Source of the DNA: a virus
Length of the DNA stretch: 64,000 nt
Reading direction: 5' to 3' (one strand)
IMG/VR virus record: IMGVR_UViG_3300031576_001126
Span: 1-64,000 of that record
The notes below the pieces were generated by a model. The model was given only the letters and a program-made list of their open reading frames with translations. It was not told the origin of the DNA and did not search any database. A program made the position numbers and the translations under genes. Shown here in pieces: positions 1-64,000 of this stretch. Positions within the stretch are counted from its first letter, which is position 1, and each line of letters opens with the position of its first letter.

Positions 1-128
1 TCCTCTTATCCTCTTATCCTCTTATCCTCTTATCCTCTTATCCTCTTATCCTCTTATCCTCTTATCCTCTTATCCTCTTATCCTCTTATCCTCTTATCCT
101 CTTATCCTCTTATCCTCTTATCCTCTTA
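1..128. repeat. 8-bp tandem array (TCCTCTTA) x16
   Basis: Sixteen perfect copies of the unit TCCTCTTA fill the first 128 bases. An 8-bp period is out of frame with codons, and no open frame or ribosome binding site is attached, so the array is non-coding. It starts at the window edge and probably continues to the left. The plus strand is strongly pyrimidine-rich. Position at the 3' side of the leftward gene cluster would suit an origin, a replication or packaging landmark, or a genome-end repeat, but nothing here decides between these. It is not a CRISPR array because there are no spacers. Confidence 0.97.
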
Positions 129-130
129 TC

Positions 131-190
131 CTCTTTTGTTCTCTTTTGTTCTCTTTTGTTCTCTTTTGTTCTCTTTTGTTCTCTTTTGTT
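131..190. repeat. 10-bp tandem array (CTCTTTTGTT) x6
   Basis: Six perfect copies of CTCTTTTGTT follow the 8-bp array after only two bases. Both units share a CTCTT core, so the second array may have arisen from the first by mutation and re-amplification. It is pyrimidine-rich on the plus strand and non-coding. Confidence 0.96.
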
Positions 191-340
191 CAAGAAGACT
201 GCTGATAGTGTTTTTTATCCGTTTTAAAACTCCTTTTATCCTCTAAAGAGTGTTTGTTCTTTGAAAATAGATAGATGGTTCTTGAACAATTCCTTTTCTT
301 ATTCTATTAGAATAAGAAAGAAAGTTATGAATCAAAGAAG
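191..340. other. Non-coding spacer with a 10-bp inverted repeat
   Basis: No gene is visible here on either strand. Bases 295-304 and 310-319 form a perfect 10-bp stem around a 5-base TATTA loop. No T-run follows on either side, so it is not a typical intrinsic terminator; it could be a protein-binding palindrome or an RNA processing hairpin. The rest is AT-rich sequence that I cannot interpret. Confidence 0.55.
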
Positions 341-375
341 CAAGAAGCTCACGCCTTGAGGCGTAAGTAGTTCAC
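341..375. repeat. GC-rich border hairpin, copy 1
   Basis: Bases 348-355 pair with 360-367 around a TTGA loop (one mismatch). On the plus strand the hairpin is preceded by AAGAAGC and followed by GTAGTTCAC. Read on the minus strand, GTGAACTAC leads into the hairpin and contains the TGA stop of the gene that ends here. The same layout recurs at 10860, and in related forms at 14325 and 14826. It resembles, from memory, the subterminal hairpin at the right end of IS200/IS605 elements or TnpB-associated RNAs. It may act as a 3' mRNA hairpin for the minus-strand gene. Confidence 0.6.
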
Positions 376-1145
376 TGATAAACTACGTCAACAATAAACG
401 AATTGCTTATTGTTGCTCCCTCAAATGTTATTTCAAATCCAGTAGACATTTCTGGATATTTACTGGATATATAAACTCTAACCCCATCTATAACCATTGT
501 AATGACTGGTCTATAATAAACCGACAATCTATCTCCACCTTGTATAAAAGTTCCGGCAGCCGAAGCCGCCCCTGGTGTCGAACCGTTGTCTGAAATCGAA
601 GCTCCGGTGAAAGCCAACCCATTTGGATTTATATTCACTAAATTAAGTTGACCTGTAGTTAATGAATCGTTAGAAACTCCTACTATTTTCGCTGTCGTTG
701 CTCCTTGTGTTAGTGTTTTCCCGATATTAAACGGAGATGTTTGTCCTGAAAATGTCAATATTCCTTTTGTGTTATCAAGAATTGGGGCCGATGGTAATGC
801 TCCGGCTCCTATGTTTAAACTAAAATCGTCTTGATTAACATTTTCTTCAAAATGAATTCCGTTATCTAATAATTGTCCATTCAAAAAAACCTGTAGAGAT
901 CCAACTTGATAAGTATCTCCTCCGGATAAAGTGGAGATGGAGTATTGATCGTTTCCAGTTGGATCAAAATAAATCGGGCCTTTTGTTGTCGAATTAGCGG
1001 TATCTCCTCCTCCGGTTATTATTGCCCAGGAAATTGGGAAACCAGTCTCAATAATGTGTGTTCCATTTACAGTAGCCGGATTTATTTCTATCCTGGTTGT
1101 TACGGGACTATTGTCTCCATCGGCAATAATAAATCTTCGTATCAT
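372..1145 (-). CDS. Putative virion structural protein with a T4-type 'SGATA' module
   Basis: About 257 residues from the ATG at 1145. A TTG five codons upstream is open but would overlap the preceding stop, so ATG is preferred; no clear ribosome binding site is seen, which suggests coupling to the gene ending at 1153. The protein is rich in Gly, Thr, Ser and Asn and predicted mostly beta. A central stretch (LTQGATTAKIVGV and following) resembles the glycine-rich GETITG-x-SGATA-type segments also present in the 1899- and 4146-residue tail proteins of this window. The N-terminus (FIIADGDNSPVTTRIEI) looks like the start of a small decoration or fibre-linked protein. It is the last gene of the leftward cluster and ends in the copy-1 hairpin. 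The exact role is unknown; fibre or baseplate attachment is an inference from its neighbours. Confidence 0.85.
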   Translation of the reverse strand: MIRRFIIADGDNSPVTTRIEINPATVNGTHIIETGFPISWAIITGGGDTANSTTKGPIYFDPTGNDQYSISTLSGGDTYQVGSLQVFLNGQLLDNGIHFEENVNQDDFSLNIGAGALPSAPILDNTKGILTFSGQTSPFNIGKTLTQGATTAKIVGVSNDSLTTGQLNLVNINPNGLAFTGASISDNGSTPGAASAAGTFIQGGDRLSVYYRPVITMVIDGVRVYISSKYPEMSTGFEITFEGATISNSFIVDVVYQ

Positions 1146-1152
1146 TTTTATA

Positions 1153-1569
1153 TTACACAAAAATTTCGTTAAAATTTATATTCCCATGATCCAGTCCATA
1201 TCCATATCCATAATTACAATGATCTCCATTTTTAATTTCTTCTATTTTCTTTATTTTGCATTTTAAAACTTCAGTATTATTTATGGCAAGTTGATAATCT
1301 CCTTGAGAAACATATCTTGCGGCATTTACAAACAAAGCTTTTCCCTCTTGGGAGGCATTATTAAACCAATCTAATATTATTTGTCTTTTGTTCTGATTTG
1401 AACTTTCCACTAAGGTTATTAGATTTGCAACATCTTGTATGGCTGCAATTTTATCCGATGAACTTCCTGGCGTATTTGGATCGGATATCATTGAATTTAA
1501 TGAGCTTACAAATTTAGATTTGTTTGTTAAAAAAGATCTTATTATTAATTTTTCATTTTCTGTTAACAT
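1153..1569 (-). CDS. Small helical protein with a C-terminal YGYGYG motif
   Basis: 138 residues with a good ribosome binding site (GGAGAG just before the ATG at 1569). Residues 1 to about 105 look helical and lack recognised domains. The C-terminus changes character: a short Tyr-Gly run (NYGYGYGLDHG) is followed by INFNEIF and the stop. This mirrors the ending of the 443-residue tail protein, where YGYGY is followed by FDINDLF, and the YGYG-DFFDVFG modules of the giant tail proteins. That link makes it a likely virion component or fibre partner, although the two genes lie about 60 kb apart on opposite strands. It sits 12 bases after the sulfotransferase gene and 7 bases before the next start, so the three are probably one transcript. 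No known family was recognised. Confidence 0.88.
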   Translation of the reverse strand: MLTENEKLIIRSFLTNKSKFVSSLNSMISDPNTPGSSSDKIAAIQDVANLITLVESSNQNKRQIILDWFNNASQEGKALFVNAARYVSQGDYQLAINNTEVLKCKIKKIEEIKNGDHCNYGYGYGLDHGNINFNEIFV

Positions 1570-1581
1570 TTCTATCTCTCC

Positions 1582-2397
1582 TCAACATAGATCGTTTATA
1601 TCTCTATAATCTATTCTTAATTTTTCAGATAAATCCTTTGGCAAAACATTTTCCCAAGGAACTTCTTCTGGTGGTTCTATTTTTGATCTTATTGTATGAA
1701 GATTCATTCCGTGCCAAACATCATTTTCATGAGTTACTTGAACTATGTTGTTTGGATCGAATTTGAATCTATTTATTTCTAATTTATCACAAAGATCATC
1801 TACAACCCCAACGGGATTGTTCATAAGATCTCGATATCTTATAAAAATTAGTCTATCGGAAACTCCCCTTTGAAGAGCGTCTCTCAGTCTGGAAATATAA
1901 ATGCCAACAACGCTTGATGGTTTTAGTAATTCACTTGCTCTTCCATAAACTGTTTGACAATTAAAAAAAGCATCTCCGGAAGCATCTATATAGTCTATTT
2001 TTCTATTTCTGTAAATTTTTTCAAAAGAAGACACAACAGCACGAATATCTCTTACCGTGGCGATGACTTTTATTTTATATTTTAGAATATTTTCTAATAT
2101 TTCTATATATTGAAGCCAGCCTCTTGATTTATCAAAAACTGTTTTATTTTGTTCAAATTCTTTTTCAAAATATCCATGAATTAATCCCTTCATGGAACTT
2201 TCTACTCTGGGTTGAGCAATATCCAAACCTTCGGCTTTGAATTCTATATGATTTTTCCATGTGCTTTTAATTCCTATTAATAGCTCTATAAGACCGCTTG
2301 TTGGAGTCACATAATGATTTTGAGATTGTCCTAAAATATTTAATAAAAGAGTAGAACCTGATCTAGGCATTGAAGAGCAGAAAAATATTTTTTCCAT
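1582..2397 (-). CDS. Sulfotransferase (PAPS-dependent, Sulfotransfer_3-like)
   Basis: 271 residues from the ATG at 2397, preceded by GGAGAAAACT; a GTG four codons upstream is a weaker start. Residues 9-18 (SMPRSGSTLL) form the 5'-phosphosulfate binding loop of sulfotransferases. VIATVRDIRAVVSSF, near residues 111-125, fits the 3'-phosphate binding strand and helix with its Arg and Ser. FIRYRDLMNNP, further on, matches the usual YEDL-like segment. Such enzymes move sulfate from PAPS to sugars, proteins or small molecules. Length fits a compact bacterial enzyme; no signal peptide or membrane segment is present, so it acts in the host cytoplasm. It lies next to the YadA-type fibre gene and near a glycosyltransferase, which suggests modification of a virion protein or of a host-surface glycan. 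The substrate cannot be told from the sequence. Confidence 0.88.
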   Translation of the reverse strand: MEKIFFCSSMPRSGSTLLLNILGQSQNHYVTPTSGLIELLIGIKSTWKNHIEFKAEGLDIAQPRVESSMKGLIHGYFEKEFEQNKTVFDKSRGWLQYIEILENILKYKIKVIATVRDIRAVVSSFEKIYRNRKIDYIDASGDAFFNCQTVYGRASELLKPSSVVGIYISRLRDALQRGVSDRLIFIRYRDLMNNPVGVVDDLCDKLEINRFKFDPNNIVQVTHENDVWHGMNLHTIRSKIEPPEEVPWENVLPKDLSEKLRIDYRDINDLC

Positions 2398-2441
2398 AGT
2401 TTTCTCCACAAAGTTTTCTTCAATAATATACGATTAATTTT

Positions 2442-5400
2442 TTAATCTGCGTAATAAACTTCTACGGCTTCGACCACGGCGATCCAGCGAATATTTGTGG
2501 CGGCAGCGCCTGTAACACTTATTTGAAGAAAATCGTTTGTGTCATTAGCAGAGAGTGTGACGGTCCAACCTGCAGAATTTATATCCGTTCCTATTGTTTG
2601 AGTCAATCCGACTTGAGATGTAGTGCCCCCGGTTCTTTCTATTAAAAGTTTTCTTGTAAATTCTGCATGAGCGCCTCCTGTGTCTTGTCTAGCTACAATT
2701 CTAACCCAAAAGTCATAAGCCTTTTCAGTATCAATTGTAAATCTAGAGGCGGGGGCGGCAGGGATTGATCCTGTCAAGGTTAATTCTGTTGGTGTGGCAT
2801 TTTTTGTGTCTGTAAATAATATTGTTCTTGTATATTGTCTTTTTCCAAGATCTGTTGAAGATGGAGCATTTCCCTGGGCATGTTGTGAATTTAATTGCGC
2901 ATGTCCACAAAAGCCTTCTGCATGCGATCCAAAAGCCCCACTTGCTGTGCAGGCCACTCCTTCTGCATGAGAACCCTGTCCACTTGCCACAGTGTTTGAC
3001 CCTTCCGCATGAGAATAAAGCACGCTTGCTGTCGTACAGGATCCTTCTGCATGAGAATAATCTCCAGAAGCTGTTGTTGATTCTCCTTCTGCGTGAGAAT
3101 AAAGACCATTGGATTCTGTAAGTTTTCCTTCTGCATGAGAAGCAATCCCAAGTGCAGTTGTATTATATCCCTCTGCATGAGAATAATTTCCCGTAGACGA
3201 TGAAAGTCTACCTTCGGCATGAGATCTATCTCCAGAAGCGGTTGTCGATTGTCCTTCTGCATGAGAATAATGTCCAGAGGCTGTTGTAGATTGTCCTTCG
3301 GCATGAGAAACATTCCCACTTGCTGTCGAACTTTTCCCTTCCGAATGGGAATTTGGACCTCCAGATGTTGTGCTTTCTCCTTCTGCGTGAGAATAATTTC
3401 CAGAAGATATTGTTGATTTTCCTTCTGCATGAGATCTTGCTCCAGAAGCTGTTGTGTTATGACCCTCGGAATGCGAAAAAACTCCAGAAGCTACAGATCC
3501 TCCTCCTTCTGCATGTGAATAAGTATTGCTTGCCGTTGTAGATTTTCCCTCGGCATGAGAATAATTTCCAGATGCAGTTGTGTCTTTTCCCTCAGAATGT
3601 GAAGTTATACCGCTTGCTGTTGTATTATTTCCTTCAGAATGAGAGACATAGCCTGATGCCGTTGTAGATTTTCCTTCGGCATGAGAATAATTTCCACGAG
3701 CTATTGTTGATTTTCCCTCTGAATGAGAAGAAATTCCAATAAAGGTATTAACACATTGTCCCGATGTTCTATCGTCAAGGGCTTGATTTATTGTAAAAGT
3801 TGTATTTACTCCGCCAAAAACAACAGCGCTAATAACTCTTGTTGTGGCATTTAATGTATTGTTTGATCCTCCGGTCAATCTAAAAATATTTATAGTTGAT
3901 CCGTTAGAAAATTCAGAAGTCACATCTCCTGAAATTGTTACTGTTGTTGATGATACTGTAAAGGTTCTGATTCTATTTCCAGATCTTGTGCTATCTCCTT
4001 CGGCATGAGACGAATTTCCAGAAGCGATAACATTATAACCTTCAGCATGAGAGGAATGTCCTGCAACTACCGTTTTTAATCCCTCAGAATGTGATGATGT
4101 GGAATTTGTTACGGATTCAATGCCCTCGGCATGTGATCCTGAGCCTCCTGAAGCCGATAAACATTTTCCAGCGGTTCTATCATCCAAAACTGAATCTATA
4201 TTAAATGTTGTGTTAACTCCTCCAAAAGTGGGTGTGCTATTTATTGTTCTTATAGCTGTGTTTAATGTTGAGTTTACTCCCCCAGTTAAATCATAAAATG
4301 TTATTTTACCGCCATTTGAATACTTTTGAGTCACATTGCCAGATATTGTTATAGTTAACGATGCTATAATAAATGTGTCTTTAGAGTTTGTCGAACTGGA
4401 TATTGATGAAATATTTTCAGAATGAGACCCATATCCTGAAGCAGTTGTTTTGTGGCCTTCTGAATGCGTATCTGTTCCACTTGCTGTTGTGTTATAGCCT
4501 TCGGCATGTGAATTTGTTTCGCTAGATATTGTATTATATCCCTCTGAATGGGATCTTGTTCCGCTCGATGTTGTTGATTTTCCTTCGGCATGTGAATCAT
4601 TTCCACTCGATATTGAATTGATGCCTTCTGCGTGTGAATTGTTTCCTGAGGCCGTGGTCGTATGACCTTCGGAGTGAGAGGCATATCCAGAAGCGACAGT
4701 GACATAACCCTCTGCATGAGCAGTGATATCGGAAGCCGAAGTTCCTTTTCCTTCTGCATGGGAAAAGTTTCCAGAGGATGTGGTGCTATCACCCTCGGCA
4801 TGGGAATAATCTCCGATTGAACTTGTGCTAGAACCTTCTGCGTGGGAATTGATTCCGGATGCAACTGTAGACTCTCCCTCTGCATGTGAATTCGATCCAG
4901 AAGATTGAGAGTAATAACCTTCGGCATGTGAATTTGCACCGCCTGATGTTGATCCATAGCCTTCGGCATGGGAATAAACTCCAGTACTTGTTGTTAATTT
5001 CCCCTCTGAATGAGAGGCATTTCCTGTCGATATGGTTCCATCGCCTTCGGCATGAGAATAAATTCCAACAGAATCCGTAGCGTTTCCTTCCGAATGTGAA
5101 GAATTTCCTGTTGATACTGTATTTTTCCCTTCCGCATGAGAATTTGTACCAAATGATGTTGTATAATATCCTTCGGCATGCGTATTGATTCCCGTGGAAG
5201 TTGTATAAAAACCTTCTGCATGTGAAGCTGAACCATCGGCTGTTGTGGTATTGCCTTCTGCGTGAGATTGTGGTCCAAAAGATGTTGTATAAAAACCTTC
5301 TGCATGAGAACCCTTTCCGGAGGCTGTTGTTGCATAACCTTCTGCATGAGAACCGAAATTTCCACTTGCAACAGTGGCCGATCCTTCGGCATGAGAGGCC

Positions 5401-7259
5401 GATCCGCTTGCCGTTGTATAAAAGCCTTCTGCATGGGACTCGTTATTGCTGGCCAATGTGCCTACTCCTTCGGCATGAGAATAGTCACCTGAGGCTTTAT
5501 TGTTCTTTCCTCCTGCTATGAATGAATAATCTCCACTAGCAACTTGATCCGAGGAAGTTCTTACTGATTGTAAATCTACTGCATAGATACCTCTTGCGTC
5601 TCCAGAAGAACCAATTTGCAAAGCTCCGGTTCCCTTTGGAACAATAATAAAAGAAGCATTAGCACCGGCATTTTCTCTTTTTAATTCTCCGTCTAGTCCA
5701 ACATTGCCGTTTACGCTTAATTTTTCAGCAGGAACCAAAGTTCCAATTCCGACATTTCCAGAAACACTTTGCAAAGAAACATTGCCATTGCTATCAATAA
5801 CCAAGTTATTTGATCCATCATAAGTTATTGTGCCTTCGTTTCCAGAAGAGCCTATGTGTATTGTTGATGGGCCAAGATAAATGTCTCTCCATCTTAAAAC
5901 ACTACTTCCAAGATCGTAAGTATCGTTTACAGAAGGACCAATTGATCCTGCTGTAGTTATCGTAAATACAGGGGTATTTGTTCCTATTCCAAGTCTTTTA
6001 TTGGTATTATCCCAAAAGAAATTTATCGGATCTCCGGATATCAGACCACTTAATCCCGAAAATAAAACAGAACCAACCGAAAAAGATCCTATACTTATGG
6101 AGTTTACAACATATAAATTTCGCCATCTTAAAGAAGATGATCCAAGATCATAAGTATTGTCTGTGTCTGGTCCAATATGACCAGCTATTCTAAAATGAAA
6201 ATCCGCTGTGCTTGTTGTATTTATTGAAACGTGTCTTGTTGCTTCATCTATAGTTAATATTCTGTTATTTAAACTGTCAGTAAATCTTATTTGAGTGCTT
6301 GAATCAAGATCATATGTTTGCATTGCTGTTGTAGTCGAATTATCTGCAACATCAGCAAGAGTTGGAAAACCGCTTCCAGAAAGAGAAATCCAGTCTAATT
6401 GTCCACTTCCAGATGTGCCCAAAAATTGTCCAGATGTGCCAGCCGTGGTTGGTAAATAAAGCGTAACATGACCAATCATTCCTGAAGTTGGTCTTGAAAT
6501 TGTGAATTTGAAATCAGAACTGGCTCCAGAAGCATCTGAATTTATAACAAACAAATCGTCTTTTATATTTAATGTTTGTATATTTAAAGTGTTGCTCCAA
6601 TTTGGGACAATGCCAGTTGATGTTAGAATTGTTCCGGAAGCCCCAATTCCAAGTCTGGCATCATTATTAGAGGCATTTCTAATCCATAAATCTCCAGCGG
6701 TTGTAAGGGGAGTAATAAGAGGTCCTCCGCTTCCGGCAGTTACCCATTGGGCATTTCCAATGGAATCAATACAACCTAAAATTTTTCCGGCAGTAGGAGA
6801 TCCTCCAGATATTCTTATTGTTCCTAAAATATTTGTTTGAACTGGAGTGGCTGAATTTTTTCCAAGATTTATAACTCCTGTTCCAGAAGGATTAGGAGAT
6901 ATTACAACATCTTCGTTAAGTCCAATTGAAGATATAATGCCGCTTATTTCTAATGCATTGATTCCAGTGCCAGCATTAAATCTTACTGCCCCGGCATCAA
7001 CGGTAATTATTCTTCCCGCTCCGCTTCCACCTGCATCATAAGCATTATCCAGACTGACGGAAGAAGAAAGACTCGTGCCTGGATCATCATACCAATTTGT
7101 AGAGCCTATTATTCTTCTTATTTGTGTTAGAATAGCATTGATTGTATCTTCCAAATAGACTTGTAAATCTTGAAGATCCTGTCCGAATGTTGGCGATTGA
7201 TATTGATCATTGAAATTATTTGGTTTACTTATCTGTGTGCCTGGATCAATAAGTGGCAT
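2442..7259 (-). CDS. Giant tail fibre with about 50 YadA-head-type repeats
   Basis: 1605 residues, ATG at 7259 after GAGGAATTT. Residues 1 to about 590 are a glycine/serine-rich beta fibre with two copies of a TYDLGSS-LRWR-like segment, common in phage fibres. From about residue 592 to 1453 there are about 50 copies of a 14-16-residue unit ending in SHAEG or SHSEG with TTASG between, the Hep/Hag or YadA-head repeat, which forms a left-handed beta roll in trimeric adhesins. Two ~80-residue cassettes interrupt the repeats (nt 4155-4380 and 3740-3970). The last ~145 residues form a non-repeat cap ending in a NIRWIAVVEAVEV strand. No S74 intramolecular chaperone triad was recognised. The protein is likely a homotrimeric side or tail fibre that binds the host surface. 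No signal peptide is present, as expected for a phage protein. Confidence 0.93.
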   Translation of the reverse strand: MPLIDPGTQISKPNNFNDQYQSPTFGQDLQDLQVYLEDTINAILTQIRRIIGSTNWYDDPGTSLSSSVSLDNAYDAGGSGAGRIITVDAGAVRFNAGTGINALEISGIISSIGLNEDVVISPNPSGTGVINLGKNSATPVQTNILGTIRISGGSPTAGKILGCIDSIGNAQWVTAGSGGPLITPLTTAGDLWIRNASNNDARLGIGASGTILTSTGIVPNWSNTLNIQTLNIKDDLFVINSDASGASSDFKFTISRPTSGMIGHVTLYLPTTAGTSGQFLGTSGSGQLDWISLSGSGFPTLADVADNSTTTAMQTYDLDSSTQIRFTDSLNNRILTIDEATRHVSINTTSTADFHFRIAGHIGPDTDNTYDLGSSSLRWRNLYVVNSISIGSFSVGSVLFSGLSGLISGDPINFFWDNTNKRLGIGTNTPVFTITTAGSIGPSVNDTYDLGSSVLRWRDIYLGPSTIHIGSSGNEGTITYDGSNNLVIDSNGNVSLQSVSGNVGIGTLVPAEKLSVNGNVGLDGELKRENAGANASFIIVPKGTGALQIGSSGDARGIYAVDLQSVRTSSDQVASGDYSFIAGGKNNKASGDYSHAEGVGTLASNNESHAEGFYTTASGSASHAEGSATVASGNFGSHAEGYATTASGKGSHAEGFYTTSFGPQSHAEGNTTTADGSASHAEGFYTTSTGINTHAEGYYTTSFGTNSHAEGKNTVSTGNSSHSEGNATDSVGIYSHAEGDGTISTGNASHSEGKLTTSTGVYSHAEGYGSTSGGANSHAEGYYSQSSGSNSHAEGESTVASGINSHAEGSSTSSIGDYSHAEGDSTTSSGNFSHAEGKGTSASDITAHAEGYVTVASGYASHSEGHTTTASGNNSHAEGINSISSGNDSHAEGKSTTSSGTRSHSEGYNTISSETNSHAEGYNTTASGTDTHSEGHKTTASGYGSHSENISSISSSTNSKDTFIIASLTITISGNVTQKYSNGGKITFYDLTGGVNSTLNTAIRTINSTPTFGGVNTTFNIDSVLDDRTAGKCLSASGGSGSHAEGIESVTNSTSSHSEGLKTVVAGHSSHAEGYNVIASGNSSHAEGDSTRSGNRIRTFTVSSTTVTISGDVTSEFSNGSTINIFRLTGGSNNTLNATTRVISAVVFGGVNTTFTINQALDDRTSGQCVNTFIGISSHSEGKSTIARGNYSHAEGKSTTASGYVSHSEGNNTTASGITSHSEGKDTTASGNYSHAEGKSTTASNTYSHAEGGGSVASGVFSHSEGHNTTASGARSHAEGKSTISSGNYSHAEGESTTSGGPNSHSEGKSSTASGNVSHAEGQSTTASGHYSHAEGQSTTASGDRSHAEGRLSSSTGNYSHAEGYNTTALGIASHAEGKLTESNGLYSHAEGESTTASGDYSHAEGSCTTASVLYSHAEGSNTVASGQGSHAEGVACTASGAFGSHAEGFCGHAQLNSQHAQGNAPSSTDLGKRQYTRTILFTDTKNATPTELTLTGSIPAAPASRFTIDTEKAYDFWVRIVARQDTGGAHAEFTRKLLIERTGGTTSQVGLTQTIGTDINSAGWTVTLSANDTNDFLQISVTGAAATNIRWIAVVEAVEVYYAD
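2900..5485 (-). repeat. YadA-head repeat tract inside the fibre gene
   Basis: About 50 coding repeats of 42-48 bp encode the SHAEG units. The codons vary enough that copies are not identical, but stretches such as the TCTGCATGAGA-type core recur throughout on the plus strand. Long antisense open frames appear here only because of the repeat composition. The tract would allow length change by recombination. Confidence 0.9.
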
Positions 7260-7283
7260 TTTTTAAATTCCTCACTACAAAAT

Positions 7284-7341
7284 AAAAAGGGAACTTTCCT
7301 ATCCATGTTTAATTCACACGAGATAGAAAAATTCCCTTTTT
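7284..7341 (-). terminator. Strong intrinsic terminator
   Basis: On the minus strand, bases 7341-7322 pair with 7303-7284 to give a stem of about 20 bp (two G-T wobbles) with an 18-base loop, followed by TTTTTATTTT. It lies downstream of the 112-residue gene and upstream of the fibre gene, so it would separate fibre transcription from the genes to its right, or attenuate read-through. The plus strand also ends in a T-run, so it could work both ways. Confidence 0.85.
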
Positions 7342-7366
7342 TTAAGCGATGAGTTATTTTAAAATT

Positions 7367-7705
7367 TTAAACTTTGATGGGACCGTTTTTCAATATTTGC
7401 CCAGTTCTTTGATTAATACCATAATAATTAGCTTCATTTGATGGGATTCCATATTTATCCATGATAATTTGAATCACGGTATCAAGATTTTTTCTCAATC
7501 CTATCACTTGTGAGGCCAATTCTATTTTCTTGACTTCAAGAGAACCAAGAACAGATTGAGCATTTAAAACTTGTGTTTGTTGTTTTGAAATTGATTCCAA
7601 ATCTTCTTTAGAAACAACAATTGGTTCTCCCTTGTCGTTTGTTGGATTACCATTAGCGTCGAAGCTAAGTTCAGTTTTTGGTTTTTCTTCGTTGTTGCCT
7701 TCCAT
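7367..7705 (-). CDS. Small coiled-coil protein of unknown function
   Basis: 112 residues with a textbook ribosome binding site (AGGAGAATTAAA before the ATG at 7705). The first ~30 residues are acidic and polar with an Asp-Ala-Asn-Gly-Asn stretch. Residues ~35-85 form a likely coiled coil (heptad-like LESISKQQTQVLNAQSVLGS and on), ending in a KYGIPSNEANYYGIN segment. It is 10 bases after the neighbouring gene and directly before the terminator at 7341-7284, so it closes the transcript that begins near 10223. Small coiled-coil proteins beside phage fibre genes can be assembly helpers, but nothing proves that here. Confidence 0.85.
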   Translation of the reverse strand: MEGNNEEKPKTELSFDANGNPTNDKGEPIVVSKEDLESISKQQTQVLNAQSVLGSLEVKKIELASQVIGLRKNLDTVIQIIMDKYGIPSNEANYYGINQRTGQILKNGPIKV

Positions 7706-7715
7706 TTTAATTCTC

Positions 7716-8522
7716 CTATTTTCTCCTTATAGCTTTTTCTGGATCGCTCATTACTACAGGTCTTGAAAAACTCGACTCTGATCGTCTTTCTCCGGATCCT
7801 CGTGGCGGAGCTTGTCGTTTCCCAGTATACGATTTTTCTCCAGGAATTAGCTCATCAATTTCTTCATTGAGAGCGACTCCTCCTCTCATGAGTAATTCGG
7901 TTTCTTTTCCGAGTCTTGTTCTTTCATTAACTTCCATTTCTTCCGTCACGGATCTCTCATTTTGATAGAGATCCTCTGTTATTGTTATTTCTCTTCCATT
8001 AATTTCTATTTTTTTATCTTGTTCTCTTACTGATCTTAAATCGTGAAGTTCTTTTTTTGAAGATTTACTTTTTGAATTATCATTTATGGATTTGTTCGAC
8101 ATTTCTTCAGAATATTGATCTTCTGTTATGTCTATTATTTTTCCACCATCATAAAGAGACTGGATTTCTTGACTATCTAAATCTTTTATGGATATTTTTT
8201 CTTTTCTTATGTAATCTATTATTTTTATTTCTCTGTATTTAGGATATCCAGCTTCATCATGACCGTCTTGGATATTGATAAAAATTGGTCCTCCGATAGC
8301 ATTTTTAATGTATATTTTTCCGCTTCCGCTTTTTTTTGTTTGGGCTGGTTTTTCAATTTTTTGTTCGGGATTATTTAAAGATCTTTGTCCAGAAGGTTCT
8401 TTGTTTTTTTTGTTAATGTTTCTTAATAAAGGATTGATATATCCATATTTTTCAATCATCATTGTTTTTTTTACACTTAAGGAATTTTCTGGAATAAATA
8501 TTAAAGAATTCGTTATTTTCAT
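7716..8522 (-). CDS. Charged protein of unknown function, coupled to the glycosyltransferase
   Basis: 268 residues. The ATG at 8522 overlaps the TGA of the glycosyltransferase gene as ATGA, so translation is very likely coupled. The sequence is highly charged. Residues ~70-135 carry the most ordered part (KIYIKNAIGGPIFINIQDG, then REIKIIDYIRKEKISIKDL), which looks like a small beta-alpha domain. The rest is Lys/Glu/Arg/Ser-rich and probably disordered, ending in a basic PEKAIRRK tail. No family was recognised. Coupling to a glycosyltransferase suggests it is a partner, acceptor or structural protein made in matching amounts. Confidence 0.85.
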   Translation of the reverse strand: MKITNSLIFIPENSLSVKKTMMIEKYGYINPLLRNINKKNKEPSGQRSLNNPEQKIEKPAQTKKSGSGKIYIKNAIGGPIFINIQDGHDEAGYPKYREIKIIDYIRKEKISIKDLDSQEIQSLYDGGKIIDITEDQYSEEMSNKSINDNSKSKSSKKELHDLRSVREQDKKIEINGREITITEDLYQNERSVTEEMEVNERTRLGKETELLMRGGVALNEEIDELIPGEKSYTGKRQAPPRGSGERRSESSFSRPVVMSDPEKAIRRK

Positions 8523-9967
8523 ATTGTTAACCTATTATAAATTTTGTCCACGAGAATGTTCCATGTGAAATTTTCTATTATATTTTGTCTTAGCTTTTCT
8601 GCTTTTTCTTTTGCCTGCCCATAGTTTTCATAAACAAATTTCATTGTTTCTCTGAGTTGTTGAATTCCTTTTTCGCCGATTACGGCAAAGTCCATATTGT
8701 CGTAGTAGCTTGAAATTTTTAATATTTCTTTTATTTCTTGTGATTTTGAATCATATCCTTCAATATCTATTAAATAGCTATTATCGTCATTAAGATAATC
8801 AAGTTGTCCAGTGCATCTGGTCATTATGACCGGAATCCCGCAAGCTCCAGCTTCGAGTCCGGGAAGGCAGTATCCTTCTCCACGGCTGGGCAACGCAAAA
8901 GCGTTGCTGATATTATAAATTAACGGCATATCATCTTCATCTATGGCTTGACCGACATGGACAATATGTGGAGGCTTTTCTGTATTTTTTGAATATTTAA
9001 GGATATAATCTTTTATTTGTCGTCTTATAACATCTATATCTTCTTGAGTTGATCTTCCCCAGTTTCTTGAAACAATTAATAATGTCACATCATCTTTGCT
9101 TGAGAATTCTTTTAAATAAGATTTAAACAATATATCGTGACCTTTTCTTAAACTCCACCCAAATACGGACAAGAATACAAATCCTTTTGTTTTTATCTGT
9201 AATTTGTTTTTTTGTTCTTGAATCAATTCAAATGGTCTGTATCTTTCTATATCAACTCCAAGTGGCATATGATAAGCTGGAGGTCTTAATCCCGCTTCTT
9301 TAAATATTTGCATATTATGCAAACTTGGAATCCAAACCTCATCTGCATTTTGACATTTTGCCAAAAAACTGGGAGGAACAGCATTGCTTTCTATCATTGA
9401 AAAAAGAATTTTTCTTCCTTTTCTTGGAAAAAATTTCGGAGGCATAATAGCCCAAACAGATGTGGCATCATCAGAAACCTTATTTTTAAGCATTTCATTT
9501 AATGCTGGTGTTATTTTTAATTTTGATCTAAGTTTTTCAATTCCACCAAGCCCGGCTAATTCGTGTTGTATTTTTAAGTCTTTTTTCAGATAAAGTCTTT
9601 CAAGGCTTTCTCTGTTCATTTTTCCATATCCGCCAACATCGCTAGATGGTCCAGCCCACCAAATTTCTTTGGTGGCATTTGAATTTATTTTCGGGTATTC
9701 TTTTGTTGATGATATGGATTCTTCAACTTCTCCAAAAGAAACAATATCAGAATTAGCTGTTTCTGTTTTATTTTCATTTTTTTGATCTATTCCATCTTCA
9801 GGCCATGGAATAAAAACTCCATTTTTTATAGCAGTTTTCAAGGATTCAGAAAGATCAATTTCTTCTTGAGTAAAAGCTATCTTTTTATCAGGATCAAAAG
9901 AAATTCTTCTATTTTTCAACTCAGAAAAGGAATAGTTTTTTCCGGAAATATTTTTAAAATTACTCAT
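8519..9967 (-). CDS. Glycosyltransferase family 4 (GT-B fold)
   Basis: 482 residues from the ATG at 9967. An in-frame ATG at 10048 would overlap the upstream gene and has no ribosome binding site. After an N-terminal extension of ~95 residues without recognised similarity, the GT-B N-domain starts at KEIWWAGPSSDVGGYGK (about residue 100) with its glycine-rich loop. The C-domain starts around FVFLSVFGWSLRKGHD and carries the GT4 signature EGYCLPGLEAGACGIPVI, with the two glutamates of the E-x7-E motif that hold the nucleotide-sugar ribose. The enzyme would transfer a sugar from a nucleotide donor and retain the anomeric configuration. Cytoplasmic; no membrane segment. Its place beside fibre genes and a sulfotransferase suggests virion-protein glycosylation or alteration of host glycans. 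Donor and acceptor are unknown. Confidence 0.92.
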   Translation of the reverse strand: MSNFKNISGKNYSFSELKNRRISFDPDKKIAFTQEEIDLSESLKTAIKNGVFIPWPEDGIDQKNENKTETANSDIVSFGEVEESISSTKEYPKINSNATKEIWWAGPSSDVGGYGKMNRESLERLYLKKDLKIQHELAGLGGIEKLRSKLKITPALNEMLKNKVSDDATSVWAIMPPKFFPRKGRKILFSMIESNAVPPSFLAKCQNADEVWIPSLHNMQIFKEAGLRPPAYHMPLGVDIERYRPFELIQEQKNKLQIKTKGFVFLSVFGWSLRKGHDILFKSYLKEFSSKDDVTLLIVSRNWGRSTQEDIDVIRRQIKDYILKYSKNTEKPPHIVHVGQAIDEDDMPLIYNISNAFALPSRGEGYCLPGLEAGACGIPVIMTRCTGQLDYLNDDNSYLIDIEGYDSKSQEIKEILKISSYYDNMDFAVIGEKGIQQLRETMKFVYENYGQAKEKAEKLRQNIIENFTWNILVDKIYNRLTI

Positions 9968-10016
9968 GTTTTTTACTCTTTGGTTTAAGAAGGTTTCGTC
10001 TGAAGACGAGAGTAGT

Positions 10017-10223
10017 TCATTCTGCGTTATACCAATCCTCAAGAACATCGGCTGATTTTTGAATCATAAAGCATATTCTATCTTGAATTTCTTCTAATGT
10101 TCCTTCAATTGTTACTGCATCACCAAGCGGTTCCTTTGGTTTGTTTTTGATAAGTTTATCATGATAGTTATCACGTATTGTTAAATCCATTTTGATAATG
10201 GCTTTGTATTTTAGGTTATCCAT
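10017..10223 (-). CDS. 68-residue protein of unknown function
   Basis: A short acidic protein from the ATG at 10223, first gene of the leftward run. Residues ~35-68 (VTIEGTLEEIQDRICFMIQ and on) look like one beta strand and a helix. No membrane segment or known motif. The ribosome binding site is weak (GGAAAGT at a long spacing). The gene lies between the divergent intergenic region and the glycosyltransferase with a 49-base gap, which supports a real gene, but function is unknown. Confidence 0.7.
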   Translation of the reverse strand: MDNLKYKAIIKMDLTIRDNYHDKLIKNKPKEPLGDAVTIEGTLEEIQDRICFMIQKSADVLEDWYNAE

Positions 10224-10308
10224 AAAAATGACTTTCCATCAACTTGTTTATTATACGAGAAACCAGGAGAAACGGCATAACTTTTCGTATTTATAAATGG
10301 AGATTTCA
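10224..10308. promoter_or_regulatory. Divergent intergenic region with a minus-strand -10 box
   Basis: Leftward and rightward gene runs diverge here. On the minus strand 10255-10250 reads TATAAT, a perfect sigma70 -10 hexamer about 30 bases upstream of the ATG at 10223; no good -35 hexamer is at 16-18 bases, so the promoter may need an activator. On the plus strand TATAAA at 10293 is too close to the start at 10309 to be its promoter with confidence. Confidence 0.35.
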
Positions 10309-10854
10309 ATGGAAGAGCAATGGGTTGTAAAAAATAATACTAAAGGCATACTTCTTTTCCCAAAGAATAAGATAAAATTTAACTTCTTTGGACAAGAAAA
10401 AGAATTGTGTTTTTTTACAAATAAAACGGTGTCTGAATTGGAAAAGGATGAAGAAGTAAAAATAAATTTAGCACATAATAACATAATTACTGTTTCTAAA
10501 ACCACGAGAGAAGAAAAAAAAGAAAATGAAATATATTCACAAATAAAAGAATTAAAAGACTTAATTATAAATTCAAATCAGAAAATAACACCGCAACAAA
10601 GTATGAATGTTGATATGGAAAGTATTGCAAAAGCAATAAGCAAAGAGATAAATATCAAATTAAATATAGTCTCCGGCGCTGAAAATGTCGTATTCTTAAA
10701 AGAAGAAGAAAGAATGCGTGAAGATATTTTGAAACAATTTGTGTTAAAAAACAGAGATAATTCTGAGAAAAATATTAAACATTTTGGTCAAGAAAAAAAA
10801 GTAGATAATGAAAGCGAAGGTAATGAAAAATTATTGGAAGATATAGATATATGA
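10309..10854 (+). CDS. Coiled-coil protein of unknown function
   Basis: 181 residues from the ATG at 10309, chosen because GGAG lies 8 bases upstream; the ATG at 10297 has no such site and its own codons supply the GGAG. Residues 1-55 form a small beta-rich head (KGILLFPKNKIKFNFFGQE). Residues 60-160 are charged and helical, with QIKELKDLI typical of a coiled coil. The C-terminus is acidic. It is the first gene of the long rightward run, and the next gene encodes an actin-like ATPase, so it could be a filament partner, adaptor or virion scaffold protein; this is only context. Confidence 0.85.
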   Translation: MEEQWVVKNNTKGILLFPKNKIKFNFFGQEKELCFFTNKTVSELEKDEEVKINLAHNNIITVSKTTREEKKENEIYSQIKELKDLIINSNQKITPQQSMNVDMESIAKAISKEINIKLNIVSGAENVVFLKEEERMREDILKQFVLKNRDNSEKNIKHFGQEKKVDNESEGNEKLLEDIDI

Positions 10855-10859
10855 ATTAT

Positions 10860-10898
10860 GTGAACTACTCTCTCCTGCCTAAAGGCAGAAGTCTTTTT
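10860..10898 (+). repeat. GC-rich border hairpin, copy 2; possible terminator
   Basis: GTGAACTAC at 10860-10868 is followed by a stem of 10872-10879 with 10884-10891 around a TAAA loop (one mismatch) and then TCTTTTT. It begins five bases after the TGA of the preceding gene. The T-run makes it a credible intrinsic terminator for that gene. The GTGAACTAC lead and the position just past a stop codon match copy 1 on the opposite strand. Confidence 0.65.
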
Positions 10899-10946
10899 GA
10901 GCAAGAAGGATAAACAAGAGATATTTCTTATATAGGAGTTAGAATT

Positions 10947-12059
10947 ATGTGTGCAGTAGGGGTGGACTATGGGACGAGTATACTTGTTTCGGCCAGAAAA
11001 AATGACGAGGGGAAAACCATTGTTAAAAGTGAAAGAAATTGTTTTATTGATCTAGACATGGATTTTTTGGACATGGTGGAAAAATCAGAATATAAATATA
11101 TAATTGAAGAAGAAAATAGTGAAAAAAAGTTATATGTAATTGGAAAAGATTCTATGATTTTGGACAATCTTTATTCATCTAAGGATATAAATGGAAATAA
11201 AACAAGTCGTTTAAGACGGCCTATGGCTTCGATGGTGATTAACAGCAAAACTGAAAAGATGGCGATAAAAATGTTAAAACATATGATTCAGGGTTTGGTC
11301 GGGAAGCCTAAATATGATGATGAAATTTGTGTAATCAGTATTCCTTCATCATCCTTGGATGGAACAATAAACAATGCATTTCATGCAGGAATGTGCGAAA
11401 GTTTTATGAAAGAATTGGGATATAATGTTGTCTCTATTAATGAGGCTCTTGCTGTTGTTTATGCAACAAATCCAACAATTGAGGTCGATGATGAAAAAAT
11501 AAATATGACCGGGCTGGGAATAAGTTGTGGTGGAGGCGGAATAAATGCCTGTTTAAGTTATAAATCAAAAGATATTGTTAGATTTTCTATTCCTAAAAGT
11601 GGAGACTGGATTGACCAGCAGGTTGCTTCGGTAACGCAACTTTCTTCATCGCAAGTTACTATGATAAAAGAAAAAAAATCCAGAGAAAAATTGTTGGATT
11701 TGTCTAAACCAAATTTTGAAAATGAAATTTTATCCGCAATATATTTTTATTATAAAGAACTTATAACAATTGTTGTGCGTGAATTTAAAAATGCTTTAAT
11801 TAAAGAAAAAATAAATTTTGAATATCCTTTGGAAATTATTATTTCCGGAGGAACATCTTTACCGGAAGGTTTTGATGTTTTATTCAAACAAGTGGTGGAC
11901 GAAATAAAATGGCCATTAGAAATAAAAAACATTAGAAGAGCGCAAGATCCACTTACCGCAACTGCAATTGGTTGTTTGACGGCTGCGTTGTCAAAAGAAA
12001 AGAAAAGCAAAGAACAAAAAACCGAAACAGAGAATCAGCAGGAAGAAAAAAATGTCTAA
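10947..12059 (+). CDS. Actin/Hsp70-superfamily ATPase (ParM/MreB-like)
   Basis: 370 residues, ATG after AGGAGTTAGAATT. Residues 4-11 (VGVDYGTS) are the phosphate-1 loop with its Asp. Residues 164-174 (INEALAVVYAT) match the connect-1 helix. Residues 189-200 (GLGISCGGGGIN) sit where phosphate-2 is expected, but the usual acidic residue is replaced (Ser-Cys before the glycines). Residues 297-309 (IIISGGTSLPEGF) are the adenosine loop. The last ~25 residues are a Lys/Glu/Gln tail. Members polymerise (ParM, MreB, phage Alp) or act as chaperones (Hsp70). It overlaps the next gene by 8 bases and lies before neck genes, so a role in DNA or virion positioning, or in assembly, is possible. The altered phosphate-2 motif leaves ATP hydrolysis uncertain. 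Confidence 0.85.
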   Translation: MCAVGVDYGTSILVSARKNDEGKTIVKSERNCFIDLDMDFLDMVEKSEYKYIIEEENSEKKLYVIGKDSMILDNLYSSKDINGNKTSRLRRPMASMVINSKTEKMAIKMLKHMIQGLVGKPKYDDEICVISIPSSSLDGTINNAFHAGMCESFMKELGYNVVSINEALAVVYATNPTIEVDDEKINMTGLGISCGGGGINACLSYKSKDIVRFSIPKSGDWIDQQVASVTQLSSSQVTMIKEKKSREKLLDLSKPNFENEILSAIYFYYKELITIVVREFKNALIKEKINFEYPLEIIISGGTSLPEGFDVLFKQVVDEIKWPLEIKNIRRAQDPLTATAIGCLTAALSKEKKSKEQKTETENQQEEKNV

Positions 12060-12618
12060 TTTTATAAAAAATATACTAATGCCTAGTAGAAAAAACAAAG
12101 TTTTAATAATAAAAGAAAGAAGAAATAATACTTTTAGAGAATATAGACTAGAAGGAAAATCTTCTCCTGCCGATAATATTATTGAACTTCCCAATTATCA
12201 GTTTTTTTTTGAAATATATAATGATAAAAAAATATTCCTTGAAAATTACAATTCCTTTCTTCCCTGGATTGATAGAAAAAATGTTATCTGGAGAAATCAA
12301 GAATCAGACTCTACTAAACCTGATTTTCATAAAGAATATAAAAAAGATAAGAATGCTTCTTTAGGCACTGTGTTTAATAATAAAACAGCAAAAAAAGTTG
12401 TCCTTGAAAACGAATATTTTAGATATTATGCAAAAGATTATAGAATTGTGTTAAAATATGTTAATATAAATAAAATAGAAGTTATTGAAGAATTATCTCC
12501 AGATAAATATATACCGCCAGCATTGGGATATAAACCAGATCATATCAAAAAAGACAATTTGTCAGAAGAAGAAGGTTTTGAAAAAAATTTGTCTGATCCC
12601 TTTGAAAAATTGGATTAG
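12052..12618 (+). CDS. Protein of unknown function translationally coupled to the actin-like ATPase
   Basis: 188 residues. The ATG overlaps the last codons of the ATPase gene by 8 bases and has GGAAG upstream, so the two are probably made together. Basic N-terminus (FIKNILMPSRKNKVLIIKE), then an aromatic-rich beta-like middle (NYQFFFEIYNDKKIF, then NSFLPWIDRKNVIW) and an acidic C-terminus. No membrane segment or recognised domain. It ends with TAG. Coupling suggests an adaptor or regulator of the filament/ATPase, or a head-neck component; neither is shown by sequence alone. Confidence 0.85.
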   Translation: MSNFIKNILMPSRKNKVLIIKERRNNTFREYRLEGKSSPADNIIELPNYQFFFEIYNDKKIFLENYNSFLPWIDRKNVIWRNQESDSTKPDFHKEYKKDKNASLGTVFNNKTAKKVVLENEYFRYYAKDYRIVLKYVNINKIEVIEELSPDKYIPPALGYKPDHIKKDNLSEEEGFEKNLSDPFEKLD

Positions 12619-12696
12619 CTGGCTGGTATTCGTGATAAAAGGATTTTTTCTACAATCTCCAGAAAATATAATTGATATATTTGTGGAGAAAAAACA

Positions 12697-13203
12697 ATGG
12701 CCCAATATTGTTCTATAAGTGATTTGCAAAGCATTCTTCCATCCAATGTTATCATTGGTACTAATGCCCTTGAAGAAAACACAACAATTATAGAAGATGA
12801 TGCCTTGAGCTTTATAAATTTTGCATCCAACATAATTGATGGAGCCATTAATAATATATATAGAGTGCCTTTGTTGACTTATAAAAGAGTTGATCTTACA
12901 ACTCTTATTCCAACTTTCACAGTAGATTTCCCAGAACCAATTAGATTGATTTGTAGTCGTTTAGCTGCCGGACAACTTTATGACGAGGTTATCAATGCAA
13001 ATCAAGAACCCAACATTTCCGAATGGGGTCAAAATATGAGAAATTTGGCTTATGATGATTTACAAAGAATAGCTTCTGGTCAAACTCTTTTAAAAGGACA
13101 AACTTTTGCGGGGCAAAGATTTAGAAGACAAGAGCTTCTTGATGATCCAAGACTTTCAAGACCTGGCGAAATGAATTTACCGTCTAGAAATCCTGGGAAA
13201 TAA
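12697..13203 (+). CDS. Head-tail connector, DUF1320 (Mu gp36-like)
   Basis: 168 residues, with GGAG upstream of the ATG. The N-terminus AQYCSISDLQSIL and the helix ASNIIDGAINNIYRVPLL follow the pattern of DUF1320/gp6-type connectors: a Tyr-Cys start, a helix carrying Asp, then 'YRVPL'. A later helix (ICSRLAAGQLYDEV) is also typical. The C-terminal ~45 residues (from GQTFAGQRFRRQELL) are polar and extended. Proteins of this group form a ring under the portal that joins head and tail. The next genes (a small unknown and a tail-completion candidate) fit a neck module. No portal or capsid gene is in the window. Confidence 0.8.
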   Translation: MAQYCSISDLQSILPSNVIIGTNALEENTTIIEDDALSFINFASNIIDGAINNIYRVPLLTYKRVDLTTLIPTFTVDFPEPIRLICSRLAAGQLYDEVINANQEPNISEWGQNMRNLAYDDLQRIASGQTLLKGQTFAGQRFRRQELLDDPRLSRPGEMNLPSRNPGK

Positions 13204-13219
13204 TGTTAGGACTTGACTC

Positions 13220-13519
13220 ATGGAAGATATTCAAGAATTTAAAGATATTTCAAGTGCTGTTGAAAAATTCCAGGCATGCATGAATAATGATGATGAATCA
13301 TTTTATAAAAATATGCCATTGAATTTAGGAGATATGATGGTCTCTGAAGAAGAAATTGTTGGCAAAAACACAGGAGATGTAGAAAGAAAAAACTTTATGG
13401 ATTTCGATTATTTTGATCTTAAAGAACAAAACAAATTAACAAAAGAACAAATTGAAAGAGTAGAACAATTTCAAAAAGTGAAATATTGCATTAGGGTTTC
13501 TGGAATAGATAGACTATAG
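13220..13519 (+). CDS. Small acidic protein of unknown function in the neck module
   Basis: 99 residues, ATG after AGGACTTGACTC. Acidic, Met- and Phe-rich, with no recognised domain. Residues ~55-95 (FMDFDYFDLKEQNKLTKEQI) look helical. It sits 16 bases after the connector gene and 10 bases before the tail-completion candidate, so it is probably a neck or assembly component. Confidence 0.8.
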   Translation: MEDIQEFKDISSAVEKFQACMNNDDESFYKNMPLNLGDMMVSEEEIVGKNTGDVERKNFMDFDYFDLKEQNKLTKEQIERVEQFQKVKYCIRVSGIDRL

Positions 13520-13529
13520 GCGGTTTTTG

Positions 13530-14321
13530 ATGAGTGTTTATTTTTTAACACAAGCAATGATCGATAGATTAAGATGTTTTTTTATGGCCGAATCACATTT
13601 TACTCAAACTGCCTTGGCTGGAGATGATGAAGTTAAAGTTGATACTACGGAACATTTCGGCATTCAAGCATTAAGAAAGGATTTCAAAGATTGTCTTATT
13701 TGGGATAACACAACAAAAGGACGGCTTATTTCTACGGGTTATGAAGGTGCCGATGCTAATATCATAAAGGGCGTTAGTAATAATAAAATATTTCTTGAAA
13801 ACCCATTAACAAGGGATTTTCTTTTGACGAATGAGCCTATTGTAATTAGAGCTCCCGGTGGGACAAGAATAAGATCTATAACTCTTGGAGATATTCGAGT
13901 AGAATTAAAATATCCTGCTATAATTATAGAACCTAAAGGCAAAACAATAGAATTTACCACATTCTCAGGAACAACAGAAACCGTAACCATAGATTTTATC
14001 GTCTATGTTAAAGATGATAAAACACAAGATTCTACAAGAACTCTATTAAAGGTGGTTGATACTCTTGAATTTATATTGATGACGAATTTGCATATTGCTC
14101 CAGCTAATAGCACATATGCTTTTGAAGTAACAAGCAAAGCTCATGTAAAAACAATAGATTATGGAGTTATTGCCAAAGGTAGTGAATTTGTCAAAGCTGC
14201 AAGATTATCATGGCAAGCGGATATGTATTTTTGGAGAAGCTATTTCAGCGCACAAAATTCTTCTTTGTCAGATGTTTCTTTGGATTTCGGAACTCTCGCA
14301 AGAAAAGAAGGATGCGAATAA
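13530..14321 (+). CDS. Putative neck / tail completion protein
   Basis: 263 residues from the ATG at 13530 with AGGCGG upstream; a TTG one codon earlier is open but not preferred. Mixed alpha-beta with many paired strands: a pyrophosphate-like loop (RAPGGTRIRSITLGDI), then IEFTTFSGTTETVTIDFIVY, and a helix DSTRTLLKVVDTLEFILM typical of tail terminator or joining proteins, where a beta sheet packs on one long helix. Position between the connector and the tail tube fits. Larger than lambda gpU or SPP1 gp17, so it may carry an extra domain. Assignment is from context and pattern, not from a clear signature. Confidence 0.6.
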   Translation: MSVYFLTQAMIDRLRCFFMAESHFTQTALAGDDEVKVDTTEHFGIQALRKDFKDCLIWDNTTKGRLISTGYEGADANIIKGVSNNKIFLENPLTRDFLLTNEPIVIRAPGGTRIRSITLGDIRVELKYPAIIIEPKGKTIEFTTFSGTTETVTIDFIVYVKDDKTQDSTRTLLKVVDTLEFILMTNLHIAPANSTYAFEVTSKAHVKTIDYGVIAKGSEFVKAARLSWQADMYFWRSYFSAQNSSLSDVSLDFGTLARKEGCE

Positions 14322-14324
14322 CAT

Positions 14325-14357
14325 GTCAACTACCTCCGCCTAAAGGCGGAGGCTTGC
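14325..14357. repeat. GC-rich border hairpin, copy 3
   Basis: GTCAACTAC at 14325-14333 leads into a perfect 8-bp stem (14333-14340 with 14345-14352) and TAAA loop, followed by CTTGC. It begins three bases after the TAA of the upstream gene. On the minus strand the order is GCAAG, hairpin, GTAGTTGAC, and it lies immediately downstream of the TnpB fragment, exactly where the right-end hairpin of an IS605-type element would sit. No T-run follows on the plus strand. Confidence 0.65.
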
Positions 14358-14725
14358 ATTGTCTCTAATATCTTTATTCCTAAAAACATTAAATTCACAC
14401 AATTGGTCTGTTGACTTAGACCTGCCCATAAAGTTTAATTTTCCATCTATTGGAAAATTAAACGATACAGGGAGTTTTCTGTTACTTCTTAATCCAATAT
14501 TTATACACGAATAACGACTTGAGAAGGAGAATCTGGAAATAATTTTCTACATTTATGGTAATTTTTATCATAAATAATCTTTTTATTTATATTATTTTTC
14601 AAATCTTTAAATATAAATTGAGACATAGAGTTCCAAATATTGGAATGTAATTGAAGAACCTTAATGATTTTAGTTAAATCATTTTGACAAGAAGTAGAGA
14701 GCTTGATGTTGTAAGTAACATTCAT
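14340..14725 (-). pseudogene. Broken TnpB (IS605 OrfB) N-terminal fragment
   Basis: From the ATG at 14725 an open frame of 74 residues starts like TnpB (MNVTYNIKLS) and ends in FPDSPSQVVIRV, matching the conserved 'LPSQMVVRAI'-type segment that closes the TnpB N-terminal region. A TAA follows at once, but the -1 frame stays open for about 50 more codons (LRSNRKLPVSFNF, then GKLNFMGRSKS) and stops inside the copy-3 hairpin. So the gene looks frameshifted and has lost its RuvC-type catalytic part and zinc ribbon. No ribosome binding site. Hairpins flank it on both sides (14325-14357 and 14826-14869), as in a decayed insertion element. A standalone short protein of 74 residues cannot be excluded. 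Confidence 0.55.
14433..14463. repeat. Perfect 13-bp inverted repeat
   Basis: Bases 14433-14445 (GTTTAATTTTCCA) pair perfectly with 14451-14463 around a TCTAT loop. It lies within the frameshifted part of the TnpB fragment. No T-run follows, so a terminator is unlikely; it may be a protein-binding palindrome or part of the element's structured RNA. Confidence 0.75.
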
Positions 14726-14784
14726 AATTACTATAATACGATAAATATTAGAGGAATACCTTTATTTTTTTTATAAATATGCTC

Positions 14785-14813
14785 TTGACAGAAGTGATTG
14801 AATATCGTATGTT
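14785..14813 (+). promoter_or_regulatory. Sigma70-type promoter for the 14876 gene
   Basis: A perfect -35 (TTGACA, 14785-14790), a 17-base spacer and a -10 of TATGTT (14808-14813). Start of transcription would be near 14820, leaving a leader of about 56 bases that is almost entirely the hairpin at 14826-14869. This is the best promoter seen in the window and gives the next gene its own control inside the late gene run. Confidence 0.7.
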
Positions 14814-14825
14814 ATTGAGAAAGGA

Positions 14826-14869
14826 GCGGCAATTCCTCTCCTGCCTAAAGGCAGGAGTCTCCTTGCCGC
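14826..14869 (+). promoter_or_regulatory. Leader hairpin between Shine-Dalgarno and start codon (border hairpin, copy 4)
   Basis: Two nested stems: GCGGCAA (14826-14832) with TTGCCGC (14863-14869), and CTCCTGCC (14838-14845) with GGCAGGAG (14850-14857) around TAAA, with 5-base internal loops. A strong AAAGGAG (14820-14826) lies at its 5' foot and ATTAAAATG follows its 3' foot. In line the spacing is far too long for initiation; when folded the hairpin would bring the site to within a few bases of the ATG, as described for T4 gene 38. It could also protect the mRNA 5' end. The inner stem and TAAA loop match copies 2 and 3. Confidence 0.55.
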
Positions 14870-14875
14870 ATTAAA

Positions 14876-15775
14876 ATGAAAGATATATTGTTTATTGCAG
14901 AATATTCTCCAGAAAATATTAAAATAGGTGAAAAATTAAAAGAATTAACAGATTGTAAATCGGCATTTGCTTTGTGGACAAATAAAATTTTAGAAAAATC
15001 AAAATATGATTATGAATCTATAATGAATAATTCATTAATAAGTGATTTTTATATCATAGAACACAATCCAAATTATGAAAAATTCTTGGCCAGCATTATA
15101 AATTTTGTAACGAAATATCCATTCGAACCTTCTGATATTTTTATTCGTGGATCTCTGTCTCAAATTTGGTCAATTAGTGTTGCTATGGAATCTTTTCTGT
15201 CCAATACAAATCTCCATATAATATTAGATCATTTTGAAAGACCATTGGAAGAATTTGAGAAAAAAGTATTGGAAATAACCTCTTCTATTTTTGCAATGGG
15301 TCCAAATGCTTTTATTGAAGAATACTCAAATAAAACTATAAATATATTTAACAAATTTCAATCAAATAATTTTGTAAAAATACCAGATTTTATGTTCAAT
15401 TCTTCGGATAGAAAACATATAAAAACGATAATAAGCAACAACGATAACTACTTAAAATACAAAGAATCATATAAAAATTATGATATAAGCTGTATAAACA
15501 TGGATTTGTGTCCAGAAAATGAACTTTCCTTATATTTGATGTTGTCTGGTTATATTTTGGATGGTTCTGAAGATAATGAATTTGGAATTATTCTTAAAAA
15601 AATGGGGAAAGCAATTATATCGGATTTTAATAAATTAGATGAAGGATATGATCATAATTTTGAAGAATTAGAAGACAAGAGCCTGGAGGAATATGCCGAA
15701 TATATTGTGGAAATAATTTTAAAAAATATAAGCACAAAAAAAGGTGAAATCATAAAGGGTCACGAAATAAATTAA
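14876..15775 (+). CDS. Moron-like gene of unknown function
   Basis: 299 residues, Lys/Ile/Asn-rich and more AT-rich than its neighbours. The N-terminus (KDILFIAEYSPENIKIGEKL) and the middle (HIILDHFERPLEEFEKKVL) suggest alternating strands and helices of a Rossmann-like fold; a weak likeness to the N-domain of GT-B glycosyltransferases is possible, but no motif proves it. The last ~70 residues are acidic and helical. It has its own promoter and leader hairpin, lies beside the TnpB fragment and interrupts the neck-tail order, which together fit a late-acquired accessory (moron) gene. The start is set by the ATG right after the hairpin. Confidence 0.85.
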   Translation: MKDILFIAEYSPENIKIGEKLKELTDCKSAFALWTNKILEKSKYDYESIMNNSLISDFYIIEHNPNYEKFLASIINFVTKYPFEPSDIFIRGSLSQIWSISVAMESFLSNTNLHIILDHFERPLEEFEKKVLEITSSIFAMGPNAFIEEYSNKTINIFNKFQSNNFVKIPDFMFNSSDRKHIKTIISNNDNYLKYKESYKNYDISCINMDLCPENELSLYLMLSGYILDGSEDNEFGIILKKMGKAIISDFNKLDEGYDHNFEELEDKSLEEYAEYIVEIILKNISTKKGEIIKGHEIN

Positions 15776-15811
15776 GTGTAATTGCAAGAGTGAGTAAAAG
15801 GAGTTTTTAAT

Positions 15812-16405
15812 ATGTCAGTTATCCTTCCTAAACAATATTCCCAAATTGCTGCGGATCTTGGAGAAGCATACGCAAAGGTCAGGGATGCCTTGTTCCAAGA
15901 TGGAGCCGGGTTTTCTGACTCTGCCTTGGAAAATATTTTAAGTATTTCTGATTCAGTGGCTTCTGTTGACGACGCTACTTTTAGAGGCAGTGAAGAACCA
16001 GGAACCGGAGAAAGCGATGACCCAACAAGTTCTGATTTTAGCGATTGGGTTTCTAGTGGAAAAGTTACTGCTCCTCAAGGATCTATTTCAAGAGATATGG
16101 GAAGTACTATTTTTACTCTTGTTAATACCACGGGCAGTGAAGCAAATGCAAAAAGAGAAGCTACAAGAATATTTGGAGGAACCCTTAGAATATTGAATTC
16201 TCATGTTTTGAGTAGAATGCATAATGATTTTAGCACAATAAATGATTATTATCAGACATATGCTTTTACTGGAGATTCCGATCCAGACCTTAATTTGTTC
16301 GATCCCGATCCTACTCCGGGTCCTCAACCCGGATATTTCTCCGCTGATTTTGTCGAATTGTCTGCTCAAATTGGAGTTACAATTGACGAAGAATTCACGG
16401 CATAA
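15812..16405 (+). CDS. Putative tail-associated protein of unknown function
   Basis: 197 residues with AGGAG upstream of the ATG. Helical first half (LPKQYSQIAADLGEAYAKV), then an acidic, Ser/Gly/Pro-rich loop (EEPGTGESDDPTSSD), a helix-rich segment around residues 100-150 and a Pro/Asp-rich stretch (LFDPDPTPGPQPGYF) before a short C-terminal helix. No recognised domain. It lies between the neck and the tube, the usual place of a tail terminator or minor tail protein, and shares close spacing (41 bases) with the tail tube gene. Confidence 0.8.
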   Translation: MSVILPKQYSQIAADLGEAYAKVRDALFQDGAGFSDSALENILSISDSVASVDDATFRGSEEPGTGESDDPTSSDFSDWVSSGKVTAPQGSISRDMGSTIFTLVNTTGSEANAKREATRIFGGTLRILNSHVLSRMHNDFSTINDYYQTYAFTGDSDPDLNLFDPDPTPGPQPGYFSADFVELSAQIGVTIDEEFTA

Positions 16406-16446
16406 GGTTGAGAATGGTTTGAAGTGGTTTAATTAGGAGAAAAAAA

Positions 16447-17568
16447 ATGGCCGAGAATCCAATTCCTTTTTCTAGCATACCAGGAGCACAAAGAGCAGAC
16501 AATCCAACAGATCCTACTCTTGGTCTCACATTGATGGGTTGGAACCAGCTAGTTAAAATAATAGCTGGTTCAAATCGATACTTGGGTGGAAGCCTTGGAC
16601 CTTTTGGAGATCCCGGTTCTCCTTTAAGAGTTTCCGGATACGATATTGGTGTTAAACAAGAGGGAAACGCTCCAGATTATATTACTGGTCGTCAAGATAG
16701 AAGTGCCTGGATGAAAGGACCAATTGAGTCTCAAGGAACTCTTGAATATCCATTTACTTTTAGAACTGGAATTGCTATGTTTTCTGCTGGGGCATCTCTT
16801 GTTTTTAACCCTGGCGAAAGCTTTGAAATAGAATCTTCGGCACATCCGAAATTAAGAGGTTGTAAAATAAATACTGTTAATATTTCCTGTAATGCAAGAG
16901 AAGAAATAAAAACCAGAGCGGAAGTTTGGGGAATTGTTGATACTCTTGAAAATACATTAATTGATACAGAGGAATTTGACCCTCTTAATCCAGGATATAC
17001 AAATCTTCTTGATGTTTCTTCTGCCGATGGTGATCAAGCGAGAAGAACAGTTGGTGTTGGTTTCGGAAATATTCAGGGTATTACTACTACAGGTTTTCCT
17101 AATCTTATTCTTGAACAAATTCCTCAATGGGACGTTGTTAGAATTGAAGGAGCTCCAACAGGAATGCATGTTGTGGGCTTTACTTTAGATATAGCTAATA
17201 ATCTTATTAGAAACTATACAATGGGTGACAACACTGGAGCTTCTCCATTTGGCCTAAACGCCACAAGCATTAGTGCTAATCAAAGAAGAGTTTCTGGAAC
17301 TCTTCAATGGCAATCCAATATGGACGGGACTATTGCTCAAATTCTTGGGACAGGTCTTGAAACTTTAATAATTACTATTTTTTCTCCAGAAGGGCCATTT
17401 GTTCTCCAAATGAACAACTGTCTTTGGAATGCTGTTGCTCCAAGACTTTCCGCCACAGACAGAGTTGTTGTTGAAACTTCATTTACAGCCCTTGGAGCTA
17501 ACGAAGAAGAATTTGATGCTCTTCGAATCACACTCCCCAACGGCATTATTCTTGATGAAAATGTCTAA
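16447..17568 (+). CDS. Probable major tail tube protein
   Basis: 373 residues with AGGAG before the ATG. Beta-rich and low in Lys compared with neighbours. The segment SGYDIGVKQEGNAPDYITGR followed by DRSAWMKGPIESQGTLEYPF resembles tail-tube-type proteins, where a Gly-rich strand pair precedes 'G...G.l..P'. The C-terminal part (VVVETSFTALGANEEEFD) is also typical of tube proteins with a final strand. Position just before two chaperone-like genes and the tape measure is the normal place. An intrinsic terminator follows at once, consistent with high independent expression. A tail sheath was considered, but there is no second tube candidate. Confidence 0.75.
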   Translation: MAENPIPFSSIPGAQRADNPTDPTLGLTLMGWNQLVKIIAGSNRYLGGSLGPFGDPGSPLRVSGYDIGVKQEGNAPDYITGRQDRSAWMKGPIESQGTLEYPFTFRTGIAMFSAGASLVFNPGESFEIESSAHPKLRGCKINTVNISCNAREEIKTRAEVWGIVDTLENTLIDTEEFDPLNPGYTNLLDVSSADGDQARRTVGVGFGNIQGITTTGFPNLILEQIPQWDVVRIEGAPTGMHVVGFTLDIANNLIRNYTMGDNTGASPFGLNATSISANQRRVSGTLQWQSNMDGTIAQILGTGLETLIITIFSPEGPFVLQMNNCLWNAVAPRLSATDRVVVETSFTALGANEEEFDALRITLPNGIILDENV

Positions 17569-17572
17569 TTTT

Positions 17573-17605
17573 AAAAAGATGCAGTCTAAAAATCTGCATT
17601 TTTTT
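17573..17605 (+). terminator. Intrinsic terminator after the tail tube gene
   Basis: AAAAAGATGCAG (17573-17584) pairs with CTGCATTTTTTT (17594-17605) around a 9-base loop and ends in a T-run. It lies four bases after the stop of the tail tube gene and would reduce read-through into the chaperones and tape measure, setting the expected excess of tube subunits. Confidence 0.82.
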
Positions 17606-17627
17606 CTTTAAAACACAAAAAAATCGT

Positions 17628-17660
17628 ATATTTTCGTTGGGTTAAAGTCCCCGAAAATAT
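17628..17660 (+). promoter_or_regulatory. Leader hairpin upstream of the chaperone gene
   Basis: ATATTTTCG (17628-17636) pairs with CGAAAATAT (17652-17660); GGG and CCC in the loop can add three more pairs. It is followed by a strong GGAGG ribosome binding site at 17668 and the ATG at 17679. No clear promoter was found between the terminator and this hairpin, so it may be a processing site or 5' stabiliser on read-through transcripts. Confidence 0.5.
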
Positions 17661-17678
17661 TTCTATTGGAGGAAAATT

Positions 17679-18182
17679 ATGAGTGTTTTTACTACACCTA
17701 AAAAAATAGTCGATGTAGAAATTAACTATATTATAACTGAAGAAGATGGAATTGTTATTGTTCCAGAAAAGGATCTTGTCAAGGATGATTTTAAAAATAA
17801 AATAAAAACAGCTAAGGCTGAATTTGCTTATGAACGCTGGGATGATTTTAATCGCTGTATGAAAATGTCTCTTTCAAAAGATCCTCTTTCTGGAGAAATT
17901 ATTTTTGATCCTGTTGCTCTTAAAGAGATTCGTTTAAAACGTCTTCTTAAAAAATTAATTGATGGAGACGGAAATAATGTTGAAATAAATGAAAAAGAAA
18001 TTGCAAGCTGGTCTCCAGATTTTTGCATGGCCTTAATGGACAATTATAATAAGAAAATAGATAGAAAATCCTCAGAAATATTTAAGAGTTTTGAGGAAGC
18101 AGCAGAATACTTCAAAAACATTATTGATAAAGAAACTGAAAAACTATCTAAAGTGGAAGAAAAAAAAGAGGAAGTAAAATAA
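17679..18182 (+). CDS. Putative tail assembly chaperone 1
   Basis: 167 residues, GGAGG ribosome binding site. Mostly helical, charged, with a Lys/Glu tail. It shares a pattern with the next gene: RLKRLLKKLIDGDGNNVEIN here and KLKRLLLKIEDHEGEVIFVN there, each followed by a Ser-x-x-P segment and a helix. The two are therefore paralogues. Place between tail tube and tape measure is that of the lambda gpG/gpT pair, which coats the tape measure during assembly. There is no overlap with the next gene and no usable slippery site, so this phage seems to use two separate genes instead of a frameshift. Confidence 0.7.
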   Translation: MSVFTTPKKIVDVEINYIITEEDGIVIVPEKDLVKDDFKNKIKTAKAEFAYERWDDFNRCMKMSLSKDPLSGEIIFDPVALKEIRLKRLLKKLIDGDGNNVEINEKEIASWSPDFCMALMDNYNKKIDRKSSEIFKSFEEAAEYFKNIIDKETEKLSKVEEKKEEVK

Positions 18183-18192
18183 GGTAAAATTA

Positions 18193-18894
18193 ATGTCGAG
18201 TCTTTTTTCAGTAGAAAATGACAATGTAATATCATTTGATTTTTACTACAGACCAAGATCAATAAATGAATTTGGTGAAAAAGTCATAGATATTTTTGAA
18301 TCTAAAATAGAAAAACCACCATCTTATTTCTTTAAAGGTCACATATATATTCGTTATCCAACATGGGCGATAATGAATGATATTAGCAGATCAAGCAGTA
18401 AAGTTAATTCTTACACAGGAAAATCAGAAATAGATCCATATCAATATAGGGATTATAAATTAAAAAGACTTCTTCTTAAAATAGAAGATCATGAAGGAGA
18501 AGTAATCTTTGTCAACGATGAATTCGTTGATTCAATGAATCCTGTTTTAGCCACTTTTATTTTAAATAAAATAGATCAAATATTAGATTCTCAGCATAAT
18601 GAAAACTCTTTATCCAAAGAAGAAGCCAAAGAATTGGCTTTAGATGTTTTTAATTATTTAAAGAGAAAAAAAGAAAGAGAAAGTGGGCACAGAACTACGA
18701 TTCCACCCATGCCTTCGATTATGTTGGTGATGAATTTATGTGATAGATTTCATGTTATGCCGGACGAAGCTAGGCGGATTTCTACAAGAGACTTGGAGAT
18801 GATGTCGATTGTAGAGGAGCAAACGGATGTAGTATCTAATCCTGATAAGTATGGATATGGAGATCCAGACAGGTGGGTGAAGTTTAAGCAGTAG
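18193..18894 (+). CDS. Putative tail assembly chaperone 2
   Basis: 233 residues, ATG 10 bases after the previous stop. It has a ~60-residue N-terminal part not seen in chaperone 1 (VISFDFYYRPRSINEFGEK), the shared KLKRLLLKIEDHEGEV block near residue 93, then a C-terminal region (IPPMPSIMLVMNLCDRFHVM, RRISTRDLEMMSI) that resembles the short C-domains which contact the tape measure in other phages. The product ends in TAG. Assignment rests on paralogy with its neighbour and on position before the tape measure gene. Confidence 0.65.
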   Translation: MSSLFSVENDNVISFDFYYRPRSINEFGEKVIDIFESKIEKPPSYFFKGHIYIRYPTWAIMNDISRSSSKVNSYTGKSEIDPYQYRDYKLKRLLLKIEDHEGEVIFVNDEFVDSMNPVLATFILNKIDQILDSQHNENSLSKEEAKELALDVFNYLKRKKERESGHRTTIPPMPSIMLVMNLCDRFHVMPDEARRISTRDLEMMSIVEEQTDVVSNPDKYGYGDPDRWVKFKQ

Positions 18895-18906
18895 AAAGTC
18901 AATTCT

Positions 18907-19041
18907 TTATTCTCTATTTCCTAAGGCCCCTATCCAAATTCCCGTAAATACGGCGAAAAAAGCATAGAGAAACCAAGGTAGTGGTCCGAATATCCAATGT
19001 AAAGTAGCAAGCAATATGATATTTGTAATTATGCTTGTCAT
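18907..19041 (-). CDS. 44-residue membrane microprotein, antisense to the tail run
   Basis: A short minus-strand gene in the only gap between chaperones and tape measure. ATG at 19041 is preceded by AAGGAGTTCAATA, an ideal ribosome binding site and spacing. The product is hydrophobic over nearly its whole length: ITNIILLATLHWIFGPLPWF, then LYAFFAVFTGIWIGALG, ending GNRE. It would form one long or two short membrane segments with a Gly-Pro-Leu-Pro turn. Size and topology suit a small holin-like, antiholin or superinfection-exclusion protein, but no family is recognised. It is the only minus-strand gene after 10223. Two small hairpins lie in its leader (19066-19094). Confidence 0.65.
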   Translation of the reverse strand: MTSIITNIILLATLHWIFGPLPWFLYAFFAVFTGIWIGALGNRE

Positions 19042-19065
19042 TATTGAACTCCTTTCTTTTCATTC

Positions 19066-19094
19066 GCCTGCCCGCAGGCCAATCCCTACGGGAT
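19066..19094 (-). promoter_or_regulatory. Two small GC-rich palindromes upstream of the microprotein
   Basis: GCCTGC-CC-GCAGGC (19066-19079) and ATCCC-TAC-GGGAT (19082-19094) stand out in AT-rich DNA. On the minus strand they lie 25-53 bases upstream of the microprotein start. TTGACA occurs on the minus strand at 19131-19126, but the best -10 match (TATAAC) is 22 bases on, so a promoter is uncertain. From 19095 to 19195 I see nothing else. Confidence 0.45.
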
Positions 19095-19195
19095 GTCGGT
19101 TATAGTTTGATATAGAAAAGAATATATGTCAAGGACTTTTTTTCATAGACACAGAATTATAAAAAAGGACAAATTTCAGAGAGTAAAAAATCAGA

Positions 19196-22100
19196 ATGGC
19201 AAATACAAGTCAATTAATTTCTGCACTTCAGCAAATTCCAGCTTTATCTTCAGCATCCACTAGACAGCTTAATGATGTTGCTCGTTCCATTGAAAATATG
19301 GGACGTTCCTCACAATTTTCTTCAAAAGAAATTGGAGGAATGTTCGGCACAATATCAAACAAAATTAATCAACTTAACACTATATTGAGATCGTCAGAAC
19401 AATTTTTTAGAGCGCCGATTCAATCAATAAAGGCTTTTGGAAAATCATTTGATGATGTAATTAAAACAGCAGGAGTTTATCAGCAAAATTTATTTTTAAC
19501 ATCAAATTCTCTTGCTAAAGTTTCTGGAGCTTTTAAAACTACCGGCCAAGCTGCTATGTTCTATAGCAAAGAACTTCAGAACATAACACAAAGCACAAAA
19601 CTCGGAACATTAGAGGCACAAAGATTATATGATTCATTTACAACTGCATATAAAGGCATTAGAGACGAATCTGCTTTAAGATCCGTAAGAGAATTAATAA
19701 TTGCTGTTGGAAATCTTGGATTGACTGCCGAAGAAACCGGGAAAAAACTTGCCGTTATAGAAGAAATTGGAAATAAATATGCTGAATTTAGAAAAGGTAT
19801 AAACGAAACAAATATTGGTCTTGCTCTACTTTTGCGTCAACAAGGAAAATTAAGTGATATTCAGATAAGAGCAGGAATTGAAATTGGCGGAGCAGTTAGA
19901 ACAAGAGAAACTGGTGCGGCAGGAATTGTTGGCTCGGCTTTTAGACCAGTGGCAGAATTTGCTCAACAAAGAAGCCAGAGACAACAAGAATTGGCTTTAA
20001 ATATGGCAATCATACAATCGGAAAGAGAAGAATTTAAAAAAATGGTAGATATGGAAATGAAGATGTATGATCTTGCCGACGCAATGACTGGCCTTATTGC
20101 AAAAATGGAAAATTGGGCAGAAATAACAAATACCATAGCAGATACATTAAAAGAATTAATAGATCCTCTCCTTGTAATTTTTGGTGGACAAGGAATAAGA
20201 ATGCTTACAAATTTTTTAACCAAGGGGGCTGGCTCTATGGTTGCCGGTGCTGCGGCAGGTGGGGCAGCAGGTGGGGCAGCAACAGGAATGGGATCGGCAT
20301 TGTCTTTAGGAAGACTTATTCCTGGAATTGGAACTTTATTAACCAGCGGCACATTAATGTACGGAGGATACAAGGCTTATCAAGCCTATCGGGGATATCA
20401 AGCTGAAAAAAAAATCGCTGGCGAGGCTGATCCTGGAAAAATGAAAGAAGCTACTATGACAATAGCAGCATTGAAATCTTTGGCTGGAGAAAAGGGAATA
20501 AGTGAAGAGAAAGGAAAAGAAATTCTTACCTTGGCAGAAGGATATGCCAAGAAAATAAACGAGGCAGCATCTGCAAATAAATGGACAGAAGTGGCCGCAT
20601 TGACGGAAGCAGCGGCAAAACAGGTGGACAGATATAGTGCCGCATTGGATTATGCTGTTTCTCCTCTTGGAAAAATGCAAGAACGAATTCAACAAATAGA
20701 AAATGAAACATCTGCTCTTGTTGAAACTTCTGGTCAATTGGCTCAAGAATATGGTGCTCATGCTCAGGTTATGTTTGAAACCTATGGAGATGCGGTTTCA
20801 GCAGCAAATGCTCTTAATGCGCAAGTAGAAATGCTTAGAAAATCTGCCATTGGGGCCGAACGGGCTTCTGAAGAATATACTAAAATGTATGAAGAACTTG
20901 GGCCCTTGTTTAATGCCGAATACGAAAGCAAAATGAAAGCCGCAGAAGCAGCAAAACAAGCCGGAGAAGAAGACAAGGCGAGAAAACTAGAACAAGAAGC
21001 CATCAATGCTCTGTTAAGTAAACAAGCCATAGAGCAATTGGCAATTTCTAATGCAATGCAAGCAATATCCAAACATGCCGGTGTGTATAAAGCGGAATTG
21101 GAGGCAACGACAAAAATATTGGATAGACAAGCATCCTTACAGCAAACAGATTTAGAAACAGCAGAAAGAAGACTTGAATATCATACAGCTTTAAAAATAG
21201 GAATGGGTGTCCAAATTCAAGATATATTGAAAGCAGCAAAAGAAACAATGAAATTGGCTCAAATAGAATTTTCAAGAGCAGATGCTTTGGATAAATTAGC
21301 TCAAAAAATGAGCAGAGAGCATGCAAGCAGAGAATCTATAATCAATATTGAACAACAAGCACAACAAGCCAGAAATGCGGGATTGGGAAAAGAGACTGCG
21401 GCTCTTGAAAAAATGAAAAGTTTGAGAGAGGGCTATCTTAGTGCTTTTGCAGCATCTTCTTTTGGTGTCGGAGGTTTTGCCGAATTAATGGTAAGTCCAG
21501 AAGCTGGCGCTCAATTCCTTGCTCCTTCTCCAAGTTTAGGAAGAACTTTTAAAACGGAAGCAGAAGCCACAAAGGCAGCAATGCCAGGAGGTCTTAGAAG
21601 AACATTGTTCGGTTATGAGGGTGATCTTGGAGCTTATTCTGAAGATAAATACATGTCCATGTTTGGAGGTGGAGAATATGGTAAAATGGTATCTACCGGC
21701 AATATTGCTCCAACAGTTCAAGTGGGAGCAGATATTGGTCAAATAGCCAGTGCAAGTCAAGGCCAACTTGCATTTTTAGGACAAATAACAAAAGAAGCTC
21801 AAGAACAAACAAGACTTATGAAAGAATCTAGGACTACTGGAGGTAGTAATTTAGAAAAAAGATATACTTCTACAGTTAGAGCCAGGGGATATGCCAAGGG
21901 AGGAGTTATTGGCGGATCTAGTAACGGAGACACTGTGCCTGCAATGTTGACGCCTGGAGAATATGTTGTTCCTAAAAAAGATGCCCAGTTTGTGAAATCT
22001 TTACTTGAAGACGGAGTAAGGGGATATGCTGATGGCGGAGAGATAAGTGACAACAATATGGAAGAAATACACAATATATTAAAAAAACGAAGGACAACGA

Positions 22101-22888
22101 GCAATCCTGTTCTTGAAATAGCATTAGCTAGAGTAAGAAGCAAACATGGGAAAGAAAGAAAGGCAATGGAAGGTCTTCACGAAGCGCTTACGGAGATGAC
22201 TCCTTCCATGAAAACATACACTTTAGAAAAGTATAAAAACACTCCTGAAATTAAAAAACATCAAACTGAAATGGGAATGGCGATGATGGCTCTTAGTGGG
22301 ATGGGCACAAATAAGACAGGGCCGGCATTAAATTTGGCCGATCTCCATAAAAAAGCCAGAATTCGTGATTTATTTTCTGGAAAGGGTGCAATATCTCGAT
22401 TGGCTGAAGCTAGAGTTTCAACTTCAACTTATTCCTCTCCAATTGCCGATTATGGTCTTTTCAATCCAGAAGGTTTCCGTGCCGACGTATCGGAAGACAT
22501 ATGGAGTGGATTAAAATCAGCGGGGAGTTGGCTCTCCTCAATGAAAATATTTGATCCAAAACTATGGATGGCTGCACAAACCAGGGGAACATCGCTTGAG
22601 ACCATGTGGCCAAGTTATTCCAGCTATGCAGACGTTCCAGGATTTCCAGTATTTCATAATGGAGGGATTACCCAGGGGGGACCAATAAACACGATTCCTG
22701 GCGAACTTGTTGTGCCTCCTCCTGCTGCTCAGAATCTTATTAAATCGCATGAATCCAGTGGAGGTAAATTTAATGGTTCTTTAGAAATAATTTTGGATAC
22801 CGGAAGAGAGAGAATCAAAAAAATAGTCACAATAAATCAACTAGAATCAGGACAAGCAAGATTTAATGTTGGTTCAAATCTTTTGTAA
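19196..22888 (+). CDS. Tail tape measure protein
   Basis: 1230 residues. Helical, Gln/Ala/Lys-rich start with long coiled coils (residues ~1-330); a hydrophobic Gly/Ala segment at ~340-385 (GSMVAGAAAGGAAGGAATG and LIPGIGTLL) of the type that may insert into the host membrane; more coiled coil to ~730. Near residues 901-934 is the tape-measure motif GGVIGGSSNGDTVPAMLTPG followed by EYVVPK, and near 1154-1182 a second form (GGITQGG, then PGELVVPPPAAQNLI). These Gly-rich 'LTPGEYV' elements are common in phage tape measures. By the usual ~0.15 nm per residue the tail would be roughly 180 nm, an estimate only. No muralytic domain was recognised. The ribosome binding site is weak (AGAGAG). Confidence 0.95.
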   Translation: MANTSQLISALQQIPALSSASTRQLNDVARSIENMGRSSQFSSKEIGGMFGTISNKINQLNTILRSSEQFFRAPIQSIKAFGKSFDDVIKTAGVYQQNLFLTSNSLAKVSGAFKTTGQAAMFYSKELQNITQSTKLGTLEAQRLYDSFTTAYKGIRDESALRSVRELIIAVGNLGLTAEETGKKLAVIEEIGNKYAEFRKGINETNIGLALLLRQQGKLSDIQIRAGIEIGGAVRTRETGAAGIVGSAFRPVAEFAQQRSQRQQELALNMAIIQSEREEFKKMVDMEMKMYDLADAMTGLIAKMENWAEITNTIADTLKELIDPLLVIFGGQGIRMLTNFLTKGAGSMVAGAAAGGAAGGAATGMGSALSLGRLIPGIGTLLTSGTLMYGGYKAYQAYRGYQAEKKIAGEADPGKMKEATMTIAALKSLAGEKGISEEKGKEILTLAEGYAKKINEAASANKWTEVAALTEAAAKQVDRYSAALDYAVSPLGKMQERIQQIENETSALVETSGQLAQEYGAHAQVMFETYGDAVSAANALNAQVEMLRKSAIGAERASEEYTKMYEELGPLFNAEYESKMKAAEAAKQAGEEDKARKLEQEAINALLSKQAIEQLAISNAMQAISKHAGVYKAELEATTKILDRQASLQQTDLETAERRLEYHTALKIGMGVQIQDILKAAKETMKLAQIEFSRADALDKLAQKMSREHASRESIINIEQQAQQARNAGLGKETAALEKMKSLREGYLSAFAASSFGVGGFAELMVSPEAGAQFLAPSPSLGRTFKTEAEATKAAMPGGLRRTLFGYEGDLGAYSEDKYMSMFGGGEYGKMVSTGNIAPTVQVGADIGQIASASQGQLAFLGQITKEAQEQTRLMKESRTTGGSNLEKRYTSTVRARGYAKGGVIGGSSNGDTVPAMLTPGEYVVPKKDAQFVKSLLEDGVRGYADGGEISDNNMEEIHNILKKRRTTSNPVLEIALARVRSKHGKERKAMEGLHEALTEMTPSMKTYTLEKYKNTPEIKKHQTEMGMAMMALSGMGTNKTGPALNLADLHKKARIRDLFSGKGAISRLAEARVSTSTYSSPIADYGLFNPEGFRADVSEDIWSGLKSAGSWLSSMKIFDPKLWMAAQTRGTSLETMWPSYSSYADVPGFPVFHNGGITQGGPINTIPGELVVPPPAAQNLIKSHESSGGKFNGSLEIILDTGRERIKKIVTINQLESGQARFNVGSNLL

Positions 22889-22897
22889 GAGACAAAA

Positions 22898-25800
22898 ATG
22901 GCAAAAGTACGAAGAGCAACATTTTTTTTCCCTGCTCTTGAAGTAAATCCAATTCAAATCAATTCCCAAACAGAAGATGTGAATGAGCTTACAAACTTGA
23001 GGGTTTGGATAACGGATTTTCCTTTAGTCTTTGATCCGGTTTTAGTTGTAGTTAGGCCACCAGAATCTTTTGAAGAACTGGCAGAATTACAAAAACTTCC
23101 ACAAAACACGCCATTAGATGCAAACGGAACTCCAAATAGAACAGGGAAATATTCTGCGTCACAATATTTTATAGGCGTTGCGCTAAACGATATTATAATT
23201 CATGATGGAGTTTTTAAAATAGTTGACGGAATAAAAGCTGAATTTGTTCAAGATGCGGCAGGTTCGAATTCAAATCCGAACTCTCTTCCAAAATCTCGTG
23301 GTTTAGTTAAAATAGACACAAGTAAAATAAATTTTGGAGTATTGGATAATGTAAAAATAGTTGTAATGAAAGCCAATACTTATTCACCGTGGCTTTATTA
23401 TGGAAGTATCCCAGAAAGAGCAGCACTAGCGAATAAAGATGATAGATTTATAGCATCTCAAGGAGCAATTTTCCCTCTTGATGAAAGCGAAATAATCCAA
23501 GCCGCTGGAATGAGATATTTTGTCGATGTTTTTAAAAGTCAAATAAGTGGACTTTCTTCTATTGGAACATTGACTTTTGCTCCGATATTTTATGGAGCAT
23601 CGGATATAAATAGTTCGATTTCAGATCTTTTTTTCATGGGAGATGTATTAGACGGGGATGGAAGTCTTGGATATAGAAGTTTTATTACATTTAAGGTCCT
23701 TCAAATTCAAGAGTCTTTAGAATTGGGAGGAATAGAAATTCCAGCTTTGGCCGTTCAAAGAGCCGATGCTTTTAAAACAATAGATTATAGAAGTTTAGAA
23801 TATCAAAAAACAACAAATAAAATAAAAAAATCAATATCGGAATCAAACTATTATTTTTTAAATGATACTGACGAAGCTATAATCCCATATTATAAAATAG
23901 TTTCAATGGGTTTTCCTTTTATTTCTGAATTTATTGATTTCGATACCACGTTTATGTCTGTTTCTTTGCAAAATTTGATCAACTCTCCAGCAACAATCGC
24001 TTCTCAATTTGATTCACTAGTTGCTTTTCCACTGGCTATATCTGGCTTAATAACCACAGCAGAACAAGTAATTGAAAATGATATTGGAACATTTAAAAAA
24101 ATATGTGTTGTTTTTAGTGATCTTATTACTGAACTTAATGACGAAACAGCAAAGACAAACCTTCAAAAGGCCACAAGTCAATTTATAAGTAAATTTTCAA
24201 ACAGATCTGACATTAGATTAAAATTAGTTTTATTTATAACAGATAACAATAAAAAACAAGCCGCTATAAATTTGGCCAATTCAACTTTTGGACAACCAAA
24301 TGTTATTTTAACAGAAACTCAAACAGTAGCTTCTTTGGGATGGTTACATTTTGTTGGCGTTTTGTTAAAAACAGCAGGAATCGTTGCTTCTGAAAATGTG
24401 CTTGTCGAAAGTGAAAAGGGAATAAATGCAAATACATTAAAACAGAATATGTTAAGAATAACAAAATCATCTGGAGTTTCTTCGGGCACTGATTTTGACA
24501 GAGATGGGACAATATCATTATTAGATCTGAGACATTATGATTTAACAACAAAATTCAAACCAACCGCTACACAAAATACATTGACTTCGTTCTTAGGGGA
24601 TCCTATCTCAGAAATGATATTTTGGAAAAAGATATCTCCAATAGGCCAATTGTTTAATTTTATAGGAACTGTGCAATCCACGGATTATTTATCTGGTGGA
24701 AATATTATGTTGACGGTAAAAATAAAATGGCCTTCGAATGCTACTCAACCAGAACCCAAAGACAACATAATAAAAGTTCTCGTGGAATATGCGGCTAAAA
24801 CAAATCTTAATGACTTGACTGGAGAAATAGAATTCCAAGGCAGATTATTTTATCCGGGTTATATGATAAACACAAGTATAAACAATGTTATTAAATTTAA
24901 TACAACAAGAGAAATATCAGCATGGTTTAGAGTTTTTAGCAGCACTGCGCAACAAATAATAAATTTTGGATCAAGTAACAATACAAAAGAAGAGCCATTG
25001 ATTATTATTAGAAGTAATTATTTTTCATCTTCTGGTGGACAAAATCAAAATAGTGTTTCTAAAATATTTACTTCTCCCAATGCCACTTCAACAACAGTTT
25101 CTTCCCTGTCCCTAGTCTCTGGGCCTGACGAAGTAAATGACTATCTTAATTTGTTTGGAAATGATTCCAGAATTCTCTTAAAAACTGAAACCCCATGTGG
25201 TGTTGATAAAACTATAGATCTTTTTGACTCTGGAAATACTGATGTGGTTTTTTCGAATATTAAATTTGATATTATTGTTCCAGAAACAGAAAAACCTCCG
25301 TCTCCAGATAATGAAGATAACGAAGGGTTAATTGGAGACTTCGAATATGAACTTCAATATAAAGCGCAAGGAGTTCCGCAACAAAATGGACAAGATGTTT
25401 ATAATACTCTTGATAAGTTTTTCAGTGTAACCGTTTTTGACGGAGATATTGTCGATAATAAAAGAATATTTACAATAAATGTGGATCCGGGTGCTATAAA
25501 AACTTTAATTTGTAAAGAAACAGTAGCCGATTTTCAGCTTCCGCAAGATAGTCCAGAGAAGGGAAAAGAATTCAATATAACATATAATTATCCAAAGAAG
25601 AACGATGGAACGGATTATATTTGGACTTGGAAACCTGAAGAATGGTCTTTTGTGATAAAAAAGAACAATAAAATTTTAAATGACGCAGATTTTGAGATTC
25701 CGCCAGTTCCTCCGGCTCTAACCACAACTCCGACTCAAGGAAGCCCTTCTCCGCCGGTTCCTTCTCAACCCGTGGCTACGGGTTCTTTTAAATTGAAAAA

Positions 25801-28147
25801 TAAAATTAATCTTCAAGAAGATGTTCTTGTGGCCGAATTTATAAATATAGCAGCGAATCAAAAGGGAATAAAAATAGGGTCGAAATTAAGGTTAAAGGGG
25901 GTGAGTGGGCCTGCCATTGATCCTCCGAAATTTAATAATTTAAAAGTTAATTTTTCAAGCGAAAAAAGCATTGAAAGAGTTGAATGTCATTTTTCCTCAA
26001 CAGCGCAAGGTGATAGTTTTTACTTGACAACACCAGCCAATGGATTTGTTTCTTTAAGTGGATATGGTTGGAGTTTTGAACAAGAAGTTGGAACGGAAAG
26101 ATCTGGTTTTACGGATTCGACAAGAATCATAGGAAATTTAACTGGACCAACTTTATATTTTGATGCCTTTTCAAATTCAATAGAAGAAAAAACAATAAGC
26201 AAATCTACACTTGATCCAAGGTTTTTCCCAACGGTTGATATTGTTTTTAGTAATGTTGTCAATACTTTTGGTATTCCGTTCATGGAAATATTGGCTATAC
26301 TATTTGATATTCCTCCTCCTCCGGATATTGATAGATTTGCTTCGGTGCGAAGTAGAATAACAGAAAAACTTACATTAGTATTTAATACAGAAAACTTTTT
26401 GCAACAAAAGTATAGTTTCACAAATTTTGTAGATTATAACACGGACGATGGTTGGGATTTTATGAAAACAAGTCTCAGAAAAAATATACCAATATATTCT
26501 GAGATTTTTTCTAAAGCGGATCTTAATTTTTCTACTTCTGGCAATGAAATAATTATCGACGTTGCTAATCCGGAATCGGCAGCCACACAAGGAGAGAATA
26601 CCGAACAAGCAGTTAATGCCGATAAGATTTTAGTGGCAATAGGAATAGAAGCAAATATTCAAAAAGATATTATAGATATAACCACCAACGAAACTGTTAA
26701 CTATGAACTTCAAGGATCAGTGGATGGTTTAACATTCGTCCCCTTTGGATATACCAATGGGCTAAATGAAAGTTTGTCATTAATAATAACAATAAAAGAT
26801 CTTAAAAATATATATTTCCAAATACCAGATACAACTTTAAAAGGATTTACAAAATTAAAATTAGTTCCAATAGAAAGCAGTTCGACAATAACTCCAATCA
26901 AAATTATTGGATCTTTTATAGGGTCATATACAGTCGGCAGAAGTCCTGCTGTTTTTGAGACTAATTTTGGAGAATATATTTTATTTTTTGTCAGAGATAT
27001 AACATCAATAAATCAAAAACAACTGGTTGCTTTAGTGAGTTTGCAAGATGGACAGACATGGCATCGCCCATCTGTCTCTTCGATGATTACTGTTCAAGCT
27101 CAAGATGAAAAGGGGAACAAGACTACATCGGTTCAACCCAATCCTCAGTTTGAGAACCCAATCATAGTTTTAACTGGATATTCTAGTCCGGTTTTATTAA
27201 AAAGCAATATTGCGGATACTTTTTATATATTTGTTTTTAATAGTAGAGTATTGCCGGGAACTATTGAAATGGTTGAAATGGAAAGAGCATTGTTTTTTAA
27301 ATTGGAGGAAGATAATTCATCTTCTGCTAGTGATTTAGAAGTTGAAACTCCAGATGAAACTCAAACATCTTTGGTAAATACGGATGAAGTAATTTCTTAT
27401 GCAAGAGTTTTTAAGGCAAATGCTTTGGGGAATTTTAATCATGTAAAAACAGTATTAAAAAAAGCCTCTAATATTTATACTGTTGAATTGCTTAAAACCG
27501 GAGACTTATATTGCGCTCTTTTAGATAGTTCTGGACAATTTAGAGTCAAATATAACAGAGCATTAGGAGGAGGATCAATTGATACTTCGTTTAATTGGGA
27601 AGATTTGGGCATTAATTTATTGGACACAACGACAGACAATGGTGATGGAACCAAGGGATCTTATTTAAGCAAAGTTGCAAACAATTCAAATATTGGGGCT
27701 TTGACTTTAAAATATTCATATATAGAAGATATTTTGTGGTTATTTGTGTCCACATCGAATTCTGCGGCATTAAATCCAGGTAGATTATTTCTAATTAAAT
27801 TGCCCGAAGCCATTATTAAGCCTCCAGCTTTAAAAACCAATCCAAATGATAATGAAAAACATATTTTCGAAGGAGAAGAATTAACTGATACCGAATTGGA
27901 TAAGAAATTTCAAGTAACTTTTAATCGGATAAAACCAATTTTATCTTTTGGGAAAAAAGAAGGATTGAATCCAGAATTTATAGAAATAAACAATAATGGA
28001 ACAGTAGACGATTTCCCTTCGCAAATTATCGCAGTAGAATGGCTAGAAAATGGCGACGGTCAAATATATTTTGTCTTTGAAAATAATATAAAATCAAGAA
28101 TAACAAAATCAAGTGGTTTATATTGGGCGGATTATTCCAACATATAG
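22898..28147 (+). CDS. Large distal tail protein (1749 residues)
   Basis: First gene after the tape measure, the place of distal tail/Dit-type proteins. Residues ~380-510 alternate strands and helices (KKICVVFSDLITELN, then LKLVLFITDNN) like a von Willebrand A fold, but the metal-site DxSxS is not clear. Residues ~531-545 (TDFDRDGTISLLDL) are a single EF-hand/dockerin-type calcium loop. A proline-rich linker lies near 930-965 (PPVPPALTTTPTQGSPSPPV). The rest is beta-rich, with a late part (YILFFVRDITSINQKQL, GQTWHRPSVSS) resembling sialidase-type propeller blades. It is much larger than standard Dit proteins and probably a fusion of tail-tip and surface-binding domains. Nine-base gap from the tape measure gene. 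Confidence 0.88.
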   Translation: MAKVRRATFFFPALEVNPIQINSQTEDVNELTNLRVWITDFPLVFDPVLVVVRPPESFEELAELQKLPQNTPLDANGTPNRTGKYSASQYFIGVALNDIIIHDGVFKIVDGIKAEFVQDAAGSNSNPNSLPKSRGLVKIDTSKINFGVLDNVKIVVMKANTYSPWLYYGSIPERAALANKDDRFIASQGAIFPLDESEIIQAAGMRYFVDVFKSQISGLSSIGTLTFAPIFYGASDINSSISDLFFMGDVLDGDGSLGYRSFITFKVLQIQESLELGGIEIPALAVQRADAFKTIDYRSLEYQKTTNKIKKSISESNYYFLNDTDEAIIPYYKIVSMGFPFISEFIDFDTTFMSVSLQNLINSPATIASQFDSLVAFPLAISGLITTAEQVIENDIGTFKKICVVFSDLITELNDETAKTNLQKATSQFISKFSNRSDIRLKLVLFITDNNKKQAAINLANSTFGQPNVILTETQTVASLGWLHFVGVLLKTAGIVASENVLVESEKGINANTLKQNMLRITKSSGVSSGTDFDRDGTISLLDLRHYDLTTKFKPTATQNTLTSFLGDPISEMIFWKKISPIGQLFNFIGTVQSTDYLSGGNIMLTVKIKWPSNATQPEPKDNIIKVLVEYAAKTNLNDLTGEIEFQGRLFYPGYMINTSINNVIKFNTTREISAWFRVFSSTAQQIINFGSSNNTKEEPLIIIRSNYFSSSGGQNQNSVSKIFTSPNATSTTVSSLSLVSGPDEVNDYLNLFGNDSRILLKTETPCGVDKTIDLFDSGNTDVVFSNIKFDIIVPETEKPPSPDNEDNEGLIGDFEYELQYKAQGVPQQNGQDVYNTLDKFFSVTVFDGDIVDNKRIFTINVDPGAIKTLICKETVADFQLPQDSPEKGKEFNITYNYPKKNDGTDYIWTWKPEEWSFVIKKNNKILNDADFEIPPVPPALTTTPTQGSPSPPVPSQPVATGSFKLKNKINLQEDVLVAEFINIAANQKGIKIGSKLRLKGVSGPAIDPPKFNNLKVNFSSEKSIERVECHFSSTAQGDSFYLTTPANGFVSLSGYGWSFEQEVGTERSGFTDSTRIIGNLTGPTLYFDAFSNSIEEKTISKSTLDPRFFPTVDIVFSNVVNTFGIPFMEILAILFDIPPPPDIDRFASVRSRITEKLTLVFNTENFLQQKYSFTNFVDYNTDDGWDFMKTSLRKNIPIYSEIFSKADLNFSTSGNEIIIDVANPESAATQGENTEQAVNADKILVAIGIEANIQKDIIDITTNETVNYELQGSVDGLTFVPFGYTNGLNESLSLIITIKDLKNIYFQIPDTTLKGFTKLKLVPIESSSTITPIKIIGSFIGSYTVGRSPAVFETNFGEYILFFVRDITSINQKQLVALVSLQDGQTWHRPSVSSMITVQAQDEKGNKTTSVQPNPQFENPIIVLTGYSSPVLLKSNIADTFYIFVFNSRVLPGTIEMVEMERALFFKLEEDNSSSASDLEVETPDETQTSLVNTDEVISYARVFKANALGNFNHVKTVLKKASNIYTVELLKTGDLYCALLDSSGQFRVKYNRALGGGSIDTSFNWEDLGINLLDTTTDNGDGTKGSYLSKVANNSNIGALTLKYSYIEDILWLFVSTSNSAALNPGRLFLIKLPEAIIKPPALKTNPNDNEKHIFEGEELTDTELDKKFQVTFNRIKPILSFGKKEGLNPEFIEINNNGTVDDFPSQIIAVEWLENGDGQIYFVFENNIKSRITKSSGLYWADYSNI

Positions 28148-28163
28148 AAGAGGTTAAAAGAAA

Positions 28164-31100
28164 ATGCCTGCCGTTTGGGTTGGAAAACCAGATATAAAAG
28201 TTATACTAAAAAAGCAACAATATCAGTGGGTTTTGCCTGATACAAAGGAATTCGATATTAATTTATCTAACTATATATCGACTTTCGATAGCCCGGCTTT
28301 TAGACAGGATAATATTTTCATTCACAATGATCTTGGCATTGCCATGGTGACTCCTCTTTGGGCCAATAGAAATAATTTTATAGAAAACATAAATGGCCCA
28401 CCATCAAGATATAAAGTAAGCGTTCCTAAAGGCGCACCGCAAGAATCGGAAAACGAAATAAATAAAAGAGTTTGGATAGCAAGGCCAACAATAAATCAAT
28501 CTCCATTTTCGATAGAAAATGGAACTGTCTTTAAAAGACCCGATCAAGAATTTGCCGAGCCAGGATCAACAACGGATTTGTCAGACAACATACTTGACAA
28601 CAGATATCCTGGTCCAATTTGGGCTGAAGAATTTCACGGATCCACGGCATCAAGTGATCCAACTGTTAAAAGAAGTCCGCCTGTTTCTTGGGTTCATCAA
28701 AAAAACTCAAATCCAAATGTTGAATTTTTTCTTTGCCAAAAATATGGTAATTTTACAAATGAATCTTTTTGGATAGATTTTAAAAAATTTAGAAGTGAAA
28801 AACCATCGAATATTCCAGAATCCGAGATAACTGATAATAGTGGGAAAACAAGTCGGTTTAACAGATATCAATCTGGAACGGATCTTTTTAATTATTTGGC
28901 CATTAGGATTGGGGCAGAAAGCAATGCGGATGTTCAAAGCCCTAAAGGATATGATATTGTTTTCCCAATAGATGGGGCTCCATTTATTTATGATCACGAA
29001 GGAACTGGTCTTTCCGCTGATCCAGATGCTCCCGAAACACAAAATAAATTTCTATTTCAAGGTTATGTCGCTAGTAAAAAGGATGATTCGAGTTGGATTT
29101 TAAGGGACGATATAGATTCTTTTCAACTTATGTTTTGGATTGTCAGAGGAAAACTATCTATTCAATCTACCTTTTCTAATTCAATATGGTATTTCCCAGA
29201 AGATTTGGCGAATACACCATATCAAGCTTCTGAAGATAGATATTCTAATTTTTTTGTAAAAGCTTCAAATATTTGCATAATGGGAAGAGGAGTTAAATTT
29301 AGATTTAATTTTAATCCATTGGAATTTAATGTATTTAGTAGCGGAAGAGAAAAGGGATCAAATCAAGCAAGTGATTATCATGGCAGATTTGTTGTCGGTC
29401 CATTTCCGGTTAGAAAGGAATTTGCCACCAGTAAAAGTGGTGGTTGGATAGATTACGATGAAATAAGCACAGAAAATGAACTTGGATTTCAAAATTACAC
29501 TGCTATACCATTCAACAAAATTGATCAAGAAACAGGAAATTCTGTAGATACGGTTGAACAAGCTTATGGATTTGATTTGGTGACAGACAAATATGATGGT
29601 GCCAATTTACCATCTGCTGGTTTTTATACTTCAATGATGATGAGAGTAAATACGGGGGATATTGGAAGCATAAGACAAATAGTCAAAACCACAATGAGGC
29701 CCATTGATTTTTCTGAACAATCTATATATCCACCAACTGGTGGACCTCTTTTTACGATAAGTGGATCTCCATTGCCTATTTTTACAAATCAATTTTTAGA
29801 AGTTGATTTACATTGCAAAGAACCATCAATTGGTCCCAATGCTGAAAATATAAGTAAAAGATTTGCTTCCCCTTTGATTTGGAGATTAAAGGGGAGAATG
29901 TTTGTTCCTCCAATTCCTGAAGCTCCAGAAATTGATGTGACGGATTTTGTTACATTAATAAGTTACGATACTAATTCTCCAGATTTGAGTGGTGTTGAAC
30001 AAAACTTTACAGTCAGCATGAGAATCCCGAAGCAATGGGAATTTGATAGAATAAATACAGGAGATGCCTTTGATATATATAGCAATCCTGCAAAAGCCCA
30101 ATCAAAAACTCTTGGACAAGTTGTAAGTCGTCAAGATTTTATAAATTTGGTTTTAGATGGAGTTAGACAGGTTGAAATATGGCTCGGATGGTGGGGAATT
30201 AACAGATATGAAGATGATGTGTTGGTAAACTTACCAAATGGCTTCAATAACCCGTTTTCAAATTCTTTATTTGAAAAAGAAACCGAAACAAAAGATGGTA
30301 GCGGAACAAGGGTTAAAGTTTTTACAGGAATGTCTATTGGAGGTCCAGTTAGGGAATCTTATGGAAATGATGTTATAGAATTAAGATGTATTGATAAAAT
30401 TAATATATTGAAGAATTTCGCAATAGTCAATAGTCCTTTTTTTGATGGGATGAAAGTAGACAGTGGATTTCTAAAGTGTTGTGGATTAAGTGGAATGCCC
30501 CCGGATAAATTTAGAGTTAGATCGATATGGGCAAGTCGAGAAGTTTTACCGATGAGTTTTAGTTTTCAAGAACCATTATTGAAGTTTGCAGATAATTCGA
30601 GCATATATGACGCAGTAAAAAGAATATTGAGTCAGGGTTGGCATGTTTTACAAACAGATCCTGATGGAGTTATGGCTTTAACTGATTTGTTTTATGATTT
30701 TAATGACACAAATTTAAATAGGCTTGCCGATGTTCAGGACTTGCCTCTAACACACAATTCTTATGTTTATCACGTTGATGGTTGGGCGGATAGATCGAAT
30801 TTTTCAGGAGGTGACACTACCCAAATAGAGGGATTAAGTCCATGGACAAGTTTTGGAGAAGAGGGACAATTGTTGTTAAATGGGTCTTCTTCTAATCAGA
30901 ATCCCTTCCAAAGATGTTATGAAAGTTTAAGTTTTGACAAAGCAATATCCGATCAGGCTTCGGATGTTGGAATTTTAACAATAAATAGAATTACTGGAAA
31001 TTTTATGAAACAAAACAATATAGATTTAGAAGCAATAGAAAATCCAGAAGCAAAAAATTTTATAGGATATAGAAAAGTTCTTCAACAATGGACCCCGGCA

Positions 31101-31403
31101 GTTGGTGAAAAAAAAGAATTAAGAAAATTAGTGGCCCTATATAGCTTGCATGGATTTCAAAGTCCCCTAAAAGTTAGTTTTACAACATTCGGAAGACCAA
31201 CATTAAGACCGCTAGATATAATAGAAGTTGTTCATCAAGATCCAAAAACAATTATTATAAAAGCAGGAGGAAGTTTAACACCTGGTTTTATAGAATTAAC
31301 AACAACAAGAATAAAATATAGAGTTAGAAAAGTAAGCGGAGAAATAAAATATAATGATAATTCATGGCAATGGAAAATGAATGTCGAAGGAGAAAAATTA
31401 TAA
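28164..31403 (+). CDS. Putative tail tip / baseplate hub protein
   Basis: 1079 residues, AAGAGG ribosome binding site. The C-terminal third carries a pattern typical of hub proteins related to T4 gp27 or siphovirus Tal: VFTGMSIGGPVRESYGNDVI then ELRCIDKINIL (about residues 718-750), and SSIYDAVKRILSQGWHV. The N-terminal two thirds are beta-rich with many aromatic residues, probably lectin-like or jelly-roll domains, as in FLFQGYVASKKDDSSW and WILRDDIDSF. Residues ~615-670 (TVSMRIPKQWEFDRINTGDAFDIY) look like a hub start ('v.i.N....i..GD.v.v.'). No peptidase or lysozyme motif was recognised. Position after the distal tail protein is as expected. Confidence 0.7.
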   Translation: MPAVWVGKPDIKVILKKQQYQWVLPDTKEFDINLSNYISTFDSPAFRQDNIFIHNDLGIAMVTPLWANRNNFIENINGPPSRYKVSVPKGAPQESENEINKRVWIARPTINQSPFSIENGTVFKRPDQEFAEPGSTTDLSDNILDNRYPGPIWAEEFHGSTASSDPTVKRSPPVSWVHQKNSNPNVEFFLCQKYGNFTNESFWIDFKKFRSEKPSNIPESEITDNSGKTSRFNRYQSGTDLFNYLAIRIGAESNADVQSPKGYDIVFPIDGAPFIYDHEGTGLSADPDAPETQNKFLFQGYVASKKDDSSWILRDDIDSFQLMFWIVRGKLSIQSTFSNSIWYFPEDLANTPYQASEDRYSNFFVKASNICIMGRGVKFRFNFNPLEFNVFSSGREKGSNQASDYHGRFVVGPFPVRKEFATSKSGGWIDYDEISTENELGFQNYTAIPFNKIDQETGNSVDTVEQAYGFDLVTDKYDGANLPSAGFYTSMMMRVNTGDIGSIRQIVKTTMRPIDFSEQSIYPPTGGPLFTISGSPLPIFTNQFLEVDLHCKEPSIGPNAENISKRFASPLIWRLKGRMFVPPIPEAPEIDVTDFVTLISYDTNSPDLSGVEQNFTVSMRIPKQWEFDRINTGDAFDIYSNPAKAQSKTLGQVVSRQDFINLVLDGVRQVEIWLGWWGINRYEDDVLVNLPNGFNNPFSNSLFEKETETKDGSGTRVKVFTGMSIGGPVRESYGNDVIELRCIDKINILKNFAIVNSPFFDGMKVDSGFLKCCGLSGMPPDKFRVRSIWASREVLPMSFSFQEPLLKFADNSSIYDAVKRILSQGWHVLQTDPDGVMALTDLFYDFNDTNLNRLADVQDLPLTHNSYVYHVDGWADRSNFSGGDTTQIEGLSPWTSFGEEGQLLLNGSSSNQNPFQRCYESLSFDKAISDQASDVGILTINRITGNFMKQNNIDLEAIENPEAKNFIGYRKVLQQWTPAVGEKKELRKLVALYSLHGFQSPLKVSFTTFGRPTLRPLDIIEVVHQDPKTIIIKAGGSLTPGFIELTTTRIKYRVRKVSGEIKYNDNSWQWKMNVEGEKL

Positions 31404-31415
31404 AGGAGATAAAAT

Positions 31416-31607
31416 ATGATAGAAAGAGATAACGAGATTCAAGAACTTATTAAGCGTATTATTAAAATAAGAGAAAGGTTTGTAAATCAAGAAATCCGTG
31501 GCATTGCTCATCGAGGAGATTTAAGAAAACCTACACAACAATTAGATTTGATTTCAGATCCTTACACGGGAACAATTGGAGTTGATAATGGTCCTGCCGG
31601 GCCATAA
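31416..31607 (+). CDS. 63-residue protein of unknown function
   Basis: AGGAG lies 7 bases before the ATG and the gene is 12 bases after the hub gene. A helical, charged N-terminus (EIQELIKRIIKIRERFVNQ) is followed by a polar C-terminus ending in GVDNGPAGP. Small proteins at this site can be tail-tip plugs or chaperones, but no family is recognised. Confidence 0.8.
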   Translation: MIERDNEIQELIKRIIKIRERFVNQEIRGIAHRGDLRKPTQQLDLISDPYTGTIGVDNGPAGP

Positions 31608-31620
31608 ATAAGGCACAAAT

Positions 31621-32187
31621 ATGGAACACATTGAAAAATTAGAAGAAAAAATAATGGGTTTGGTTTATATGGTCATTAACAAAATTAATGATAAAAAATA
31701 TGTTGGGCAAACCACAAAAGGTTTGGACTGTAGAAAAAAATGGCATTTATATGATTATAAAATAAGAAAAAAAACAATCCCTGCATTTTATAATGCCTTG
31801 ACAAAATATGGTAAAAAAAATTTCAATTGGATAATTTTGAAAGACAATATAAATATTTTAGAAATAGACGAAAAAGAAAAACAATGGATAGTAAGAAAAA
31901 AACCAAAAACAATAAGTTATAATTGTTTGTATAACAAATACTTTTTAGAAGGTCTTTCTGCAAAAGATATTTCTTTTGGTTCTGGATGTTCCAAAATCCA
32001 CATTATGAAAAGTTTAAAAAAATTTGAAATTTTATCACATCCAATTAGATGGCTTAGTGAAAAAAAGAGAATTCCCATAAAAAAAATACACGATAAAAAA
32101 ATTAAAAAAGATAGTTTTACAATACAAAGAGCAATAAATAAAACATACCATAAAAATAAAATGGAGAGTGAACAATGCCTCGTGTAA
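31621..32187 (+). CDS. GIY-YIG homing endonuclease (Seg-like)
   Basis: 188 residues. LVY at 14-16 and YVG at 27-29 form the GIY-YIG pair; Arg38 (in DCRKKW), Tyr57/Asn58 (FYNALTKYG) and the acidic EIDEKEKQWI segment around residues 81-90 supply the other conserved positions. A helix-turn-helix-like segment (FLEGLSAKDISFGSGCSKI) follows, as in DNA-binding tails of such enzymes. Lys-rich and AT-rich. It stands between two structural genes and its last 13 bases overlap the start of the next one, so it is a free-standing mobile gene rather than an intron. It would cut genomes lacking it and spread by repair. Not part of the virion. Confidence 0.9.
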   Translation: MEHIEKLEEKIMGLVYMVINKINDKKYVGQTTKGLDCRKKWHLYDYKIRKKTIPAFYNALTKYGKKNFNWIILKDNINILEIDEKEKQWIVRKKPKTISYNCLYNKYFLEGLSAKDISFGSGCSKIHIMKSLKKFEILSHPIRWLSEKKRIPIKKIHDKKIKKDSFTIQRAINKTYHKNKMESEQCLV

Positions 32188-35100
32188 CAGCCGTTTTTCG
32201 CATGCCGTATATTTCGGCTGCTGGCGAAATACTTACCGGACAAATGGAGTCTACAAGATGGAAAATCGTAGACAAACAATTGGAGGCCCTTTATTCTTTT
32301 CTTGGCGATGGCATTATTTCTGGTTGGGAAATTGAAAAAACTCCGAATATACCCTTATCGATTACAATAACACCAGGATCTGGTGTTGTTTCTGGAATAG
32401 CTGCTGCAAGTTCAGATAATACAATTCTAGAAAATCTTGTGCCCGGCACTGTTTCTGGAAATACCACAAATTTTTTGTATGCCAAACTCCTCGGCCATAC
32501 TCCATATACGGCACAAGTTGACTTTGTATCGTCCACGGTTTTTTATGATTCGGCTGTTTATTTGAAACTTGGAAAAGTTATTGTAGATGCTCAAAAAAAG
32601 ATAGTATCTATAGACATGTCTGAGTCATCTGGAAGAAAAAATCTTAGTTTTGTCAATTTTGTCCTGTCCATTGTCAAAGAACATTTACATACTGGAGCGC
32701 CAACAGAACCATCAAAGATCGATCTTCAAAATCATGTAAAGGGTATTTTAGATTCATCTCATATTGGAAATATTTCGGCATCCAAAATAACGGGAGGCTT
32801 TATTTCTCCAGATAGATTTAAATTATCACATAAAGATTTACAAGATGTTGGCACACTGACACACGAAGAAATAGATTCTTTAATTGAAAAACTTCAAAAC
32901 ATAAATAGATTGCTTTTTGGAGATATAATGACATCTAATTTGATGCAACTATATCTTTCTTTTAAACATATTTGGCCTGAAGTTGATGAATTTGCGCAAA
33001 ATTTTATCGCCATTATCCCAGGTATAGGAAACAACAAACTTTTAAACCCGAATAGTTTTATTGATCTTAATGCAACTACGGCTGAAATTGATTTCACAAA
33101 TCACAGAATAAGAGGAAAATCTTTAGCGGCAAAAGAACTTGCTCAAACCACAATAAACACTTTAGCCGAATGGAATTCTGGAGAATTTAATTCAAGTTTT
33201 GTAAGAATTCTAGATACAGGATCAGCTTATGGATATGGTTATGGTTATGGTGAAGGATTAGATTTCTTTGATGTATTTCAAACATCAGATTTTAATTTTC
33301 TGACAGGAACAGATCAATTTATAAGTTTTTCTGGGAATCAAACCGGATATGGCGCTGATGATTTTGAAACTGTTTTTGCGGGACAATATAGTTATGGATA
33401 TGGTTACGAATATGTCTCTGGATTTCCAAACACACTAACCACAACTTTAGTGACTTTAAATCCATTATCGCAAACATTAAACATTCATGACGAAAAACTT
33501 TCAGAAAATGAATCTGGAGGAAATGATTATATCGCATCTGATGTAAATTCTGGATTTTTTGTTCAAAAAGATCTTATTCCAGATGGAACAACAAAAGCTG
33601 CTTTTATAAAAAATTTAGGGAAAGACATAGCAACAACCGCCAGCGGACGAAGAAGCACGTCTATTGATCCATTTAATAATGGTATAAATAATATTCCTGA
33701 TGATTTATATTCTTTTTATTCATTTAAAGTTTCTTCGGGTGCTGATGGTCAAATCACCGATTCCGACAGAGCCACTGTTTATGTTGTTTGGGATAATCCC
33801 GTTGACATGACAATTAACAATGTAATCACCTTCAGAGTCGTCCAGGCAAAGGATGGTGAAGGAAATTTAACGACTTTTGATGAAAATTGGACTTTTGATC
33901 ATAGTTTTCAACTAATACTTGAAGCTACTGATGATACGCATAGAGCATATTATCTTTACAAAACAACAAATTCAACCAACAGATTTTTTGTCGGAGACGA
34001 ATACACGAATCAAAATGAAACCGCTCCTCTTGGTTTCTTTGGAACAAAATATTTTCAATCTCTTGGAGAATTTATAGACGGCAAACACAGATTCGAGTTA
34101 GCTGCCACAATAACCAGTGATTCTCTTGAGTTTGTCACGGCTTTTAATAAGAGCACTGAAGTCACCGTCAACAATCCATTTACATTTACCACATTAATTC
34201 AAAAAATAACTGGAATAATCTTATATACAGATACTATTTTTGGTCATGATAATAAACAACAAAATAATTTAGGAGCCACTTTTGTAAAATTGCCACAAGG
34301 AAGAAGAGAAAGACTACAATTTTATCCGGGTTTCGATCCTTCCGCCAGAATGCTTGCCGATATAGATAAAATATTTATTGGAGGCCCATTTGGTTTCGGC
34401 GATGATGCGGATAACAATGACATTGTGGATTTGATTGTTTCTTTTCCAGATAGAGTTGATTTTAATTCAATTAGTTGGATTTCCGATGAACCCGGAGATT
34501 CCATTGTTTGGATTCAAGTCAATAGACTTGAGGAAGATTCAGCAAACGATTATAGAACAGAACCAATTTATAGCAACAATGTGACACGAGCATCTTCCAT
34601 ATTTCCTTCCTCTGAGATAAGGGGGCCTGGAGAAGATTTTACAGACATATTTAAAAATATTCGTGGTATAAGAATGAGAGTTGTCTTATTGCCAACAACT
34701 GATAAAAGAGTTGCCCCAACAATAAGCAGCATAAGTGTTAATTATTCATCAAATACATTATCTAGTTCTTTAACAATAACTTCTTTTGAAGATTGGCAAA
34801 ATGCACGATCTGTTAAAAATTTGAAGTTGACTACAGATGGAACTGTCTATATCGATTTGCCAACGACAACCTTTGGCAAGGTTCAAAACATTTTTTATGG
34901 AACAGACAGATCTGTGGTTGAAGTAAACAATGATTTTAATACCGTTGTAAAAAGATATAATGGTTCTAATCTTCCTCTCACGGTAACACAACAATTAAAT
35001 AACCGACCCACTGGTCTTTCTGGGGCCATAACAGACCTTAAAAAGATGCGAGAAGGAGACATTGTTCTTCTCGACAGAGATGAGAGTCGGATTGTATATT

Positions 35101-36296
35101 TGGATCAAAATTATAATTTGAAAAAGATAATATCTTCAGAAAGAGTATTTTTTTCAAATATGGATGTCGGCGCTGGAGCGGCCGGAGATACGGCAACTTT
35201 AGTGAAAGCCATTTACAATAGAGAATTGAGTGATGATGGAATTCTTTATTTGGTTTTCTCTCATCAATTAGCCGCATATCCATCTCCAAATAATACCAAT
35301 GTAAAACCAAGCCAAATGTTTATAAAAAGCAAAGGACAAACAATAGATTTATCTTCAATATCCGTATCTGGAGATAGTGTCATAGCTTGCGACAGAGGGA
35401 TTTTGTCATTGAAACTAGACAGCACTATAGCCAATTTTATAGAAAGTGCTGTCAATCCGGTATTTCAGATAAGATTGGATTCAAATCCCGCTGTTATATT
35501 CGCTGGGACAACCACGGTAACGGCTGGAAGAATAGACATGCCAATCGTAAAAATTGGATCCAAGGGTATCTTTTCAAGTTATAATCTTATTTATGCTCCA
35601 ATTCAAGGCGTTGTTGCTTTCGATATAGACAATGATCTTGATATATTGCATCTATTAAAAAGTCAAAAACCTTATTCTTGGGACACCGATTCCAGTGTTG
35701 ATAATGTCTGGTATGCAAGATTCAGTGTAAATAGATTTTGGACATCTTGGAACTCATCTGATTCAAATAGCGCCCTTATTGATCCGAATATAGAAACTAA
35801 CATTAACACTATTCGTGGAACTGAAAGTGATCCAAGTTTAGTTTCTCCAAACTTTTTTATTAATAATTTCTTTGGATACAAGGGCTCATTACAAAGATTT
35901 GGTGATTGGATGCTCATAACGTTATGTGGAGATAAAAAAGTATTCATTACAAAAAAAGATGATTCTACTGAAGGTGTTTTAAAATTCAGACAACCAACAA
36001 CAATAGATTTGCCGGAAGACGGAACAACACCAATGGCGGCGAGACTGGACCCATTAACAACAACCGCTGATGATTTTAATTTTGTTTATGTGGCTTTGAG
36101 TGATTTAAGAAGAGGGACAACAGATAAAACTGGCGAGTCCAAAATTGTAAAAATTCAAGTAGGAGTTGTTCCCTCTCAAATGATTATCTGGACTTGGGGA
36201 TCGGGCAGTGATGAGCGCACGACCCAGGCAGTGTCGTGTAACGATATCCGTCCTCTTCTTTATACAGATGCCGAAGGTGTATTTGTGAGCACATAA
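32175..36296 (+). CDS. Large baseplate/tail-tip protein with an HLHTG motif and a YGYG module
   Basis: 1373 residues; the start overlaps the homing endonuclease end and GGAGAG lies upstream. The N-terminus (DKQLEALYSFLGDGIISGWE, then TPGSGVVSGIAA) resembles baseplate or collar proteins with a small pre-fibre domain. Residues ~170-180 hold EHLHTG, a metal-binding HxH pattern seen in phage fibres, then ASKITGGFISPDRF and LTHEEIDSLI. Residues ~349-415 are the YGYG module: YGYGYGYGEGLDFFDVF, and later YSYGYGYEYVSGFP. Further on are beta-rich domains and propeller-like strands (IVYLDQNYNLKKII). It begins the giant fibre cluster and probably anchors fibres to the hub. Confidence 0.85.
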   Translation: MPRVTAVFRMPYISAAGEILTGQMESTRWKIVDKQLEALYSFLGDGIISGWEIEKTPNIPLSITITPGSGVVSGIAAASSDNTILENLVPGTVSGNTTNFLYAKLLGHTPYTAQVDFVSSTVFYDSAVYLKLGKVIVDAQKKIVSIDMSESSGRKNLSFVNFVLSIVKEHLHTGAPTEPSKIDLQNHVKGILDSSHIGNISASKITGGFISPDRFKLSHKDLQDVGTLTHEEIDSLIEKLQNINRLLFGDIMTSNLMQLYLSFKHIWPEVDEFAQNFIAIIPGIGNNKLLNPNSFIDLNATTAEIDFTNHRIRGKSLAAKELAQTTINTLAEWNSGEFNSSFVRILDTGSAYGYGYGYGEGLDFFDVFQTSDFNFLTGTDQFISFSGNQTGYGADDFETVFAGQYSYGYGYEYVSGFPNTLTTTLVTLNPLSQTLNIHDEKLSENESGGNDYIASDVNSGFFVQKDLIPDGTTKAAFIKNLGKDIATTASGRRSTSIDPFNNGINNIPDDLYSFYSFKVSSGADGQITDSDRATVYVVWDNPVDMTINNVITFRVVQAKDGEGNLTTFDENWTFDHSFQLILEATDDTHRAYYLYKTTNSTNRFFVGDEYTNQNETAPLGFFGTKYFQSLGEFIDGKHRFELAATITSDSLEFVTAFNKSTEVTVNNPFTFTTLIQKITGIILYTDTIFGHDNKQQNNLGATFVKLPQGRRERLQFYPGFDPSARMLADIDKIFIGGPFGFGDDADNNDIVDLIVSFPDRVDFNSISWISDEPGDSIVWIQVNRLEEDSANDYRTEPIYSNNVTRASSIFPSSEIRGPGEDFTDIFKNIRGIRMRVVLLPTTDKRVAPTISSISVNYSSNTLSSSLTITSFEDWQNARSVKNLKLTTDGTVYIDLPTTTFGKVQNIFYGTDRSVVEVNNDFNTVVKRYNGSNLPLTVTQQLNNRPTGLSGAITDLKKMREGDIVLLDRDESRIVYLDQNYNLKKIISSERVFFSNMDVGAGAAGDTATLVKAIYNRELSDDGILYLVFSHQLAAYPSPNNTNVKPSQMFIKSKGQTIDLSSISVSGDSVIACDRGILSLKLDSTIANFIESAVNPVFQIRLDSNPAVIFAGTTTVTAGRIDMPIVKIGSKGIFSSYNLIYAPIQGVVAFDIDNDLDILHLLKSQKPYSWDTDSSVDNVWYARFSVNRFWTSWNSSDSNSALIDPNIETNINTIRGTESDPSLVSPNFFINNFFGYKGSLQRFGDWMLITLCGDKKVFITKKDDSTEGVLKFRQPTTIDLPEDGTTPMAARLDPLTTTADDFNFVYVALSDLRRGTTDKTGESKIVKIQVGVVPSQMIIWTWGSGSDERTTQAVSCNDIRPLLYTDAEGVFVST

Positions 36297-39200
36297 ATGT
36301 ATGAGATAACAAAAAAAAACTATATATTTGGTGTGGATGTCTTATCAAAAACTTTTAAGATAACTGTTGGAAGAAGTTGTTTTTTCATGTGTTTCCCTGA
36401 TTTTAATTTTTCTAAAATTGTTTTTGGTGAAAACAGTATATCGATAATAGAAGCTTTGTCTGGAATTGACATTGTATATAAAACATCCAATAATTTCGTC
36501 AAAGAAGATATAATAATAAAAGACAAAAATCATGTAAACAACATTCGTTGTCAGGTGTCCATGAAAAATTGCATGATTTTTTATAATAAAATCAACAAAA
36601 ATTATTCAATTATAGGAAATAAAGGCAAAGATATATTTTCTTTTGGAAAAATAACTTCTTATAATTCCAAAAAAGAAATAGAAAGTTTTGCAAAAATATC
36701 ATATGATTCATTGTTAAATATAATTTTATATTCTTTTAAAACTTTGTCGTTGAACGAATACCCCATCACCGTTGATCCAACCTTTTTATTTCCTTCTGAA
36801 GCGAAAACAGCAAGCAAAGATGATATAAGTAGCCAAAACAATATGTTTATTGTTGGACTTAGTTCTGCGGACAAGCTTATAGAGGACGCCGAAGAAATAA
36901 CAAATCCCTTGACTGGCTCCAAACAAAAGCTTTTTTCTTCAGACGATGTTGTTTTTGAAAAAGATATTCAAGTTATTTTTCCATATTTAAATCCAAATAA
37001 TGTAGATTCGGTTTCTTTGCAAATAGAGCATAGTGGTTCTTTGCGGAATTTAACGTTTCCAAAAAGTGGAGATAATGCATTTGTCATAGCTTCATATTTA
37101 GTCGGAGAAACTTTAGTTAGTTACATCTATGTGGTTTTTTCACTAAAATCTAATTTAGTAGGAACTGTAAAAGTTATTGGAGATGTGAATTTTAATCCAG
37201 ATCTTTATGGAAATTTTTCGGTATCTTTTAGTAGAACCTTTTTTTTTGTTTTCGATGTTAATTTAAGAATGTCATCTGAAAATATTGTATATAATAATGA
37301 AAACGAGTTATTAAAAAACAATATAGTTGTGAGTCATTTTTCAAAATTTAGTCCATTGGAATATAATATTCTTCCATATGAATTTGAAGATGAAAACATT
37401 AATAAATTCACAGAAACCGTGACATTTAGTATTGCTCCAACCAAAGTTGAAAATCGGAATCCGGCAAGAACAAATGTTCATTTTAAGTTTGATCCCAGCA
37501 TAATCCCAACTCCTTCTTTTAAAGATAGTCGTCAAGATTCGTCTGCCGAAATTGATATGGAGACGCTATTAAAGACTTTGCCGGGCATGGACTATGAACT
37601 TTTGGATAATGACGGAAATCCAATGCCAAAATTTTACAAAATATCTAATCCGGGTAATTGGGAATTTTGGGCTTTATTTCCAAATATAAATTATGATATT
37701 CAAAATTCTTCACCAGATATAAGAGCTTATATTGCTGTAAAAAACAATTCCAGATTCAAAAGAACTATTTTAAAAATAATTATTGGGGGACAAGGATCAT
37801 TCAGAAAAGAATGGAAACCCGGAATAACGGATGCCAATGATTTTTGGCAAATGTTTTTCGACAACACTGGGCCTGTGGAAAAAGATTTGTTTCAAAAATT
37901 AGCCGACGAATATATTGTAAATAAAAAAAGCCCCTATGTGTCTAATGGCATTGGAATCAACATGACTGTGCCGTTTAGAAGGATATTGGATCAGGATAAG
38001 CCGGGAGAATATTTAGAATTAAAATGTTCTATAAAAGTTAGTGGAAATAATTTTTTTGATATCATATATGAATATAGAAATACCACATCTGAAAAGTTAA
38101 AACTCATAGGGAATTCAAATGCTGTTGATTTAATATATGGAAATAATTTTTTTCAATATAATCAGGGCATAGATATAGACATGTCGAGTGGACATTTTGT
38201 AAATATAAAAAGAAATGATTTTAGAGATTCGCAATTTGACTGGATACCTATCGACAGAAGCCTTGATTCTTTGAAGACAAATATAACTCTTTCTGAATTC
38301 TACGGGGTTACGAGTTCAACAACATCAGATCGGGCCAATTTGTTTGTTTACACTGTTGAAAGAAATTTGTCCAATATAGAAATGAAACCTGGCAATATGA
38401 TTGCTAATGGTGATTTTGAATTTTTTACAAATAATATTCCCGCTTCATGGACTTTTTTCCCAAGCGATTCTGAAAATTTTCCAGTTACTATAAAAGAAAC
38501 ATCAATAGTTTTTTCAGGAACAAGCAGTTTGAGATGGTCTCACGATGGAAATAGTGTGGGAATTGGAGTAAGCAACAATCTAAAATTTCCATCTTTAAGT
38601 CAAGCTTTTTTGATTGGAAACAATCCCACAATAAGGGATAAAAGATTATACTATTCTTATCAAATAAGAGCTGTTTTGGGAACAAATAAAACCAAAACAA
38701 CTTTAGGATTCGGGACCTATAATAATTTTCAAGAAATATCCCCATCGTTTGGGAATGTTGAGGTAAATTATGACGATTCCAAATGGACAAAAGTTTTTGG
38801 ATATTTCGAATTAAGTGATCTTCCTTCTTCTAATGATTCTCAAGAATTCTTTAATAATGAAGTAAGAATTCTAATAAGGCCCACTTCGGAAAACAGTGTT
38901 CAAGAAGCTATTTTGGATGATGTTAGAATTTCTCTTTTGTCTTCGACACAAATAGAGCCTCCTTCAGATCCACGTAACGACATTCGATTTATTAGTACAG
39001 AATTAGATCCGAGATGGTATAGTGGGCGCATTTATTCTCAAATTGTCCATGATTTTTCCGATCCAAATAATTGGCCTCATGTTTTGGCTCATGATGATTG
39101 GTCTGTGGACGATGTAACAAGTGATGCTTGGTATTTCGAGGAACAAATAGAACCATTTATCATTTTCGACAGAGAATTACCAGTTTTCGATCCTGAAATT

Positions 39201-41996
39201 GGAGTTTTGGCAATAGTAGCAGAACATCCATATGGCATGTTTTATAATACTCAAACAACAATAGACAGACCAACAAATGAGTTTTTAAATCACTTTGGAA
39301 TTAATTCTGGTGTTCCAGAATTATCTTCCAAGAGTTTGGCTTTAACAAGGGTTAGATTTTATTTTGACACAGAAAACGGATCGAGAGAATCCTGGTATAA
39401 TAATGTGTTTTTAAATATTGATTTTGCTGATACTGATTATTTTTCCATAGGTTCCATTGGGACATCTAATTCCTTTAAAAACAATATAGAAGTTGCTTTG
39501 AAGTCGGCAATAAACGATAGAACAAACATAGAAAGCGGATCAAGATTCAAATCTGAATATGTCCTGATTGATTCTGATGACTTTGTTTACACAATAAGCA
39601 ACGAAGATGGCACAGTTATTCCAGGTAAAATATCCTTGGTCAATAGCGATTTTAACCTTTATCCAATACAGAAAACAAATTTTCTATATCAAAAAAGTCT
39701 TGATAAGGGTTTTGAAGTTTTTTCTGATGTGCATATTATAAAATGTTCCGTTATCCCCCCCGTAGATGATCCTTTGAAATTGATTTTTACGGCAGGATCA
39801 ACAATTAGGCAAAATAAAACAGGATCTTCTGCAATAATAATAAAAGAAACAGTTAATAGCGAGGACGGATCTGTTAGAACTCTTTATGTTTATAGAGTAG
39901 TGAAAGAATTTGATGAAGTAAACATTTTCACGGAAGTCAGTAATTTTTCAGGATCAAGTGGAAAGAGTGGAACACCAATTGGAAAGACGATTCCAATTTA
40001 TAATGGTCCGCATACTTTTGTTAAATTTGTTTCTCTTGGAGAAAATAATGAATCAATAGATGAGGACGAGATATTTTTCGAAGAATTCGATAGGCCATAT
40101 GATATCATTTTAAAGGATGAACTTTTTCAAGAAAGCTGGGGATTGAAAAAATTAAGTGATGATATATTTGCTGGAGGATATTTTCATTATGAAACTGGGA
40201 ACCTATTAAAGACCGCAAAAATTATATCCAATACATCCAGCACCATATTGTTGTCCGGGACTATAAAATCCGGAATAAAAAATTCTGAAAGATTTTTAAT
40301 AACTTTGTTTAATCCTGACAAAATTTCTTTTGATTTTACAGGCAATTATAAGGAAAAAACAGAAGTTTTACAAAAACTTAGAATATCAACAGACGGCAGT
40401 ATATTGTATGGACCAATAAAAATAAATTTAGAATCAAATAACCAGACAGAAATCATTGCTTCTGTGAGAGACAGTTTTAAAAAATTTGGCGGTATTTCCA
40501 AAAAAGTTACAATTGGTGGAGAATCTGTTTTTGATTTCACTGGAATTGTTGAAAGCAATGTAAGAGTTTTTGGATATGTAATGTCTGAAAATGATTCGGA
40601 AAGTTTGAATCCCGAAAAAATACCCCTTGCAATCGGAGGTGAAAATCTAGATGTTATTATTGTTCCTAAAGATTTAAAAGACAAAATAATTTATTTAGAT
40701 GTAAGAACAGCATTACCCTCTCAAAATGTTCGAGCGATTATAAACAAAACAGACGGAACAGAATTGGAAGTAAATGCTGAAGAATCTATAACTGATAAAA
40801 GATTTATAGTTAAAATAAATCAAAATGGAATTTCATATCATAATATAGAAATAGTGGCTGATCCTGCTGCTGGAAGTAGTCTTGATCCCTTGGGCATTCT
40901 TGAAAACGATGAAGATGCAGGTATTTCTTTGGAAAATGATGTTATAACAAAAACATTGTATAAAGCAATTAATTATGCAAGATCAAGAGATTTTATAAAG
41001 TTGGATAATTTTGATTCAATAAACTTTACATCGACCGCTGAACACAACGGTAAAAGCACCAACAAGAATAGATTGGCATTTAAAACTTTTATAGATAATT
41101 TTACAGGTAGTGCGATTGTTCATACGACAAGTGATCATTTTTGGTTCACTCCAACGGCAGCAAGTCAACCGGCAAGTCCTACCTTATTTATTCCAGCTTA
41201 TGCAAAAGATTCGAATATAAAGGAAAATTATTGGAAGAAATCAGGGTCAGAAAATATATTAAATTACATAAGTTATGTAAACAATTCTGGAATAGATATG
41301 AGATTTTATTTAAAGTATTATTTCCAAGAAAAACATAATTGGTTTTTTACTGAGATGGATTATGTAAATAGAGGAGTGGATATAAATAATTTAGTAATGT
41401 TATATAGAATTGACTTGCATCATCTTTTGGAGTTTTTACCTGATTCCTTGCTCCTTCCCAGGGATGATTTTTCCACAGAGGAAAAGGCCAACTACGATTT
41501 AAATTTTAGAAATTATGTCTCCAGAAATTTCTTTTTTTCTCTTCCAGATGGATCTCAGGTCGGAATAGGTAGCCAAGATCTGATCCAGGGAGCAGGAGCA
41601 AACATAAATGTAGGAGATTCGGTTATTTATCCAATAGGTTATCAAGGAGTGCCTCAAAGCGAACTTTTGCCAATAGGGGGAGTTATTTCAAAACTTCAAT
41701 ACAATGACGAAAATATATCTAATGATATAAAGGTTTCTAATAAAAATGTAGGAGTGCAATTCTTTTTGAATAAAGAAGACGGAAGCGGAAGGATAGTTGG
41801 AACATTATTTTTTGAAGGCAATTTGTTTTTAAAGGAAGACATGGGTTCTTTTCAACTTACAGATAATGATTTTATCAGGCCCTTCATAGGTCATTCTGGT
41901 GCTGGAGATAGTCTATTATATGGCGCTGGTTTGAAAAAACTAACTAAAAACAGAGGATTCTACATAGGAATGATATTGCAGTATCAAGATTTTTAA
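36297..41996 (+). CDS. Giant tail-tip/fibre protein with a CBM-like domain (1899 residues)
   Basis: The ATG directly follows the previous stop, so translation is probably coupled; no strong ribosome binding site. The N-terminal ~180 residues are Lys/Ile/Asn-rich, unlike the rest. Residues ~700-881 form a jelly-roll of the CBM4/9 kind: MIANGDFEF, SLRWSHDG in the middle, and AILDDVRISLL at the end; related domains occur in the 2251- and 443-residue proteins. Residues ~1165-1220 carry an 'SGATA'-type glycine module (FTAGSTIRQNKTGSSAIII). The C-terminal ~300 residues look like a beta-sandwich ending in GFYIGMILQYQDF. Likely binds host polysaccharide as part of the tail tip. No catalytic motif was recognised. 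Confidence 0.85.
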   Translation: MYEITKKNYIFGVDVLSKTFKITVGRSCFFMCFPDFNFSKIVFGENSISIIEALSGIDIVYKTSNNFVKEDIIIKDKNHVNNIRCQVSMKNCMIFYNKINKNYSIIGNKGKDIFSFGKITSYNSKKEIESFAKISYDSLLNIILYSFKTLSLNEYPITVDPTFLFPSEAKTASKDDISSQNNMFIVGLSSADKLIEDAEEITNPLTGSKQKLFSSDDVVFEKDIQVIFPYLNPNNVDSVSLQIEHSGSLRNLTFPKSGDNAFVIASYLVGETLVSYIYVVFSLKSNLVGTVKVIGDVNFNPDLYGNFSVSFSRTFFFVFDVNLRMSSENIVYNNENELLKNNIVVSHFSKFSPLEYNILPYEFEDENINKFTETVTFSIAPTKVENRNPARTNVHFKFDPSIIPTPSFKDSRQDSSAEIDMETLLKTLPGMDYELLDNDGNPMPKFYKISNPGNWEFWALFPNINYDIQNSSPDIRAYIAVKNNSRFKRTILKIIIGGQGSFRKEWKPGITDANDFWQMFFDNTGPVEKDLFQKLADEYIVNKKSPYVSNGIGINMTVPFRRILDQDKPGEYLELKCSIKVSGNNFFDIIYEYRNTTSEKLKLIGNSNAVDLIYGNNFFQYNQGIDIDMSSGHFVNIKRNDFRDSQFDWIPIDRSLDSLKTNITLSEFYGVTSSTTSDRANLFVYTVERNLSNIEMKPGNMIANGDFEFFTNNIPASWTFFPSDSENFPVTIKETSIVFSGTSSLRWSHDGNSVGIGVSNNLKFPSLSQAFLIGNNPTIRDKRLYYSYQIRAVLGTNKTKTTLGFGTYNNFQEISPSFGNVEVNYDDSKWTKVFGYFELSDLPSSNDSQEFFNNEVRILIRPTSENSVQEAILDDVRISLLSSTQIEPPSDPRNDIRFISTELDPRWYSGRIYSQIVHDFSDPNNWPHVLAHDDWSVDDVTSDAWYFEEQIEPFIIFDRELPVFDPEIGVLAIVAEHPYGMFYNTQTTIDRPTNEFLNHFGINSGVPELSSKSLALTRVRFYFDTENGSRESWYNNVFLNIDFADTDYFSIGSIGTSNSFKNNIEVALKSAINDRTNIESGSRFKSEYVLIDSDDFVYTISNEDGTVIPGKISLVNSDFNLYPIQKTNFLYQKSLDKGFEVFSDVHIIKCSVIPPVDDPLKLIFTAGSTIRQNKTGSSAIIIKETVNSEDGSVRTLYVYRVVKEFDEVNIFTEVSNFSGSSGKSGTPIGKTIPIYNGPHTFVKFVSLGENNESIDEDEIFFEEFDRPYDIILKDELFQESWGLKKLSDDIFAGGYFHYETGNLLKTAKIISNTSSTILLSGTIKSGIKNSERFLITLFNPDKISFDFTGNYKEKTEVLQKLRISTDGSILYGPIKINLESNNQTEIIASVRDSFKKFGGISKKVTIGGESVFDFTGIVESNVRVFGYVMSENDSESLNPEKIPLAIGGENLDVIIVPKDLKDKIIYLDVRTALPSQNVRAIINKTDGTELEVNAEESITDKRFIVKINQNGISYHNIEIVADPAAGSSLDPLGILENDEDAGISLENDVITKTLYKAINYARSRDFIKLDNFDSINFTSTAEHNGKSTNKNRLAFKTFIDNFTGSAIVHTTSDHFWFTPTAASQPASPTLFIPAYAKDSNIKENYWKKSGSENILNYISYVNNSGIDMRFYLKYYFQEKHNWFFTEMDYVNRGVDINNLVMLYRIDLHHLLEFLPDSLLLPRDDFSTEEKANYDLNFRNYVSRNFFFSLPDGSQVGIGSQDLIQGAGANINVGDSVIYPIGYQGVPQSELLPIGGVISKLQYNDENISNDIKVSNKNVGVQFFLNKEDGSGRIVGTLFFEGNLFLKEDMGSFQLTDNDFIRPFIGHSGAGDSLLYGAGLKKLTKNRGFYIGMILQYQDF

Positions 41997-42009
41997 TGGA
42001 GCTTAAAAA

Positions 42010-45000
42010 ATGGCGGATGTTAGTATACAGGCGAATGAAGCCTTTTTAAATTTCTCAGACTTGGAAGGAGATATAAGCTCTCAAAAGTTTTCTATTACAC
42101 CTAATTTGTGGGTCGGACAAGTTTTTTTGTCAAGAACTGATGAATTAGACAAGATTTTTTTCCTTTGCGACAATACGGAAGCTTTAGAAGTTGAACTTTA
42201 TACAGCTTTAGTGAGCGGCGGAGGACAAGTGTTTACCCCCGACTTTCTACTCGCTTCCGTTTCTCATCCAGAAAATGGGGCAAGTCCATTTCAAGATATT
42301 TCTGTTGGGAATCAAAGTAATTCTGGTGGAATTTGGAGAAAAATAACATTTGATACGCCAATTTCTCTTGTTGAGGGCGCATTTTATATAATAGTTTTTA
42401 AAACAACAAGCACATCTAAAAGTCCAACAATTTTCTGGACAGCAAATTATAGACAATCAATAAACCCAATAATCACCGCATCCAATGATGCTGGTGCTAC
42501 ATGGTCAAATGACAATATTGAAACAATAACGGCAGGAAATACACAAGCCGGAGCGGTTTGTTTCGGATACGTTGGAAAAGAAGTTGATACAATTACTTAT
42601 TTGGACTCTGGAACGGTCACAATAGGAGGAACAGTCTCTTCAAGAAGAGGATATTCTGTTTTTCTATATGTTGAAAATTTAGATCCATTAAGCACAACTG
42701 TTGGAATTAACTTTTCGCAATTACCTCCTTCTGATCCAATAAATGGAACCAGCGAAGAAACCGATCAGGCCATGATGAGATGGTATTTTTTTGAAGAAGG
42801 CATTTTGCCAGTTTCTGCTGATTTTGAACCAGTTTTATTCAAAACAAATGTACAAGCAAAATTAGATATTAATGCTGAATTTGTGTTGTATATCCAACCA
42901 GATAGAATCTCGCCCTTGGCCGATACATATTATCCTGAAAGTGAAATAAACACATATGCAAATCCGATAGGGTTGATTCCTATATATAGCAGCACAAAAG
43001 AATTCATAGATTTTGATACTCCTTCCAATGCCTCTGATGAAAACGTCAATATGACTGCATCAACTGATGTAACTGATAGATTTGGAATTCAAAACTGGGC
43101 TCATTTAAAAAACAAAGCTAAACTTGAAACTTCGGGTAATCAAAGGCTGGCTTCTAGTTCTCAAAATCCAAGTTATTTTGATTTTTCAACAGAAAATCCA
43201 AGCAAAGATGTCGAAATTATAAAAACAATAACTCTAGATGGAACATTAGATGGAATAGAAAATGAAGAAGATGTAACAAGAGGATTTAATAGATCTGAAT
43301 TTTTAAAAAACAAATATATATTTTTTTCAAAAAAAGCAGAACAGGGTTATATTTCTTCTCCGTCATATCCAACTACTCCTGGCAAACTTTTGGCTTATGT
43401 TGCCGATAGTGATTTGATAAATTGGGAAAGAAAAACAATATCCGTGCTGGATTCTTCTCCCTCGACTCTTGGTTTGACTTTTGGAGATACAGCTTCAACA
43501 TATATTATTGGAGTTTATGACTCTGTTGTGGTCGCTATGCAAGGTGTTGAAACATTATTTGTTTTATTTCAAACCATATCTTTTTCGACAATTGGATCGG
43601 CAACATTCCCCTCTGGATTCCATATCGGATATTATCAGGGCGATTTTAGTGAAAGCGATATTCAATTTCAATTAATCAATCATGAACTTACAGATGTTCC
43701 AAATCTTGCCGACGTTAATTTTTCAAAGTTTACAGTAAACAATATTGATGAACAAAAATCAAGATTTATATTTCCAAATAATTCGGAAATTTTATATTTT
43801 TCGGCATCTAATGCTTCTGCTATATATGGTCTTGGAATATGGAAAATAAATCTTACTGATAGTTTATCTTCAATTTACGAAGCGGAGAGATTAAAAGTAA
43901 ATTCAGATACATCTATAGAACAAACGGGTATTTCCGACGAAAAAGACAAACAAATAACATTTGTTCTTTACGATGGAAATACAACTTATCTTGGGATTAG
44001 AACTAGTATTTCATACACATTTAGTTCGGTAAATGTCCCTACGATTGGTTCAAGTTATTTTGCAAGAGTTTATAGAACTGATGATTTTACAACATTCGAA
44101 CAATTGCTTGGCGGAGAAGCTTATAATTCGGCTTCTGCCGCCAATTTTCCATCCTGGCTTTCTGGAATTCATAGCGCACAGGATTATGATCCAACAAACG
44201 AAGGTGTTGTTTGGCCTCAGGTCGGAGAAGATTTTATTCCAAGCAACGAAGTCAAATTCATGCATAAAGTTGGAAACATATTGCATGTCTGGACTAATTG
44301 CTCTGCCTTTACTTCTGCGAATACTCCAATACATGTTGCCATAGATATTGTTTCAAAATCGACCAAAGTATTAAGATTGTTCCCAATAGAAGATGAAGCC
44401 GATTCCAGTTACGGAACAATTCCCAAAGTTTCAGATCTTGAGTTATATCCAAGAAGCAAAGCGTTAAGATGGATCGAGGGTGGTTCGGTAAATGGCAATC
44501 ACATTTTTATTTATGGAGCAGAATCATTAACATCATCTCTTGAACCCGCCACAATGAGCGCCTCATTGGATACTTTTGATTATGTCGCTGATCATGTCTT
44601 TAAATCTGATGATTTTAAAACAAGATGGTTGATTTATGATGATAGAACTATAAATGATGCTTTTGAAAAATATAATAGCTTGTCTGATTTTATAGGAAAT
44701 GCTGGAATCTCATCCATTTTATTTGAAGGAACTGGAAATGATGATATAAATATTGGTGGGACATATAGCGGAACAACATTTGACGAAAGATATTTGATTG
44801 AAGTCGAAAATAAAGGTTTGGTTGAATCCTTCACTGCCGGGGTTGGGATAGGTAACGGTCCTCTTGATGATTTTAATGCCAGCGGAACACCAACGGCCAC
44901 ATCTCAAAAAGAATTTATTGTTGAAATAGATAGAATTGCAGAAGTTGGAACAGGAACAGTAGCTAATGCCGGAGTTGGATCTCTAAATGATCCAAGCGCA

Positions 45001-48000
45001 GGATTTGCCGGATCTGGATCCAATGATGCTCAATTTACAACATTATTGTTGACACCTCTCTCTCCCAAAGCCATTGGCGTTGAAATAACATCTCTTGCTG
45101 CAGCAGACGTTTTCACTGGGTCTGGACTTAATGATTTGACGGCGCAAGCATCTTTGAATCCCGGATTAACATCTCAAGAAGAATTCAAGGTTGAAATAGA
45201 TAGCGCAGGATTAATTCCAAATAATACGGGACTTACGGCCTCTGCAAGTCCTGCTCCGACTCAGCAAAAGGATTATCATGTTGAAATAGTCGAGGATGCT
45301 GGAACAGAAATATTTTTAGGTTCAGGGCAGGATGATTTAAATGCAACTGTAACTTCACCATCAGAAAGCTATACTTATCAAATAGAAATAGAAAAATTAG
45401 CTTATGAAGATCAATTTGATCCAGCTATTATTACATCTGTTGTCGGTGATGATTTGGAAGCTTTTGGCAATTCAACAGAAGGATATCTCTATCAAGTAGA
45501 AATCGTCAGAAAAGCCATGGATGTAGAAACTGTAACTGGAACATTTTTGGATGACTTCCAAGTCACAAGACAAGTTGTTTTTAATGGAACTGGAACCAAT
45601 GATTTTGAAATAGTAGAAAGTTTAAGTCAAGATGGAATAGAATATAACTATGATATTTTAATAGAAATAGATGGACTTACATCATACAAATTATCAACTG
45701 ATGGAGGAGCAACTTTTGCCAGCGCATTAAATCCAATTGTAGCCAACACTCCATTTAATGTTGCTAGTTCTGGCTGGCGTGGACAATTCACGGTTGGATC
45801 TGGCTATGTTGTTGGTGATAAATGGTCTTTTCAAACAGTAGCAAATGTTTCGGCTGTTTACAAAGTTGAAATTGATAGTATTGGTTTGGATCCTGCTCCT
45901 GACACAAGTCCAGCAAATGGGGGTATTGATGATTTATCGGCGTCAACATCTGGTGGTGGGCCTTTGGATCAATTTTTATATGAAGTTGAAATAACAGATC
46001 AATCAGCAAGGAATGTGAGTTTTTCAAATCCCAGAATAGCCACAAATGAAGATGGAATATTTACGGCGAACCAAAACTACGATCCATCAACTAGCGCCGG
46101 TGCTTTGATAAAAGCCCTTGGAAATATACCAGAGAATAGGGATTTTGACGATCTTCCATTCGGATCCGATGCAATAGCCTATAGAACAGAAATAGACGGC
46201 AAAGCCCTAGATGCGTCCGTTTATGGATCTTATTTATATACTATTTCAAGAAACATTGTATCAAATTCAATATTTAAAATAATAAACACGTCTCACTTGG
46301 ACAATATACCGTCTCCATTGTCGACAACAAATGTGTCTGTGGATGGTATTGATTTTGTTGTATCTGGAAATTATGCTTATATAATATCAACATCTCTTGG
46401 AGATAATTCTTTAGAGATATACGATGTTTCTGACAAAACTTCTCCAATGTTATTATCAACATTGGATCTCGGAATATTTGTAAGTTCGGTCATTTCTATA
46501 ATTGGAGATACTGTTTATTTAGTGTCTAATGTTGTCCCCTCTCTCCCAAATTCAAGTTCTATAAATTTAATAGTTATAAATGTTGGGAATCCATTAAACC
46601 CATACATAAGAAGTGTGACAAGATCAACCGGAGGAGGAAGCGCTTCTGCCCTTTTTTCATCAAAACCTTTGCCATTAAGAGAGATGGTTTATCTTTCTCA
46701 ATCAAGCACAGCCTCGTTTTTTATTGTTAATGACAAAGATATTCCTCTAAATATAGGCCCAACGGACAACACTTTCGATGGTGGAAGTGGACAGACCGGC
46801 ATAGAGGCTTTAGATGACAGACTTTATGTTGCAAGCAGCAACAATAGAAAAGTTTTTGTATATAACGATCTCTCTTCCATGGAGTCCTTTGTTAGTTATG
46901 TTTTGCTTTCTGGTGGACCATTTTTTGAAGGAGAAATGATTGTAAAAACTTCATCGACTCCTACGGCCGGTGCTAATGCTACAATATTAACCGTAGTTGC
47001 ACCTTTTCCAACATCAGGTGAATTAAAATTAGGAAATGCATCACAATTAACTGGGATAACCATAGCTCCAAGTTCACAGTTTATATCAGGAGATACAATT
47101 TTTGGGGTTGAAAGTGGTGCTACTGCGACATTATCCTCAGGATTAACATTTAAAAACAAAGATGCTTCTGGTGCAAATCAGACTTCTACTGTTGGATTTA
47201 GAAAGGCAGCAACGATAACAACCTTTGGATTGAACCCAAATAATGTTCATCCTTTTAATTTTCTTATAAAGTCCAGTGAAGCAATCATTCTTAGCTCGCC
47301 GCCCATAACCATTGATTCGTTTGAAAATTCTACAGAATTTACATTTACTGTCTCTGGAACAACGGCAACAATATCTGGAAACATTACAGCACAAATTTTA
47401 AATGGATCTACTGTTAAATTTTACAATTTAACTGGCGGATCTGCCAATATTCTATTTGTAACATACAGAACTGTGCGCTCTGTCACCTATAATTCTGGTC
47501 CAAACACTACGACATTTACAATTTCTTCTATTTTAAGCGATAGAACTGGAGGAAAATGCTTTAAAATTGTAAATTATACGTTGCTTGCAGTTTCTTTGAC
47601 TGGAACAAATGCGGGTGTTGAAATTTACGATATGACAAATATCATAAATTTGGATGCATCTTTAAATCCATTAATATATCCATCACAAATGCTTGCAAGA
47701 ATTCCATTGTCAGATTTATCAGGATCTCCAAATTTCATATCAAATAGAGGCGATATTTTATATATATCCACAAGTGCCGGAGTGGATATATTTGAAATAT
47801 CAAGATCTTCCATAGTTCATAGTCATGAAAATCTTGGACATCTTATTGCTAAAAAAATAAACTCAACATCCGCCGGATCAACAATTGGAAGACTTGCCGT
47901 TTCTCCGATAAGTATATCTAATAATGTTGAATTTATAGGAAGGGTTGGACCAGTTTCCTTTACTCCTGTTTCCCTGGCGTCATCTGCTGGAAACAATATT

Positions 48001-51000
48001 CTACAAGCCATATCTGTGGATGGGAGATTGTCATTATCTTCTATTTCTGGATTTAATGCTGGAGATACAATAACTGGCTTGACATCTGGAGCCACGGCTA
48101 TAGTTTTCGCCTCTACAATTGGTTCGACGGCATATGGAAATCTTAATGGGAAATTTATACTTGGAGAAACAATTTCAAGTTCGGGAGGAGGCTCGGCTTC
48201 AAATTTTGGGTTATCAAATCCAGAACTACTAAGTATGAAGTCTGGAAAATACATTATAAAAGCAACATCAAGCACACAATATGTTTACTCTACAGATGGT
48301 GGAAAAACATTTACCACAACGCCAATTTTAATGTTAACATCCTTTGCGGGAATTGGATCAACTGGAGTTAGTATCAGGTTCGAGAGCACAACAACTCATG
48401 TCGCCGGAGATATTTGGGAATTCGAGGTTGGTCCAAATGGAATTTTCGATTACAAGGTTGAGATAGATAGTCTGTGGAATGATTCTTTGATTTTCACTGG
48501 ATCTGGATTGGATGATCTTAAAGTTTTTGGAGATCCGACCAATAATATTGATGTCGAAATAACAATAGATGGAACAGCGGAACAATTCGGATATGGTTAT
48601 GGGTTTGGATTGGGTGGAGACTTTTTCAACATATTCGGTTTTGCCGGCCCAGATTATGGTTATGGCGGAGGATCTTTCGAATATGATTATGCATATTCTT
48701 ATGATTATGGACTAGGATACGAGTATGGATATGGATATCCATTTGAAAACAACGCCACATCAACGGACACATTCTCTTATGTTGCAACAGTAAATAGCAT
48801 AACTATAGCATCTGGTTTTCAAATACCAATAACAGAAGATTTACAAAACATAACAAATGGAATACAAATAGAGTTTGGAAGCAAAGGCAAATTTAGCGAA
48901 GACTATCTCTTCACGTTATTCGGTTCTGCATCTCCGAGTGATGGATTCCAAATAATAAAATTGGATTCTATATATTCTGATTTAACATCTGGAGCAATAG
49001 TAGAAACACAATCTGTAGAAGATGCTGTTACTTTAGGACAAGTTAGTATTGCCTGCGATGAAAACTTAATGATAATAGGCAATCAAACTACTCCGTCTGT
49101 TTATATTTACAACACTAGAGATCCAGAGAATACCCATCTTGTTGGTGTGGAATCAGTAGTCCAGAATTGTGAAGACATTAGAATAAATGACAATTTACTA
49201 TTTATCGGTGGAAATTCTGGAGGAAACTCTCAATTTGTTATATATGATTTAACATATGCACAAGTTTCTGAACTTGTTGAGGACGATGTTGTTAATTTAT
49301 CGGATCCTTTTGTGAACATAAGAATAAAAGATGATTATGCTTTTGTTTTGGTAGATGACAGCGTTAATATAATTCTTCAATCTTGGGATATTTCCAATCC
49401 AATCAGTGTTCCAGTTTCGCCTGATGATACTTTGTCTTTGTCGTTTACGTCCGGCGGAGCGGATGCCTTGTCGTCTACAATTTCTGGAAATTATCATTAT
49501 TCTGCTGGGAATGTATCTGGAACATATTTTTTGAAAACTGTCGACATAACAAATCCAACGGCGCTTGTTTTATCAAGCTCTATATCTTTTGAATCTTCTT
49601 TTGTGGTTTTTTCCATAACATCTACTAATAATTTTTTATATATAACAGGACATAGGACAGTCCCAATTAATGCCGAAAGGCTTGTAAAGGTGTATGATAT
49701 TGTTTCTACTCCTGGAACTCCGGTTTTTACTGGAGAATATAAAGACTCCTTTGATGGTGCAGATTCTAGGATGACAGACATAAAAGCCAAAGATGGTATT
49801 GTGTATACAATGGCATTAAATAATAGCACTTCAGCATCATCCCTCTATATAATAGATGTTTCTCAACCAACAAATCCGTCATTATTAACAAGTATATTGG
49901 TTGCTGATTACACTGTTTTATTAAATCTATGCACATTAACAAGAACGCAGGGGCATACTTATGGGGACAAATGGAATTTTTCATCCAGAGACACATTTAG
50001 ATGGACCGATGACGCAAGAAGACCAGTTACCATTTGGAACGAAGAAGAAGTCGAGATAAATTCTGGAATTCAGAACATAGACAATTTAACCGCAGTGCTT
50101 TTCTTAGAAAAAACAGCAGGATATGCTCTTGGTGACACTTGGGATTTTTCAACTGTTGATACTTTTAGATGGGCGGCGGATATAACTGGAACGGTATTGG
50201 ATATTTCTGATTCAAGTTTTGAATGGCAAGAAGAAAAAATCAAAGCGCCATTTGAAGGCGGAGTTATTGATCTAGAATCCACTTCTCCATTTGACAATCC
50301 AAATGTTAAATTGGATTTCTTTGATTCCAACGGATATTTCATAGGAGATTTTATAGACTGGTCATACACTCAACAAGATAGTTATTCTGTAAGAATTTAT
50401 GAATTTAATCCACTTCTTGGTTTGGATGTAATTAGAACATCACCATTTTTGATTACTCCAACTACGCCAACTTTGCCAACAAATCAACTTGTTACCGCAG
50501 GATCTCCGGTGTCGGTTGCAATAACTTCTCCTGAAGCAACTGGCCCTGTTTTTGTGGAGTTTGATGGTGGAATAGGACACAAAACTGGAGATAAATGGAC
50601 ATTTACAACACTAGATACATTCAGATGGACAGATAAAGTTTTTCCTCAACTTATTGACAACGATCCTATCTCTGGTTTTGTTATTCAATGGAATGAAACA
50701 AAAGTTCCAATTATGACGGACGTATTAACTCTATATTCTTTAAATAATAATGTTGATATTACCATAGGTAATAAAAATGGCCATGATATAGGAGATGCTT
50801 GGATTTTTTCAACTGTTGATACTTTTAAATATTCGGTTGGGGATGATCTAGATGACTTGTCTCAAAAAAGAACCGATATTCCCATACCTCTCGAAGGAGG
50901 AATTTCAAGCATTGGAAAACAAGATACTGCCGCAAACGATAAAGATTCTGAAAATAATGTATTTATAGATTCAAACTATGATGTAGGACACAGTATTGGT

Positions 51001-54000
51001 GATAAATGGACATTTTCAACAACTGATGCCTTTAGATATATCATATTGAACTTTGGATATGGTTATGGATTTGGATCGGGGGCCGATTACTTTGATGTGT
51101 TTGGTCATCTTGGAGGATTTGTTGGATATGGATGGGATACTTCAAATCAAATAGGCACAAATAATCAATTATTTGAATCTGTTAATGCATCACAATATGG
51201 ATATGGAACGGGATATGAATATGGTTTTGGTCAATATGGATTCTCTTTTGACATAGACATTAATTGCATTCCAATAAAATTAACAAACAACATAGGCAAT
51301 GGTGTTGTTTTGGATTTTTCAAATCTTTCTGGGCACAGTGGAAATGAAATTTGGCAATTTTCATCATCAGACAAGTTTGTCTACAATATAGACGGTGGAT
51401 CTGATATTGGACCAATAAATGTGAGTGATGATTTTGTTGGTGTTGAAAACGGGATATCAATAAAATTCAACAGTCTTTCTGGATTTTCAGTTGGAGATTC
51501 TTGGGATTTTAAAACAATAGATACTTTTAAATATTATGAAGATAATGTTCTTATTGCTTCTAATATTAATTTATCAACATCGTCAATAAGTCTTGAGTCA
51601 TATATGAGCATATCGTTTGGAAACGTGACTGGCCATACTGTTGGCAATTATTGGACTTTTGATGCTTTAGATGAATTCACGTATGAAGTTAAAACTCTTC
51701 CAAACACCAAAACGCTTAACGATAGCATAGTTCTTGGATCAACCATTACTGGATCGACATCTGTTATAACTGGGATTTCTCAACCCGTTGGAGGAGGCTC
51801 AGATGTTGATGTTACATTTACAAATCAAAATGGACACACTCTTGGAGATAAATGGAGAATAGCAAATGTTGATTCTTATAAGTGGAGTGATAATAATGGC
51901 TTATCTTATACCATATTAAAAATAGCGACATCAACACCAAGTCTTCTTTCCAATGGAATTTCAGCAAGTTTCCCAACTCTTAACAATTTGAGAAATCACA
52001 ACGTTGGAGACAAATGGACTTTCGATGCTTTAGATGAAATTAAGTGGTCTAAAAATAATGGGTCCACATTTGAAGCAAGTGGATTGCCCGCCTTGATATC
52101 TCCGACAACATCGATAGGGAGTGGTCTTAATTTTTCATTTGATGCATCACTTGGACATGATATCGGGGATATATGGACTTTTCATCCAGTTCCAAAAATA
52201 GGGTATCAACTTGTGGAAGGGAAAGGTGTTTATCATGGAAAAACAATAGCGATATTTGATCACGATGAAACAGCAAGAATGTTTTCTGATTATCCCGCTC
52301 TTTCTCCGGATCTTAGTACTCTATCAACAAAACCAAGGGCTGGAATTTATTGTGGATTAGTTAACTATGCTGGAAGTTCTGTTGATAATATAGAATTTGA
52401 CAATTCAAATACCCCAGAATCAATAATAACAGCTAATGGTATTACTTATATAATATCTGAAAATGATGACGACGGAATAAGAGCGTTTAAAACCTATGGA
52501 ATAAAAGAACTTCCTCAAAATTGGGGTAAATCTTTTCAAACATCTTTGGGAGCGCAATCAACTATAACTGCTTTTGAAAAAATAGATATAGATAAAGCAA
52601 ATTTTGAACTCGCTGTCGGAGGGCCAAGCACTTTTGTAAATATCATAAGAAGAGGCCATGTTCAAAAAATAAATGGCGCTGTATTTATTTCTGAAATAAA
52701 AAAAGATTCATTATCTGCTGGATTTGATAATGTAAACTTAACATTTCCCAATAGATCTATTTTAGCTATATCTAATACGCTAAGAAGACCTCAAGAAATA
52801 ACAGCTTTCTTTAATATTAATTATCTTGGAGATATAGAGTCGGATGTCATAGGCGGTGTTCCTGTGGCCGATATTCTCTCAAATATAGAGGCTTCCAACA
52901 CGAATATTTTTATAAAATGCGCAGAAACCATAGAAAAATTATTTGAAGAACCAAAAGCCATATTAGATATTCCCCTGGCTCAAGATGTTGATGGAAGTAA
53001 TTCTACAAGATCTCTTATATCAAACACATTCCAAACAGATACTGAAAATAACTTCTTCAGAATAGAAAGTAACAATCTTCTATCGGATGATAGTGGAAGC
53101 GGAAATCCAAGAGAATTAGTTGATTTGAAAATAAAAGGATTAAGATTACACGATATAACTTTGCAAGGTCCTGAAGAAAATACAAACAATATGAAAGTTG
53201 CTGTTACTGGCATAATTGACGAAGGATCAGGAGTTCCTGAAAATGCTCTTCAAAACGGAGTTCATGTGCCTTCCAATGGGGAGATAATCGTTGATTTCAA
53301 CAAACCAATTTATTTAAGCGAAATCAGCTTTGACGTTGAATACTTTGGAACGGATTTAGCTGGCGCTAACCAATCTCAATTCTCGATATATGCTCTTACG
53401 ACATTCCACAATCAAAAATATGGAAATAATATAATTGACAAGAATGATTGGACTTTAATTGGATCTCCGGAGTTTGTAAGTCTTACTGGAAATCAAGATT
53501 CCATTTCAAAAGATGCCATAGGCATGTTTGTAAAGTCAGTAAGAATATTTCTTAATTCCGGGGTCACCCTGAAAGTAAAGAATCTGTCATTCAAAAGTTT
53601 TACTGGATCTTCTGATCAATTTTCTTCAAGTGGAGATGTGAAGTCCCCGGAAATGATAACAATAGATGATCCATTCGGAATCCTTGTTGCGGATATTTCC
53701 GGGATGCCGTCTTCTTTTGCAGTGTTAAATAGTGACGGCAGCAATATAACTATAGATTTAGAGGAAAACGTTCCTGTCACAAGAATTTCTCTCGGAGCAT
53801 ATTCCGGAAACGATCCAACAAAATCTTTGAAAATAGAATCATGGGACGGAGCCACTACATTGCTTGGGTCTCCGGTTTATGAAATACTTCATAATGCTCC
53901 AATAAGCGATTATGAACTTTCTGTTGTACAATGGACTCCAAGATTAAAAGATAAGTCCAGAGAAGTTCAAGTTATTTTCCTTTCTTCAGGGGATATAGAA

Positions 54001-54450
54001 AGCGAAAGTCAATTGAACGATTTAATTGAATCATATAACAAACCAGAAAACTCAGCGTTACTTGCAAATTCTGGACTTTCCGGTTTTGTTTTCAAGCCAA
54101 ATACTTTAAAGGATAGAACGCTTACAATAACTTCTTCAAAAGAATCTTCTGGGGAATTTGACGGTTCTATTTTTGTCAATGCACAGATGGATGAAGATGG
54201 ACCTTTTGCTTCTGATTTATCAGAGGAAACTTTAGGATTAATTGAGAAAAAGATTAATGTAGATTTCCCGCTTAGACAAATAAGAAAAATAAAAATTTCT
54301 TTGACTAGCCAAATGCCTAACAACGCTGGTGTCAGGGTAAACGGTCTCAAAATATACTCGCCAATTGTCGATGAAACAGGCACAGCGGAATTCCCAAGAA
54401 CTGGGGTTGCATGGACAATAAGACTCACAGCAAGCATTATAACGCAATAA
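42010..54450 (+). CDS. Giant modular tail fibre (4146 residues)
   Basis: GGAG precedes the ATG. Residues 1-350, ~380-880 and 3401-4146 are homologous to the next gene. The centre, absent there, is a chain of repeats: ~900-1340, about nine DDL/VEI units (FTGSGLNDLTA ... VEID); ~1384-1940, LVIVD-type beta-propeller blades (SGNYAYIIS, LEIYDVSDKTSPMLLS) with SGATA modules and the ~80-residue cassette at ~1776-1856; ~2191-2251, a YGYG-DFFNIFG module; ~2318-2637, a second LVIVD propeller; ~2646-3397, about eleven GH-x-x-GDKW-x-F units with a second YGYG module at ~3014-3079. The shared C-terminus ends in VNGLKIYSPIVDETG and a final sheet. No signal peptide. It would be an extended adhesive fibre. 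The frame is intact over 12.4 kb. Confidence 0.93.
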   Translation: MADVSIQANEAFLNFSDLEGDISSQKFSITPNLWVGQVFLSRTDELDKIFFLCDNTEALEVELYTALVSGGGQVFTPDFLLASVSHPENGASPFQDISVGNQSNSGGIWRKITFDTPISLVEGAFYIIVFKTTSTSKSPTIFWTANYRQSINPIITASNDAGATWSNDNIETITAGNTQAGAVCFGYVGKEVDTITYLDSGTVTIGGTVSSRRGYSVFLYVENLDPLSTTVGINFSQLPPSDPINGTSEETDQAMMRWYFFEEGILPVSADFEPVLFKTNVQAKLDINAEFVLYIQPDRISPLADTYYPESEINTYANPIGLIPIYSSTKEFIDFDTPSNASDENVNMTASTDVTDRFGIQNWAHLKNKAKLETSGNQRLASSSQNPSYFDFSTENPSKDVEIIKTITLDGTLDGIENEEDVTRGFNRSEFLKNKYIFFSKKAEQGYISSPSYPTTPGKLLAYVADSDLINWERKTISVLDSSPSTLGLTFGDTASTYIIGVYDSVVVAMQGVETLFVLFQTISFSTIGSATFPSGFHIGYYQGDFSESDIQFQLINHELTDVPNLADVNFSKFTVNNIDEQKSRFIFPNNSEILYFSASNASAIYGLGIWKINLTDSLSSIYEAERLKVNSDTSIEQTGISDEKDKQITFVLYDGNTTYLGIRTSISYTFSSVNVPTIGSSYFARVYRTDDFTTFEQLLGGEAYNSASAANFPSWLSGIHSAQDYDPTNEGVVWPQVGEDFIPSNEVKFMHKVGNILHVWTNCSAFTSANTPIHVAIDIVSKSTKVLRLFPIEDEADSSYGTIPKVSDLELYPRSKALRWIEGGSVNGNHIFIYGAESLTSSLEPATMSASLDTFDYVADHVFKSDDFKTRWLIYDDRTINDAFEKYNSLSDFIGNAGISSILFEGTGNDDINIGGTYSGTTFDERYLIEVENKGLVESFTAGVGIGNGPLDDFNASGTPTATSQKEFIVEIDRIAEVGTGTVANAGVGSLNDPSAGFAGSGSNDAQFTTLLLTPLSPKAIGVEITSLAAADVFTGSGLNDLTAQASLNPGLTSQEEFKVEIDSAGLIPNNTGLTASASPAPTQQKDYHVEIVEDAGTEIFLGSGQDDLNATVTSPSESYTYQIEIEKLAYEDQFDPAIITSVVGDDLEAFGNSTEGYLYQVEIVRKAMDVETVTGTFLDDFQVTRQVVFNGTGTNDFEIVESLSQDGIEYNYDILIEIDGLTSYKLSTDGGATFASALNPIVANTPFNVASSGWRGQFTVGSGYVVGDKWSFQTVANVSAVYKVEIDSIGLDPAPDTSPANGGIDDLSASTSGGGPLDQFLYEVEITDQSARNVSFSNPRIATNEDGIFTANQNYDPSTSAGALIKALGNIPENRDFDDLPFGSDAIAYRTEIDGKALDASVYGSYLYTISRNIVSNSIFKIINTSHLDNIPSPLSTTNVSVDGIDFVVSGNYAYIISTSLGDNSLEIYDVSDKTSPMLLSTLDLGIFVSSVISIIGDTVYLVSNVVPSLPNSSSINLIVINVGNPLNPYIRSVTRSTGGGSASALFSSKPLPLREMVYLSQSSTASFFIVNDKDIPLNIGPTDNTFDGGSGQTGIEALDDRLYVASSNNRKVFVYNDLSSMESFVSYVLLSGGPFFEGEMIVKTSSTPTAGANATILTVVAPFPTSGELKLGNASQLTGITIAPSSQFISGDTIFGVESGATATLSSGLTFKNKDASGANQTSTVGFRKAATITTFGLNPNNVHPFNFLIKSSEAIILSSPPITIDSFENSTEFTFTVSGTTATISGNITAQILNGSTVKFYNLTGGSANILFVTYRTVRSVTYNSGPNTTTFTISSILSDRTGGKCFKIVNYTLLAVSLTGTNAGVEIYDMTNIINLDASLNPLIYPSQMLARIPLSDLSGSPNFISNRGDILYISTSAGVDIFEISRSSIVHSHENLGHLIAKKINSTSAGSTIGRLAVSPISISNNVEFIGRVGPVSFTPVSLASSAGNNILQAISVDGRLSLSSISGFNAGDTITGLTSGATAIVFASTIGSTAYGNLNGKFILGETISSSGGGSASNFGLSNPELLSMKSGKYIIKATSSTQYVYSTDGGKTFTTTPILMLTSFAGIGSTGVSIRFESTTTHVAGDIWEFEVGPNGIFDYKVEIDSLWNDSLIFTGSGLDDLKVFGDPTNNIDVEITIDGTAEQFGYGYGFGLGGDFFNIFGFAGPDYGYGGGSFEYDYAYSYDYGLGYEYGYGYPFENNATSTDTFSYVATVNSITIASGFQIPITEDLQNITNGIQIEFGSKGKFSEDYLFTLFGSASPSDGFQIIKLDSIYSDLTSGAIVETQSVEDAVTLGQVSIACDENLMIIGNQTTPSVYIYNTRDPENTHLVGVESVVQNCEDIRINDNLLFIGGNSGGNSQFVIYDLTYAQVSELVEDDVVNLSDPFVNIRIKDDYAFVLVDDSVNIILQSWDISNPISVPVSPDDTLSLSFTSGGADALSSTISGNYHYSAGNVSGTYFLKTVDITNPTALVLSSSISFESSFVVFSITSTNNFLYITGHRTVPINAERLVKVYDIVSTPGTPVFTGEYKDSFDGADSRMTDIKAKDGIVYTMALNNSTSASSLYIIDVSQPTNPSLLTSILVADYTVLLNLCTLTRTQGHTYGDKWNFSSRDTFRWTDDARRPVTIWNEEEVEINSGIQNIDNLTAVLFLEKTAGYALGDTWDFSTVDTFRWAADITGTVLDISDSSFEWQEEKIKAPFEGGVIDLESTSPFDNPNVKLDFFDSNGYFIGDFIDWSYTQQDSYSVRIYEFNPLLGLDVIRTSPFLITPTTPTLPTNQLVTAGSPVSVAITSPEATGPVFVEFDGGIGHKTGDKWTFTTLDTFRWTDKVFPQLIDNDPISGFVIQWNETKVPIMTDVLTLYSLNNNVDITIGNKNGHDIGDAWIFSTVDTFKYSVGDDLDDLSQKRTDIPIPLEGGISSIGKQDTAANDKDSENNVFIDSNYDVGHSIGDKWTFSTTDAFRYIILNFGYGYGFGSGADYFDVFGHLGGFVGYGWDTSNQIGTNNQLFESVNASQYGYGTGYEYGFGQYGFSFDIDINCIPIKLTNNIGNGVVLDFSNLSGHSGNEIWQFSSSDKFVYNIDGGSDIGPINVSDDFVGVENGISIKFNSLSGFSVGDSWDFKTIDTFKYYEDNVLIASNINLSTSSISLESYMSISFGNVTGHTVGNYWTFDALDEFTYEVKTLPNTKTLNDSIVLGSTITGSTSVITGISQPVGGGSDVDVTFTNQNGHTLGDKWRIANVDSYKWSDNNGLSYTILKIATSTPSLLSNGISASFPTLNNLRNHNVGDKWTFDALDEIKWSKNNGSTFEASGLPALISPTTSIGSGLNFSFDASLGHDIGDIWTFHPVPKIGYQLVEGKGVYHGKTIAIFDHDETARMFSDYPALSPDLSTLSTKPRAGIYCGLVNYAGSSVDNIEFDNSNTPESIITANGITYIISENDDDGIRAFKTYGIKELPQNWGKSFQTSLGAQSTITAFEKIDIDKANFELAVGGPSTFVNIIRRGHVQKINGAVFISEIKKDSLSAGFDNVNLTFPNRSILAISNTLRRPQEITAFFNINYLGDIESDVIGGVPVADILSNIEASNTNIFIKCAETIEKLFEEPKAILDIPLAQDVDGSNSTRSLISNTFQTDTENNFFRIESNNLLSDDSGSGNPRELVDLKIKGLRLHDITLQGPEENTNNMKVAVTGIIDEGSGVPENALQNGVHVPSNGEIIVDFNKPIYLSEISFDVEYFGTDLAGANQSQFSIYALTTFHNQKYGNNIIDKNDWTLIGSPEFVSLTGNQDSISKDAIGMFVKSVRIFLNSGVTLKVKNLSFKSFTGSSDQFSSSGDVKSPEMITIDDPFGILVADISGMPSSFAVLNSDGSNITIDLEENVPVTRISLGAYSGNDPTKSLKIESWDGATTLLGSPVYEILHNAPISDYELSVVQWTPRLKDKSREVQVIFLSSGDIESESQLNDLIESYNKPENSALLANSGLSGFVFKPNTLKDRTLTITSSKESSGEFDGSIFVNAQMDEDGPFASDLSEETLGLIEKKINVDFPLRQIRKIKISLTSQMPNNAGVRVNGLKIYSPIVDETGTAEFPRTGVAWTIRLTASIITQ

Positions 54451-54463
54451 GTGGAGAGAATTA

Positions 54464-57400
54464 ATGTCCACTCGCACGGATTTTAAAATAAAAACAAGTG
54501 AATCATTTTTTAATTTGCCGGACACTTCTAATGTTGCTGTGCAGAAATTCACAATAACTAATGAAAATTGGATAGGTCAAGTTTTTATTTCAAAAAGTTC
54601 AGAACTTCAAAAATTCTTTTTCCTTTGCAACGACACCGAAGGTCTTGAAGTTTTTATTCACAAAGCTGATGTTTCTACTTCAAACGGAAGAACAATTTAT
54701 ACTCCAAATCAAATTGTTGTTTCTATCATTCATGAAGTTGATGGCCTAAGTCCATTTCAAGTTATTGAAAAAGACAATCCAGATAGTGTTGCCTCGTGGA
54801 ATTATCCGAATTGGCTTGCAACACCGCAAACAGCGAATGATCAGGAAGAACCCTACATTGTTGTTTTCAAGACAACATCAGATAAAAAACCCGAAGTTTA
54901 TTACACTTTTGAATACAGACAACCTATATTTCCTCAAATAATAGGTTGGAACGGAGAAGCATGGTCGAATAACAACATATCCACAAAAACAGTGAACAAA
55001 ACACAAATAGGCGCAGTCTGTTTTGGATTTATAGGAAACAATTTAAGAGAACATGATCTTGACTTGGGATCTTTGATTGTTGGAGGAAGAGATACGGCAA
55101 GAAGAGGATACCCGGTATTTATTTTTGCTGAAAATATTTCTTCTCAAAACGACAATATTATTTTGGATTTCTCAACAGTTTCTCCTGAAGATTCTTCTCT
55201 TGGAACTCCTGAAGAAACTTCAAAATCCATGATGAAATGGTATAGGTTCAATAGAAACACATTGCCGACTTCTAAGAATTTAGAATTGCTTGATGCTGAG
55301 TTTAAGACGGAATTAAATGCTGAAAACAATTTTGTGTTATTTATACATCCCGATAAACTGTCTCCATTTGCAGACACCTATCTTCCACCGTCCGACATAG
55401 AAATGATATCTAATAAAATAGGAGTTGTTCCAATTTATGATAGTGGAGAGACCAACAATAGATTTGCAACCGATTTTACAAATAGATTTCAGAAAAAATT
55501 CTGGGCTAAGTTTTCTAAAGATACTATTCTTGATCCAATAATATCTACTATAACAACTTCGGAAAAAGATCTTGATGAGAAAAGTTTAAGTGGTTTTTTG
55601 AATGGTAACTTCGCAAATGGAACAACCTCATGGCTAACTTCAGGTTCCACTATTGTCTCGGAAACTGGGACTGGAAATTTTTTGACTGGGAACGGAATAA
55701 CAAATTCAAAAAGTATAAAATTCAACCATCCTTCAAGTGGCGCATCTTTTGGTTCTCAATCTCATCCATCGTTTTTTCAATCCATAACTACTCAAAATTT
55801 GGAATCTCAAATTACTGGCAATAGTGTTTATGATTCAATAACACCGGCCGATGAATTGGAAAATCCAAGCGATCCAGATGGAGATGGGACAAGTGGAAGA
55901 TTGCATTATGTTTATTATGTCAAACGCTCAATGACGGGGTTTGCGGCAACAGAAAACGGCATAACAAGATTAGCTTTTGTGAAACAAAATGGCCAAAGTT
56001 ACATAGAAATAGTCCCAAATTATGAAGAAATATTACCTGAGGGAGAAACGGTTCCAACAACTATATCGCCTTTGGATGGCTATGAATATAGTGACACTCA
56101 GGGATGGGTCAGAATTAGTGGATATTTCAATCTAAGGACAGGCGGATCATATACAATTGATTTTTCTCCGACAGGGGCATATATAAATGGAACTTCCTAT
56201 TTTGTTATAAGGCCAACTATTCCAGCTTCAACTCAAGAAGTTTTTGTTGATGAAGTTTCTTTGACTTATTTTGATGCAACGCAGATAACGCAAACAGATG
56301 ATATAATAACAGGCAGAAACGCTTCTGGTAGCAGAAATCCAGACTATATAGATTTTTCTTTCGAAAATCCTAATGGAGAAGTTGATATTGTAAAAAAATT
56401 AACTCTATCTTCAGACATATTGGATGGGTCTTTAACCGAAAAAGAATTGGTTAGGGGTTTTGATAAGGTTGTGTTTTACAAAGGCAAATATGTTTTTTTC
56501 TCAAAAAAAACAATTGACGGACTGTTGGTTTCAAGTCCAGCTTCTATTCCAGCTACTCCGGGCAAGCTTGTTGTTTATGTTGCCGATAGCGATCTGACAA
56601 ATTTTCAAAAGAAAACAGTTCAACTTTTGGATTCTTCGCCATCAACACTTGGAATTGGCACTGGTGGAACAGAAAAAACTTATATCATAGGATTGAACGA
56701 TACAATTGTCACGAATGTATCTGGTGAAGAAACAATATTGTTTTTAACAAAAACTTTTGTAGCTTTGGGTGTCTCTCCAATTTCATATCCATCCCAATTT
56801 GACATTGGATATTATCAAGGAGATCTCTCTGAATCAACAATAAATATTCAACTAATAAATCACGAATCCACGGGGGCTCTAGACCTATCGTCAACACCAA
56901 TTGATAGATATTTTGGATCTTTTGCTCATCTTGACTCAAGAATACTTTCCGATGATAAAAATAATGCAATTTTCATATCTCCAAATAATTTAAATAATAT
57001 TTATATTTCTGCAAGTTCTGATAATTGTTCTCAAAATAAATTTGTTGGATTGGGATTGTGGAAAATAGATCTTAATGATAGTTTGTCGTCAATTTATGAA
57101 GCCGAAAGATTAAAGCCAAATTTTGAAATTCAAGCTATAGATATAAATCTAGGAACATTAAACACTGCTCAAACTGGCATATCTTCATTTAGAGATTCCA
57201 GAATAACATTTGTTTTATACGACGGGAATACAACTTATCTCGGAGTCAGAGGAAGAACTCTTTGGACGCAACCATTGTCGGTCAATGTTCTTTCCGAACA
57301 AAATACATGCAGAATATATAGAACAGTTGATTTTGTTACATTTGAACAATTGCTGGGGAACGAACCAATTTATTCTTCTGGCAATTTGCCATCTTGGCTT

Positions 57401-60400
57401 GCTGAATTTAGTTCAATAGAGGATCTGTTCACAACATCTGGGCTTGGAGACGAGATAATAAATAATGATGTAAAATTCATGTATAAAGTAGGAAATATAT
57501 TGCATGCATGGATATGTCCTCATTTTTTTGATGAAAAAAACACACCAATGCATATTGGCATAGATACAAATAACAAACTTATTTCGGTTTTAAGAAAATT
57601 TCCAATAGAAAATGTTGGCGATTCTAATTATGAGATATCTCCAAAAGTTTCAGATCTTGAGCTATACCCAAGAAGCAAAGCGTTAAGATGGATCGAAGAC
57701 GGTTCAGTAAATGGAAACTATATTTATATCTGTGGGGCCGATACATTATCCTCAAACACTGAAAATCCAACTCAAGATATAATAAATATAAATGATAATG
57801 TTCCTGTTTGCCATAGTTATCCAGATTCTTATTCTGCAAGATGGATAATGTATGATGACAGAATAATAAACAAACCTTTTGTATCTGATATAAACAATAG
57901 AAAATTTTTTATGTTTATCCCAAACTCAACATCCTTAATTGCGATTGGTGTCGGAAGAGATTCCGCAGAATTGGTAAAGGATTATCCCAGTATAACGTCA
58001 ACGTATGCCGACTTAGCTGTGAAATTAAATAGCGATGTTGGATATTACAAAGAGAATCCTCCAGTAAATAAAATTAAAATACTAGATATGAGAGACGGAA
58101 CAAATATAACTGTTATTAATAATACTGGAATAAGTGGAGGTGAAAATTTTGGAACAATAAACAATGGAATTTTTGTAACAAACAACAATGTTTATATAAC
58201 AAAGGGATCTGATTTTAGAATATATACTTCGGCTTCCATTTTAAACCCAAATTCTTCAGTTTTTGGATCCGTTTCCATTTCATCTCCTTTTGGGAAAAAG
58301 TTTTTTGGAACAGTTTCTGTATTTGAGCCAAACATTGCAGTAGGAATAATTGTAGATCTAGCAACCGGATTCCTGTCTAGTTTGGTTTTGATAAACATAT
58401 CAAATAAAGCATTCCCTTCGGCAATTCAATATTTGCCAAATCTTCCCTTTGGTGAAAGTTATTTATCTTTAGATTTTAGCGATACAGGAAACACATTGTA
58501 TGCCGCCGGGAGAAATGTTAGTGGAAATTTTATAGATATTTTTGATGTAAGTTCATCAATGTTGAATTTTGTAACGAGATTACAGACGGGCTCAACTTTT
58601 TTCTTTACAGACAGAATAAAAGTTCAAAGAGGAAAAAACAAAATAATATACAACATTTCTAATGTTGTTTTCGTATACGATATCTCTGCCGAATTAAATC
58701 CTATTCTTATGGATTCAATTGGTTTTTTAGCAAACATAGCTTTTATATCTTTCTTAAACGGAGGTCATCCTGAATCTGACGAAATTGATGATATAATATT
58801 CGTGGTATTAACAAATGGCGAAATCAATGCCTTGGATATCTCGAATATATCTATTGATGGTATTGTTACTTTGTATAATAAAAAAATATTAAATAGCGTT
58901 GTTCCTTTTACTCATTTTTCTGACATAGGAAGTTCTATAAAAATCAGAGAAGGTTTTGAAACGATAAGAGGCAAGGGCATATACAATGGAAAAACGGTTA
59001 TAAAATTTGATCATGATGAAAAATCATCAACTTTTAAAAAATATCCAGCTTTATTCCCTGACGATTCCACCGTAGAGACTAAACCAAGAGTCGGCATGTA
59101 TTGTGGATTGGTTTCTTATGGTTCTGATGAAAACATAGGAATAGAAAATGACACAAACAACATTATATCAAAATTATTTTCTTATGGTGGTATAAATTAT
59201 ATTTCTGTTAATAATGAAAATAGTGGATTTAATTTATATAAAACATATGGCATTAAAGAACTTCCACAAAATTGGGGCAATTCTTATAGAGACATAGAGG
59301 GAAACTTGGCCGACATAAACACCTATTATTCTCTTGATATAGATAAAGCTGCATTTGAAAATGTTTTTTTTGGCAAAGAAACATTTAAAAATATATCTAG
59401 AATATCGGAAACAATAAATTCAAACAATACATATTTTATTTCAGAATTAAAAACAAACAATTTATCATCCAATTTTATTGACATAGATACGGATAATCCA
59501 GAAAGAAATCTTGTATTTTTAAATCTAAATTACAAAAAACCACAACACATATCTATGTTTTATAATCTAAATTATTTTGGAGATGGTTCTGACATATTGG
59601 ATTTGAGTGACACAAACACATCTGAGACAGAATTAACGTTTACTTCCGCACAAACATTGGAAAAACTTTTTACAGATCCGGATCAAATTATAACCATACC
59701 TTTGGCTCAGGAAGTTTCCAATGATCCATCAAATAGGACTTTTATAAGAAAAACTTTACCAGCAGATATCTCATCTAATTTTTTCAGAATAGAATCAAGC
59801 TCAGTTTATGATAATGAGGCTAATGGTATAAATGTTTATATAAAATCTCTTTCTGTGAATGATGTTTCTCTTAGTTTCCCCGATTCTGAGACAGCAATTA
59901 AAACCGTGGTGGTTAATGGAATTGTATACGGAACATCACAAAGTCCAGAAAATATTATAGAAAATGACGCTATTTTGCCTCCAGATGGGGAAATAATAAT
60001 AGACTTCACTAAACCAATATATATAAATGAAATAAATTTCAAAGCCAAATATTCAAGCCCAGACTTTAAAGGTGTTGGAAGAGCAGAGTTTGAATTTTTA
60101 GCAATAACAAATATTGAAAAGGAATCAACGGGCAATGACTTGGTGTCTTCTAAAGACTGGATAAGTCTTGGAAATTCTGTATTTTATGGAAACCTAAATA
60201 ACGAAAGCGAAATATCAAAGAAAAACATATTGTCATACATACAATCTATTAGAATAATTTTAAAGTCTTCAATATCTATAACAATCAAAGAATTATCGAT
60301 AAGGGGCTTTTCTTCTGGATTATTAAATCAATTTGTTTCGTCTGGAGATATCAAATCCCAAGAATTAATTTTAGTAGATGATATTTTCGGTTTGCTTGAG

Positions 60401-61219
60401 GCCAATAACGGTTCTGTTGCTGGTGCTTTTGCTTCTTTTGAATCAAACAATAGTTCATTGGAATTTGATCTTGGTCAAACAGTTCCGATAACAAGGATAA
60501 CAATGAATGTTGCTGGAGAAGAAGAAACAAACACAAGAACACTTCAAGTTGACACTTGGGATGGAACCACTCTTTCGGAAGGGAATCCTCAGTTTGATAA
60601 TGTTTTTACAGGATCTGTGCCAAATTATGGGTTTTCATTAGTTAGATGGAAAGCAAGACCAAAAGAAAGATCGAGAGAAGTGGAAGTTGAATTCTTGGAT
60701 TCATCAGCGCCATATACTCCAGATCCATTATTAAACGACTTAGAACTTGGCGATTTTTTACTTGATTTTAACAACATATCTAATAATTCTGGGCTTCTTT
60801 TAAGATCCGGTTTGTCTGGATGGTCGTTTAGGCCATCTGTTTTTAAAGATAGATCAATTAGCGTATCTTCAAGTGAAGGAAGATTTGAAAGCGGAGATGA
60901 TGAAGATTATGTGGATGAAAATACAGATGGTTTTATTGTCGTTAATGCGCAAATGGATGAAGGTGGACCGTTTAAGGATGATGGAACAGGAAATGCCATC
61001 GGGCTTCTTGAAAACAAATTAAGTATAGATTTTTCAGCAAGAGATGTTAGAAAGATAAAAATAACTTTAAGGAATCAATTGTTCGGTGGAAGTTCTCTTA
61101 AAATCAATGGATTGCGAGTCTATACGCCAATTGTGGATTCTTTAGGAATGGCCATATTTCCAGTTTCAATGCCTGAATTGACAATAAGATTCAAAATCAA
61201 TGTTTCAACGGAAAAGTAA
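54464..61219 (+). CDS. Giant tail fibre, paralogue of the 4146-residue protein (2251 residues)
   Basis: GGAGAG lies just before the ATG. Residues 1-350 match the N-terminus of the previous protein (both have NWIGQVF or LWVGQVF, FFLCN/D-TE, a QIGAVCFG-like segment and RRGYPVF). Residues ~373-606 hold a CBM-like jelly-roll (GFLNGNFANGTTSW ... VFVDEVSLTYF) that the long paralogue lacks at this place. Residues ~620-1130 are the shared propeller-like region (VADSDLTNFQKKTVQLLDSS). Residues ~1206-1480 contain weaker propeller blades (IDIFDVSSSMLNFV). Residues 1503-2251 are the shared C-terminal block, starting GKGIYNGKTVIKFDHDE. So this is the short form of the fibre, or its hetero-partner. Confidence 0.92.
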   Translation: MSTRTDFKIKTSESFFNLPDTSNVAVQKFTITNENWIGQVFISKSSELQKFFFLCNDTEGLEVFIHKADVSTSNGRTIYTPNQIVVSIIHEVDGLSPFQVIEKDNPDSVASWNYPNWLATPQTANDQEEPYIVVFKTTSDKKPEVYYTFEYRQPIFPQIIGWNGEAWSNNNISTKTVNKTQIGAVCFGFIGNNLREHDLDLGSLIVGGRDTARRGYPVFIFAENISSQNDNIILDFSTVSPEDSSLGTPEETSKSMMKWYRFNRNTLPTSKNLELLDAEFKTELNAENNFVLFIHPDKLSPFADTYLPPSDIEMISNKIGVVPIYDSGETNNRFATDFTNRFQKKFWAKFSKDTILDPIISTITTSEKDLDEKSLSGFLNGNFANGTTSWLTSGSTIVSETGTGNFLTGNGITNSKSIKFNHPSSGASFGSQSHPSFFQSITTQNLESQITGNSVYDSITPADELENPSDPDGDGTSGRLHYVYYVKRSMTGFAATENGITRLAFVKQNGQSYIEIVPNYEEILPEGETVPTTISPLDGYEYSDTQGWVRISGYFNLRTGGSYTIDFSPTGAYINGTSYFVIRPTIPASTQEVFVDEVSLTYFDATQITQTDDIITGRNASGSRNPDYIDFSFENPNGEVDIVKKLTLSSDILDGSLTEKELVRGFDKVVFYKGKYVFFSKKTIDGLLVSSPASIPATPGKLVVYVADSDLTNFQKKTVQLLDSSPSTLGIGTGGTEKTYIIGLNDTIVTNVSGEETILFLTKTFVALGVSPISYPSQFDIGYYQGDLSESTINIQLINHESTGALDLSSTPIDRYFGSFAHLDSRILSDDKNNAIFISPNNLNNIYISASSDNCSQNKFVGLGLWKIDLNDSLSSIYEAERLKPNFEIQAIDINLGTLNTAQTGISSFRDSRITFVLYDGNTTYLGVRGRTLWTQPLSVNVLSEQNTCRIYRTVDFVTFEQLLGNEPIYSSGNLPSWLAEFSSIEDLFTTSGLGDEIINNDVKFMYKVGNILHAWICPHFFDEKNTPMHIGIDTNNKLISVLRKFPIENVGDSNYEISPKVSDLELYPRSKALRWIEDGSVNGNYIYICGADTLSSNTENPTQDIININDNVPVCHSYPDSYSARWIMYDDRIINKPFVSDINNRKFFMFIPNSTSLIAIGVGRDSAELVKDYPSITSTYADLAVKLNSDVGYYKENPPVNKIKILDMRDGTNITVINNTGISGGENFGTINNGIFVTNNNVYITKGSDFRIYTSASILNPNSSVFGSVSISSPFGKKFFGTVSVFEPNIAVGIIVDLATGFLSSLVLINISNKAFPSAIQYLPNLPFGESYLSLDFSDTGNTLYAAGRNVSGNFIDIFDVSSSMLNFVTRLQTGSTFFFTDRIKVQRGKNKIIYNISNVVFVYDISAELNPILMDSIGFLANIAFISFLNGGHPESDEIDDIIFVVLTNGEINALDISNISIDGIVTLYNKKILNSVVPFTHFSDIGSSIKIREGFETIRGKGIYNGKTVIKFDHDEKSSTFKKYPALFPDDSTVETKPRVGMYCGLVSYGSDENIGIENDTNNIISKLFSYGGINYISVNNENSGFNLYKTYGIKELPQNWGNSYRDIEGNLADINTYYSLDIDKAAFENVFFGKETFKNISRISETINSNNTYFISELKTNNLSSNFIDIDTDNPERNLVFLNLNYKKPQHISMFYNLNYFGDGSDILDLSDTNTSETELTFTSAQTLEKLFTDPDQIITIPLAQEVSNDPSNRTFIRKTLPADISSNFFRIESSSVYDNEANGINVYIKSLSVNDVSLSFPDSETAIKTVVVNGIVYGTSQSPENIIENDAILPPDGEIIIDFTKPIYINEINFKAKYSSPDFKGVGRAEFEFLAITNIEKESTGNDLVSSKDWISLGNSVFYGNLNNESEISKKNILSYIQSIRIILKSSISITIKELSIRGFSSGLLNQFVSSGDIKSQELILVDDIFGLLEANNGSVAGAFASFESNNSSLEFDLGQTVPITRITMNVAGEEETNTRTLQVDTWDGTTLSEGNPQFDNVFTGSVPNYGFSLVRWKARPKERSREVEVEFLDSSAPYTPDPLLNDLELGDFLLDFNNISNNSGLLLRSGLSGWSFRPSVFKDRSISVSSSEGRFESGDDEDYVDENTDGFIVVNAQMDEGGPFKDDGTGNAIGLLENKLSIDFSARDVRKIKITLRNQLFGGSSLKINGLRVYTPIVDSLGMAIFPVSMPELTIRFKINVSTEK

Positions 61220-61221
61220 GA

Positions 61222-62553
61222 ATGGCAAGTCAGATTCAATTCGATATATCAATATCCGCTTCTGCTCCAATTGTCGCTGCAATTGGTTCGGCTAATCTTT
61301 TATTGAATGGAAGTTTTGAAAGTTTTGAATCTCTTACTCCTTTTCTCCCTTCGGATTGGGTTTTGCTTCCACTTCCTCCGGGACCAGGAAGTCCTGTTTT
61401 TGGACCTGAGACATCAACTGTTTTTGATGAAATAAAAAGCCTTAAGTGGTCCCACGATGGAATCGGGCAGCGTCCAAGCATTCAACAAATAATAACCGCT
61501 CAAACATACATGGATGGTAAAACCATGAAGGTGACCGGGAAAATCAGGTCATCAACATCAGACAAACAAACTTTGTCTATGTCGGTAGGCATTAACGGAG
61601 TTGGAACACCAACTCTTGTCTTGCCAAATGGTAGTCAGAATGAGAACATAGAAACTCCAGAAACTGGGGTTGTTTTTAATTTAGAATATGATAATCAACA
61701 ATGGTATGATTTTGATTTTTATTATCATGTTCCAGAATCTGGAATTTTTTCATTAGGCCCAGTTCTTTTCCCAACAGCGACAGACAGTACCACGGAAGTT
61801 TATCTCGATGATGTAAGAATGTTTTTTGAAATAACGAATAGGTCGGAATCGTGGAGAATAGATCTTGAACCAATTGATAATCTTCTTTATGGATATGGAT
61901 ATGGGTATTCATATGATTTTATAAATGTTGGAGATCCAATTGACTTAACCGATTTGAGTTATTTTAATGTATTCGGTATTCTTGGAGATTATGAAGGAAT
62001 TGGATATAATAATACAGTAACAAATATTGACTTGCCATCTGAGTTTGTTGATGCCGGATATCAATATGGATTTGGTTATGAGTCAGGACCATTCTTCAAG
62101 GCTGACGGAGAAGACACCATAACAGTCAGAGCAACTGTTTTTGAAAACAATATAAGACAACCGAATATAAGAGTTGTTTTTAAAGCATCTCCGTTTGTTA
62201 CTTTGTCCCCGCATTCAACTACCACGGATGCTTTTGGAGAAGCCTTTTGTAATGTGAGTTTCAATTCCGATGTAAGCCAAAACACTTTAAGACAACCTGG
62301 AAATACAGTTTTATCAAATGTTAGCTTCAATGGATTTCTTTCGATATTTTGTGAGATTGATAAAAACCCAGAAGAAGAAGAGGGAATATTCTTAATACAA
62401 ACAAGCTCTGTGCAAGTAACGAACACATCCTTAAATATATTGGATATAGGAACATATGGGTTCGGAAAAAGGACATATGGGTATGGCTATAATTACGGAT
62501 ACGGTTATACTCCAAATAATTTTGATATAAATGATCTGTTTTTCATATCGTGA
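61222..62553 (+). CDS. Tail protein with CBM-like, YGYG and Ig-like (Big-1) domains
   Basis: 443 residues; start two bases after the previous stop. Residues ~25-210 form a CBM-like jelly-roll (LLLNGSFESFE, SLKWSHDG, VYLDDVRMFF), closely like that of the 1899-residue protein. Residues ~220-290 hold the YGYG module (LLYGYGYGYSYDF, SYFNVFGILGDYEGIGY, YQYGFGYESG). Residues ~292-350 (DTITVRATVFENNIRQPNIR, then TTTDAFGEAFCNVSF) match a bacterial Ig-like Big-1 domain of the invasin type. The C-terminus returns to YGYGYNYGYGYTPNNFDIND and ends LFFIS. Likely a small adhesin or a connector between fibres. It ends with TGA. Confidence 0.88.
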   Translation: MASQIQFDISISASAPIVAAIGSANLLLNGSFESFESLTPFLPSDWVLLPLPPGPGSPVFGPETSTVFDEIKSLKWSHDGIGQRPSIQQIITAQTYMDGKTMKVTGKIRSSTSDKQTLSMSVGINGVGTPTLVLPNGSQNENIETPETGVVFNLEYDNQQWYDFDFYYHVPESGIFSLGPVLFPTATDSTTEVYLDDVRMFFEITNRSESWRIDLEPIDNLLYGYGYGYSYDFINVGDPIDLTDLSYFNVFGILGDYEGIGYNNTVTNIDLPSEFVDAGYQYGFGYESGPFFKADGEDTITVRATVFENNIRQPNIRVVFKASPFVTLSPHSTTTDAFGEAFCNVSFNSDVSQNTLRQPGNTVLSNVSFNGFLSIFCEIDKNPEEEEGIFLIQTSSVQVTNTSLNILDIGTYGFGKRTYGYGYNYGYGYTPNNFDINDLFFIS

Positions 62554-62637
62554 GGTTAATTAAAAATGTCATCATTACTTTTTATGGGGAAAATATAAAG
62601 GATAAAAGATAAAAATATCTTAAAGAGGTATTTTCAA
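62554..62637 (+). other. Spacer before the last gene
   Basis: 84 bases with a short palindrome (AAGATA-AAAA-TATCTT at 62607-62622) and GAGGT as ribosome binding site for the next gene. No promoter or terminator is clear. Confidence 0.4.
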
Positions 62638-64000
62638 ATGATATCTAATTACAGTTCCATTTTATATTACAGCCCGAAGTCAAGGATTCCAACCATTATT
62701 CGTCCAATAAACAATAAATTTTGGACAACTGATAGAACCAATGTGTTGTTTGCCTGGATACACAATTCTTTTGATTTACAGTTGGAATATCAAATACAAG
62801 TTTATTCTTTCAATGTGAAACAACAAGCTATCCCCGATGAATGGGAACAATTAATCGAAGAAGGCAATGACGATGTTTCACCATTTGTTGGTTCGCCTGT
62901 TGTTGATATCTCGGAAATAACCACTGCTCAATTCAAATATATAGATTTTTCAAGCATAGCTCCATTCAATGACGTGGATGGGCAGTATCTTTTTCGCCTG
63001 AAAACAAGAGGGAATGTCGCTTCTGAGTGGTCTGATTGGAATACCGACGGAAGGTTGAATCTTGATGCCGTTAACCCAAAAATCAGGAATGTCTGTATTG
63101 AAAGTCCAAGCTCGTTTGACGAGAACAACAAACCCAATATGGCTTCTTTTATATCGGATTTGTCTATGCCCTTTATATCTTCCGAAAGAATAGTTGGTCT
63201 TGGAACAGTAGAGGATAGACACATAGATAGACAGGAAACAGATGGTCTATTTGTTTATTATGACTATAGAGATAATGCTATTGTTCTAAGGGCACAAAAA
63301 GGAGGGGCAACTACAAATCCAAGATTTTATGGAATGATATCTTTTCATGGAACTGAAAATAACATTGTTCCAGATTTTAGTATTCAATCAGCCATTAAAT
63401 CTTCATATCTTTACAAAATAAACAAGGGGCATCTTGAAGGACCCTTTGAACAAACCAGATTTGAAGATGAAAGCAATGGATTCTTTGTTGGAGATACTAT
63501 AGAAAAAATAATATATAAAGATGATTTTGGATCTACGGTAAACGATTTTATTCCAAAGGGGTTCCCAAAATTTTGGCAGGGTGGAATTTATGGTGGAGCT
63601 TCTGATCATGAAAAATATCCAGCAGGGATGGATAGAAACATTTCTTTCTTTTCTGTTTTTCCATTTAGCACGAAAGTCGTAACTAGAACACTAACCTTCC
63701 CACTAGCTGGGCCAACAGGATTTGACCAAACACAGACTTTTACAGATGCCATAGAACTAACATATCCTGTTCCGTATAACGATTTGTTTATTTTATTTGA
63801 TGGAGCCATGTCTAATATATTAGCTTATGGTCAATATAGAGATACAGATTTATCAGCAACAAAAGATAGTGGCGGAAGTTTTGTTCTTCTTCGAGGCTTG
63901 GATGTCGAAAGCTGGAGAGCCTCTGGACAATCCTTACCGAATCCAAAAGATGAACCAAAACATCAATTTTTCAATGTTACTGGAACAGTTTCCAATCCGC
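62638..64000 (+). CDS. Tail fibre-like protein, cut by the window end
   Basis: An open frame of at least 454 codons from the ATG at 62638 (GAGGT 8 bases upstream) runs through the right edge of the window without a stop. Residues ~30-140 resemble a fibronectin type III fold: TNVLFAWIHNSFDLQLEYQI, then GQYLFRLKTRGNVASEWSDW with the conserved Tyr/Leu and the Ser-x-Trp-Ser. The rest is beta-rich and aromatic, with a segment starting FYGMISFHGTENNIVPDFSI that could be a lectin-type domain. It continues the fibre cluster. Function and total length cannot be given. Confidence 0.9.
   Translation, partial: MISNYSSILYYSPKSRIPTIIRPINNKFWTTDRTNVLFAWIHNSFDLQLEYQIQVYSFNVKQQAIPDEWEQLIEEGNDDVSPFVGSPVVDISEITTAQFKYIDFSSIAPFNDVDGQYLFRLKTRGNVASEWSDWNTDGRLNLDAVNPKIRNVCIESPSSFDENNKPNMASFISDLSMPFISSERIVGLGTVEDRHIDRQETDGLFVYYDYRDNAIVLRAQKGGATTNPRFYGMISFHGTENNIVPDFSIQSAIKSSYLYKINKGHLEGPFEQTRFEDESNGFFVGDTIEKIIYKDDFGSTVNDFIPKGFPKFWQGGIYGGASDHEKYPAGMDRNISFFSVFPFSTKVVTRTLTFPLAGPTGFDQTQTFTDAIELTYPVPYNDLFILFDGAMSNILAYGQYRDTDLSATKDSGGSFVLLRGLDVESWRASGQSLPNPKDEPKHQFFNVTGTVSNP

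Follow-up and report, generated by a model that had tools for sequence, protein, structure and literature searches.

Hairpins and genes at the locus

Four GC-rich hairpins (341–375, 10860–10898, 14325–14357 and 14826–14869) lie in the window, by which we mean the whole 64,000-nt stretch analyzed here, the first part of a 140-kb phage record. Their sequences, coordinates and distances to stop codons are as the initial annotation described them: the TGA at 10852–10854 precedes the second hairpin by 5 nt and the TAA at 14319–14321 the third by 3 nt, and in the first the stop codon (TGA, 374–372, minus strand) falls within the GTGAACTAC lead. The third and fourth hairpins belong to one segment, 14325–14875, flanked by gene A (13527–14321) and gene B (14876–15775). 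The features discussed below, with RE and LE for the right and left ends of transposable elements, are as follows:

342–375 (+): right end alone, ending in GTAGTTCAC, with one non-standard stem pair (covariance model 36 bits, E 4.7e-6)
10860–10909 (−): terminal-only element of the PATE-like form, an LE hairpin joined to the RE terminus GTAGTTCAC (alignment to the LE at 14826; model match 10872–10891)
14325–14875 (−): decayed IS200/IS605-type tnpB element of 551 bp with an internal deletion, comprising RE, LE and tnpB relic in the order of the intact elements L131 and L133
14305–14324 (−): would-be guide in the RE flank, antisense to gene A at its 3' end, placed by analogy with the reRNA (PMC8612924)
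14325–14358 (−): RE, a hairpin ending in GTAGTTGAC (covariance model 53 bits, E 3.7e-10; fold z −4.98)
14504–14725, approximately (−): N-terminal TnpB relic of 74 residues (32% identity over 71 residues to L131 TnpB, E 5e-7)
14785–14813 (+): possible sigma-70-like outward promoter, TTGACA-17-TATGTT, within the element (promoter scan; a weak claim)
14820–14826 (+): outward Shine-Dalgarno (SD) sequence AAAGGAG adjoining the LE hairpin, a motif conserved in the LE family
14826–14869 (−): LE hairpin, GCGGCAA...CTCCTGCC TTTA GGCAGGAG...TTGCCGC, found also 5' of tnpB in L131 and L133
14876–14881 (+): ATGAAA, the start of gene B and, reversed, the element's target motif TTTCAT

For a search of 144 kb, we derived a covariance model from 33 right ends on other contigs, with the window contributing no sequence. 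The hairpins at 14325 and 342 were matched over their full length, with the scores listed above. For the other two, the match covers the inner stem only, with 22.4 bits (E 0.009) at 14838 and 20.1 bits (E 0.03) at 10872. The four hairpins are thus more than a chance resemblance, but the record-wide search that had been proposed for them yielded nothing else in the 140 kb except a weak candidate at 9987 (12 bits, E 2.8). The motif GTSAACTAC has one additional copy in the genome (88877), which is within a gene and without a hairpin, GCCTNAAGGC has none in the remaining 80 kb read, and Rfam gave no match in the window at gathering thresholds.

The absence of an intact tnpB from the window had been correctly noted, and neither an intact tnpB nor a tnpA was found in the 140-kb phage record; what had been overlooked are the relic at about 14504–14725 (−) and a C-terminal TnpB relic at genome positions 132922–133050. 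No IscB OMEGA element was found in the window. Searches with the gene A protein, a 588-residue ATPase and a 590-residue protein found no close relatives of the phage, and protein searches found no relative carrying the site of 10860. Two other phage records, 485 and 595 kb long, gave matches at 29–30% protein identity. A volactin match in a further record (L126) was distant (32%), and the exact pattern detected no right ends in its 248 kb.

Identity of the right-end family

A pattern search for right ends gave 127 matches, 83 of which were accepted after removal of 44 without a stem. By tblastn, tnpB lies directly upstream of 36 of the 83; by profile, it accompanies the right end in 40 of 87 loci. 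Where found, tnpB enters the hairpin from the opposite strand, and its stop codon overlaps GTAGTTSAC. Among 74 distinct right ends, 34 have a CAA/TTG outer helix and 30 a GAA/TTC one, and covariation is 0.58, compared to 0.16 in shuffled alignments. Read on the tnpB strand, the imperfect pairs comprise 49 G·U and only 3 A·C; the structured RNA of the family therefore lies on the strand opposite to that of the adjoining gene, which had been proposed as the hairpin strand.

Structure of the element at 14325–14875

The RE of this element has a perfect 8-bp stem extended by a CAA/TTG outer helix, and its LE hairpin folds at −28.6 kcal/mol (z −5.5). The initial annotation had seen that the fourth hairpin shares the inner stem of the others, which the model match confirms, but it is a different part, namely the LE of the element whose RE is the third hairpin. 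Between the two ends, the nuclease gene is present as a relic only. This relic is also matched by a later TnpB profile (E ≤ 1e-3) and extends towards the RE with changes of frame, the core being deleted. It had no Pfam match, was not detected in an early search of the window with the L131, L133 and other TnpBs, and scored only 9.5 bits with an intermediate profile, compared to 7.4 for the best shuffle. The TnpB of L131 itself passes the NCBIfam guided_TnpB model.

As in L131 and L133, hairpins are subterminal at both ends and terminal inverted repeats are absent. Joining the flanks gives TAA-CAT-ATGAAA, in which the stop codon and the ATG would once have been 3 nt apart, with no repeat; read in this way, TTTCAT directly adjoins the LE and the insertion appears to have produced no target duplication. 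The outward SD would lie about 7 nt from the ATG of gene B with the hairpin looped out (counted by hand). Promoter-like sites in this region are about as frequent as expected by chance (4 found, 3.4 expected). Since a Y1 transposase TnpA (PF01797) was not found in the 140-kb record, and hence not in cis, we describe the element as decayed and non-autonomous rather than as an autonomous member. The tnpB-only and PATE forms naturally lack TnpA.

The closest known systems are the IS200/IS605 elements of the tnpB-only (IS1341) type with reRNA or omega-RNA right ends, of which ISDra2 is the studied case (PMC8612924). Shared features are a tnpB gene that runs up to the RE hairpin, with its stop codon overlapping the RE, a flank in the guide position and a motif adjoining the LE. 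In contrast, tnpB is broken here and its core deleted, the ends are GTAGTTSAC and GGCAAGG..GAGGAATTGCC, and the target motif is TCAT instead of TTGAT.

Two further insertions

The segment 10860–10909 aligns to the LE at 14826 with a score of 54, whereas the best of 500 shuffles reached 26, and TTTAT at 10910–10914 is a possible target motif. With a near-terminal palindrome, an LE-like left side, GTAGTTCAC on the right and no gene in about 50 bp, it has the terminal-only form of palindrome-associated transposable elements (PATEs), which are described from Haloquadratum (PMC3119063), with PATE-like elements in Halanaerobium (PMC7290912). According to these descriptions, PATEs lack a transposase, and core deletion has given rise to terminal-only versions of about 52 bp; 10860 differs in residing in a phage and in that its presumed core deletion is read from a single sequence. 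The right end at 342–375 supplies the TGA stop codon of the gene at 372–1160 (−), and the left part of its element is either lost or past the contig start.

That the hairpins represent both end types of IS200/IS605-type RNA-guided-nuclease (OMEGA) elements is well supported, as is their origin in at least three insertions: the both-ended, core-deleted tnpB element at 14325–14875, the terminal-only fusion at 10860–10909 and the lone right end at 342–375. The tnpB genes reading into right ends of the family, the covariance model, the order of parts shared with L131 and L133, and the LE alignment bear out the earlier suggestion of short non-autonomous IS200/IS605 ends.

Insertion at start codons

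The motif on the LE side, TCAT, is a start codon (ATGA) when reversed. Insertion just before the ATG of gene B would, in a packed operon, also be insertion just after the stop codon of gene A; this is a supported explanation for the location of the hairpins at gene ends. We collected left ends with a pattern specifying neither SD nor ATG; 19 of 75 matches were dropped by their fold, some of which look real, and in 45 of the remaining 56 ATGA follows 8–11 nt outside the hairpin. A frame of at least 100 codons is opened by 40 of 86 start-type left ends; at control sites, the count is 660 of 3325 (p 2e-8). In one genome, seven LE copies diverge right past ATGAA, and six of these open frames of 64–245 codons, including RecO and Cmk. 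The position of 10860 is not at an ATG, and 341 is without a left end.

Right ends with tnpB lie at converging stop codons in 6 of 37 cases and those without in 3 of 39 (control 1%). We considered recruitment of orphan right ends to gene ends and rejected it, because tnpB-bearing right ends occur there at least as often.

An outward Shine-Dalgarno sequence at left ends

Of the 89 start-codon-type left ends, one was left out and eight had less than 60 nt of upstream sequence. An SD motif adjoins the hairpin in 61 of the remaining 80 and is missing from 19; it was found in only 2 of 80 at a control position farther in and in 1 of 80 at the usual place before the ATG. Anti-SD energies of −4.4 or below gave the same picture (68 of 80 beside the hairpin; 3 and 7 of 80 in the controls). 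A set from genomes, drawn after the SD idea had arisen, has the motif in 21 of 30 left ends and in none of 30 controls. The motif was absent from all six TTGA-type left ends, a contrast that draws on roughly two families, partly from Bacteroidetes records, and includes the outer hairpin of L131. SD use is weak in Bacteroidetes. Farther inside, L131 carries another left end, which is of the TCAT type and matches its TnpB; we kept a TnpB protein tree out of the evidence, as it labels L131 by the outer hairpin.

IscB OMEGA elements, which account for 13 of the 89 start-type left ends, have the same motif-side end of SD, hairpin and ATGA. Their gene runs towards this end whereas tnpB runs away from it, yet the SD is common to both (12 of 13 iscB and 25 of 37 tnpB elements). 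With the hairpin looped out, the spacing from SD to ATG is 6–13 nt (median 9, n=35) and, in a further set, 5–13 nt (median 10, n=21). By sequence, SD, hairpin and AUG are arranged at a functional net spacing, as in a putative split ribosome-binding site. In T4 genes 25 and 38, an RNA hairpin between SD and AUG reduces the distance to 11 and 5 nt, as described in PMC3014915; in the present case a transposon end forms the hairpin, and about 50–60 nt would have to be bridged.

Gene B behind such left ends is often important, with phosphoglycerate kinase (PGK), portal, crAss ring protein, CTP synthase, Cmk and RecO among the examples. In genomes, the SD is linked to a long frame B (14 of 21 with, 0 of 9 without, p 9e-4), in a sample of few families; viral contigs show no such link (17 of 35, 5 of 8), and p is 0.10 for both pooled. 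A general outward promoter in left ends was not clearly supported: scores of at least 10 occurred in 6 of 42, compared to 2.5% in shuffles and 4 of 42 in the inward direction. Imperfect pairs of the LE stem, read in gene B sense, are 10 GT and 34 AC; the wobble bias favors the transposon strand, and we therefore consider the stem to be tuned for transposition, not for the mRNA.

Taken together, the reading we favor, with a probability of about 0.75, is that the hairpins are OMEGA ends from at least three insertions, that their place at gene ends follows from the TCAT motif, and that the LE carries an outward SD with a proposed role in a split ribosome-binding site. The left end would bring this SD with it, inward of the hairpin, giving the order SD, obligatory transposon hairpin, about 7–10 nt and AUG after insertion. 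The folded hairpin would span the gap, allowing the ribosome to use the split site, and the gene would stay translated. With decay of the nuclease gene, the left end may remain as a gene leader, for example at 14820–14876.

A wider proposal, to which we give slightly less than even odds, concerns a branch of the IS200/IS605 OMEGA elements, with tnpB and iscB elements alike. Judged from these sequence patterns, the branch may use start codons as insertion sites, bring its own outward ribosome-binding site and bridge to the captured AUG with its hairpin. Such elements could settle before essential genes without silencing them, and the LE might outlive the nuclease as the sole ribosome-binding site.

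Alternative explanations

Instead, the SD stretch could serve the transposase as a DNA site. In this explanation, a substantial possibility although one we hold somewhat below even odds, the hairpins are inert IS200/IS605 remains in plain decay, the purine stretch is recognition DNA and the position at gene starts reflects tolerance of intergenic insertions. It agrees with the favored reading on the identity of the parts and differs on the role of the SD. The wobble bias on the transposon strand fits it, solo and deleted ends are known from the Haloquadratum and Halanaerobium descriptions (PMC3119063, PMC7290912), and among the 35 viral left ends with an SD, the opened frame is shorter than 100 codons in 18. 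However, the purine stretch fits the anti-SD, and its distance to the hairpin varies, yet the net spacing to the start codon stays at 5–13 nt. The stretch is also common to iscB and tnpB elements and missing from the six TTGA-type ends.

It is very improbable that the right ends act as orphan omega-RNAs guiding a TnpB of the host or a co-infecting phage to phage or host sites, an extension of the earlier idea of guide-RNA-like transcripts. Right ends without detectable tnpB are frequent (47 of 87 loci, 33 of them with at least 1.5 kb of upstream sequence), and three loci (L092, L122, L075) retain 90–190 nt of common upstream sequence with differing flanks. In the window, however, two of the three right ends are degenerate (342 and 10860) and no longer scaffold was seen upstream by eye; intact tnpB and tnpA were, as noted, not found in the record. 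The three 20-nt would-be guides matched only their own sites in the 140-kb record at up to three mismatches, so that the check for guide-like matches came out negative. The combination of conserved scaffold and guide target that marks a trans-acting omega-RNA was not found in the phage record.

A role as terminators or mRNA 3' stabilizers of the upstream genes, also suggested earlier, is equally improbable. The GC-rich stems immediately past stop codons would suit it, and folding on the gene strand is good for 14325 (z −4.8) and 341 (z −2.5), but the family RNA is on the other strand by the imperfect pairs (49 vs. 3), and for 10860 the gene-strand fold is at chance level (z −0.3), with the opposite strand folding better (z −2.2). 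Two of the hairpins are without a long U-run; at 10860, TTTTT follows the stem whose gene-strand fold is no better than chance. A scan for intrinsic terminators gave one match, 14348–14366 (+), with a weak tail. The insertion motif explains the position of the hairpins, and tnpB-bearing ends are no rarer at converging stop codons than those without tnpB.

Finally, in the tnpB orientation the LE purine stretch can hardly be an anti-SD masking the ribosome site of tnpB: it does lie within 10–102 nt before most tnpB genes, and IS200-type elements are described as concealing ribosome sites (PMC3196728), but only 3 of 27 tnpB genes have a maskable SD (energy ≤ −4.4) and 12 of 13 iscB elements, with the gene running the other way, have the same stretch.

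Implications

The hairpins are nothing unusual as remains of transposons, and the puzzle of their recurrence at gene ends is settled. They also call for caution, as transposon-end hairpins upstream of start codons may pass for regulatory RNAs. The outward SD, if true, would explain how RNA-guided elements live among closely spaced genes, in phages and in small genomes, without lethal effect, would make a testable prediction on insertion tolerance, and would offer a route by which a transposon end turns into a fixed gene leader.

The ends of tnpB elements

The initial annotation had described four recurring hairpins, all of which are present in the sequence at the positions it named. They and their neighbours in the window are:

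341, hairpin, right end
10860, hairpin, putative terminal remnant
13527-14321, gene A
14325, hairpin, right end
14826, hairpin, left end
14325-14875, minus strand, decayed TnpB element of the IS200/IS605 type
14876-15775, gene B

The right-end pattern GTSAACTAC-N5-CCTAAAGG matched at least 120 stretches in viral contigs. In these, tnpB lies on the strand opposite to the motif and its stop codon overlaps the reverse complement, GTAGTTSAC, and we therefore assign the motif to the right end of tnpB elements. Among the matches listed, 83 of 127 have a real stem, with tnpB directly upstream of 36 of these 83 by tblastn (40 of 87 with a profile). According to a study on ISDra2, the guide RNA has the right end as its 3' part, and the DNA next to that end serves as the guide (PMC8612924). 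Imperfect pairs in 76 stems, read on the tnpB strand, comprise 49 G·U versus 3 A·C, and the outer helix switches as a pair between CAA/TTG (34 of 74 right ends) and GAA/TTC (30 of 74; shuffle and slide controls were run). Both tests point to the tnpB strand for the right-end RNA and overturn the earlier choice of the strand of the adjoining gene.

Right ends without tnpB in three places (L092:3145-3307, a viral contig; L122; L075/L047) have 90-190 nt of upstream sequence in common and different flanks. L092 holds two such units 141 nt apart with differing would-be guides, and one copy on the L047/L075 contig is accompanied by tnpB. These right ends are candidates for trans-acting omega-RNAs.

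The left-end pattern GGCAATTCCTC-N5-CCTAAAGG was found in 7 viral stretches. In L131 and L133 it precedes an intact tnpB of the same orientation by 151 and 73 nt, and the right end there carries the first motif. This identifies the hairpin at 14826 as a left end, so that the third and fourth hairpins are the two ends of a single minus-strand element. Between them lies a TnpB start of 74 residues (32% identity over 71 residues to the L131 TnpB, E 5e-7, with a profile match as well), beyond which there are frameshifts and the core is missing; the tnpB pieces between the two hairpins gave no Pfam match. Two consecutive left ends precede one tnpB at L131:4253-4460, the outer of TCAA and the inner of TCAT type, apparently through insertion of one element beside another.

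A covariance model built from 33 right ends, all from outside the window, scored 53 bits at 14325, 36 bits at 342 and 20 bits at 10860, there for the inner stem only. In a 57-column alignment, the stem at 10860 scores 54 against the 14826 left end, compared with at most 26 in 500 shuffles, and beyond this stem comes the right-end terminus GTAGTTCAC. The site fits a remnant of about 50 bp from a core deletion between two palindromes; in Haloquadratum, such a deletion is reported to leave a 52-bp terminal-only element (PMC3119063). The hairpin at 341 is a right end. Its left part is lost or lies beyond the contig start, and the TGA of this right end is now the stop codon of gene 372-1160.

The phage record

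The virus record (140,188 bp, with the window as its first 64 kb) is a phage by gene content, which includes a Mu gp36-like protein, a minor tail protein and very long open frames. Several giant frames lie between 19 and 62 kb, among them one of 4146 codons (42010-54450). A volactin-like actin homologue (10947-12059, Pfam E 3.8e-56) has distant relatives in L126 and two very large phage records, and a glycosyltransferase and nucleotide-sugar epimerase block occupies genome positions 100661-109691 (L004). A tandem decamer and similar repeats (TCCTCTTATC, CTCTTTTGTT) at window 1-190 probably mark the point where the assembly stopped. A TnpB C-terminal relic, DRDLNAAINLANYKG, lies at genome 132922-133227 (L005:12922-13227), about 1.5 kb before a recA-like gene and without a right-end hairpin of the GTAGTTSAC kind. 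At window 9987-10020, a right-end-like sequence with terminus GTAGTTCAT matches weakly (12 bits, E 2.8).

Insertion at start codons

In viruses and 8 cellular records, TCAT or TCAA stands a few nucleotides before the left-end stem. Read backwards, TCAT is ATGA, in the window the ATGAAA of the gene at 14876. Joining the flanks gives the TAA stop of gene A, CAT and ATGAAA, which suggests that genes A and B were formerly 3 nt apart and that the element inserted between them, its right end now touching the stop. In a wider set, 9 of 76 right ends have a converging stop within 10 nt (6 of 37 with tnpB, 3 of 39 without), against 1.0% of 3040 random and 2.6% of 545 intergenic points.

An outward Shine-Dalgarno motif beside left ends

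With a pattern of the hairpin arms only (GGCAATTCCTC-N12-24-TCCTTGCC), 80 viral stretches were matched; the first left-end set comprised 75 distinct matches from every locus collected by that stage, of which 56 pass a fold filter. ATGA lies 8-11 nt outside the stem in 45 of these 56. On the opposite flank of the stem, at a distance of up to 14 nt, 37 of the 45 have a Shine-Dalgarno (SD) motif (control windows 1, 0 and 4 of 45). TTGA-type left ends, from about two families, have none (0 of 6). At least 100 codons are opened by ATGA at 22 of 43 left ends of this set versus 473 of 2442 controls.

The idea of an outward SD arose on eight loci, after which new loci were drawn from 232, 392 and 392 genomes of three phyla (4, 5 and 8 genomes with matches). 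Here 30 of 32 left ends have ATGA; of these 30, 14 open at least 100 codons and 21 have an SD (control 0 of 30). Among all 80 start-type left ends for which sufficient upstream DNA was available, the SD stands beside the hairpin in 61, in the control window in 2 and at the conventional position upstream of the ATG in 1; an anti-SD energy of at most −4.4 is reached in 68, 3 and 7, respectively. The hairpin starts 48-53 nt from the ATG along the chain. With the hairpin looped out, the SD-ATG distance is 6-13 nt (median 9, 35 cases) in the first set and 5-13 nt (median 10, 21 cases) in the genome set. An open-access literature search found no title or abstract opening reporting an outward SD in TnpB/IS605 ends, which is weak evidence of absence.

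Position, motif and spacing are observed at the left ends, together with a stem that 88 of 89 are predicted to fold on the strand of gene B. They resemble T4 genes 38 and 25 in placing an RNA hairpin between SD and AUG; there, the hairpin is reported to shorten the gap between a distant SD and the AUG to 5 and 11 nt, and translation falls when it is destabilised (PMC3014915). By this analogy we infer that ribosomes may use the left-end SD across the hairpin; the stem would exist for the transposase, and the adjoining SD would exploit it. Counting against this proposal, imperfect stem pairs in gene-B sense comprise 10 GT versus 34 AC, favouring the transposon strand, so the mRNA hairpin seems to be a tolerated by-product rather than the form under selection.

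Captured genes and carried nucleases

Among the proteins that begin at a captured ATG are phosphoglycerate kinase (matched from profile position 1), an amino-acid permease, a crAss-type ring protein, a phage portal, CTP synthase (its residues 2-265 align with profile positions 1-265), cytidylate kinase, RecO and an M42 peptidase. Seven left-end copies in one genome diverge directly after ATGAA, six of them opening 64-245 codons, and five copies of an SD-less family in another open 2-21 codons; such contrasts rest on few families. SD and frame length were not associated in the first, mainly viral set (17 of 35 versus 5 of 8; pooled p 0.10).

Several left ends without a nuclease gene lie between ordinary genes, such as terminase and portal (L291) or UppS and CTP synthase (L364; 346 nt separate this left end from a right-end-like motif). 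In a set of 89 start-type left ends, tnpB points away from the end in 37 and iscB points towards it in 13. None has both, and 19, among those with at least 1.2 kb upstream, have neither by profile; 4 of 5 tested iscB and 2 of 2 tnpB proteins passed the NCBIfam cut-off. The SD accompanies iscB (12 of 13), tnpB (25 of 37) and nuclease-less left ends (17 of 19) alike, and just 3 of 27 tnpB genes are preceded by their own SD, so the stretch faces outward whatever nuclease gene the element carries.

Follow-up and report, generated by a model that had tools for sequence, protein, structure and literature searches.

In DT57C and DT571/2, two T5-like siphoviruses, the lateral tail-fibre proteins LtfA and LtfB have been proposed to make one branched fibre; each is predicted to end in a self-cleaving chaperone domain, and LtfB is unrelated to the T5 fibre (PMC4728585). 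Klebsiella phage RaK2, a 346-kb jumbo phage with a contractile tail, has an elaborate apparatus of tail fibres, and its genome encodes many paralogous proteins (PMC3622015). We analysed a window of 64,000 nucleotides (positions 1 to 64,000 of the 140-kb IMG/VR virus record IMGVR_UViG_3300031576_001126) that encodes two adjacent giant proteins of 4146 and 2251 residues, putatively tail fibres. The record resembles RaK2 in its elaborate, putative fibre apparatus and its many paralogues; unlike RaK2, it is siphovirus-like and about half of it is given to the tail tip. The pair resembles LtfA and LtfB in that two adjacent putative tail-fibre genes of a siphovirus carry repeats in one member and differ in their binding parts. 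In contrast to LtfA and LtfB, the present proteins share N- and C-terminal blocks (~920 and ~750 aa), and no chaperone domain was found in them.

An old paralogue pair downstream of a probable tape measure gene

A head-tail adaptor (phrog_195), a phrog_290 tail protein and a tape-measure-like ORF all lie upstream of the pair on the same strand. The last is helical and rich in Ala, Lys and Glu, with a TMP-type GGxVxG..TPGEYVV motif read by eye. As the pair comes after the tail tube and tape measure genes, its position indicates a siphovirus-like tail-tip placement, and it is from this gene order that we infer a fibre identity for both products.

16447..17568, + strand: tail protein, phrog_290 (E 1e-9), anchor of the tail module
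19196..22888, + strand: probable tape measure protein, 1230 aa (composition, and motif by eye)
42010..54450, + strand: long paralogue of 4146 aa, closely preceded by a GGAG ribosome-binding site
54464..61219, + strand: short paralogue of 2251 aa with GGAGAG upstream, 13 bases past the first stop

These lengths and coordinates are exactly those of the initial annotation, which had also proposed common N- and C-terminal blocks in the same order. Alignment confirmed this, with a shared N-terminal part of ~920 residues in the long copy (~880 had been estimated) and a shared C-terminal part of ~750, as estimated. The homology goes beyond short motifs, falling into three collinear blocks of 39-46.5% identity (BLASTP):

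42016..43128, + strand: long copy, N-terminal block 1, residues 3-373
54479..55534, + strand: short copy, N-terminal block 1, residues 6-357
43144..44778, + strand: long copy, block 2, residues 379-923 (pN 0.35, pS 0.60)
56315..57997, + strand: short copy, block 2, residues 618-1178
52201..54447, + strand: long copy, C-terminal block, residues 3398-4146
58952..61213, + strand: short copy, C-terminal block, residues 1497-2250, with a weak discoidin-like match inside

Identity was 39% in block 1 (E 1e-69), 46.5% in block 2 (E 1e-126) and 39% in the C-terminal block (E 6e-160), and the same three-block collinearity was recovered by tblastn against the record itself. The greater part of the shorter protein is thus covered by collinear homology at an above-chance level. 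By this alignment the two ORFs are true paralogues from one gene duplication. Across all three blocks, pN was 0.35-0.41 against a pS of 0.60-0.67, and both copies are constrained as proteins. Synonymous sites near saturation together with a conserved protein point to an old duplication of which both copies have been maintained.

The N- and C-terminal blocks matched no family of known function; the discoidin-like match in the short copy (F5_F8_type_C_2, E 0.006) falls below the Pfam cut-off. AlphaFold2 models of the two blocks were unusable (pLDDT 27 and 33).

The two centres differ in length and content

Between the shared blocks lie 2474 aa in the long copy versus 318 aa in the short copy, and the short copy has a further insert between blocks 1 and 2.

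44779..52200, + strand: long copy centre, residues 924-3397, mosaic of repeats and modules
45661..45855, + strand: isolated ~60-aa repeat unit, residues 1218-1282 (i-E 8e-21)
46162..47889, + strand: LVIVD propeller-like stretch I, residues 1385-1960 (PF08309, 24.9 bits, cut-off 20.2)
48253..48450, + strand: isolated ~60-aa repeat unit, residues 2082-2147 (i-E 3e-21)
48970..49932, + strand: LVIVD propeller-like stretch II, residues 2321-2641 (PF08309, 20.6 bits, cut-off 20.2)
49804..52209, + strand: main ~60-aa repeat array, about ten units, residues 2599-3400
55535..56314, + strand: short-copy-only insert, residues ~358-617, ~260 aa, carbohydrate-binding-like by eye
57998..58951, + strand: short copy centre, 318 aa, residues 1179-1496, weakly like stretch II

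The long centre is built in part from a ~60-aa repeat (GHxxGDxWTF..DTFRW) present in 12-14 units in this copy only and found in no other gene of the record, the short copy included. Its units have diverged from one another (37-42% identity between single-unit pairs, 29% over the longest stretch, pS 0.62-0.69), so the array is old. Two further stretches, covering only part of the protein, reach the PF08309 gathering cut-off, which no part of the short copy does; the papers searched describe no phage tail role for the LVIVD family.

The insert of the short copy had no counterpart in the long copy (BLASTP) and is related to part of a 1899-aa upstream neighbour (28%, BLASTP E 6e-6; hhalign E 1.5e-5). 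The 318-aa centre of the short copy had no Pfam match. Its similarity to propeller-like stretch II in the long copy is weak (E 0.004 with phmmer, 0.015 with BLASTP), and homology of the two centres is no more than suggestive. Aligned in this way, the short copy is not simply a deleted form of the long one, having an insert and a centre of its own. The initial annotation's repeat-built long centre is borne out as a mosaic, with the qualification that the short copy has distinctive central parts too. Likewise, its proposal of a duplication followed by growth or loss in one copy holds for the duplication and the modular divergence, but both copies have changed.

It is possible, though on balance unlikely, that the ancestor was long and that a deletion after the duplication removed most of the centre from the short copy. 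Such a history would fit the retention of the same outer blocks and the faint likeness of the short centre to stretch II, but the short copy keeps no trace of the ~60-aa repeat, and its own insert shows independent gain. We instead consider the pair to be, probably, an ancient tandem duplication of a very long multi-domain putative tail-tip adhesin gene in a siphovirus-like phage, with modular divergence since. The sequences show that the two are homologous in collinear order, have diverged for long, are both under constraint and carry different modules.

Modules recur in several tail genes

Two short modules of the long centre are shared with further tail genes of the record.

47311..47565, + strand: ~80-aa module inside stretch I, long copy residues 1768-1852 (phmmer)
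4155..4403, - strand: ~80-aa module in the SHAEG-repeat fibre gene 2442-7259
3747..3968, - strand: second ~80-aa module in the same fibre gene
48571..48747, + strand: Tyr/Gly module, copy 1 of the long paralogue (FGYGYGFGLGGDFFNIFG...YGYG...)
51043..51249, + strand: Tyr/Gly module, copy 2 of the long paralogue, inside the repeat array between a DAFRY strand and the next unit
33216..33434, + strand: Tyr/Gly module in ORF 32175-36296
61879..62109, + strand: divergent Tyr/Gly module in ORF 61222-62553

Between the long paralogue and the fibre gene, copies of the ~80-aa module are 47-51% identical (phmmer E down to 2e-17; pS 0.63-0.66). The Tyr/Gly module, ~60 aa with the pattern YGYGYGYG..DFFDVFG..YGYG..YGYGYEY, occurs in five tail genes, and its copies are 36-61% identical as protein, most with pS >0.55. 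Rickettsia palindromic elements are in-frame insertion elements found in several unrelated proteins. The Tyr/Gly module is likewise short, in frame and present in several unrelated proteins, but its copies are conserved as protein, are near-saturated synonymously and lie in tail genes only. Since copies of the modules differ at synonymous sites, a DNA-level mobile element is an unlikely source of them; the Tyr/Gly copies, which are not alike as DNA, do not stem from recent copying of one DNA element.

Outside the record, just one distantly related phage was found to have the Tyr/Gly module, at the C-terminal end of a 188-aa protein. A search of 84,980 species genomes gave eight matches, all judged chance, and 51 of the 52 matches to a looser pattern in viral contigs proved on reading to be without the module. 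The present phage carries a PF13469 sulfotransferase gene (1582-2409), the other phage has two close beside its module gene, and both encode glycosyltransferases. As a long shot, the module might be a portable substrate of a phage-encoded tyrosine-modifying enzyme, with the PF13469 sulfotransferases or the glycosyltransferases as candidates; the tail tip would then bear arrays of sulfated or glycosylated tyrosines. We know of no phage with such decoration, and a literature search found no direct precedent for phage tyrosine sulfation or for giant phage proteins.

Relatives, partners and placement of the pair

Searches of IMG/VR viral contigs (queried with the pair proteins or their alignments), species genomes and INPHARED (tblastn) found no relative of the pair, and profile searches of the PDB no solved relative. 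Against 50,697 phage records, the short copy had no tblastn match at E 1e-3 and no relation to the T5 Ltf N-terminal attachment domain; the long centre was also without a match among the phage records searched. Searches with alignments gave no match in two related phage records either, a result that says little without a positive control. The comparison with homologues that the initial annotation had suggested for identifying the ancestral form thus yielded no relative in the searched collections.

These searches also bear on whether the two proteins assemble into a single fibre, hetero-oligomeric or branched, on the model proposed for LtfA/LtfB (PMC4728585), a reading that we regard as rather improbable. 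The two might also be a long and a short version of the same fibre, as the initial annotation suggested. The genes are adjacent and likely co-expressed, the subunits could pair through their shared ends, and paired fibre genes have precedent. Against this, the phage collection gave no sequence match, and a Peptidase_S74-type chaperone domain, of the kind that both precedent proteins carry, was not found by a Pfam search up to E 1. The recognizable parts (LVIVD propeller-like stretches, carbohydrate-binding-like insert, repeat array) suggest that a beads-on-a-string adhesin is at least as likely as a trimeric needle fibre.

The cluster to which the pair belongs totals ~23,900 aa and takes up 51% of the record, most of its proteins having 1,000-6,300 residues. 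The length of 4146 residues, initially called exceptional, needs qualifying, since the same record encodes a protein of 6287 residues (69975-88838), the largest of the cluster. One neighbour has a DUF3604 match and sub-threshold VWA matches, which are unusual for tails and could indicate that the cluster encodes secreted or surface-displayed proteins rather than virion parts. We think this unlikely: the cluster comes directly after the genes for the tail tube and the putative tape measure, reading by eye showed no N-terminus like a signal peptide, and ORFs 32175 and 69975 begin with a common N-terminal domain of a kind that, in our reading, phage tail proteins have.

That the long centre is a chimera or a collapsed or expanded repeat is very improbable, even in a metagenomic record with a repeat-built insert, as the frame is open through 4146 codons, the repeats are too diverged to confuse assembly, G+C content is even and the modules match other genes as protein, not as copied DNA. 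The pair region has no DNA-level tandem repeat and no long near-identical repeat, which speaks against a repeat-driven form of the mis-assembly that the initial annotation had raised.

Discussion

Under the favoured duplication and modular divergence, the conserved ends would share jobs in both copies, the N-terminal part docking to the tail tip and the C-terminal part folding, capping or binding, with the centre as a variable-length spacer and binding section. The long centre would have been built by tandem amplification of the ~60-aa repeat and would also have gained, in frame, modules that this phage carries in further tail genes as well, probably making for a larger adhesive tail tip; a carbohydrate-binding-like domain may have been gained by the short copy instead. 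One virion would then bear two side adhesins that differ in reach and in specificity. Should a related genome turn up, the pair would allow a direct test of growth against loss. The Tyr/Gly module and sulfotransferase genes in two distant phages would be a lead to tyrosine modification of adhesins. More broadly, a siphovirus-like phage appears to devote about half the length of a 140-kb record to proteins of the tail tip, and its old paralogue pair would display how such giants grow, by repeat amplification and in-frame module exchange among the tail genes of one genome.

An old duplication among giant tail genes

The two ORFs lie in tandem in the window, which covers bases 1-64,000 of a virus record 140,188 bases long, exactly at the positions and lengths initially annotated, and BLASTP alignment resolved their predicted shared N- and C-terminal parts into three strong collinear blocks (E 1e-69 to 6e-160), also recovered by tblastn within the record. 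The long and short copies are beyond doubt paralogues.

42010-54450, plus strand: long copy, 4146 aa, with a purine-rich GGAG-type site just 5'
54464-61219, plus strand: short copy, 2251 aa, 13 bases past the long copy, with a purine-rich GGAG-type site just 5'
Long 3-373, short 6-357: shared block 1, 39% (BLASTP)
Long 379-923, short 618-1178: shared block 2, 46.5% (BLASTP)
Long 3398-4146, short 1497-2250: shared C-terminal block, 39% (BLASTP)

In codon alignments, protein identity was 40-49% and synonymous sites were near saturation (pN 0.40/0.35/0.41 and pS 0.66/0.60/0.67 for blocks 1/2/3), indicating an old duplication with both copies kept as proteins. None of the searches made turned up a relative of the pair, and all evolutionary statements are limited by this.

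Upstream, in the same orientation, are a head-tail adaptor (phrog_195), a tail protein (phrog_290) and an ORF of 1230 aa (19196-22888), helical and Ala-rich, whose C-terminal motif is of tape-measure type and which we take to be tape-measure-like. Tail chaperones have a usual position in tail modules, presumably the one held here by two small upstream genes. ORF 19196-22888 is followed by proteins of 1749, 1079, 1373, 1899, 4146, 2251, 443, 2195, 6287 and 2440 aa; with a small ORF at 31416 they total 23,925 aa, 51% of the record. By the usual siphovirus tail gene order, this cluster would be the tail-tip and fibre region. The long copy had been called exceptional in size, but it is exceeded in the same record by the 6287-aa ORF (69975-88838, beyond the window; L001:9975 to L002:8838 in further stretches of the record), in which BNR/sortilin-like repeats were read by eye and which also carries three Tyr/Gly modules.

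The 2440-aa protein (89078-96400; L002:9078-16400) has one match that passes the Pfam cut-off, to DUF3604, and one below threshold, to VWA, odd company for a phage tail. A GIY-YIG endonuclease ORF (31621-32187, E 1e-6), possibly a homing endonuclease, lies among the giant genes.

Both copies have changed

Between the shared blocks the long copy has 2474 residues and the short copy 318. That difference stands as described. The short centre weakly resembles stretch II, one of two LVIVD propeller-like stretches in the long centre that both reach the Pfam cut-off (phmmer E 0.004; hhalign score 21.2 versus 19.5 for the best of 60 shuffles). Against stretch I, its hhalign score was not above the best shuffle. 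A propeller-like centre common to both copies is therefore possible. Residues 358-617 are an insert peculiar to the short copy; a part of the 1899-aa neighbour is related to it (28%, E 6e-6, BLASTP; hhalign E 1.5e-5). Duplication with modular difference is thus supported, but not its confinement to one copy, since the short copy has its insert and the long copy a mosaic centre:

Long ~905-1300: short repeats of type FTGSGLDDL...VEIDxxG
Long 1218-1282 and 2082-2147: isolated units of a ~60-aa repeat (consensus around GHxxGDxWTFxxxDTFRW; 12-14 copies)
Long 1768-1852: ~80-aa module, within stretch I
Long 2599-3400: array of about ten ~60-aa units
Long 2188-2246 and 3012-3080: Tyr/Gly modules, the second inside the array

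No convincing copy of the ~60-aa repeat was found in the record's other long genes. The ~80-aa module recurs twice (E down to 2e-17) in a fibre gene on the opposite strand (2442-7259, 1605 aa; phrog_25468, E 3e-129), where it breaks a long SHAEG..TTASG repeat series.

Repeat-driven mis-assembly appears unlike this pattern: no tandem DNA repeats were found, DNA repeats are short and diverged, G+C is even, and the ~60-aa units share 29-42% protein identity (pS 0.62-0.69).

A Tyr/Gly module shared among tail genes

The ~60-residue Tyr/Gly module reads YGYGYGYG..(D/S)(F/Y)F(D/N)(V/I)F..YGYG..YGYGYEY; its core pattern matched eight times in these proteins and never in 2000 residue shuffles.

33216-33434: one copy, in ORF 32175-36296
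48571-48747 and 51043-51249: two copies, in the long copy
61879-62109: one divergent copy, in ORF 61222-62553
L001 and L002: three copies in 69975-88838, two in 89078-96400

Identity among the copies is 36-61% and pS mostly exceeds 0.55, so the module is kept as protein. Among 2.9 million viral contigs, one other carrier emerged (L006 6125-6691, the end of a 188-aa protein), in record G001 of a distantly related phage (~20 proteins matching at 20-53%, mostly replication proteins and glycosyltransferases). Eight matches in 84,980 species genomes proved not to be real.

DNA polymerase III alpha is in two pieces in our phage (L004:6443-7807 and 9140-11287, in a further stretch of the record), with two small ORFs between; the G001 matches lie close together across the join of pieces L073/L074. 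The second half of a 2035-aa G001 ORF (L071:9451-15555, minus strand) contains a tRNA nucleotidyltransferase domain.

Two PF13469 sulfotransferases (L006 7078-7815 and 7802-8524, minus strand) lie close to the G001 module gene, one is encoded here (1582-2409, minus strand), and both phages have glycosyltransferases. Phages often encode both kinds of enzyme, and two genomes make no correlation, so a phage equivalent of RaxST/RaxX-type tyrosine sulfation is only a guess. In Xanthomonas, RaxST and RaxX exemplify tyrosine sulfation by a bacterial enzyme (PMC6637879).

Proposed origin and function

The long form would have been built by in-frame module exchange among tail genes and amplification of the ~60-aa repeat; a short form made by deletion is less likely. 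Tail fibres with paralogues, and growth by modules, have precedents; unusual here are the protein size, genome share, clear repeat and module insertion, and Tyr/Gly module. Both copies are predicted tail-tip adhesins, whose shared ends would serve docking plus folding or binding, with variable centres setting reach and specificity. They may be separate adhesins or act together, as proposed for LtfA and LtfB (PMC4728585).
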